25,135 nucleotides of DNA from IMG/VR virus record IMGVR_UViG_3300021424_000221, positions 1 through 25,135 of that record. One strand, 5' to 3'. The notes below the pieces were generated by a model that saw only the letters and a program-made list of their open reading frames with translations, was not told the DNA's origin and did not search any database. This document shows positions 1-25,135 of this stretch, piece by piece. The position numbers were made by a program, and so were the translations under genes. Every line of letters starts with the position of its first letter. Position 1 is the stretch's first letter. Origin of the DNA: a virus.

Positions 1-1592
1 CCCCAGCAGCCTCATATGGTTCAGCTACGGCAGTAGCAACATTTACTGTTGATGCACAGGGTCGTTTAACAACTGCCGCATCAACAAATATTGCAATAGC
101 ATCTACAGCAGTTACAGACTTTAATGAGGCTGTAGCAGATGTTGTTGGAGCAATGGTATCTTCAAACACAGAATCTGGAATTAGCGTAAGCTACGACGAT
201 ACTGATAATACATTAGATTTTGATGTTGCCGACTTTACAATAACATTAGAGGGAGACCTTAGCGGTAGTGCTACTGTTACAAACCTCGGCAACGCAACAT
301 TGACAGCAACAATCGCTGCAAACTCAGTTGCCCTTGGAACTGATACGACTGGTGATTATGTATCTTCACTAGTTGCTGGAACTGGAGTAACACTCAGTAA
401 TAACTCAGGAGAAGGAGCAACTCCAACTATTGCTATAGGTCAGGCAGTTGGTACTGGCTCTAGCGTAACCTTTGCGAGTGTTACGGCGCCCTTAACAGGA
501 AACGTGACGGGCAACGTTACTGGAAACATCACGGGCAATGTTACTGGAAACGCAGATACCGCCACGACCCTCGCCACCTCGCGAACGATTGAACTTACTG
601 GTGATGTCACTGGTTCTGCTTCATTTAATGGCTCCGCAAACGCATCAATTACGGCAACAATTGCGGCAAACAGCGTTGCTCTTGGTACAGACACTACTGG
701 TAACTACATGTCAGACCTTACTGCTGGAACAGGTGTAACCATTACACATACTCCAGGAGAGGGGTCAAACGCAACAATTGCAATTGGTCAAGAAGTGGCA
801 ACAAATAGCAATGTTCAGTTTAATGACGTAGCTGCAGGCGGAAACGTAACAATTACTGGAAACCTAACGGTAAATGGAACTACAACAACCGTCAACTCAA
901 CAACAGTCACAGTTGATGATAAGAACTTGGAGCTCGGTTCTACAGGGTCTCCAACTGATGCAGGTGCTGACGGTGGCGGTATTACTCTTAAAGGAACTAC
1001 TGATAAAACATTTAACTGGGTTGATGCAACAGACTCGTGGACTTCTTCAGAGCATCTAGATCTTGCTTCAGGAAAAGCATTTTCCATTAATGGAACATCA
1101 GTTCTTAGTGGCTCAACACTTGGTTCAGGGGTTACAGCTTCTAGCTTGACATCTGTTGGAACAATTTCATCTGGTGTTTGGCAGGGTACAATTGTTGGAC
1201 CAACCTATGGTGGCACTGGTGTAAATAATGGTTCTAAGACAATTACTCTTGGTGGAAATCTTGAAACCTCAGGTGCTCATAATACTACTCTTACCACAAC
1301 CGCAACAACATCGTTAACCCTTCCAACAAGTGGAACTTTAGCTACTTTAGCTGGGTCTGAAAACCTTAGTAATAAAACAATTAATACTTCTAGCATAGGC
1401 GCAACAACTCCAGGAACAGGTGCTTTTACCTCATTAGCTGCAAATGGTGCCGTTACGTTCACCGCCGCAACTGCGTCCAGTTCATATACAACTGGAACAT
1501 TAGTCGTCACAGGTGGTGTTGGAATCTCTGGTGCCCTATATGGAAACAGTAGTGTTTTAGCTGGTTTTACAATTGATGGCGGAACCTTCTAG
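1..1592 (+). CDS. Tail fibre-like structural protein (5' end outside window)
   Basis: The frame is open from base 3, so the gene starts upstream; about 529 residues are visible. The sequence is low in Cys and charged residues and rich in Gly, Thr, Ser, Asn and Val, as in fibrous beta-structured phage proteins. It begins with a module containing VTDFNEAVADVVG, familiar from fibres of marine T4-like phages. It then carries repeated units with GDVTGSASFNGSANASITAT and the short tandem motif LTGNVTGNVTGN. Two copies of the T-I-A-A-N-S-V-A-L-G-T-D-T-T-G unit occur in this protein, near bases 306-350 and 656-703. The end (GALYGNSSVL...IDGGTF) shows no chaperone or lectin domain that I recognise. 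A related set of modules is found in the fibre gene at 2390-4000. Probably a tail fibre or related virion appendage that contacts the host; the exact role is not readable. Confidence 0.8.
   Translation, partial: PAASYGSATAVATFTVDAQGRLTTAASTNIAIASTAVTDFNEAVADVVGAMVSSNTESGISVSYDDTDNTLDFDVADFTITLEGDLSGSATVTNLGNATLTATIAANSVALGTDTTGDYVSSLVAGTGVTLSNNSGEGATPTIAIGQAVGTGSSVTFASVTAPLTGNVTGNVTGNITGNVTGNADTATTLATSRTIELTGDVTGSASFNGSANASITATIAANSVALGTDTTGNYMSDLTAGTGVTITHTPGEGSNATIAIGQEVATNSNVQFNDVAAGGNVTITGNLTVNGTTTTVNSTTVTVDDKNLELGSTGSPTDAGADGGGITLKGTTDKTFNWVDATDSWTSSEHLDLASGKAFSINGTSVLSGSTLGSGVTASSLTSVGTISSGVWQGTIVGPTYGGTGVNNGSKTITLGGNLETSGAHNTTLTTTATTSLTLPTSGTLATLAGSENLSNKTINTSSIGATTPGTGAFTSLAANGAVTFTAATASSSYTTGTLVVTGGVGISGALYGNSSVLAGFTIDGGTF
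306..340 (+). repeat. 35-bp direct repeat, copy 1 (fibre module)
   Basis: Bases 306-340 are identical to 2972-3006 and lie in the same codon phase in both fibre genes, encoding A-T-I-A-A-N-S-V-A-L-G-T. The internal copy of the same peptide at about 656-690 of this gene uses many different synonymous codons. The two identical copies therefore suggest recent exchange between the two genes. Confidence 0.85.
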
Positions 1593-1593
1593 G

Positions 1594-1613
1594 TGTATAA
1601 TATATATTATACA
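1594..1613. other. Perfect 20-bp A/T-rich palindrome between fibre genes
   Basis: TGTATAATATATATTATACA is a perfect inverted repeat lying one base after the stop of the first fibre gene. It is followed by a T-rich stretch (about 1615-1625). It could be a weak A/T-only hairpin terminator, a protein-binding site or, through its TATAAT, a -10 element for the next gene at 1648. The sequence alone does not decide between these. Confidence 0.5.
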
Positions 1614-1647
1614 TTTAAATTTTTTTAAAAAGATTATAGGTTAAATT

Positions 1648-2133
1648 ATGGCTTTTAATATTGGTAATGCGTCTGGAACAAGAAAAAATAATGTCCCTAA
1701 TATTGTTGGGGATAAACCACCTGTTGCTGATCCCAAATTAACAGCAGCAGATTTTACTAAAGGAACTGTAACAAATACTGCATTAAATGACCCAACTGCT
1801 GGTCAGCCTTTATTGACAAGATTAGATGAAATAATTTCTTCTAGCCCTTCTGCTAATACTGTTTATCCTCGTAGAGAACCAGTTGCCTATACTAAGTATA
1901 GCCCATATTTCCCACCTTTCTTCCCACCCTTTTTCCCACCTTTCTTCCCACCTTTCTTCCCACCTTTCTTCCCACCTTTCTTCCCACCATACTTCCCACC
2001 TTTCTTCCCACCTTTCTTTCCACCCTATTTCCCACCATACTTCCCACCATACTTCCCACCATACTTCCCACCATACTTCCCACCTTTCTTCCCACCATAC
2101 TTCCCACCATACTTCCCACCAAGCTTTAAATAA
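1648..2133 (+). CDS. Proline/aromatic repeat protein, (PP[FY]F)n
   Basis: A 161-residue protein of two halves. Residues 1-84 are an ordinary hydrophilic sequence starting [15 protein letters not shown], with no family that I recognise. Residues 89-154 are 17 uninterrupted PPFF or PPYF units (six PPFF, one PPYF, two PPFF, five PPYF, one PPFF, two PPYF), followed by a degraded PPSF and a terminal Lys. There is no signal peptide or membrane segment, and no Cys. It lies between fibre genes, which suggests a virion or tail-tip protein. A weak ribosome site (TAGG) precedes the ATG. Such a repeat can form an extended polyproline-type rod with stacked aromatic side chains. It is the most obvious local candidate substrate for the prolyl-hydroxylase-like enzymes encoded from 3997 onward, but that link is inference. 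Confidence 0.8.
1912..2127 (+). repeat. 12-bp tandem repeat, 17 full units plus one degenerate
   Basis: Units are 12 bases of the form CCACC(T/A/C)(T/A)(T/C)(T/C)TT(C/T), each encoding PPFF or PPYF. The commonest forms are ccacctttcttc and ccaccatacttc; the last unit ends in an AAGCTTT variant. Near-identity of neighbouring units points to recent expansion by slippage or unequal recombination. Because the unit is a multiple of three, copy-number change keeps the frame, so the rod length can vary without breaking the gene. Confidence 0.95.
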
Positions 2134-2144
2134 AGGGTTAACGT

Positions 2145-2390
2145 ATGTCTAATACTATAAAAATAAAAAGATCAGGAGTTTCTTCTCAGATTCCAGCATC
2201 GCTTGAACACGGAGAATTAGCTCTTAATTACGCTGATGGTAAGATGTTCTACAAGGATTCATCAGGAAACGTTGTAGAGTTTTCACCTGGTCAATCTTTG
2301 AATATTGATGGCGGAAATGCTCTTCCTGATATTTTTGAAGCAGAAGTAACAAATCATATTTCAATTACATATGATGGAGGAGAAGTTTAA
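2145..2390 (+). CDS. Small Mtd-N-domain-like tail protein
   Basis: An 81-residue protein. Residues 4-46 show the pattern KIKRSG...P..LEHGELALNYADGKMFYKDSSGNVVEF, typical of the N-terminal domain of major-tropism-determinant-like and other fibre proteins. That domain usually attaches a fibre to the tail. Here it stands almost alone, with about 35 further residues and no receptor-binding part. The start is supported by AAAGGG seven bases upstream. Its stop overlaps the ATG of the next fibre gene by one base (TAATG), so the two are translationally coupled. It may be an attachment or adaptor subunit for the 536-residue fibre. Confidence 0.75.
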   Translation: MSNTIKIKRSGVSSQIPASLEHGELALNYADGKMFYKDSSGNVVEFSPGQSLNIDGGNALPDIFEAEVTNHISITYDGGEV

Positions 2391-4000
2391 TGTCTGGCGC
2401 AAGAATTCAGTTTAAAAGGGCTACTTCATCGTCTTGGTCAACTAATAATCCAGTTTTGTACGCAGGAGAAATCGGATATGAAACAAATACCGGTAAACTT
2501 AAAGTTGGAGATGGAACAACAGCCTGGAATTCTCTTTCATATCTAACTGCAGATATAAGTGGAGCTTATCTTAATGGTCTCGCTGACGTTACAATAACTT
2601 CAGCTGCAAATGGTGACTTCTTGCGCTGGAACGGCACCGCCTGGGTAAACGACGCCGTCAATCTCTCCGTGGATACGGTCGGCTCGTATGTTGAGTCTCT
2701 TGTCGCTGGCACTGGTGTAACCCTGAGCAATAACTCTGGGGAAGCCGCAACACCCACAATTGCTATTGGTCAGGCCGTCGGTACTGACTCTACCGTGACT
2801 TTTGCAGGTGTCAACGCACCATTGACGGGTAACGTAACGGGCAATGTCACTGGAAATTTGACGGGCAATGCAGATACCGCAACCACGCTTGCCACCTCAA
2901 GAACGATTGAGTTGACAGGCGATGTCACTGGTTCCGCCTCGTTCAATGGCTCGGCTAATGCGTCAATCACCGCAACAATCGCTGCAAACTCAGTTGCCCT
3001 TGGAACAGATACGACAGGAAATTACATCTCTGATATAACCGCTGGAACTGGGGTTACCGTTACTCACACACCAGGCGAGGGCTCTAGTGCTTCAATTGCA
3101 ATTGGCCAATCTGTAGCTACAGACGCATCTGTGCAGTTTGCCCAATTAAATACAACAGGCAACATCACTGTTGCCGGAATCCTCACTGTTAGCGGAGACT
3201 TAACAGTTAACGGGACAACAACAACTGTTAACTCAACAACGATTACCGTAGATGACCCAATCATCACGGTTGGTGGTGATACTGCTCCAGCGTCGGATGA
3301 CAACAAAGACCGTGGTGTCGAGTTTCGCTGGCACGACGGAACATCAGCGAAGGCCGGATTTTTTGGATACGACGACTCAACTGGTAAGTTTACATTTATA
3401 CCAGATGCAACAAATACATCTGAAGTTTTCTCAGGAACACTTGGAACCATTGATGTCGGCGCAGTTCATATCAATGGGTCGCAGATTGCAGCATCTGCTT
3501 TAAGCAATGGAACAACTGGTTCTGGCTCTGTTGTTCTAGCAACTAGTCCATCAATAACCAGTCCCACTATAACAACACCAACATTGACCTTATCAACTTC
3601 TTCATCATCAACAGACGCAATAATGTCTTGGGATTCTACAAATAAAAAGATTCAAGTTGGCAATGGTACAACAGTAATAGACTTCCCCTCAAGCACATTG
3701 GTTACTAACACCCAAGCTGCGAGCTACACTGTTGTTTTAACCGACAAAGATAAATTAGTTGAAGTATCAAATGCTGCTGCAAATACCTTAACTGTTCCAC
3801 CAAACTCTTCTGTTGCATTCCCAATTGGATCTCAGATAATAATACTTCAAACTGGTGCAGGGCAGACTACAATTACTGCTGGTGCTGGTGTAACAATAAA
3901 TGCTACTCCGGGACTCAAGTTAAGAGCACAATGGTCATCTGCAACGTTGATTAAACGAGCAACAAATACTTGGGTCGCAATAGGAGACCTACAAGCTTAA
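2390..4000 (+). CDS. Tail fibre protein with Mtd-like N-terminus
   Basis: A 536-residue fibre. Residues 1-50 (ARIQFKRATSS...LYAGEIGYETNTGKLKVGDGTTAWNSL) are an Mtd-N-like attachment domain. Residues of about 90-220 repeat the modules of the gene ending at 1592, including TGNVTGNVTGN and GDVTGSASFNG. A VNGTTTTVNSTTITVDD segment and a GTSAKAGFFGYDDSTGKF segment follow. The last 95 residues (from TNTQAASYTVVLTDKDKLVEV to KLRAQWSSATLIKR...TWVAIGDL) match a beta-rich C-terminal domain that recurs in phage fibres. A strong GGAGGAG sits seven bases before the ATG. Bases 2625-3100 are clearly richer in G+C than the gene ends, a sign of mosaic origin. The stop codon interlocks with that of the convergent gene at 3997. 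Confidence 0.88.
   Translation: MSGARIQFKRATSSSWSTNNPVLYAGEIGYETNTGKLKVGDGTTAWNSLSYLTADISGAYLNGLADVTITSAANGDFLRWNGTAWVNDAVNLSVDTVGSYVESLVAGTGVTLSNNSGEAATPTIAIGQAVGTDSTVTFAGVNAPLTGNVTGNVTGNLTGNADTATTLATSRTIELTGDVTGSASFNGSANASITATIAANSVALGTDTTGNYISDITAGTGVTVTHTPGEGSSASIAIGQSVATDASVQFAQLNTTGNITVAGILTVSGDLTVNGTTTTVNSTTITVDDPIITVGGDTAPASDDNKDRGVEFRWHDGTSAKAGFFGYDDSTGKFTFIPDATNTSEVFSGTLGTIDVGAVHINGSQIAASALSNGTTGSGSVVLATSPSITSPTITTPTLTLSTSSSSTDAIMSWDSTNKKIQVGNGTTVIDFPSSTLVTNTQAASYTVVLTDKDKLVEVSNAAANTLTVPPNSSVAFPIGSQIIILQTGAGQTTITAGAGVTINATPGLKLRAQWSSATLIKRATNTWVAIGDLQA
2972..3006 (+). repeat. 35-bp direct repeat, copy 2 (fibre module)
   Basis: This is the in-frame partner of 306-340, inside the second fibre gene. 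The flanks on both sides encode the same module but differ at many synonymous sites. Confidence 0.85.
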
Positions 4001-4542
4001 TCTTTCTTAATACACCAAAAAGAAGTAGAACACCAACGACGACCATTTTTTATCACTTTTACTTCATGAGGAAAATCGTCATTAGCTGGAAATGAGACGA
4101 ACAATCCAGGTTCTGGTTCTATTAAAATATTTTGATTTGGAAAATATAATTCTCCACCCTGAAAATCATCATTATAATAAAATACAGAACTTATATTTCT
4201 TTCTGGGTGACCTGCACCAGTTTTTGTTAAAACATTTTTATTTAAAGCTGGGTTGTGGTCATAGTGAACAGGTAGAAAATGTCCTGTACTCATTTCCGTT
4301 ATGTCACTCATTCCTTCGTCGTATACTTGACAATTAAAATTATCTTGAATAAGATTTTTACAATTTGAATATATTATTTTAAATATATCTTGAAATGTTT
4401 CGTTACTAGAAATGCCTGAATACACTCCAAATGGAGAATATCCAGTAGGATCTTTGGATGGACTATTATTTTTTAAATAATCTATTATCTTTTGACTATA
4501 TGAAATATCGATAACATTTCTTTTAATACAAAGATTATTCAT
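3997..4542 (-). CDS. 2OG-Fe(II) oxygenase (prolyl 4-hydroxylase type)
   Basis: A 181-residue single-domain enzyme. The iron-binding facial triad is visible as H93-Y-D95 and H159 (FPHEV). The 2-oxoglutarate-binding basic residue is R168 or R169 (GRRWCSTSFW). The core strand YYNDDFQGGELYFP (122-135) is characteristic of viral and bacterial prolyl-4-hydroxylase-like proteins. These enzymes couple oxidative decarboxylation of 2-oxoglutarate to hydroxylation of a side chain, usually in a protein. It is the last gene of a three-gene minus-strand operon, overlapping the upstream gene by 8 bases, with AAGGA before its ATG. Similar proteins at 5329-5967 and 6055-6744 are diverged paralogues. Family assignment is firm; the substrate is unknown. 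Confidence 0.88.
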   Translation of the reverse strand: MNNLCIKRNVIDISYSQKIIDYLKNNSPSKDPTGYSPFGVYSGISSNETFQDIFKIIYSNCKNLIQDNFNCQVYDEGMSDITEMSTGHFLPVHYDHNPALNKNVLTKTGAGHPERNISSVFYYNDDFQGGELYFPNQNILIEPEPGLFVSFPANDDFPHEVKVIKNGRRWCSTSFWCIKKD

Positions 4543-5326
4543 TGTGTTCCTTTTGGTTTAGATAATCAGATTCTTCTTTAAAAATCCAATTTCTTGTTAT
4601 AACTCTTTCTCCCAAAGTAAAACCTCCTTTTACCGCATGTGCCATTAGGGACAAATCTACTATTAGTAAATCTCCTTCAGACCAATGCCACCAGACCTGT
4701 AAGTCTGTGTTGTTAGCAGTTTCATTTAAATACCAATTTGTAATTTCTAAAAAAAGTTTTGAATTCTTATCTGAAGGCAATTGATTATTAACCGAATATA
4801 ATTTATCTTCTTTATTGGGTGATAGTTTTATTATGTTTTGATTTTTAAAAAAATGTTTTTGAATACATTTTCTAGCAGGAAAATTTTTGTTATGATCAAT
4901 TATGTATGATTGATTCAATAGCTCTTTCCATTCATAGGGCATTCTATTAAACAGTTCGTATGAATTAACAAATCCAGTATCACCAATTCCATAGTCGGAA
5001 GATAGATGTACCATGTTCCAAGAAGTTGCTACTTGAGAAAATGGTTTCTCGCAATGCTCTAAATGCCAGGGTATAAAAAGATCGTTTTTTGAATAAATTT
5101 TATTATTTTTTTTAAAAGTAAATGAATGATCTTCATAATCTATCGGTGCCACATAATTACATTTAATTTTTTTAGCTAACTCATTAGAAATTTTTTGCTG
5201 CTCATCTGGAGAAACGTTTGCATTTTTAAAAAAGATTAAACCATTTTTTAAAAAAAGATTATAATAATTATCTATATTATTTATAATATCTTTAAAAGAA
5301 ACATTTTCTATTGGAGAAATATTCAT
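4535..5326 (-). CDS. TauD/TfdA-like 2OG-Fe(II) dioxygenase
   Basis: A 263-residue protein with the layout of the TauD/TfdA/clavaminate-synthase group rather than the prolyl-hydroxylase group. W87-H88-L-E90-H gives the first two iron ligands, with Glu where Asp is commonest. GDTGFVNSYELFNRMP (115-130) is the usual middle motif. WHWSEGDLLIVDLSLMAHAV (213-232) carries the distal ligand H230, and R241/R245 follow for 2-oxoglutarate. TauD-type enzymes usually act on small molecules such as taurine, amino acids and amines, so this member may have a different substrate from its neighbours. No clear ribosome site is seen before the ATG, which lies two bases after the stop of the gene at 5329-5967, so translational coupling is likely. 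All motif residues are present and the gene looks intact. Confidence 0.83.
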   Translation of the reverse strand: MNISPIENVSFKDIINNIDNYYNLFLKNGLIFFKNANVSPDEQQKISNELAKKIKCNYVAPIDYEDHSFTFKKNNKIYSKNDLFIPWHLEHCEKPFSQVATSWNMVHLSSDYGIGDTGFVNSYELFNRMPYEWKELLNQSYIIDHNKNFPARKCIQKHFFKNQNIIKLSPNKEDKLYSVNNQLPSDKNSKLFLEITNWYLNETANNTDLQVWWHWSEGDLLIVDLSLMAHAVKGGFTLGERVITRNWIFKEESDYLNQKEHNE

Positions 5327-5328
5327 TA

Positions 5329-5967
5329 TTAATAAACTTTGTTTATTGTGTAAAAAGATGGAGTAGTGTATCTATATCCGCTAATTATGGTTTTTACACC
5401 ATGTAGATAATGTATATCACCAGGATGGGCAACCGCTAAACCTGGCTTGGGATTGACGACGATATCGTGTTGAGGATAATACAATTCGCCACCTTCAAAA
5501 TCATCATTATAGTAAAAAAGAGAATTAATATCATACGTTGGAAATGGATTGGGTTTTCCATCATTCGTTTGTTTATCTGCATGGGGTTGTTGTTCCATTC
5601 CAGGTTTCCACTTAATAATAACAGGTGGCCTAGTTGAAAGGTCAACTTTAAATTCTTGGTCTAAGAATAGCTTCATTTTATTTATATAAAAATCAATTAT
5701 GTTGTAAACTTCAGGATTTATTCTTTTTAAAATATCTCCACTGCATTGGCGATTTGACCAATATGCAGCATCATATATGCAGGTGCCATTTTCGTCGTAT
5801 TTATTTTCGCCAGAATCCATCCATTCATTGATATTTGGAAGAAAATTTTGAATGATTTTTATATCATTAATACTAATAAAGTTAGTAATTATTTTGATAT
5901 TTTCAGCGCTAGATCCAAAATGTCCAGGTTCAATTAAGGATTTTTCTTCGTCTGCCCTACTGTTCAT
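5329..5967 (-). CDS. 2OG-Fe(II) oxygenase (prolyl 4-hydroxylase type)
   Basis: A 212-residue protein, first gene of the minus-strand operon. Triad: H129-A-D131 and H189 (YLHGV), with R199 as the 2-oxoglutarate anchor (GYRYTTPSFY). The segment FYYNDDFEGGELYYPQHD (151-168) is nearly the same as in the gene at 3997-4542, so these two are close paralogues separated by the TauD-like gene. The first 24 residues (EEKSLIEPGHFGSS) are a hydrophilic extension. The start is preceded by CGGAAAA at about 11 bases. A TGATATACT extended -10 motif on this strand at 6024-6016 would give a leader of about 40 bases. The substrate is not known, but the prolyl-hydroxylase group mostly modifies protein side chains. 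Confidence 0.88.
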   Translation of the reverse strand: MNSRADEEKSLIEPGHFGSSAENIKIITNFISINDIKIIQNFLPNINEWMDSGENKYDENGTCIYDAAYWSNRQCSGDILKRINPEVYNIIDFYINKMKLFLDQEFKVDLSTRPPVIIKWKPGMEQQPHADKQTNDGKPNPFPTYDINSLFYYNDDFEGGELYYPQHDIVVNPKPGLAVAHPGDIHYLHGVKTIISGYRYTTPSFYTINKVY

Positions 5968-6009
5968 AGTGATATTTTCCGTTTTTGCGTTGATATATGT
6001 TACGTACTA

Positions 6010-6024
6010 TGATATAGTATATCA
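6010..6024. promoter_or_regulatory. Palindromic bidirectional promoter
   Basis: TGATATAGTATATCA is a perfect palindrome around a central G, in the 87-base divergent gap. Read on the plus strand it gives an extended -10, TGATATAGT. Read on the minus strand it gives TGATATACT. On the plus side a TTGATA at 5990-5995 sits 17 bases before TATAGT (6013-6018), a good -35 spacing. The predicted starts would serve 6055-6744 rightward and 5967-3997 leftward. Overlap of the two elements implies that polymerase can use only one direction at a time. Confidence 0.6.
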
Positions 6025-6054
6025 CAAAAGCATATTAACGAATTGCAGAGGAAC

Positions 6055-6744
6055 ATGGAAATATATAATGTAGAAGACCCAAAATTTGGAATCATTTTGT
6101 ACAGAAAAGCTGTATCTACTGATTTAAATATTCCAGAAAGATTGGAAACTTGTCTAAAAGACAGTTCTCACGAATACTTTAAGTGGAACGAGGCAACAGT
6201 TGGATACAAAGAAAGTATGCCAGATTATAGAGATTGTCTTGACCTTAAAGTGAGCTCAGCGCACTGGCAGGTGCTCCCAGAGGAATTGTCAGAAATTAAA
6301 AATATATATGAAGATACAGAATCTATTTTAAGAAGCTGTTTATCAGATTATGAAAGCAGATATAACTTTAAAATGGAGTTTATGGAAGCAATAAACTTCG
6401 TGAAGTATAATCCAGGTCAGCATTTTGCTGTCCATACAGACCATGGATTTTCCTACAACTGTACCCTGTCTTCAATAGTATATTTTAATGACGATTATGA
6501 AGGTGGAGAGTTATGGTTTCCATATCTTGAAATAAATTTCAAACCACAAAAAGGTGATGTAATTTTCTTCCCTTCAACCTATATTTATGCGCATGGCGCT
6601 ATGCCTGTTACAGATGGGATCAAGTATTCAGCTGTAACAATGTTTGATTATAAGGATAATAATTTACAATATAATCAAATAGCAAATAAATTTAAAGAAG
6701 AAAAAGAAGAAAATGGAACAAAACTCAGAAGAATCAATAGTTGA
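6055..6744 (+). CDS. 2OG-Fe(II) oxygenase (prolyl 4-hydroxylase type)
   Basis: A 229-residue enzyme. Triad: H127-T-D129 and H180 (YAHGA). The 2-oxoglutarate contact is Lys, K190 (GIKYSAVTMF), as in true prolyl 4-hydroxylases. The core strand VYFNDDYEGGELWFP (142-156) is conserved. I chose the ATG at 6055 because AGAGG lies just before it (6047-6051). An upstream in-frame TTG at 6043 would add only four residues and lose that site. It is the first gene of the rightward operon, about 30 bases from the predicted transcript start. Its 3' end overlaps the peroxidase-like gene by 32 bases. The C-terminal 25 residues are a charged Lys/Glu-rich tail, probably flexible. Confidence 0.87.
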   Translation: MEIYNVEDPKFGIILYRKAVSTDLNIPERLETCLKDSSHEYFKWNEATVGYKESMPDYRDCLDLKVSSAHWQVLPEELSEIKNIYEDTESILRSCLSDYESRYNFKMEFMEAINFVKYNPGQHFAVHTDHGFSYNCTLSSIVYFNDDYEGGELWFPYLEINFKPQKGDVIFFPSTYIYAHGAMPVTDGIKYSAVTMFDYKDNNLQYNQIANKFKEEKEENGTKLRRINS

Positions 6745-7369
6745 GCAAGCCGAAACTAATATATATACTATTGACCTTAATTCAATAGACGGTAAAAAAA
6801 ATATTCTTCATGAATTAAAGGGAAAAGTAACAATGATAGTCAATGTTACTGGAGAATGTGCAAATTCAGCACAGTATCCCATTATTCAAAATCTCTATAA
6901 TGAGTATAGGGATCAGGGGTTTGAAGTTCTAGCAATTCCAAGTATTGATTTTTGTCAAGACGCCTATGGAGAATTTGCTGATTCAAACACAAGTGCAGAA
7001 AACATGAGAGATCATATGAAAGTATTGTATGATACGGATTTACCATTTTCTGAAATGGTAAATATATTAAATGAAAATTGTAAATTAAGTTATTATGAAG
7101 TTAGCGGAAAACAACATGCACTATATGAACAATTTCAAAAGAATAGAGACCCAGTTCATGGAAACTTTGAAAAATTTATTGTTTCTAGAGACGGTCAAAG
7201 ATATGTAAGATTTTGCAATTCTGATTTATTAGATTTGGCATTTAATAGTGGTAATAGGCAAACTAATTCTGAACAAGCATTAAATAATATAAAAAAAACC
7301 ATAGAAAAATTATTAAGTGAAAGCTATAATGAAAGTAACATTAACGAAAACTCATCAGAATCCGCCTAG
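6713..7369 (+). CDS. Glutathione-peroxidase-fold protein, Cys kept, Gln/Trp lost
   Basis: A 218-residue protein. Residues 17-85 match the start of the glutathione peroxidase fold: KGKVTMIVNVTGECANSAQY (37-56), then LYNEYRDQGFEVLAIP. C49 falls at the peroxidatic Cys position of the VNVASKCG motif. The second hallmark, FPCNQFG, is replaced by IPSIDFC (75-81), so the catalytic Gln is missing. The third hallmark, WNF.KF, is HGNFEKF (149-155), so the Asn (N151) is kept and the Trp is not. The tail (from about 170) is Asn/Ser/Glu-rich. It may still reduce peroxides or disulfides through C49, or may serve as a binding scaffold. The start overlaps the upstream oxygenase by 32 bases. Compare the complementary paralogue at 10838-11452. 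Confidence 0.72.
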   Translation: MEQNSEESIVEQAETNIYTIDLNSIDGKKNILHELKGKVTMIVNVTGECANSAQYPIIQNLYNEYRDQGFEVLAIPSIDFCQDAYGEFADSNTSAENMRDHMKVLYDTDLPFSEMVNILNENCKLSYYEVSGKQHALYEQFQKNRDPVHGNFEKFIVSRDGQRYVRFCNSDLLDLAFNSGNRQTNSEQALNNIKKTIEKLLSESYNESNINENSSESA

Positions 7370-8027
7370 CATTAAGCAATCCAGACTCAAAAGAGATTGG
7401 ATGGACGAAACGTACAACAAACATGCGTATAGATGCTTGCCAATGTCAGCAGCAAATGTTAATGGATGGGAATTAATTCTTCAGCAAGATGTGGTGGTTC
7501 AGTGGGATGGTGGAAATTCTCCTCCAAAAGTCCTTGACGGAGAATTTTTAAATGGCAGACCTGTTGTAATACCATCAATAATAGGTATTATGTCATTTGC
7601 TACCGGATGGGCAATCAATACAGAGGAAGGGTACGATACTTGGATCACTGGATCTCCAAATTATTTCGTTGATGGAGCAGTTCCTTTGTCTGCAAGCATA
7701 CCTAGTTCTTGGTGGCCAGATGAGTTTAATATGAATTGGAAAATTACAAAAATTGGTGAGCCAGTAATTTTTAAAAGCGGCACGCCATTTATGTTCTTTA
7801 ATATTTATCCAAACAACCTACTACAAGAAGTAGATTTTTCAATAGAAAATTTATGGGATAAAAAAGAATTAATGGAAAAAAGACAAGCATACGGTGATGC
7901 AAAAATGAAAAAACTACATGAACAACCATGGACTTGGATGAATGGAATCAGAACTGGTCTAGACGAAAAAGGTAATACAATAGGTCCAAAAACGGAAGGT
8001 CTACCAAAGTTTAAGGAACCAGAATAG
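7329..8027 (+). CDS. DUF6065 family protein
   Basis: A 232-residue protein. I recognise the DUF6065 pattern: an N-terminal KQSRLKRDWMDETYNKHAYRC stretch (17-37), CLPMSAANVNGWEL (about 37-50), WDGG, GIMSFATGWAINT, the W-x-x-G-SPN motif, and a D-E-F-x-MNWK-x-T core. The family has no established activity that I know of. It is Trp-rich and has no membrane segment. The ATG at 7329 fits the family start; a GTG at 7317 would add four residues. The gene overlaps the preceding peroxidase-like gene by 41 bases, so it belongs to the same operon. Its place among 2OG oxygenases suggests a role in the same modification pathway, but that is inference. Confidence 0.7.
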   Translation: MKVTLTKTHQNPPSIKQSRLKRDWMDETYNKHAYRCLPMSAANVNGWELILQQDVVVQWDGGNSPPKVLDGEFLNGRPVVIPSIIGIMSFATGWAINTEEGYDTWITGSPNYFVDGAVPLSASIPSSWWPDEFNMNWKITKIGEPVIFKSGTPFMFFNIYPNNLLQEVDFSIENLWDKKELMEKRQAYGDAKMKKLHEQPWTWMNGIRTGLDEKGNTIGPKTEGLPKFKEPE

Positions 8028-8029
8028 GA

Positions 8030-8057
8030 TTGATTGTATTCATTTTAGCAGTACTAT
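8030..8057 (+). promoter_or_regulatory. Possible promoter before the small paralogue pair
   Basis: In the 64-base gap after the DUF6065 gene, TTGATT (8030-8035) and TACTAT (8052-8057) are 16 bases apart. A start near 8065 would give a short leader to the ATG at 8092. This rests on consensus similarity in an A+T-rich region and is weak. Confidence 0.3.
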
Positions 8058-8091
8058 AGCTAAGATCAGAGTAGAAAAGAGATATTAATAA

Positions 8092-8349
8092 ATGAATTTT
8101 TCAAACTTAAAAAAAGAAACAAAATTAGAAGTTTATAACAAAGTTCTGATTTCTCGAGAGCAAGCAATTCTTGAAAAGATTCTAGAATCTGGGTTAGATC
8201 CTGATGATTTTGATCCTGATTCTTTTCTTGGGTCATTTGAAGAGATAGATGAATCTATTGATACATATTCAAACTTACTTATTTTAAAGTTACACACTGA
8301 GGTCTATGTTAATATAAAAAACAAAATCAATCAATTGGAAAATGAATAA
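8092..8349 (+). CDS. Small acidic protein, paralogue A
   Basis: An 85-residue acidic protein, probably mostly helical, with no family that I recognise. Its central motif is GLDPDDFDPDSF (about 34-45), followed by a Glu-rich segment and a C-terminal helix ending INQLENE. The next gene has the same layout, so the two are tandem duplicates. There is no Cys, signal peptide or membrane segment. The size and the helical, acidic character would fit a chaperone, inhibitor or assembly factor, but nothing specific supports this. The start is ATG after AATAA, with AAAGAG about nine bases upstream. Confidence 0.65.
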   Translation: MNFSNLKKETKLEVYNKVLISREQAILEKILESGLDPDDFDPDSFLGSFEEIDESIDTYSNLLILKLHTEVYVNIKNKINQLENE

Positions 8350-8350
8350 A

Positions 8351-8587
8351 ATGAATTTTTCTTTGACTCTAGAAGAAAAGCTACTTACATATAAACAGAC
8401 AAAAAAATCTTTTGAAAAAGATTTAATACAAAGATTGTGCGCAATAGGTAAAGATCCAGAAAGTTTTGATATAGATAATTTTATTCCAGAGGAAGATAAA
8501 ATGTCTGAATTTTATATAAAAGAATTAATTTTAAAAATTAAAAAAGTAGAAGAAAAAATTAAAGAATTATCCAATTTAATTAATTAA
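8351..8587 (+). CDS. Small acidic protein, paralogue B
   Basis: A 78-residue protein paralogous to the one at 8092-8349. Shared features are an MNFS start, K-L...Y after about ten residues, the G-x-DP-x-x-FD-x-D-x-F motif, LILK, and a Lys/Glu-rich C-terminal helix. I chose ATG 8351 because it aligns with the MNFS start of paralogue A. An in-frame ATG at 8342 overlapping the previous stop is equally readable and would add three residues. Function unknown. Confidence 0.6.
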   Translation: MNFSLTLEEKLLTYKQTKKSFEKDLIQRLCAIGKDPESFDIDNFIPEEDKMSEFYIKELILKIKKVEEKIKELSNLIN

Positions 8588-8606
8588 AAGGAAGATTAAA
8601 TTTTCA

Positions 8607-9818
8607 ATGATTTATAAAAATGTAGAAAATTACGATCCATCGCTATATGCATGTTATGCCATAACTGATATTAAAGAAGATTTTGGCATATATACAGTTC
8701 ATTCAAGTGGTCTAAAAGAGTTATTTCATTATGATTTATATGAAATTGAAGATCATGTTCTAATAGCCTTTACAAAAATGTTTTTTTTCAAAACTGAATT
8801 TGTTTATAGAATTAAATCAGAAAATTATTCACAAGATATAAACGCTGAAACATTTGAGTCACTTGAGGATATTCTAAGTGGAGATTACGATAAAGAGTCT
8901 CACACTTTTATACTTCACAACTCCGTTGCTAATGTATCAGAAGATGAACATGGTGAATGGTTTGGGTCAGCCATAGATCCAAAGAGAAGATGTGATTTGA
9001 TCGATGATAACTATGCATCTATGCCGTTCGCAGATGCTAATAAAGAAGGTGCACCAGATATTGTAGATAGAGATTATCTTGGAAATGACGGCGTACTTGG
9101 TTGGCAGTTGGTTTTAGCATCAATGTCTAACCTTTATATTGCAAAATTAACACATGGATCAATTACTGATAGGGCGTATAAAGATTGGCCAGGTAGAGTT
9201 TTTATGTCTCAGACTTTCCCACATATTTTAAAAATGGCATATCAATGGTCTATCTTGGCGGAAGATCCATGGAATTCAAATGACACAATTGCAATAAAAT
9301 GCAAAAAAGCATTTCAAGATTGGGATATTCCATCAGATGCAATACAAGAATTAATTGATTCTCAGCCAAGTACTGTATTAGAGCATTATTTTAATGGAAA
9401 TGAAGATCCTAGACAGTCAATAGTTGAGCCAGCTGAGCTTGGTTCAAAATTCAAAAAATGGTTTATGTTAAACATAAGATACAGAACATTATCTTCATTG
9501 TTAGAAAATTTTCCTCTACCAATATCTATTCCACAATCAATTATCGATAAAGAAAAGGAATTTTTTGAATCTAAGATATATGAATTTGCAGTAAATAACT
9601 CACTAGATTTAGAAACAGTTTCAAGTGTTGATATATTGGATATGATATACAATTCATCTGACTATTTAGACGATAGAAGAAAAAACAATACTATAGAAGA
9701 TATTGTTCTTAAATATTTTTCTAGAACAGAAAAAAAATCAGTTAAAAATTATTTGAATCAAATTATTCAACCAATGAATTTTTCTGAGCAAGAATCTTCA
9801 GAAGAAGAAGATCAGTAA
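8607..9818 (+). CDS. Unknown 403-residue protein
   Basis: I do not recognise a family. The N-terminal 130 residues look like a mixed alpha/beta domain rich in aromatic and acidic residues. The middle section (about 160-250) contains GVLGWQLVLASMSNLYIAK, then PGRVFMSQTFPH and many Trp. The C-terminal third is helical and charged, ending in the acidic tail SEQESSEEEDQ. There is no clear membrane segment and no visible nucleotide-binding motif. An H-Y-D at 41-43 is not accompanied by the other oxygenase residues, so I do not call it an oxygenase. AAGGAAG lies about 13 bases before the ATG. It is in line with the oxygenase genes and 16 bases from the next one. It could be a recruitment or scaffold factor of the island. 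Confidence 0.65.
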   Translation: MIYKNVENYDPSLYACYAITDIKEDFGIYTVHSSGLKELFHYDLYEIEDHVLIAFTKMFFFKTEFVYRIKSENYSQDINAETFESLEDILSGDYDKESHTFILHNSVANVSEDEHGEWFGSAIDPKRRCDLIDDNYASMPFADANKEGAPDIVDRDYLGNDGVLGWQLVLASMSNLYIAKLTHGSITDRAYKDWPGRVFMSQTFPHILKMAYQWSILAEDPWNSNDTIAIKCKKAFQDWDIPSDAIQELIDSQPSTVLEHYFNGNEDPRQSIVEPAELGSKFKKWFMLNIRYRTLSSLLENFPLPISIPQSIIDKEKEFFESKIYEFAVNNSLDLETVSSVDILDMIYNSSDYLDDRRKNNTIEDIVLKYFSRTEKKSVKNYLNQIIQPMNFSEQESSEEEDQ

Positions 9819-9834
9819 AATAATTTCAATTTAC

Positions 9835-10506
9835 ATGTTGATAAAAGACAATTGTTTAGATCAAGATACATATGAGGAAGTAATTTCTGACAATCTTTTT
9901 TTTCCCGAGATAATGAATTATGGAGAAAAAATAGCAGAACATCTAAATTCATATCATGATGAAAAAAGCGACTGCTTTGCCCCATACATGTTTTGGGATG
10001 GCTGGTGGAGAACTCCAGCTAATACTTTAAAGAAAAAAGTTATCCAATCTTTATGGAAAGATCTAATGATTTGGGATCTAAATGATATTTTGGGATTTGA
10101 ATATTGGACAAGAACTTATCTTCCAGGACAATATTTAGACATTCATGTAGATGAAGATACATTTCTTTACGCAGAATCAAAAATTTTTAAAGGACCAATA
10201 TATGGTTGTGTTTTTTATGGCAAAGAAAATGAAGATGGTGGATTTTTAGAAATTCATAAAAAAACATTAGAAGATGGCAAAAAAAATATACTAGAAAAAA
10301 AATATATTAAAAAATATATATCTTTAAAAAAAGATAGAGAAAAAATAGCCTACAAAGGAAATAGAGCTATTTTTTTTGATGCCGGTCATGTATTACACAA
10401 TACAGTTGGGTCAAAGTCTGGAATAAGACAAGTGCTTGTTGTTAATCTTTGGCATAAGGATAATCCACCTCTAGCATTATCTAATGGAAGTTTCTATTAC
10501 GAATAG
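9835..10506 (+). CDS. 2OG-Fe(II) oxygenase, divergent
   Basis: A 223-residue protein. H104-V-D106 (YLDIHVDED) and the distal H188 (GHVLHNT; H185 is also possible) form the iron site, with R198 (GIRQVLVVNLW) for 2-oxoglutarate. It lacks the YFNDDY..GGEL block of the other members, having CVFYGKENEDGGFLEI instead. It also has an additional Lys-rich insert (about 149-170) between the strands. It is therefore a separate lineage in the island and may have a distinct substrate. It begins with a short divergent N-terminus (MLIKDNCLDQDTYEEV). The gene is intact and complete. Confidence 0.8.
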   Translation: MLIKDNCLDQDTYEEVISDNLFFPEIMNYGEKIAEHLNSYHDEKSDCFAPYMFWDGWWRTPANTLKKKVIQSLWKDLMIWDLNDILGFEYWTRTYLPGQYLDIHVDEDTFLYAESKIFKGPIYGCVFYGKENEDGGFLEIHKKTLEDGKKNILEKKYIKKYISLKKDREKIAYKGNRAIFFDAGHVLHNTVGSKSGIRQVLVVNLWHKDNPPLALSNGSFYYE

Positions 10507-10513
10507 GACTTTG

Positions 10514-10522
10514 TGATATAAT
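10514..10522 (+). promoter_or_regulatory. Extended -10 promoter, probably leaderless
   Basis: TGATATAAT is a perfect extended -10 (TG-n-TATAAT) ending eight bases before the ATG at 10530. Transcription normally starts about seven bases after the -10, that is at or next to the A of this ATG. No Shine-Dalgarno sequence is present, which fits a leaderless message. I see no good -35 box. Confidence 0.5.
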
Positions 10523-10529
10523 TATATCT

Positions 10530-10838
10530 ATGGATGAATATAATAAAAATTTTTTAGGTAAATGGAATCTTAAAATAGATACACCATTTGGAGAAGAAGA
10601 ATGTTATTTTGATATATCTATATTAGATAATATAGCTCATTATAAAATATATAATGAAAAAGGCTTTGTTAATCTTCAGCAAAAAAATAACACAAAAAAT
10701 TTCATAATGCTGGTTGGAAAAACTGAATTCCCCATACCTTGTACATTGACCATGAACCTATCGTTGGATGATGATAATCTTTTTGGTCAAATAAAAGTTG
10801 ACAATTATTTACAAGTAAATTTTGTTGGAGAAAAATAA
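10530..10838 (+). CDS. Small beta-rich protein, hypothetical
   Basis: A 102-residue protein starting MDEYNKNFLGKWNLKIDTPFG and ending VDNYLQVNFVGEK. The pattern of a G-x-W-x-L-x-I-x-TP-x-G start, alternating beta strands and a final N-L-FGQIKV...F-x-G segment resembles small lipocalin-like beta-barrel proteins of unknown role. I cannot name a family with certainty. It has no signal peptide. Its stop overlaps the ATG of the next gene by one base (TAATG), so it is coupled with the peroxidase-like protein. The start lies directly after an extended -10 and has no ribosome site. Confidence 0.6.
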   Translation: MDEYNKNFLGKWNLKIDTPFGEEECYFDISILDNIAHYKIYNEKGFVNLQQKNNTKNFIMLVGKTEFPIPCTLTMNLSLDDDNLFGQIKVDNYLQVNFVGEK

Positions 10839-11452
10839 TGTCTGTTTATGATATACAAATAAATTCTATTACTGGTGAAAATAATTATCTATCTAATTTT
10901 CGTGGTAAAATTACTTTAATGGTCAATATATCTAGTAAGTATGGATATAGTCCACAATGCTCAAAGTTTTGGTCCTACGCAAGAACATGTAGACAATTAT
11001 GGCAACTACAACACGTACATGAAGAATTTAAAGACAGAGGCTTTTCTGTATTGGGATTTCCATGTAACCAATTTGGCTTTATGGAACCAGGAACTAATGA
11101 AGAAATTGATAATTTTATAAAAGATAATTATTCATTTGTTACTTTTCCAATTCTAGAAAAAGTTGAAGTAAATGGAAAAAATGAGCACCCATTATTTTCA
11201 GCCTTAAAAGGTTATGAAAAAAGAGCATATTCCGATAGTAAAGCAGACGCTTCTGATCAAGCAATAATGGGGCAAAATTTAGCAGGGCAAGCTATAGCTA
11301 GGATATCTCATAATTATGAAAAGTTCTTAGTAAGTAGAGATGGCATTATGATGTCTAGATTCAATTGGCAAGATATGCCTCTAGATACAATTCCCAGAAT
11401 TCAAGGTGCAGGATGGACAGTAAGAGAAGCAATAGATGAGGTCTTAGGATAA
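10838..11452 (+). CDS. Glutathione-peroxidase-fold protein lacking the peroxidatic Cys
   Basis: A 204-residue protein of the glutathione peroxidase family. Visible blocks are FRGKITLMVNISSKYGYSPQ (21-40), RGFSVLGFPCNQFGFMEPG (67-85), FPILEKVEVNGKNEHPLF (103-120) and NYEKFLVSRDG (159-169). The peroxidatic Cys is replaced by Tyr (Y35, TAT). The resolving Cys of the two-Cys members is Ile (I94). The Gln (Q78) and the Asn (N159) of the active site are kept, and the Trp is His. About 13 extra residues with two Cys (C41, C51) follow the active-site loop. Classical peroxidase activity is therefore unlikely. It is in one transcription unit with the oxygenases, with one-base overlaps on both sides. 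Confidence 0.78.
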   Translation: MSVYDIQINSITGENNYLSNFRGKITLMVNISSKYGYSPQCSKFWSYARTCRQLWQLQHVHEEFKDRGFSVLGFPCNQFGFMEPGTNEEIDNFIKDNYSFVTFPILEKVEVNGKNEHPLFSALKGYEKRAYSDSKADASDQAIMGQNLAGQAIARISHNYEKFLVSRDGIMMSRFNWQDMPLDTIPRIQGAGWTVREAIDEVLG

Positions 11453-12570
11453 TGGAAGATAACAAAGAATTCTTCTTAAGAGATGAGTCTAGAATGAGTT
11501 CAGAAGCATATCCAGTGTCTCCAGAGTTTGATAAAAATGTTATCAATGAAATAGCTAAGCTTGAGACAGAAGAACTTGCGCCAGGTATCATAGTTGTAAA
11601 AAACGCCTTTGAAATTGATCAAAATCTTATTCTGAGCCACATAGACGAAAGAGCACAAAAGGCCCATGAATCCAGATGGAATTACAAAGAAATAGATGGT
11701 GTAACTTATGGAATTAACGAAGATGGTTTTAGGTATCGAATGGAAGATGTTCCAGCAGCACCAGTTAGAATACTTGATCCTGTAAATCCAAATACAAAAG
11801 AGAAAATAAAAAATTTCTTTATCTATTTAGAAGATCAAATATACAAAAGTCTTATTAAATATATAGACTACTATCCTTTGATGATAGGTTCAATTTGGTG
11901 GAAAACTAGAGGTCATATTCTTAGATATGGTGATGGTGGAATATTGGGTTGTCACGCAGATAACGACACAAACTATAAGGTTACTAAAGGTATTAGATAT
12001 ATGCCTAAGGGGATGGTTGCCTCTCGTCAAACATGTGGTGCATTAATTTATTTAAACGATTGTGTTGACTCAGAGGAAGAATTAAATGGAAAGAATTTTA
12101 CTGGTGGAAATTTAAGATTTGTACACTTAAAAATTTCTTATAAACCAAAAAAGGGAGATATAATATTTTTTCCAACAAATTATGTTGCAGCTCATGACGT
12201 AGAAAGAATGGGAAAAGGAGTTAGATATTCCTATTTAACCTTTTTTGGACAAGGATCTTCAGACCAATCGTGTAATATAGTTATCACTGAGCCAAAAGAG
12301 AGTTTTGAATGGTGCCCACCAGTTTGGTTGAACAATATTTATGATGATTATGAAATGTATTGTAGAACAGAATATTCTAGATGGGAGACTAAAGCTGAAC
12401 AATTTGGTCTAGAAGCAGGATGGAATCCAGTGTATCAGGGTAGGGAGGTTACTCAATATGGTCAAAGTCACGATACAATTACTTTTGAAGATAATGATTT
12501 AATGAATAAAGAACCCCAAGCTGTTGATCTTCCAGAAGGACCATGTGGAACAGAACCAAAATTGGTGTAA
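11452..12570 (+). CDS. 2OG-Fe(II) oxygenase, tandem paralogue 1
   Basis: A 372-residue protein, first and longest of four tandem paralogues. Common layout: an APGIIVVKNAF segment (43-53), a helical part with SIWWKTRGHILRYGDGG (147-163), the iron site H168-A-D170 and H248 (AAHDV), and R258 (GVRYSYLTFFGQGS). LIYLNDCVD and FTGGNLRF form the central strands, and YKPKKGDIIFFPTNY leads to the distal His. It has a 40-residue N-terminal extension and a 90-residue C-terminal extension (from about 280) that its paralogues lack or shorten. The start overlaps the previous stop by one base. The prolyl-hydroxylase-like core suggests a peptide or protein substrate. Confidence 0.86.
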   Translation: MEDNKEFFLRDESRMSSEAYPVSPEFDKNVINEIAKLETEELAPGIIVVKNAFEIDQNLILSHIDERAQKAHESRWNYKEIDGVTYGINEDGFRYRMEDVPAAPVRILDPVNPNTKEKIKNFFIYLEDQIYKSLIKYIDYYPLMIGSIWWKTRGHILRYGDGGILGCHADNDTNYKVTKGIRYMPKGMVASRQTCGALIYLNDCVDSEEELNGKNFTGGNLRFVHLKISYKPKKGDIIFFPTNYVAAHDVERMGKGVRYSYLTFFGQGSSDQSCNIVITEPKESFEWCPPVWLNNIYDDYEMYCRTEYSRWETKAEQFGLEAGWNPVYQGREVTQYGQSHDTITFEDNDLMNKEPQAVDLPEGPCGTEPKLV

Positions 12571-12576
12571 AATTAT

Positions 12577-13512
12577 ATGTTTGATGTTAAAGAAGATAAT
12601 ATAGAAAAACACGACATGGGAATCATTCTGTTTAAGAATGTTATACCAATGGAAGATTATTCTTTTATAATAGATTTTGCAGCCTCACTAAGACAAACAG
12701 CGCTTGAGCAAGATTTTACTTACATAAAAGATGAAGATGAAAATCCTCTGTATGCAATAAACAGAAGCGGTCATAGATATTCATTAGAGGACATTAACAT
12801 ATCGTGCAACCACATAATGAATTTTCTTGAAGATAAAACATTAGATAGTAAATATTTTAAATTTTTTAAGATATGTGAAGAAGTTTTGTACAACTGTATG
12901 TTGAGATATGTGGAATTTTTTCCAATGATGATCCCATGTTTGTGGTGGAGAACTCAGGGCCATATAGTTGGATATGGCCCTGGCGCAAAGTTTGGTATAC
13001 ATTGTGATAATGATGTTAATTATCAGCCAGGAGCAGAACCAGATCAGCAACTTGCTATCAGAAATGTTCTTGGTGGTTTAATTTATTTTAATAATTCTGT
13101 TGAATCTGTTGAACTAATCAAAAATAATTATGATTACGTTGGTGGCGAAATATACTTTCCTTATGCAGACTATAAATATTCTCCAAAAGCTGGAGATGTT
13201 CTTATGTTTCCTTCTAATTATTTGGGCACACACAGAGTGCTTGAATGTCAACATGGAGAAAGATATGCATATGTTGGATATTTTGCGCAAGGATCAAACG
13301 ATGAAAAAGTCGGAGTAAATATAAGGCAGCCTTCTGATGTAATAGATAGTGGTCAAGTCTGGATGCCATCCATAATGGATGATTATATTGACCATCTTAA
13401 AAAAAGAAATATTGATATATACTCAGAAAAAAATACGTATTTAACTGAAGCAGTTAAAAGACCCATGACAAGTCATGATACCAATAGGGAAATTATAAAA
13501 AATGTTATTTAA
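12577..13512 (+). CDS. 2OG-Fe(II) oxygenase, tandem paralogue 2
   Basis: A 311-residue paralogue of the previous gene. GIILFKNVIP (15-24), CLWWRTQGHIVGYGPG (121-136), the iron ligands H142-C-D144 and H219 (GTHRV), and R229 (GERYAYVGYFAQGS) are in the same order. Between them lie LIYFNNSVES and YVGGEIYFP. It starts six bases after the stop of paralogue 1 and its end overlaps paralogue 3 by 11 bases. All catalytic residues are present. No strong ribosome site is visible, so translation may depend on coupling. Confidence 0.87.
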   Translation: MFDVKEDNIEKHDMGIILFKNVIPMEDYSFIIDFAASLRQTALEQDFTYIKDEDENPLYAINRSGHRYSLEDINISCNHIMNFLEDKTLDSKYFKFFKICEEVLYNCMLRYVEFFPMMIPCLWWRTQGHIVGYGPGAKFGIHCDNDVNYQPGAEPDQQLAIRNVLGGLIYFNNSVESVELIKNNYDYVGGEIYFPYADYKYSPKAGDVLMFPSNYLGTHRVLECQHGERYAYVGYFAQGSNDEKVGVNIRQPSDVIDSGQVWMPSIMDDYIDHLKKRNIDIYSEKNTYLTEAVKRPMTSHDTNREIIKNVI

Positions 13513-14383
13513 TAAAGTTGATCCTAAAAATCTTGGTGGTGGAGTAGTTCTTTTTGAAAACTGTATTCAATTAGACTGGGATTATTTAATTAAAAAATCA
13601 GATCAATTAATCCAAGAGGAATGGTCTGATATGTATAGCCCTGGAATAGATCCAGAAACTGGTGAAGAAATATATGTTAATAAAAGTGGTTACTTCTTCA
13701 ATAAAACAAGTATAGACTTAATGCCAAAGAGAGCTAGTTCAATACATTATAAAGATGACTCAAATGTAAAAGAAATTCTAAACTTTTTAGAACAATGTAA
13801 AGATAAGTGCCTCCTACAATATCTGGAAATTTTTCCTCTAGCGTATAAATGTATTTGGTGGAAAGTAAAAGGTCATATATTGCAGTATCCAAAAAATGTG
13901 TATCTTGGTTCTCATTCTGATATAAGCGCAGACTATATATATGGAATATTAGAACCAAAAGATCAATTAGCTTTAAGAAATGTCCTCACTAGTTTAGTCT
14001 ATTTCAATGATTCTGTTGATAACGAAGAGGATTTAAATAGTCAAAATTATACTGGTGGTCATCATTACTTTAATTACTTAAATATAGATTATTCTCCTAA
14101 AAAGGGAGATATAATAATGTTTCCATCGAATTATATGGCAGCTCATGAAGTGAAACCAGTTACCAATGGGTTCAGATATAGTTATCTAGGTTGGTATAGT
14201 CAAGGAACTCCAAATCCAGCAGTGCACGAATATGTTGCAGACCCCGTTACCGAACCAGAGTTGGCAGAAAAGGCGACTAACGTATATATGTCAACGCTTA
14301 GAGAGGATTTTCAGAGATACCTTAAAGAATGTGGGTATTCAGAAAACTCTGAACAATATTATATTACTAAGTCAAATTACTAA
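13502..14383 (+). CDS. 2OG-Fe(II) oxygenase, tandem paralogue 3
   Basis: A 293-residue member of the four-gene array. CIWWKVKGHILQYPKN (117-132), H138-S-D140, H215 (AAHEV) and R225 (GFRYSYLGWYSQGT) give the active site. LVYFNDSVDNEEDL is shared almost exactly with paralogue 1 (LIYLNDCVDSEEEL). Residues 47-53 are rich in Pro and Gly (PGIDPET), a short insert not seen in the others. The start overlaps the previous gene by 11 bases. The gene is intact. Confidence 0.86.
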   Translation: MLFNKVDPKNLGGGVVLFENCIQLDWDYLIKKSDQLIQEEWSDMYSPGIDPETGEEIYVNKSGYFFNKTSIDLMPKRASSIHYKDDSNVKEILNFLEQCKDKCLLQYLEIFPLAYKCIWWKVKGHILQYPKNVYLGSHSDISADYIYGILEPKDQLALRNVLTSLVYFNDSVDNEEDLNSQNYTGGHHYFNYLNIDYSPKKGDIIMFPSNYMAAHEVKPVTNGFRYSYLGWYSQGTPNPAVHEYVADPVTEPELAEKATNVYMSTLREDFQRYLKECGYSENSEQYYITKSNY

Positions 14384-14391
14384 GGAAAATT

Positions 14392-15198
14392 ATGAAGTCA
14401 AGACATATTGGAATGGGAGTTGTAATTTGCGAAGACGTTATTGATATAGATCAAGATTTTTTGTTTGAATATATAAATTGGATTCGCAAAAATCAAGAAG
14501 ATACATTTACTTACCACGAAGAAAATGGAGTAAAGTATGCAGTTAATAAAACTGGATTTAAGTTTAAATTAGAAGATGTACAACAAGCGCCCCAGAGATA
14601 TCTAGACACTAAAGGCCAAAATTTTTATACAGAAACACCAAAGGAATATATTAATTTTGTAGACAATTTAGAAAATGCAGTTTATGATGCTTTAGTAGAA
14701 TATTGCTGTTATTTCCCTGATGCAGCGACTACTTCATGGTGGAGACCAACTGGTCATATAGCTGGATATGAAAATGGTCAAAGAATAGGACCACACTGTG
14801 ACGATCAGGTACCATATGAGTGGGGTAAAGAAACGGGAAATCAAGTATCAATGCACAATAGCTCAAGTATAAATCTCTATCTTAATGACTGCGTGTCTAG
14901 CGAAAGTGAAATGACTGATTATTCTTACTTGGGTGGACAAATTCATTTTCCGAATGTTCCATATGTTTATGCACCCAAAAGTGGCAGTGTAGCAATATAT
15001 CCATCATCATACATGGGAAGGCATGAGGTTTATCCAGTAACATTTGGACAAAGATATGCATTCTTGAGCATATCTTGCTATGGAACTTCTTTTGAGCAAA
15101 AAGAGATTGTTGGACAAGAAAATCCACATAAATTTTGGATGCCAGATATAATTAAAGATGTTCATAATAAAATAAATAGTAAAGAATATAAATTGTAA
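14392..15198 (+). CDS. 2OG-Fe(II) oxygenase, tandem paralogue 4
   Basis: A 268-residue protein, the shortest of the four. GMGVVICEDVI (7-17), SWWRPTGHIAGYENGQ (115-130), H135-C-D137, H211 (GRHEV) and R221 (GQRYAFLSISCYGTS) mark the fold and active site. It is the most diverged paralogue: the strand is NLYLNDCVSSESEM and the tail is short. An AAGGA starting inside the previous stop codon sits five bases before the ATG, giving good initiation. Its 3' neighbour is the FkbM-like methyltransferase, in the same direction. Confidence 0.86.
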   Translation: MKSRHIGMGVVICEDVIDIDQDFLFEYINWIRKNQEDTFTYHEENGVKYAVNKTGFKFKLEDVQQAPQRYLDTKGQNFYTETPKEYINFVDNLENAVYDALVEYCCYFPDAATTSWWRPTGHIAGYENGQRIGPHCDDQVPYEWGKETGNQVSMHNSSSINLYLNDCVSSESEMTDYSYLGGQIHFPNVPYVYAPKSGSVAIYPSSYMGRHEVYPVTFGQRYAFLSISCYGTSFEQKEIVGQENPHKFWMPDIIKDVHNKINSKEYKL

Positions 15199-15212
15199 GG
15201 TTTGAATATTCT

Positions 15213-15794
15213 ATGTATAAAGGAAGTTCTTCTCAGGAAAAATTTGTAGTAGAAATTTTTAACGAAAAAAATAATGGTTTTTATGTTGAGCTAGGTGCTT
15301 TTGACTCTAAGTTAGGAAGCAACACATTTTACTTAGAATCAAGCTATAATTGGAGTGGAGTTTCTTTTGAAATTCTAGAAGATAGAAGAAATGAATTTAG
15401 CACAAATAGAAAAAATCCTTGTTTTGGTGACGCTTTAAGTTTCAATTATATATCTTATTTTGAAAATAATAATTTTCCAAAACAAATAGACTATTTACAA
15501 GTTGATATAGATGCAGGATATCAGCACGATGGAAGACCATTCGGTAACCACTACCTAAGTTTATTGGGATTAATATCACTTCCCCTGACTCAATATAGGT
15601 TCTCAATAATAACTTTTGAACACGATGCCAATATGTATTTCAGAAATTCTGCAATGAGGGATGCTCAAAGAGAGATATTGGATAGCTTAGGCTACGCACT
15701 GGTTGTAAGGGAAAAACACGAAGATTGGTGGGTTGACCCATCAGTATTTAGCATTAATGAATTTAGAAAATATTTAAGATGGGAAACACTCTAA
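15213..15794 (+). CDS. FkbM-type SAM-dependent methyltransferase
   Basis: A 193-residue protein. SQEKFVVEIFNEKNNGFYVELGAFDSK (about 7-33) contains the SAM-binding motif I as GFYVELGAFD. SNTFYLESSYNWSGVSFEILE follows, with E53 as the probable ribose-binding acid. IDYLQVDIDA (92-101) is the usual post-motif strand, and FSIITFEHDA follows it. FkbM-like enzymes methylate hydroxyl groups in natural products and sugars. In an oxygenase cluster, a methyl group could be placed on a newly made hydroxyl, but that is inference. Length is typical for short members of the family. AAGG is 12 bases upstream. The stop is adjacent to the next ATG. Confidence 0.75.
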   Translation: MYKGSSSQEKFVVEIFNEKNNGFYVELGAFDSKLGSNTFYLESSYNWSGVSFEILEDRRNEFSTNRKNPCFGDALSFNYISYFENNNFPKQIDYLQVDIDAGYQHDGRPFGNHYLSLLGLISLPLTQYRFSIITFEHDANMYFRNSAMRDAQREILDSLGYALVVREKHEDWWVDPSVFSINEFRKYLRWETL

Positions 15795-16322
15795 ATGTAC
15801 CCAATGATTATAGTCGACAATATTATTGAGGACAAAAAAGTAACCGAAATTCAAAACTCAATATTAAATGGTTTTTTTGAAAAAGCTCCAAATAATATTC
15901 ATTTTGAAAGTTTTGGAATAGAAAAAACATACAATGACTTTAGTTATCTTTCTACAAAAATAGAATATAATATAAACTTATATTATAAAAAACAAATATT
16001 ATTTAGTACAGGAAAATCAATAGCAAGATATACTATTGCTAATTTTATAGGAAGACATAGAGATTGGGAACCAAGCGATCCTTATGTTATAGAAAACAAA
16101 AAACCTAGAATAGATTTAGCTTCCGTTTATTATATAAATGATGATTATACTGGCGGAGAAATATGTTTTTTTAAGTCTAAGGACTCAGATAGGCCTTATT
16201 TAGAGATAAAGCCAAAAGCAGGAATGTGCGTTTTTTTTGATTCTAGCGTTTATCATGAAACAAGGCCAATAATTTCAGGAGAAAAATACTCCTATACAAC
16301 TTTTCATCAATTGGCCGATTAA
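15795..16322 (+). CDS. 2OG-Fe(II) oxygenase, short form
   Basis: A 175-residue single-domain protein. Triad: H88-R-D90 ([10 protein letters not shown]) and H154 (VYHETRP), with K164 (GEKYSYTTF) as the 2-oxoglutarate contact. The core strand [16 protein letters not shown] (111-126) is conserved. It is close to the minimal prolyl-hydroxylase-like domain, with only short flanks. It begins directly after the stop of the methyltransferase gene, so the two are probably coupled and made in comparable amounts. Lys at the basic position is shared with the genes at 6055 and 16324. Confidence 0.86.
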
Positions 16323-16323
16323 T

Positions 16324-17265
16324 ATGCTACCTTTTGACACCTCCTACACAGAGATATATCCCTATATATGCGTTTATAGCAATTTGCTTCCCGATACAAA
16401 TGAACTTGCTAAAACGATGTTCAATTCAGAGGAAGTGAGCAAGAGTGCTATATTCACTGATTGGACTGATTGGTTTATATTTGGAAAATATGCTCACACA
16501 AAAAACGAAGAAGAAATAAAAAATTTTTATATTAAAAATATAATCAATTCTAAAAATTATGATATAGAACTTCATCTAAAAGAAAAAAATCTTCTACAAA
16601 GAACTATTGAGTCTAATACAATAGCGATAACAGAATATGCATCTAGAAACAAGGTGCCACTTCCAAGCAACTGTTTTATTACAAAACCAAATATCGCTAG
16701 GTATGATATCAATGTTGATACTGGAGAGAAGAAAACAATGCAATTCCATACAGACTATGGGATTGGCGAATGGTATTGGCCAGGAGAAAAGTTTTTACTT
16801 ACATGCACAACTTACCTTAATGATGATTATGAAGATGGAGAAATTGTCTTCTTGGTAAAAAATGATATTATTTTTTATAAACCAAAAGCTGGTGACATAA
16901 TTGTTTTCCCATCCGGTTCTCCTATTTTTCCTGGAGGAGAACCATATTTCCATGCAGTTAATATGGTTAAGGGTTCAAGTAAGCTTCTTGTAAGAAACTA
17001 TCTAAAGCACCGCGTTGGTCCAACTCAAAAATGGATTGATGGTGAACTTATTCATGGTAAAGAAAAATGGTATGAAATAGCTAGAAAAAGATCGGAAACA
17101 CATAATACGGCTAGCATCTATTACGCCGATGATTTAAGTCAAGTATTTTTAAATGAAATTGATAAAAGTAGAAAAATTAGAAAACTTTGTTCAAGTTTAC
17201 TGACAGATCTATATCAAATAGATCCTTCGTCTTATGATAGAAAAGAAGATCTCAATTATGACTGA
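16324..17265 (+). CDS. 2OG-Fe(II) oxygenase, long C-terminal extension
   Basis: A 313-residue protein. H142-T-D144 (MQFHTDYG), H210 (YFHAV) and K220 ([10 protein letters not shown]) are the active-site residues. [14 protein letters not shown] and [14 protein letters not shown] are the core strands. The N-terminal 120 residues are helical and the last 80 are charged and helical, beyond the catalytic core. It is the last gene of the island: the next promoter and a virion gene follow. The start is one base after the previous stop. Intact. Confidence 0.84.
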
Positions 17266-17266
17266 G

Positions 17267-17294
17267 TTGACATAAGATATACGTATACTATTTA
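17267..17294 (+). promoter_or_regulatory. Promoter for the neck/tail transcription unit
   Basis: A consensus -35 box, TTGACA (17267-17272), lies 16 bases before TATTTA (17289-17294). This is directly after the stop of the last oxygenase gene. A palindrome TATACGTATA (17278-17287) lies in the spacer and could be an operator. The start would be near 17301, giving a 25-base leader to the ATG at 17326. It separates the accessory island from the virion genes. Confidence 0.5.
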
Positions 17295-17325
17295 AGCATA
17301 AAACTAATATTTTAGGATCTGGAAT

Positions 17326-17577
17326 ATGCTATATAACGATATTATAACTTATAATGAAACAAATATAACATATACGGGAGTAGTTCAAATTAATGTTCCC
17401 GGAATTTCTAATCCTATTATTTTAAACAATATAACTTTTGTTATATTTTCAGCAGAAGATTTTTCAAATGCAACTACAATTGGATATGTTACTTTTGATT
17501 ATGTTCCAAATGGAATTATCACCTTTGAAAACTTTAAAGATGAATATTATGGCGAAGTCTCAATAGAGACAGTTTAA
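17326..17577 (+). CDS. Small beta-rich protein, hypothetical
   Basis: An 83-residue protein with alternating hydrophobic residues (VVQINVPGI, ITFVIFSAEDF), probably a beta sandwich. It has no Cys and no signal peptide, and I do not recognise a family. It is the first gene after the promoter at 17267 and 65 bases before the adaptor gene, so it may be a minor structural or assembly protein. AGGATCTGG precedes the ATG. Confidence 0.6.
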   Translation: MLYNDIITYNETNITYTGVVQINVPGISNPIILNNITFVIFSAEDFSNATTIGYVTFDYVPNGIITFENFKDEYYGEVSIETV

Positions 17578-17642
17578 GTATTCAAAATAAAGCCTAAAAA
17601 CACTACTATTACTACATAGTTTTATTTTAATTTGGAGTCTAT

Positions 17643-18542
17643 ATGACCGTTGGCAATGTCCTAGTAAATGATACCGTAAGGATTAAAGTTAGATTTATTG
17701 ACACAGATCCTGCAACTGGTGGTCAAATAGATGTTAGTCCATCGACAGTATCGGTTAAGATCTACGATTCTGATGACACAGAAATAGTCTCAACTTCTGC
17801 AACTTCTTTAACTTCTTCTCAGTTTTATTATGATTATACTCCAACTGAAGCTGGTCAATATAAGGTAACTTTTATTGGAACTTTAACTAATGGAAGTTTT
17901 ATAACTGTTAATCAACAGCTTTATGTTAGTACTCCAACGGAGGAATTTAAACCAACAGTAACACTAAGGGCAGATGAAACAATTACTTTTGCTCCAGATA
18001 TAGAACCATTGTATTTAGATCCAGAAGAACTCAGATCGATTTTTCCAGATGCGAGCCTGCTTGAAATAGGTGAACTAATATATCATTATTCATTAGAAGT
18101 AAAAGAAATGTATGCAATACAAGATGATAATACTAATCCAGAACTTCCTTTTACCGTTCTTGAATATATTAAAGCAGCTGCAGCTTGTGAATTAAGCAGA
18201 ACTTATGGTTTTGGCGGAGATGATGAACTTAGTGTTAAACTTGCAGATTTAGAAATAAGAAATAGTTCTGCACCCAGAAGTGTCGCAACTAGATCAAATG
18301 CAACTACATGGTGTCAAATAGCATCTTCTTTAAGAAGAGAGATTCTCGCTAAGAAAGTTTCAATGCGTGGAGTTATTCCTAAGGGTCTTCCAACAAAGAA
18401 GATCTTTAGCTCCGGAAAGACAATAGATCCTAATACTGGTGGAGTTATTTATCTATCTGACAGAGAACTATATGGTCCTGGCAAAAGAGTGGTAGATGGA
18501 GAAGACCCCATGCCAGATAGAGGTCTAAGGCAGTATGATTGA
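17643..18542 (+). CDS. Head-tail adaptor with N-terminal Ig-like domain
   Basis: A 299-residue protein of two parts. Residues 1-95 are beta-rich and end in an Ig-like pattern (FYYDYTPTEAGQYKVTFIGT). Residues from about 120 are helical: DPEELRSIFPDASLLEIGELIYHYSLE, then LPFTVLEYIKAAAACELSRTYGF. This looks like the head-tail connector (adaptor) fold that docks on the portal. The gene order (adaptor, closure, sheath, completion) supports a neck role. The family assignment is by pattern and context. GGAG lies five bases before the ATG. The last bases overlap the next gene by 8. Confidence 0.6.
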   Translation: MTVGNVLVNDTVRIKVRFIDTDPATGGQIDVSPSTVSVKIYDSDDTEIVSTSATSLTSSQFYYDYTPTEAGQYKVTFIGTLTNGSFITVNQQLYVSTPTEEFKPTVTLRADETITFAPDIEPLYLDPEELRSIFPDASLLEIGELIYHYSLEVKEMYAIQDDNTNPELPFTVLEYIKAAAACELSRTYGFGGDDELSVKLADLEIRNSSAPRSVATRSNATTWCQIASSLRREILAKKVSMRGVIPKGLPTKKIFSSGKTIDPNTGGVIYLSDRELYGPGKRVVDGEDPMPDRGLRQYD

Positions 18543-18915
18543 TGCAAAAAGAGTTTTTAAAAAGATTCTGAGCGATTGGGGTCATGATATCTTCTACCAA
18601 AGAAGATTGTCAGATGACTTCGTATATTCTGATACGTTAGAGAGAATTACAACAAGAAGCATGGTTGCAAAGACCTCCACAATGGCAACTAGACTACAAG
18701 AAGAGATGGAAGGTTACGTTGTCAATGCAGACATTATTTATTATTTCGAAGATTGGGTAAAACCAAAATCTGGAGATAGAATATATGAAGAAGGAGACGG
18801 TTCTCTAGAAGATGCTATGATCTATGTAATAGATAGCGCACATGGTGTTAGGGGTCGTCAAGGAAAAATCAACTATTGGATAGTTGGTGCAACAAAAGAA
18901 AGTCCAAGTTCTTAA
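18535..18915 (+). CDS. Head-closure (neck) protein
   Basis: A 126-residue protein. An N-terminal helix is followed by beta strands with NADIIYYFEDWVKPKSGDRIYEEG (about 60-83) and IYVIDSAHGVRGRQGKINYWIVGA. A small barrel with a K-x-GDRI turn is typical of SPP1 gp16-like head-closure proteins. It overlaps the adaptor gene by 8 bases and is followed without a gap by the sheath-like gene. The name is by context and fold pattern rather than by sure homology. Confidence 0.55.
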   Translation: MIDAKRVFKKILSDWGHDIFYQRRLSDDFVYSDTLERITTRSMVAKTSTMATRLQEEMEGYVVNADIIYYFEDWVKPKSGDRIYEEGDGSLEDAMIYVIDSAHGVRGRQGKINYWIVGATKESPSS

Positions 18916-20514
18916 ATGCTAGTAATAAGTCCAAATACTCAAGTAGAGATTCCTATTATATTTAGATCAGGCGTAAATTACACTGATCCAACTGGAAATA
19001 TTAAAATACTTTTTCGCAGAGGAATGGATGGAGTAGGTCCAACAATACTTGGACCTTATTCAGTGAGCCCAAATGAGTCAACAATATCAACTGGATATTT
19101 ATTTCCAATAGGTTCAAGTGATCCTGTTCATACTTTGAAAAAAAATTCTGTAGGATCTTACACATTATCATTTAAAACTCCACAAAATCTTTTTGATGGA
19201 TTTTATTCTGTAGAGATAACAGCAGAAGTTGCAGGAGTTCAAGATTTTAAAGAAATAAATATTCAATCAAAAAAAGGCTACGCTTCATATCAAGATGGAT
19301 ATGATATAGGTTCTAAATCAATAAAGATTGACAATAGAGCAAGATATGACAGTGTTTCTGATTCATCAACAATGAATGTTTTATTGATTGGTCATACAGA
19401 CGCAATACAACCATATGGTATTGTTAAAGTGAAGTCAATGCAAGAAGGCATTAATATACTAAGAGGTGACTTTAATTCACCTCTCCTAAGAGGAATGTTC
19501 GATGCATACACTTCTGGAGCAAGAGATATATATTTGATGTCTGCAGGATATATGGCAGAGTATGTTCCTGATATCGATTCAAGAAATATATTAATATTTA
19601 AAGACAATTCAACAACTCCAAACACATATAGTTTCTATGACCTATATTACAACAGGCTAGTAGAATGTTATAGGCTATTAGAAGACTATGAGTTCATTGA
19701 CATTATTGTTCCATTAGAAGCTTCTATAATAAATACTGGTTCAAATAATTTCGTAAAACAGTTAGCTATTCATTGCAATAAAATGCAAGAAGAAACTGGC
19801 GAAGTGCAAATTGGAATTATTGGCTCTAGAAGCAATGGAGTCAAACAAGAAGATATAGATGAACTGTATACAAAAGATTTTGACATAGATAGCTCAATTA
19901 CTCCAGATGGTTATATTACAAAAGATGATGGAAGATATGTTATTTTACTCTATGGCGAAGCAGTTTTTAGTCACAAGCAACTTCAAAGAAGCTATACGTC
20001 AACTTTAGCAGCTGCAGTTGCAGGAATGTTGTCTTCAACTAGAATAGATATGGGACTAACAAAAACTAGGATACCTTCTGCATTATCATTGCACGGAATT
20101 GATATAAATGCCGCCCAAGTAAAAAGACTACAAGAAAAGAAGATCAATACAGCAGTTAGAGGGCAAAGATCAAGAAGAGCCGCTTTATACGATATATATC
20201 TAACTAGCGATTATACTCAATCTATTAGTCAAAACTATGAAGACTCTTCAAATGTTAGATTAGTTGCAACTATTATTAACGAAGTTCAGTCTTTGGGCAA
20301 TTTAGCAATAGGTAAATTTGGTTATGAGAAAATTATAAGCTATGTTCAAGAATTCTTATCTGCATTAAAATCATCAGGAGCACTTGTTAATTATAGGATG
20401 GATTCTTACGCAGATCGAGAAGAAAGAGGAGTCTTATATTTTAATATATCAGTTACTTCCTCAAGAACTTTAAGAGAAATATCTTTTAATGTTGCGACAG
20501 GTAAGGGGATATAA
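18916..20514 (+). CDS. Tail sheath-like protein 1, with N-terminal Ig-like domain
   Basis: A 532-residue protein. The first 125 residues are a beta domain (GSYTLSFKTPQ...FYSVEITAEVAGVQDF) resembling the N-terminus of the adaptor gene. Residues from about 145 resemble a sheath: NVLLIGHTDA, FDAYTSGARDIYLM, then TLAAAVAGMLSSTRIDMGLTK and the C-terminal helix-strand part. It is much less like canonical sheaths than the gene at 21338. It may be an extra sheath ring or a tail-neck sheath-fold protein. It begins directly at the previous stop and ends in a one-base overlap (TAATG) with the next gene. Confidence 0.72.
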   Translation: MLVISPNTQVEIPIIFRSGVNYTDPTGNIKILFRRGMDGVGPTILGPYSVSPNESTISTGYLFPIGSSDPVHTLKKNSVGSYTLSFKTPQNLFDGFYSVEITAEVAGVQDFKEINIQSKKGYASYQDGYDIGSKSIKIDNRARYDSVSDSSTMNVLLIGHTDAIQPYGIVKVKSMQEGINILRGDFNSPLLRGMFDAYTSGARDIYLMSAGYMAEYVPDIDSRNILIFKDNSTTPNTYSFYDLYYNRLVECYRLLEDYEFIDIIVPLEASIINTGSNNFVKQLAIHCNKMQEETGEVQIGIIGSRSNGVKQEDIDELYTKDFDIDSSITPDGYITKDDGRYVILLYGEAVFSHKQLQRSYTSTLAAAVAGMLSSTRIDMGLTKTRIPSALSLHGIDINAAQVKRLQEKKINTAVRGQRSRRAALYDIYLTSDYTQSISQNYEDSSNVRLVATIINEVQSLGNLAIGKFGYEKIISYVQEFLSALKSSGALVNYRMDSYADREERGVLYFNISVTSSRTLREISFNVATGKGI

Positions 20515-21251
20515 TGACCCAAAATACAATTGGATTCCCATCTGGAAATACCAATGATATAAGTTACGATAGAATTTTTGGTGAGCCACTTCAGGCTAGT
20601 GGAAATTTAACATACCTTGAATTTATAGCAGTAGTTAAAGCACTTTGGGAAAATGCATATCCAGATATTAAAATAGTTCCATCACAAGGTGGCAGGTATG
20701 CAGAATATCCTGTGATAGCATATGGGCTCGAACTTAGAAAAACTCACACAAGTGAGCCAAAGCCAAGAACAAGAACTACTCAAACAAATAAGAATGTTGT
20801 TGTTTTTGGACAAAGATTTCAAAATATTGTCAGTTTTACCGTAATGACAGAAGCTGACTCTGGAATAGCCCAGGGCACTGCTAAGAGATATTCTGGGTCA
20901 GAAGTTGCAGATAATATTGTAGAGATATTTGAGGACTTTATGCTTGAGCATACTCCTGTTTTTAAAAGATTAGGAGCTTCAGAATTCGTGTATTCTAGAA
21001 GGCTCTCTGATTCAGATGAAAATAGAGACAGTGCCGACATTTGTAAAAGAACTGTTACCTATATGTTAACAACTGAGAAGTTATTTGCACAGACAATCGA
21101 TCAAATTGAGAAGATAGTCATAGACGTGAGAAGGTATATGGCTTATGAAAATTCTATATGGGAAGAAGCCTTATCTCCTGCTACTCCCAATTTCGCTGGG
21201 ACTGAAGTTAATATAATAGACCTATATCAAAGTGCTACTCCAGACTGTTAA
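20514..21251 (+). CDS. Tail completion/terminator-like protein
   Basis: A 245-residue protein with VVFGQRFQNIVSFTVMTEAD (about 96-115), IVEIFEDFMLEHTP and YMLTTEKLFAQTID. Its fold pattern (a strand, helix and strand domain with SRRLSDSDENRDSADICKR before the last strand) is like that of phage tail-completion or neck proteins that cap the tube. It sits between the two sheath-like genes. I name it by context; no catalytic motif is present. It ends 59 bases before the ribosome site of sheath 2. Confidence 0.5.
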   Translation: MTQNTIGFPSGNTNDISYDRIFGEPLQASGNLTYLEFIAVVKALWENAYPDIKIVPSQGGRYAEYPVIAYGLELRKTHTSEPKPRTRTTQTNKNVVVFGQRFQNIVSFTVMTEADSGIAQGTAKRYSGSEVADNIVEIFEDFMLEHTPVFKRLGASEFVYSRRLSDSDENRDSADICKRTVTYMLTTEKLFAQTIDQIEKIVIDVRRYMAYENSIWEEALSPATPNFAGTEVNIIDLYQSATPDC

Positions 21252-21337
21252 TGTAGTTTGTTTTTACAAGTTCTCTGTTACTATATTTCCTGAAGTAAAC
21301 ATATTCTTATTTGCCGCAATCGGAGGTCTATAGTCCA

Positions 21338-22600
21338 ATGGCTCTACCAGGTGTAAAAACAATTATAAAGGATCGCTTTTACAGCATTTCTAGACAAGAC
21401 ATTCCTGTCGGTCCAAAGATCTGTGTAATCGCTAAGAGAAATAATGCCGATAATACCGGCAACGTGAAGGATCTTGACGTAGTTCAAGCTACTAGCGAAA
21501 AAGATGTTATTGATGCATTTGGTCTAGATTCAGATGCACATAAAGCATACTTTGAATTGATTGCAGGTGGAGCTGAAAGAATTTTCATTGTTCCACTACC
21601 ATCAAATACAGCGTGGAACTACTCATCTGGCACAGTAACATCAGGTGGCACAAGCGTTTTTGATGCCGCATTTGATGCAGCTGAGTCTTGTCAGCCAGAC
21701 ATTATTGTTCCTTGGGGTAGAGGCGCAAAGACAACTGACTTTGACTATGAACCAGGAGCAACACCAGGCTGGCCAGGCGATGTTTATGGCTTTGTTGCTG
21801 ACAACTCAAGCTCAGCAAATAGCTTTGTTGCTAAGGTTGGTAAAAAAATTAAGGAAATTTCAGAGAATAGCTACCCATGCTTTGCGATCATGGGTGTCAA
21901 GCCTTATGTTGATGGTTCTTCAGAGATTATGACACCAAGTGAAGTAGCAACACATATTGGCTCAGGTGGTCTTGCAGGTCTTGTGTCAAGAACAGATGCA
22001 ACTTTTGAAGCTGGTGGTGCAAATGACGGAGCAAATAAGTACGTTGTTGTTATTGCTTCAGAACTCAAGCCCGTTAACTACGACAGCACATGGGGATTTG
22101 CTAATGGTGCAACTACATTTGCTGCAGCTATTTCAAGAATGGCTTCGTTTACTTCTCCAATAAACAAGACAGCATACAACGTTGCATCAATCAGATACAA
22201 CCCAACTAGAACTCAGCAACTCGCAATGTCAGAGAAGGGATCCAACTTTATTGCTCTTAACTTCAATAAGGTTCCTACATTTGTTGAAGGCCTCACAATG
22301 GCACAGCCAACTTCTGACTACACAAGAATTTCTACTTTTAGAATAATCTCAGAAGCAGCTACTTTGGTGAGACAAGTATGTCAGAAGTTTATTGGTGAAG
22401 CATCAACACTTCAGACACGTAACTCAATGGAGACAGCAATTACTTCTGCACTTAGAGGTATGCAACAAATGGGTGCCCTGCTCAGCAGTGACTTTAGCGT
22501 AAGCTACTTCCCTGCAGAAAACAAGGCGTTTGTTGACCTCGTATTAACACCAGCATTTGAACTCAAGACAATTGAAGTTCAAGTCGCACTAAGCATATAA
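21338..22600 (+). CDS. Major tail sheath protein
   Basis: A 420-residue canonical contractile-tail sheath. It starts MALPGVKTIIKDRFYSISR, followed by PVGPKICVIAKRN, a middle IVPWGRGAKTTDF, and the C-terminal part RISTFRIISEAATLVRQVCQKFIGE...FAFELKTIEVQVAL-like sequence. The family start MALPGVKT and a GGAGG at 21322-21326 (11 bases away) favour ATG 21338. The TTG at 21311 would add nine residues of unlikely sequence. Codon use is richer in C-ending codons and the gene has higher G+C than its neighbours, as expected for a very abundant protein. The sheath forms the outer contractile tube. Confidence 0.9.
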   Translation: MALPGVKTIIKDRFYSISRQDIPVGPKICVIAKRNNADNTGNVKDLDVVQATSEKDVIDAFGLDSDAHKAYFELIAGGAERIFIVPLPSNTAWNYSSGTVTSGGTSVFDAAFDAAESCQPDIIVPWGRGAKTTDFDYEPGATPGWPGDVYGFVADNSSSANSFVAKVGKKIKEISENSYPCFAIMGVKPYVDGSSEIMTPSEVATHIGSGGLAGLVSRTDATFEAGGANDGANKYVVVIASELKPVNYDSTWGFANGATTFAAAISRMASFTSPINKTAYNVASIRYNPTRTQQLAMSEKGSNFIALNFNKVPTFVEGLTMAQPTSDYTRISTFRIISEAATLVRQVCQKFIGEASTLQTRNSMETAITSALRGMQQMGALLSSDFSVSYFPAENKAFVDLVLTPAFELKTIEVQVALSI

Positions 22601-22626
22601 TAAATACCGTATTGGAGGGTATATAA

Positions 22627-23334
22627 ATGGCTGATGATTATTATGATGGCCCGGTTAATAAGTATCTTAATACTTACACAACCTTTTCGGGCGCAGATAT
22701 AGTTGCTACCTTTGGTGGCGTTGAAATTGGTGCACTTTCTGGCATTACCTTCTCGGTAACCAGAGAAAAAGCCCCAATCTACACAATGGGTTCACCAAAC
22801 CCACGTTCTTTCTCAAGAGGCAAGAGAGGTATCGCAGGATCATTAATCTTTACAGTTTTTGATAGACCAGCCCTCTATCAAATGCTTGAGACTAACTACA
22901 CCAATAGCAATCCACAGAACTTTTTCACAAGAGTAAGCAATACTCTTCCTGGTGATGCGAATCATAAGAGAGGCATTGCAGAGTTTGATAAGCAAGAGCT
23001 TGATATCGTTTCTCAGGTTCCTTTCTACGCAGACCAGATTCCGCCATTTGATATTACAATCACCTTTGCTAACGAGTATGGCCAGGGTGCGGTAAGATCA
23101 ATCTATGGAGTTGAGCTTCTTAATGAAGGTTCAGGAGCTTCAATGGATGACATTGTTATCGAAGAGACAATGACCTACGTTGCTCGTGAAATTGGCCCAA
23201 TGTATAAGATATCAAACGCTCAGTTGACTGGTGGTATTTTTGGTGGAGATAATCCACTTAAGAAGATCATCAACGAGAGCACTCCTACTACAGCCGGTCT
23301 AAACAAAAACGGCACTAAGATAATTAGACCATAA
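22627..23334 (+). CDS. Tail tube protein
   Basis: A 235-residue tube-like protein. Residues 40-80 (ITFSVTREKAPIYTMGSPN, then PRSFSRGKRGIAGSLIFTVF) are the signature shared with the next two genes. IPPFDITITFANEYGQGAV and ETMTYVAREIGPM are the second conserved part. It forms the rigid inner tube around which the sheath contracts. GGAGGG sits seven bases before the ATG, and codon use is high-expression-like, as for the sheath. A strong hairpin terminator follows. Confidence 0.82.
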   Translation: MADDYYDGPVNKYLNTYTTFSGADIVATFGGVEIGALSGITFSVTREKAPIYTMGSPNPRSFSRGKRGIAGSLIFTVFDRPALYQMLETNYTNSNPQNFFTRVSNTLPGDANHKRGIAEFDKQELDIVSQVPFYADQIPPFDITITFANEYGQGAVRSIYGVELLNEGSGASMDDIVIEETMTYVAREIGPMYKISNAQLTGGIFGGDNPLKKIINESTPTTAGLNKNGTKIIRP

Positions 23335-23356
23335 AATCTAAATATTATATTTAAAT

Positions 23357-23391
23357 AATGTGGGGGCTGGATTTTTTCTAGTCCCCACATT
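23357..23391 (+). terminator. Strong hairpin terminator after tail tube 1
   Basis: The stem arms are 23357-23371 and 23377-23391: about 15 pairs including two G-T pairs, a five-base T loop, and a GTGGGG/CCCCAC core. The T-rich TTTATTTTATA follows. It lies in the 76-base gap between tube 1 and the next tube-like gene. It probably ends most transcripts and lowers the output of the downstream tube-like genes. Confidence 0.85.
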
Positions 23392-23410
23392 TATTTTATA
23401 AAGGATAATG

Positions 23411-24139
23411 ATGTTTAACAAAAATAATTCTTGGAATTATGATGAAGGTTCTTTTTCAAAATATAGAATAGATCATAATCTTCCAGATCCTTTTTCAAAC
23501 ATGTCATTTGCTGGCGTCGATATCTCCGCAGCAATGGTAATACCAGCAATCAACAGAGATACTGGAACAATAGAGGGAACAGATGTTCTTAATCTTGGCG
23601 AACTACAAACAATATCATATTCAGTCCACAGAGAAAATGCACCAGTAAGAACAATTGGCCACGTAAATCCAAGGGGCTTTATAAAGGGTGGAAGAACAAT
23701 AGGTGGGTCTTTAATCTTCACAGTCTTTAACGAGTATGCTTTTTATAGGATTAGAGAATTCAGACAAATGATGTCTGAAACAGGTCTATTTTTTGCTCCA
23801 CTTGCAGATATGTTACCGCCATTTGATATCGTTCTTAGCTTTTTTAATGAGTATGGCCTCGGTGCAAAAATGAAAATTTATGGCGTTACTATAGTAGATG
23901 AAGGTCAGACAATGTCTGTTGATGACTTAATTACTGAGCAGACATATGTATATATGGCAAGAGGAATTCAGCCATTAGTAAGCATGGAAACAGATCCACT
24001 ACTTTTGCCTAATGATGAAAGAGCAATGTATCTTCAAAGGCAGAAGAATTTCTACTCTGAAAAAACACTCAAGTCTTATACTGAATTAATTGATAGAATA
24101 GTTCCACCACAACCTAAAGCTCCAAGAAACGTTAGGTAG
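23411..24139 (+). CDS. Tail tube-like protein 2
   Basis: A 242-residue paralogue of the tube protein. TISYSVHRENAPVRTIGHVN, PRGFIKGGRTIGGSLIFTVF, LPPFDIVLSFFNEYGLGA and EQTYVYMARGIQPL match the tube motifs one by one. The N-terminal 60 residues and the C-terminal 50 residues (NDERAMYLQRQKNFYSEK...VPPQPKAPRN) are additions. I chose ATG 23411 over the adjacent in-frame ATG 23408 because GGA then lies five bases upstream. It is probably a specialised ring at a tube end or part of the tube-baseplate junction. Confidence 0.75.
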   Translation: MFNKNNSWNYDEGSFSKYRIDHNLPDPFSNMSFAGVDISAAMVIPAINRDTGTIEGTDVLNLGELQTISYSVHRENAPVRTIGHVNPRGFIKGGRTIGGSLIFTVFNEYAFYRIREFRQMMSETGLFFAPLADMLPPFDIVLSFFNEYGLGAKMKIYGVTIVDEGQTMSVDDLITEQTYVYMARGIQPLVSMETDPLLLPNDERAMYLQRQKNFYSEKTLKSYTELIDRIVPPQPKAPRNVR

Positions 24140-24145
24140 TAATAA

Positions 24146-25135
24146 ATGGCATCAGATTTTGATTATAAAGATGTTGTTGGAAATAGATCTTATAGACCGT
24201 TTACAACTTATTTGCCAGCAGATCTTCAAGAAAGACTTTATGGTCGTGGAGGATCACTTCCATCTACAACAATCAGAACAGGCAAGTCATTTGATCCACT
24301 GAATGAAAAAGTCGATGCACAGTGGGCTGGCAAAACATCTGATGGGGAAAAATTTAATACCTATTATGATTATTATTTTACTGGCGAAGACATTAGAGTT
24401 TATATAGATGGTTTATTTGATCCAGAATATGAATTGGATTTAGCCGGAGTTGCATTTTCAATTAGCCAAGAAAAGCAACCACTGTATGGTTTTTGGTCCT
24501 ATACGTATGATGTCATTATGAGTGGAGTAAGAATCATTAATGGCCAGTTCTCGATGTATTCTAGGTATCCAGGAAGAATGCGTGAGCTACTATCTGTTGC
24601 CGCTGAACAAAGAATTTTGTTTAACAATGGAGATAAGAATGCCAGAATACAATCTTACTTATCGGGCAGAGATGAACAGTCTATTGAAGATGAAAAAAAC
24701 ATAAGAAGATACTGGAATAGATCTAATTTAGATAGACTAGCCGCAGATTCAGATGGCTCGGATCAAAGAAACATTTTTAGTGCGCACCCACCATTTAATT
24801 TAATTATTAAATACGGAACTCAAGAAGGATCAGTTTCAACAATAGCTAGAAATAAGGGAACTAATTCAGAAGATGATTTTGATACTCTAGATAGATTGAT
24901 GGCAACAGATTTTAACGAGAGACTTGTAAAGCCAGGAAAAGTAGCTGTTGAAATGGACATAGTTATACAAGATGTAAATCTGTCATCGATGAATCTAAGT
25001 GTCACTCCTGGTGGAGTTGCAGTTGTTGAAAACTACTCTTTTATAGCAAGAGATATGTATGTTTCTAATGGAAATATAAGATCTACAGATAAGTCAATAC
25101 TTTCTGATGTTGAATCGGAAGGAACAAAACAAAAA
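24146..25135 (+). CDS. Tail tube-like protein 3 (3' end outside window)
   Basis: The frame is open from ATG 24146 to the window end (330 codons seen, no stop). Tube-related parts are AGVAFSISQEKQPLYGFWS (100-118), VIMSGVRIINGQFSMYS, HPPFNLIIKYG and ENYSFIARDMYV. The N-terminal 80 residues and a long acidic insert (about 150-215) are not found in tube 1. It starts six bases after the stop of the second tube-like gene. This third, longest relative may initiate or cap the tube. Confidence 0.72.
   Translation, partial: MASDFDYKDVVGNRSYRPFTTYLPADLQERLYGRGGSLPSTTIRTGKSFDPLNEKVDAQWAGKTSDGEKFNTYYDYYFTGEDIRVYIDGLFDPEYELDLAGVAFSISQEKQPLYGFWSYTYDVIMSGVRIINGQFSMYSRYPGRMRELLSVAAEQRILFNNGDKNARIQSYLSGRDEQSIEDEKNIRRYWNRSNLDRLAADSDGSDQRNIFSAHPPFNLIIKYGTQEGSVSTIARNKGTNSEDDFDTLDRLMATDFNERLVKPGKVAVEMDIVIQDVNLSSMNLSVTPGGVAVVENYSFIARDMYVSNGNIRSTDKSILSDVESEGTKQK

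What the first reader, a model, noticed from the sequence alone, without database searches (positions are those of the whole stretch)
3997..17265. Island of eleven 2OG-Fe(II) oxygenases in 13 kb of phage genome
Each of the eleven genes (3997, 4535, 5329, 6055, 9835, 11452, 12577, 13502, 14392, 15795, 16324) has a readable H-x-D/E ... H ... R/K set. They include at least three types: prolyl-hydroxylase-like, TauD-like and a divergent form. All look intact and are packed in operons between fibre and neck/tail genes. Established: such enzymes hydroxylate side chains or small molecules. Inference: a multi-step modification system, most likely acting on virion proteins. So many distinct members argue for several positions or substrates rather than one reaction.
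Basis: partly seen in the sequence, partly recalled or inferred. Interest (0 to 1): 0.9.

Follow-up and report, generated by a model that had tools for sequence, protein, structure and literature searches.

The report
Phage hydroxylase island beside proline-aromatic fibre
A phage carries eleven oxygen-using enzymes beside a tail-fibre protein made of repeated aromatic-proline units, and in many phages known from environmental DNA such enzymes and such repeats occur together, which suggests that the phage chemically hydroxylates its own fibre tip.

Summary
In detail: eleven intact 2-oxoglutarate/Fe(II) oxygenase genes (ten PF13640-like, one TauD) lie in 13.3 kb, each with metal triad and 2OG-binding R/K. 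In the 202-kb sister contig no further one was found. Such tracts occur in many phage fibre proteins and are tightly linked to such oxygenases: 85 of 119 FPP loci hold them (315 genes) against 0 of 122 random loci. Among 80 loci chosen only for the neighbouring fibre domain, 59 of 60 with an aromatic-proline tract have oxygenases; without it 9 of 20, seven of these with collagen-like repeats. The most widespread enzyme models as a peptidyl prolyl hydroxylase. DUF6065, with a dUTPase-like fold, is a frequent partner, once fused to an oxygenase. Best reading: a cassette that hydroxylates prolines in fibre-tip repeats. Substrate and chemistry are inferred, not shown; some FPP contigs lack the enzymes. 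Extra: in 9 of 16 distinct PASTA-FPP sequences (not the window's) the tract lies in the +1 frame, switching at the same rare CGG codon, a candidate programmed frameshift.

The parts
1648..2133 (+). PASTA-like + FPP-tract protein, 161 aa; candidate substrate
   Evidence: 18 FPP units (counted in its identical copy); weak PASTA match E 0.069, below cut-off; relatives in G002, L013, L048 and others
1909..2120 (+). 12-bp tandem array coding for (F/Y)FPP units, 17.7 copies
   Evidence: 16 exact pattern matches, 0 in shuffles
2145..2390 (+). 81-aa fibre-associated protein
   Evidence: homologues in 8 of 119 FPP loci
2390..4000 (+). fibre protein, 536 aa; its C-terminal domain is the neighbour used for the matched control
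   Evidence: PHROGs tail/structural matches
3997..4542 (-). 2OG-1 oxygenase
   Evidence: PF13640 44.2 bits; triad
4535..5326 (-). TauD-type oxygenase
   Evidence: PF02668 58.4 bits; HxE..H..R; no homologue found in the G002 loci or L013
5329..5967 (-). 2OG-3 oxygenase
   Evidence: PF13640 22 bits, below cut-off; triad; homologues in 79 of 119 FPP loci
6055..6744 (+). 2OG-4 oxygenase, most widespread member (81 of 119 FPP loci); prolyl-hydroxylase fold
   Evidence: PF13640 49 bits; model pLDDT 86.9; PDB matches
6713..7369 (+). glutathione-peroxidase-like A
   Evidence: PF00255 47.8 bits
7353..8027 (+). DUF6065 protein (ORF opens at 7317); frequent partner, dUTPase-like fold
   Evidence: PF19541 149 bits; model pLDDT 89.2
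8607..9818 (+). 403-aa protein of unknown function
   Evidence: no Pfam match; homologue in 1 of 119 FPP loci
9835..10506 (+). 2OG-5 oxygenase, divergent
   Evidence: PF13640 20.3 bits, below cut-off; triad invariant in an alignment of 14
10530..10838 (+). 102-aa protein
   Evidence: no Pfam match
10838..11452 (+). glutathione-peroxidase-like B
   Evidence: PF00255 100 bits; NCBIfam below cut-off
11452..12570 (+). 2OG-6 oxygenase
   Evidence: PF13640 40.6 bits; triad
12577..13512 (+). 2OG-7 oxygenase
   Evidence: PF13640 32.9 bits; triad
13502..14383 (+). 2OG-8 oxygenase
   Evidence: PF13640 44.9 bits; triad
14392..15198 (+). 2OG-9 oxygenase
   Evidence: PF13640 33 bits; triad
15213..15794 (+). 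193-aa protein, function unknown, very conserved (dN/dS 0.03)
   Evidence: no Pfam or NCBIfam match
15795..16322 (+). 2OG-10 oxygenase
   Evidence: PF13640 47.9 bits; triad with K
16324..17265 (+). 2OG-11 oxygenase
   Evidence: PF13640 29.1 bits; triad with K

Best explanation
The island is the enzyme half of a fibre-maturation cassette. The oxygenases, with Fe(II), O2 and 2-oxoglutarate, hydroxylate prolines (possibly also aromatic residues) in the (F/Y)FPP tract of the adjacent PASTA-FPP fibre-tip protein, or in the equivalent proline-rich repeat in relatives. Several paralogues would serve different repeat positions or successive steps. DUF6065, a dUTPase-like fold, would act as partner or scaffold, and hydroxylated tips would have altered stability or host binding. 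Shown: intact enzymes, the fold of one of them (a model), their conservation, the genomic linkage, and different proline-rich repeat types beside related enzymes. Inferred: that the FPP protein is in the virion, the substrate, the residue hydroxylated, the role of DUF6065 and the benefit.
For: FPP to enzymes: a profile of island enzymes finds 2OG genes in 85 of 119 FPP loci (315 genes) and 0 of 122 random loci of equal total length; as clusters of related loci 79 of 109 against 0 of 87. Whole contigs: PF13640 in 42 of 50 FPP contigs against 1 of 46 controls. Enzymes to FPP: of 80 loci with 2OG-4 relatives 64 hold FPP, all on the same strand and upstream (median 2.25 kb); with at least 6 kb upstream held, 32 of 34; the other two carry a collagen-like fibre just upstream. 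Fibre-matched control: 80 loci chosen for the fibre domain alone: with an aromatic-proline tract 59 of 60 have 2OG genes, without it 9 of 20, of which 7 have collagen-like repeats and 2 are cut by the contig end; as 31 clusters 21 both, 0 tract only, 1 enzymes only, 9 neither. Variant repeats (FFxPPG, FSFTP) sit beside the enzymes in loci without FPP. Fold: the 2OG-4 model's best Foldseek match is PBCV-1 vCPH, then PHD2, P. putida P4H and algal P4H; VIA Z 19.6 to P. putida P4H (rmsd 2.8, 186 aligned), 19.5 to algal P4H with a Ser-Pro peptide (rmsd 2.4, 173 aligned), 17.7 to vCPH (rmsd 2.5, 160 aligned). The profile of ten island enzymes finds procollagen-proline dioxygenase first in the PDB (E 7e-13). 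Partner: DUF6065 in 58 of 119 FPP loci, 0 of 122 controls, one DUF6065-2OG fusion. Mobility: in G002, 7 of 10 oxygenases found are 78-90% identical (the others 51-60%) although the best match of the sheath-like protein is 35% and the neck protein 65%. Fibre architecture: of ten FPP proteins scanned one has an S74 chaperone and three have fn3 matches, one above cut-off.
Against: No hydroxylation has been measured. 34 of 119 FPP loci show no 2OG gene by the profile; 8 of 50 FPP contigs show none, including G017 (36.8 kb) and G020 (19.0 kb). In 3 of 19 long FPP contigs (G019, G038, G051) none of the listed 2OG matches is within 15 kb of the FPP tract. Cultured cyanophages hold 9-11 scattered 2OG matches and no FPP, so phage 2OG enzymes also have other roles. 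The strict FPP test in the fibre set was weaker: 44 of 45 with FPP, but also 24 of 35 without, have 2OG genes; the wider detector was set after seeing the variants. The query of the reverse test came from FPP loci, and the three locus sets share some contigs. Shared ancestry is only partly removed by clustering. No TauD homologue in the G002 loci or L013. Only one oxygenase was modelled.
Confidence: 0.68

Rival explanations
1. Hitchhiking: the fibre region is an exchange hot spot, and oxygenase cassettes with a separate role happen to sit there beside FPP fibres.
For: Island genes look mobile; scattered 2OG genes occur in other phages; a few long contigs have FPP and 2OG genes far apart. That fibre regions are variable is recalled.
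Against: Loci with the same fibre domain but no aromatic-proline or collagen-like repeat mostly lack the enzymes (7 of 9 lack them, the other 2 are cut upstream); orientation is constant and spacing short; the enzymes resemble prolyl hydroxylases and the linked repeats are proline-rich.
Confidence: 0.12
2. The enzymes modify other virion or host proteins (capsid, sheath, EF-Tu, host receptor), and the FPP fibre is only co-inherited.
For: Many paralogues; P. putida P4H, a close structural match, was solved in complex with EF-Tu (title).
Against: Association with repeat-bearing fibres; in G002 the sheath-like protein differs much while most of the cassette is kept.
Confidence: 0.1
3. Small-molecule, lipid or surface-glycan chemistry (auxiliary metabolism), including the TauD enzyme.
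For: TauD PF02668 match; a published passage suggests 2OG turnover or DNA repair roles for cyanophage enzymes (PMC3037559).
Against: Ten of eleven are PF13640-type; the profile's best PDB relatives are protein hydroxylases, although PiuC-type enzymes follow; in G001 none was found outside the island.
Confidence: 0.06
4. Nucleic-acid modification or repair.
For: Some PHROGs matched are labelled DNA endonuclease, which looks like label carry-over; a weak Tet_JBP match for 2OG-4 (E 0.07, below cut-off).
Against: No AlkB model among the matches; P4H-like fold of 2OG-4.
Confidence: 0.03

Closest known systems
PBCV-1 viral prolyl 4-hydroxylase (vCPH) of a chlorella virus
   Same: Best Foldseek match of the 2OG-4 model (5c5t, E 3.8e-11); a viral prolyl hydroxylase for which hydroxyproline in viral proteins was reported (Eriksson 1999, seen only as a reference-list title in PMC9301287; its PAPK-type repeat substrates are recalled).
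   Different: A eukaryotic virus, one such enzyme (recalled); here eleven clustered enzymes in a tailed phage, linked to an aromatic-proline fibre tract and DUF6065.
2OG-Fe(II) oxygenases of marine cyanophages (PHROG 61; S-SSM7, P-SSM2)
   Same: Same superfamily; 11 and 9 PF13640 matches per genome; a recent paper notes similarity of phage proteins to prolyl hydroxylase EGLN3 (PMC12774648, passages).
   Different: Scattered through the genome; no FPP pattern and no DUF6065 in the four cultured phages searched; identity to 2OG-4 at most 28.6% in the 40 listed of 240 records.
Collagen-like phage fibres
   Same: Proline-rich repeats in fibres; they stand beside the same enzymes in L325 and L361, where no FPP was found.
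   Different: Gly-X-Y repeats; none detected in the window. Four fibre loci with collagen-like repeats and no aromatic-proline tract have no 2OG gene.
dUTPase fold (for DUF6065)
   Same: Fold: VIA Z 9.1, rmsd 5.3, 111 aligned; Foldseek E 3.6e-4, TMt 0.64 for the first row.
   Different: No dUTPase model among Pfam matches at E up to 1; a long C-terminal helix outside most of the aligned range; function unknown.

Membership tests
2OG-Fe(II) oxygenase superfamily (PF13640 / TauD PF02668) | 2-His-1-carboxylate triad HxD/E...H | tested here: met
   11 of 11 window genes; kept in the homologues found in G002 (10) and G005 (11)
2OG-Fe(II) oxygenase superfamily (PF13640 / TauD PF02668) | R or K that binds the 2OG carboxylate | tested here: met
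   11 of 11; R in eight, K in 2OG-4, 2OG-10 and 2OG-11
2OG-Fe(II) oxygenase superfamily (PF13640 / TauD PF02668) | score above the curated Pfam cut-off | tested here: inconclusive
   9 of 11 (8 PF13640, 1 TauD); 5329 and 9835 below
2OG-Fe(II) oxygenase superfamily (PF13640 / TauD PF02668) | double-stranded beta-helix fold | tested here: inconclusive
   supported for 2OG-4 by a model; the other ten were not modelled
Peptidyl prolyl 4-hydroxylase | closest solved relatives are peptidyl prolyl hydroxylases | tested here: met
   2OG-4 model; profile of ten enzymes
Peptidyl prolyl 4-hydroxylase | hydroxylates peptidyl proline | not testable with these tools
   needs mass spectrometry or an in vitro assay
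Collagen-like fibre | Gly-X-Y repeats | tested here: not met
   none detected in the window; repeats are (F/Y)FPP
PASTA domain (N-terminal part of the FPP protein) | curated Pfam score | tested here: not met
   13.5 bits, cut-off 23.2; homologue L090 19.2 bits
dUTPase (DUF6065) | sequence-family match | tested here: not met
   no dUTPase model listed at E up to 1
dUTPase (DUF6065) | dUTPase-like fold | tested here: met
   model: Z about 9 over 111 residues, rmsd 5.3

The most novel reading that the evidence does not exclude
Tailed phages carry a mobile maturation cassette not described before: fibre tips built of aromatic-proline repeats that work only after being heavily hydroxylated by a dedicated battery of up to eleven dioxygenases with a dUTPase-fold partner, giving the virion a hydroxyproline-rich (perhaps hydroxy-aromatic) adhesive tip; in one branch a programmed +1 frameshift at a rare CGG codon sets how many copies carry the tract.
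Probability: 0.45. Interest if true: 0.93.

Novelty: new variant of a known kind. Interest (0 to 1): 0.85.

Why it matters
2OG oxygenases are common in phages of marine bacteria (14 of 16 cyanophages in PMC3037559, passage; PMC12774648, passage), and one paper says that how viruses use prolyl 4-hydroxylase 'remains cryptic' (PMC9301287, passage). The linkage names a substrate, a partner protein and a test. If true, it would be a phage system of virion hydroxylation acting on a new class of fibre repeat, and would tie infectivity to O2, iron and 2-oxoglutarate in the host.

Tried and rejected
DNA or defence role: PADLOC gave only a generic CRISPR-associated '2OG' profile and a weak NsnC match to the 403-aa protein (ten proteins given). 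NCBIfam gave no match above its cut-off (ten proteins given). Close relatives among cultured phages: none by DNA, none for the sheath-like protein, 2OG-6, an FPP protein or DUF6065; the terminase of the near-identical contig is nearest to Moorella phage MTATph1 at 38%. Host and habitat of these contigs stay unknown; I looked up neither. T4 gp23 search: no match in 42 contigs, but no positive control rang, so it says nothing. FPP in prokaryote genomes: 18 stretches; I did not look at their neighbourhoods. Position of 2OG genes used only the 77 matches that one search listed in 19 contigs of 40 kb or more (its list was cut): 62 within 15 kb of FPP, 31.8 expected. I first took 15213-15794 for an FkbM-like methyltransferase by eye; no search supports it. 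One search supersedes, whose ORF rule missed tracts. Literature: the searches found no paper with FFPPFFPP or DUF6065, and I saw none describing this linkage in the listings; the library is limited to openly licensed PMC papers.


Full report
WHAT IS THERE. The window is one whole IMG/VR virus record of 25,135 bases. Eleven intact 2OG-Fe(II) oxygenase genes lie between 3997 and 17265. Ten match PF13640 (eight above cut-off) and one is TauD. Every one keeps HxD/E...H and an R/K ten to fifteen residues on. The same stretch holds two glutathione-peroxidase-like genes, a DUF6065 gene and five ORFs without a significant family match. Contigs with a 100% identical 2OG-7 exist (202, 80 and 71 kb). 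In the 202-kb contig all PF13640-type genes found, seven by the Pfam search and ten by a profile built here, lie in the island.

CONSERVATION. The island is largely kept in order in relatives. In G005 all eleven genes have homologues with intact triads; in the G002 loci all but TauD. dN/dS is mostly 0.05-0.21, with 2OG-1 and 2OG-10 looser. In fragment L013 several best matches are only 28-35% identical and may be paralogues. In G002 seven of ten oxygenases are 78-90% identical (three are 51-60%), although the sheath-like protein's best match is 35% and the neck protein 65%, so the cassette seems to move between divergent phages (inference).

THE MISSED NEIGHBOUR. At 1648-2133 a 161-aa protein with a PASTA-like start (weak, below cut-off) ends in 18 FPP units, (F/Y)FPP (identical copy), from a 12-bp array. 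Tracts of this kind are common in viral contigs: the scan stopped at its limit with 119 stretches, 110 with the repeat inside an ORF. In prokaryote genomes the same pattern gave 18 stretches. In 113 tracts the residue before FPP is F 1015, Y 253, H 93, W 11 and others 3 times, and proline codons vary (CCA 1701, CCG 745, CCT 490, CCC 58), so the amino acids rather than the DNA repeat seem to be kept. Ten FPP proteins scanned with Pfam showed fn3 in three (one above cut-off), an S74 chaperone in one (above cut-off), PASTA-like in two (both below), an intein-like match in one (below) and nothing in three. I read this as fibre-tip architecture.

LINKAGE TESTS. (1) FPP loci against random loci of equal total length: oxygenases in 85 of 119 (315 genes) against 0 of 122; clustered, 79 of 109 against 0 of 87. 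(2) Whole contigs with PF13640: 42 of 50 FPP contigs (69 further loci not sent) against 1 of 46 control contigs. (3) Reverse: the best 80 of at least 587 stretches with a 2OG-4 relative; FPP in 64, always upstream on the same strand; 32 of 34 where 6 kb upstream is held. The two exceptions have a collagen-like fibre just upstream. By the wider detector 61 of 80 have a tract, 4 collagen-like only, 15 neither; of 53 clusters 44 have a tract. The query alignment came from FPP loci, so this test is not wholly independent. (4) Fibre-matched: 80 loci chosen only by the fibre C-terminal domain, the best of 499. By strict FPP: 44 of 45 with FPP have 2OG genes, 24 of 35 without. Looking at five of the no-FPP loci showed variant repeats, FFxPPG and FSFTP, beside the enzymes. 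With a general aromatic-proline detector, set after that look, 59 of 60 tract loci have 2OG genes (the one miss, L404, ends at its contig end 129 bases past the match), and 9 of 20 without (7 collagen-like, 2 cut close upstream); 4 collagen-like and 7 repeat-less fibre loci have no 2OG gene. As 31 clusters: 21 both, 0 tract only, 1 enzymes only, 9 neither. Against: three long contigs whose listed 2OG matches are all far from FPP, and two FPP contigs of 19 and 36.8 kb without PF13640.

WHAT THE ENZYMES ARE LIKE. The profile of ten island enzymes finds procollagen-proline dioxygenase, bacterial P4H and prolyl 3-hydroxylase first in the PDB, then PiuC-type enzymes. 2OG-4, with triad and lysine invariant in an alignment of 29, models with pLDDT 86.9. 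Its best Foldseek match is the chlorella-virus prolyl hydroxylase vCPH, followed by PHD2 and bacterial and algal P4H. VIA gives Z 19.6 (rmsd 2.8, 186 aligned) to P. putida P4H, 19.5 (rmsd 2.4, 173 aligned) to algal P4H with a Ser-Pro peptide and 17.7 (rmsd 2.5, 160 aligned) to vCPH.

PARTNERS. Unsupervised grouping of genes in the FPP loci puts the oxygenase/DUF6065 group and the fibre group first (85 loci each). The next family (34 loci) aligns with DUF6065 (hhalign E 5e-47; 10 of its 46 members also match the DUF6065 profile). One locus fuses DUF6065 to an oxygenase (L152). DUF6065 models with pLDDT 89.2 as a dUTPase-like fold without a dUTPase family match. The two glutathione-peroxidase-like genes have homologues in 19 and 15 of 119 FPP loci and 0 of 122 controls.

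A SECOND FINDING. Among 16 distinct PASTA-to-FPP spacers in the fetched loci, 7 (the window's included) read in one frame and 9 put the tract in the +1 frame. In all 9 the switch is at the same codon, CGG after AAA or GTN, and no ATG opens the +1 frame after its last stop, though six have TTG (one also GTG) codons. CGG is the rarest arginine codon in the eight sets counted (tied with CGA in L103; 0 of 7,570 codons in window ORFs). This looks like a programmed +1 frameshift that would yield tract-less and tract-bearing forms; it was not tested further.

MECHANISM AND STATUS. Shown: intact enzymes, linkage, one modelled fold, conservation, different proline-rich repeats beside related enzymes. 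Inferred: that the FPP protein is in the virion, that the tract is the substrate, that proline is the residue, that several enzymes act on different positions or steps, and the effect on the fibre. Cultured cyanophages with many scattered oxygenases and no FPP show that phage 2OG enzymes are not all of this kind.

LITERATURE. Passages seen: 14 of 16 cyanophages carry numerous 2OG-FeII proteins, with DNA-repair and 2OG-turnover suggestions (PMC3037559); viral use of prolyl 4-hydroxylase 'remains cryptic' (PMC9301287); phage proteins resembling EGLN3 are widespread (PMC12774648). No paper in the library held FFPPFFPP or DUF6065.

Noticed in passing
L025, L101, L103, L150, L329, L332, L401, L406, L054 (not the window itself): Candidate programmed +1 frameshift at a conserved NNN-CGG codon between the PASTA-like part and the FPP tract, in 9 of 16 distinct sequences.
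   Followed up: partly
window 10838-11452: Glutathione-peroxidase-like protein in which the place of the catalytic Cys/Sec seems to hold Tyr (SKYGYSPQC; the motif is recalled); other residues there in relatives.
   Followed up: no
L041, L060, L061, L073, L092, L104, L110: Several FPP fibre proteins continue into a Hint/intein-like stretch (read by eye; Pfam intein match for L104 below cut-off).
   Followed up: no
L325 7150-7968, L361 6494-7312: Collagen-like fibre just upstream of related oxygenases and DUF6065 in loci where no FPP was found.
   Followed up: partly
L152 4769-6016: Natural fusion of DUF6065 with a 2OG oxygenase.
   Followed up: partly
L146 134-1120: 2OG-5 homologue extended by a domain that looks like the window's separate 102-aa protein (10530-10838) (by eye).
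   Followed up: no
L304, L309, L316: FPP arrays in contigs binned as bacterial MAGs, perhaps phage contigs.
   Followed up: no
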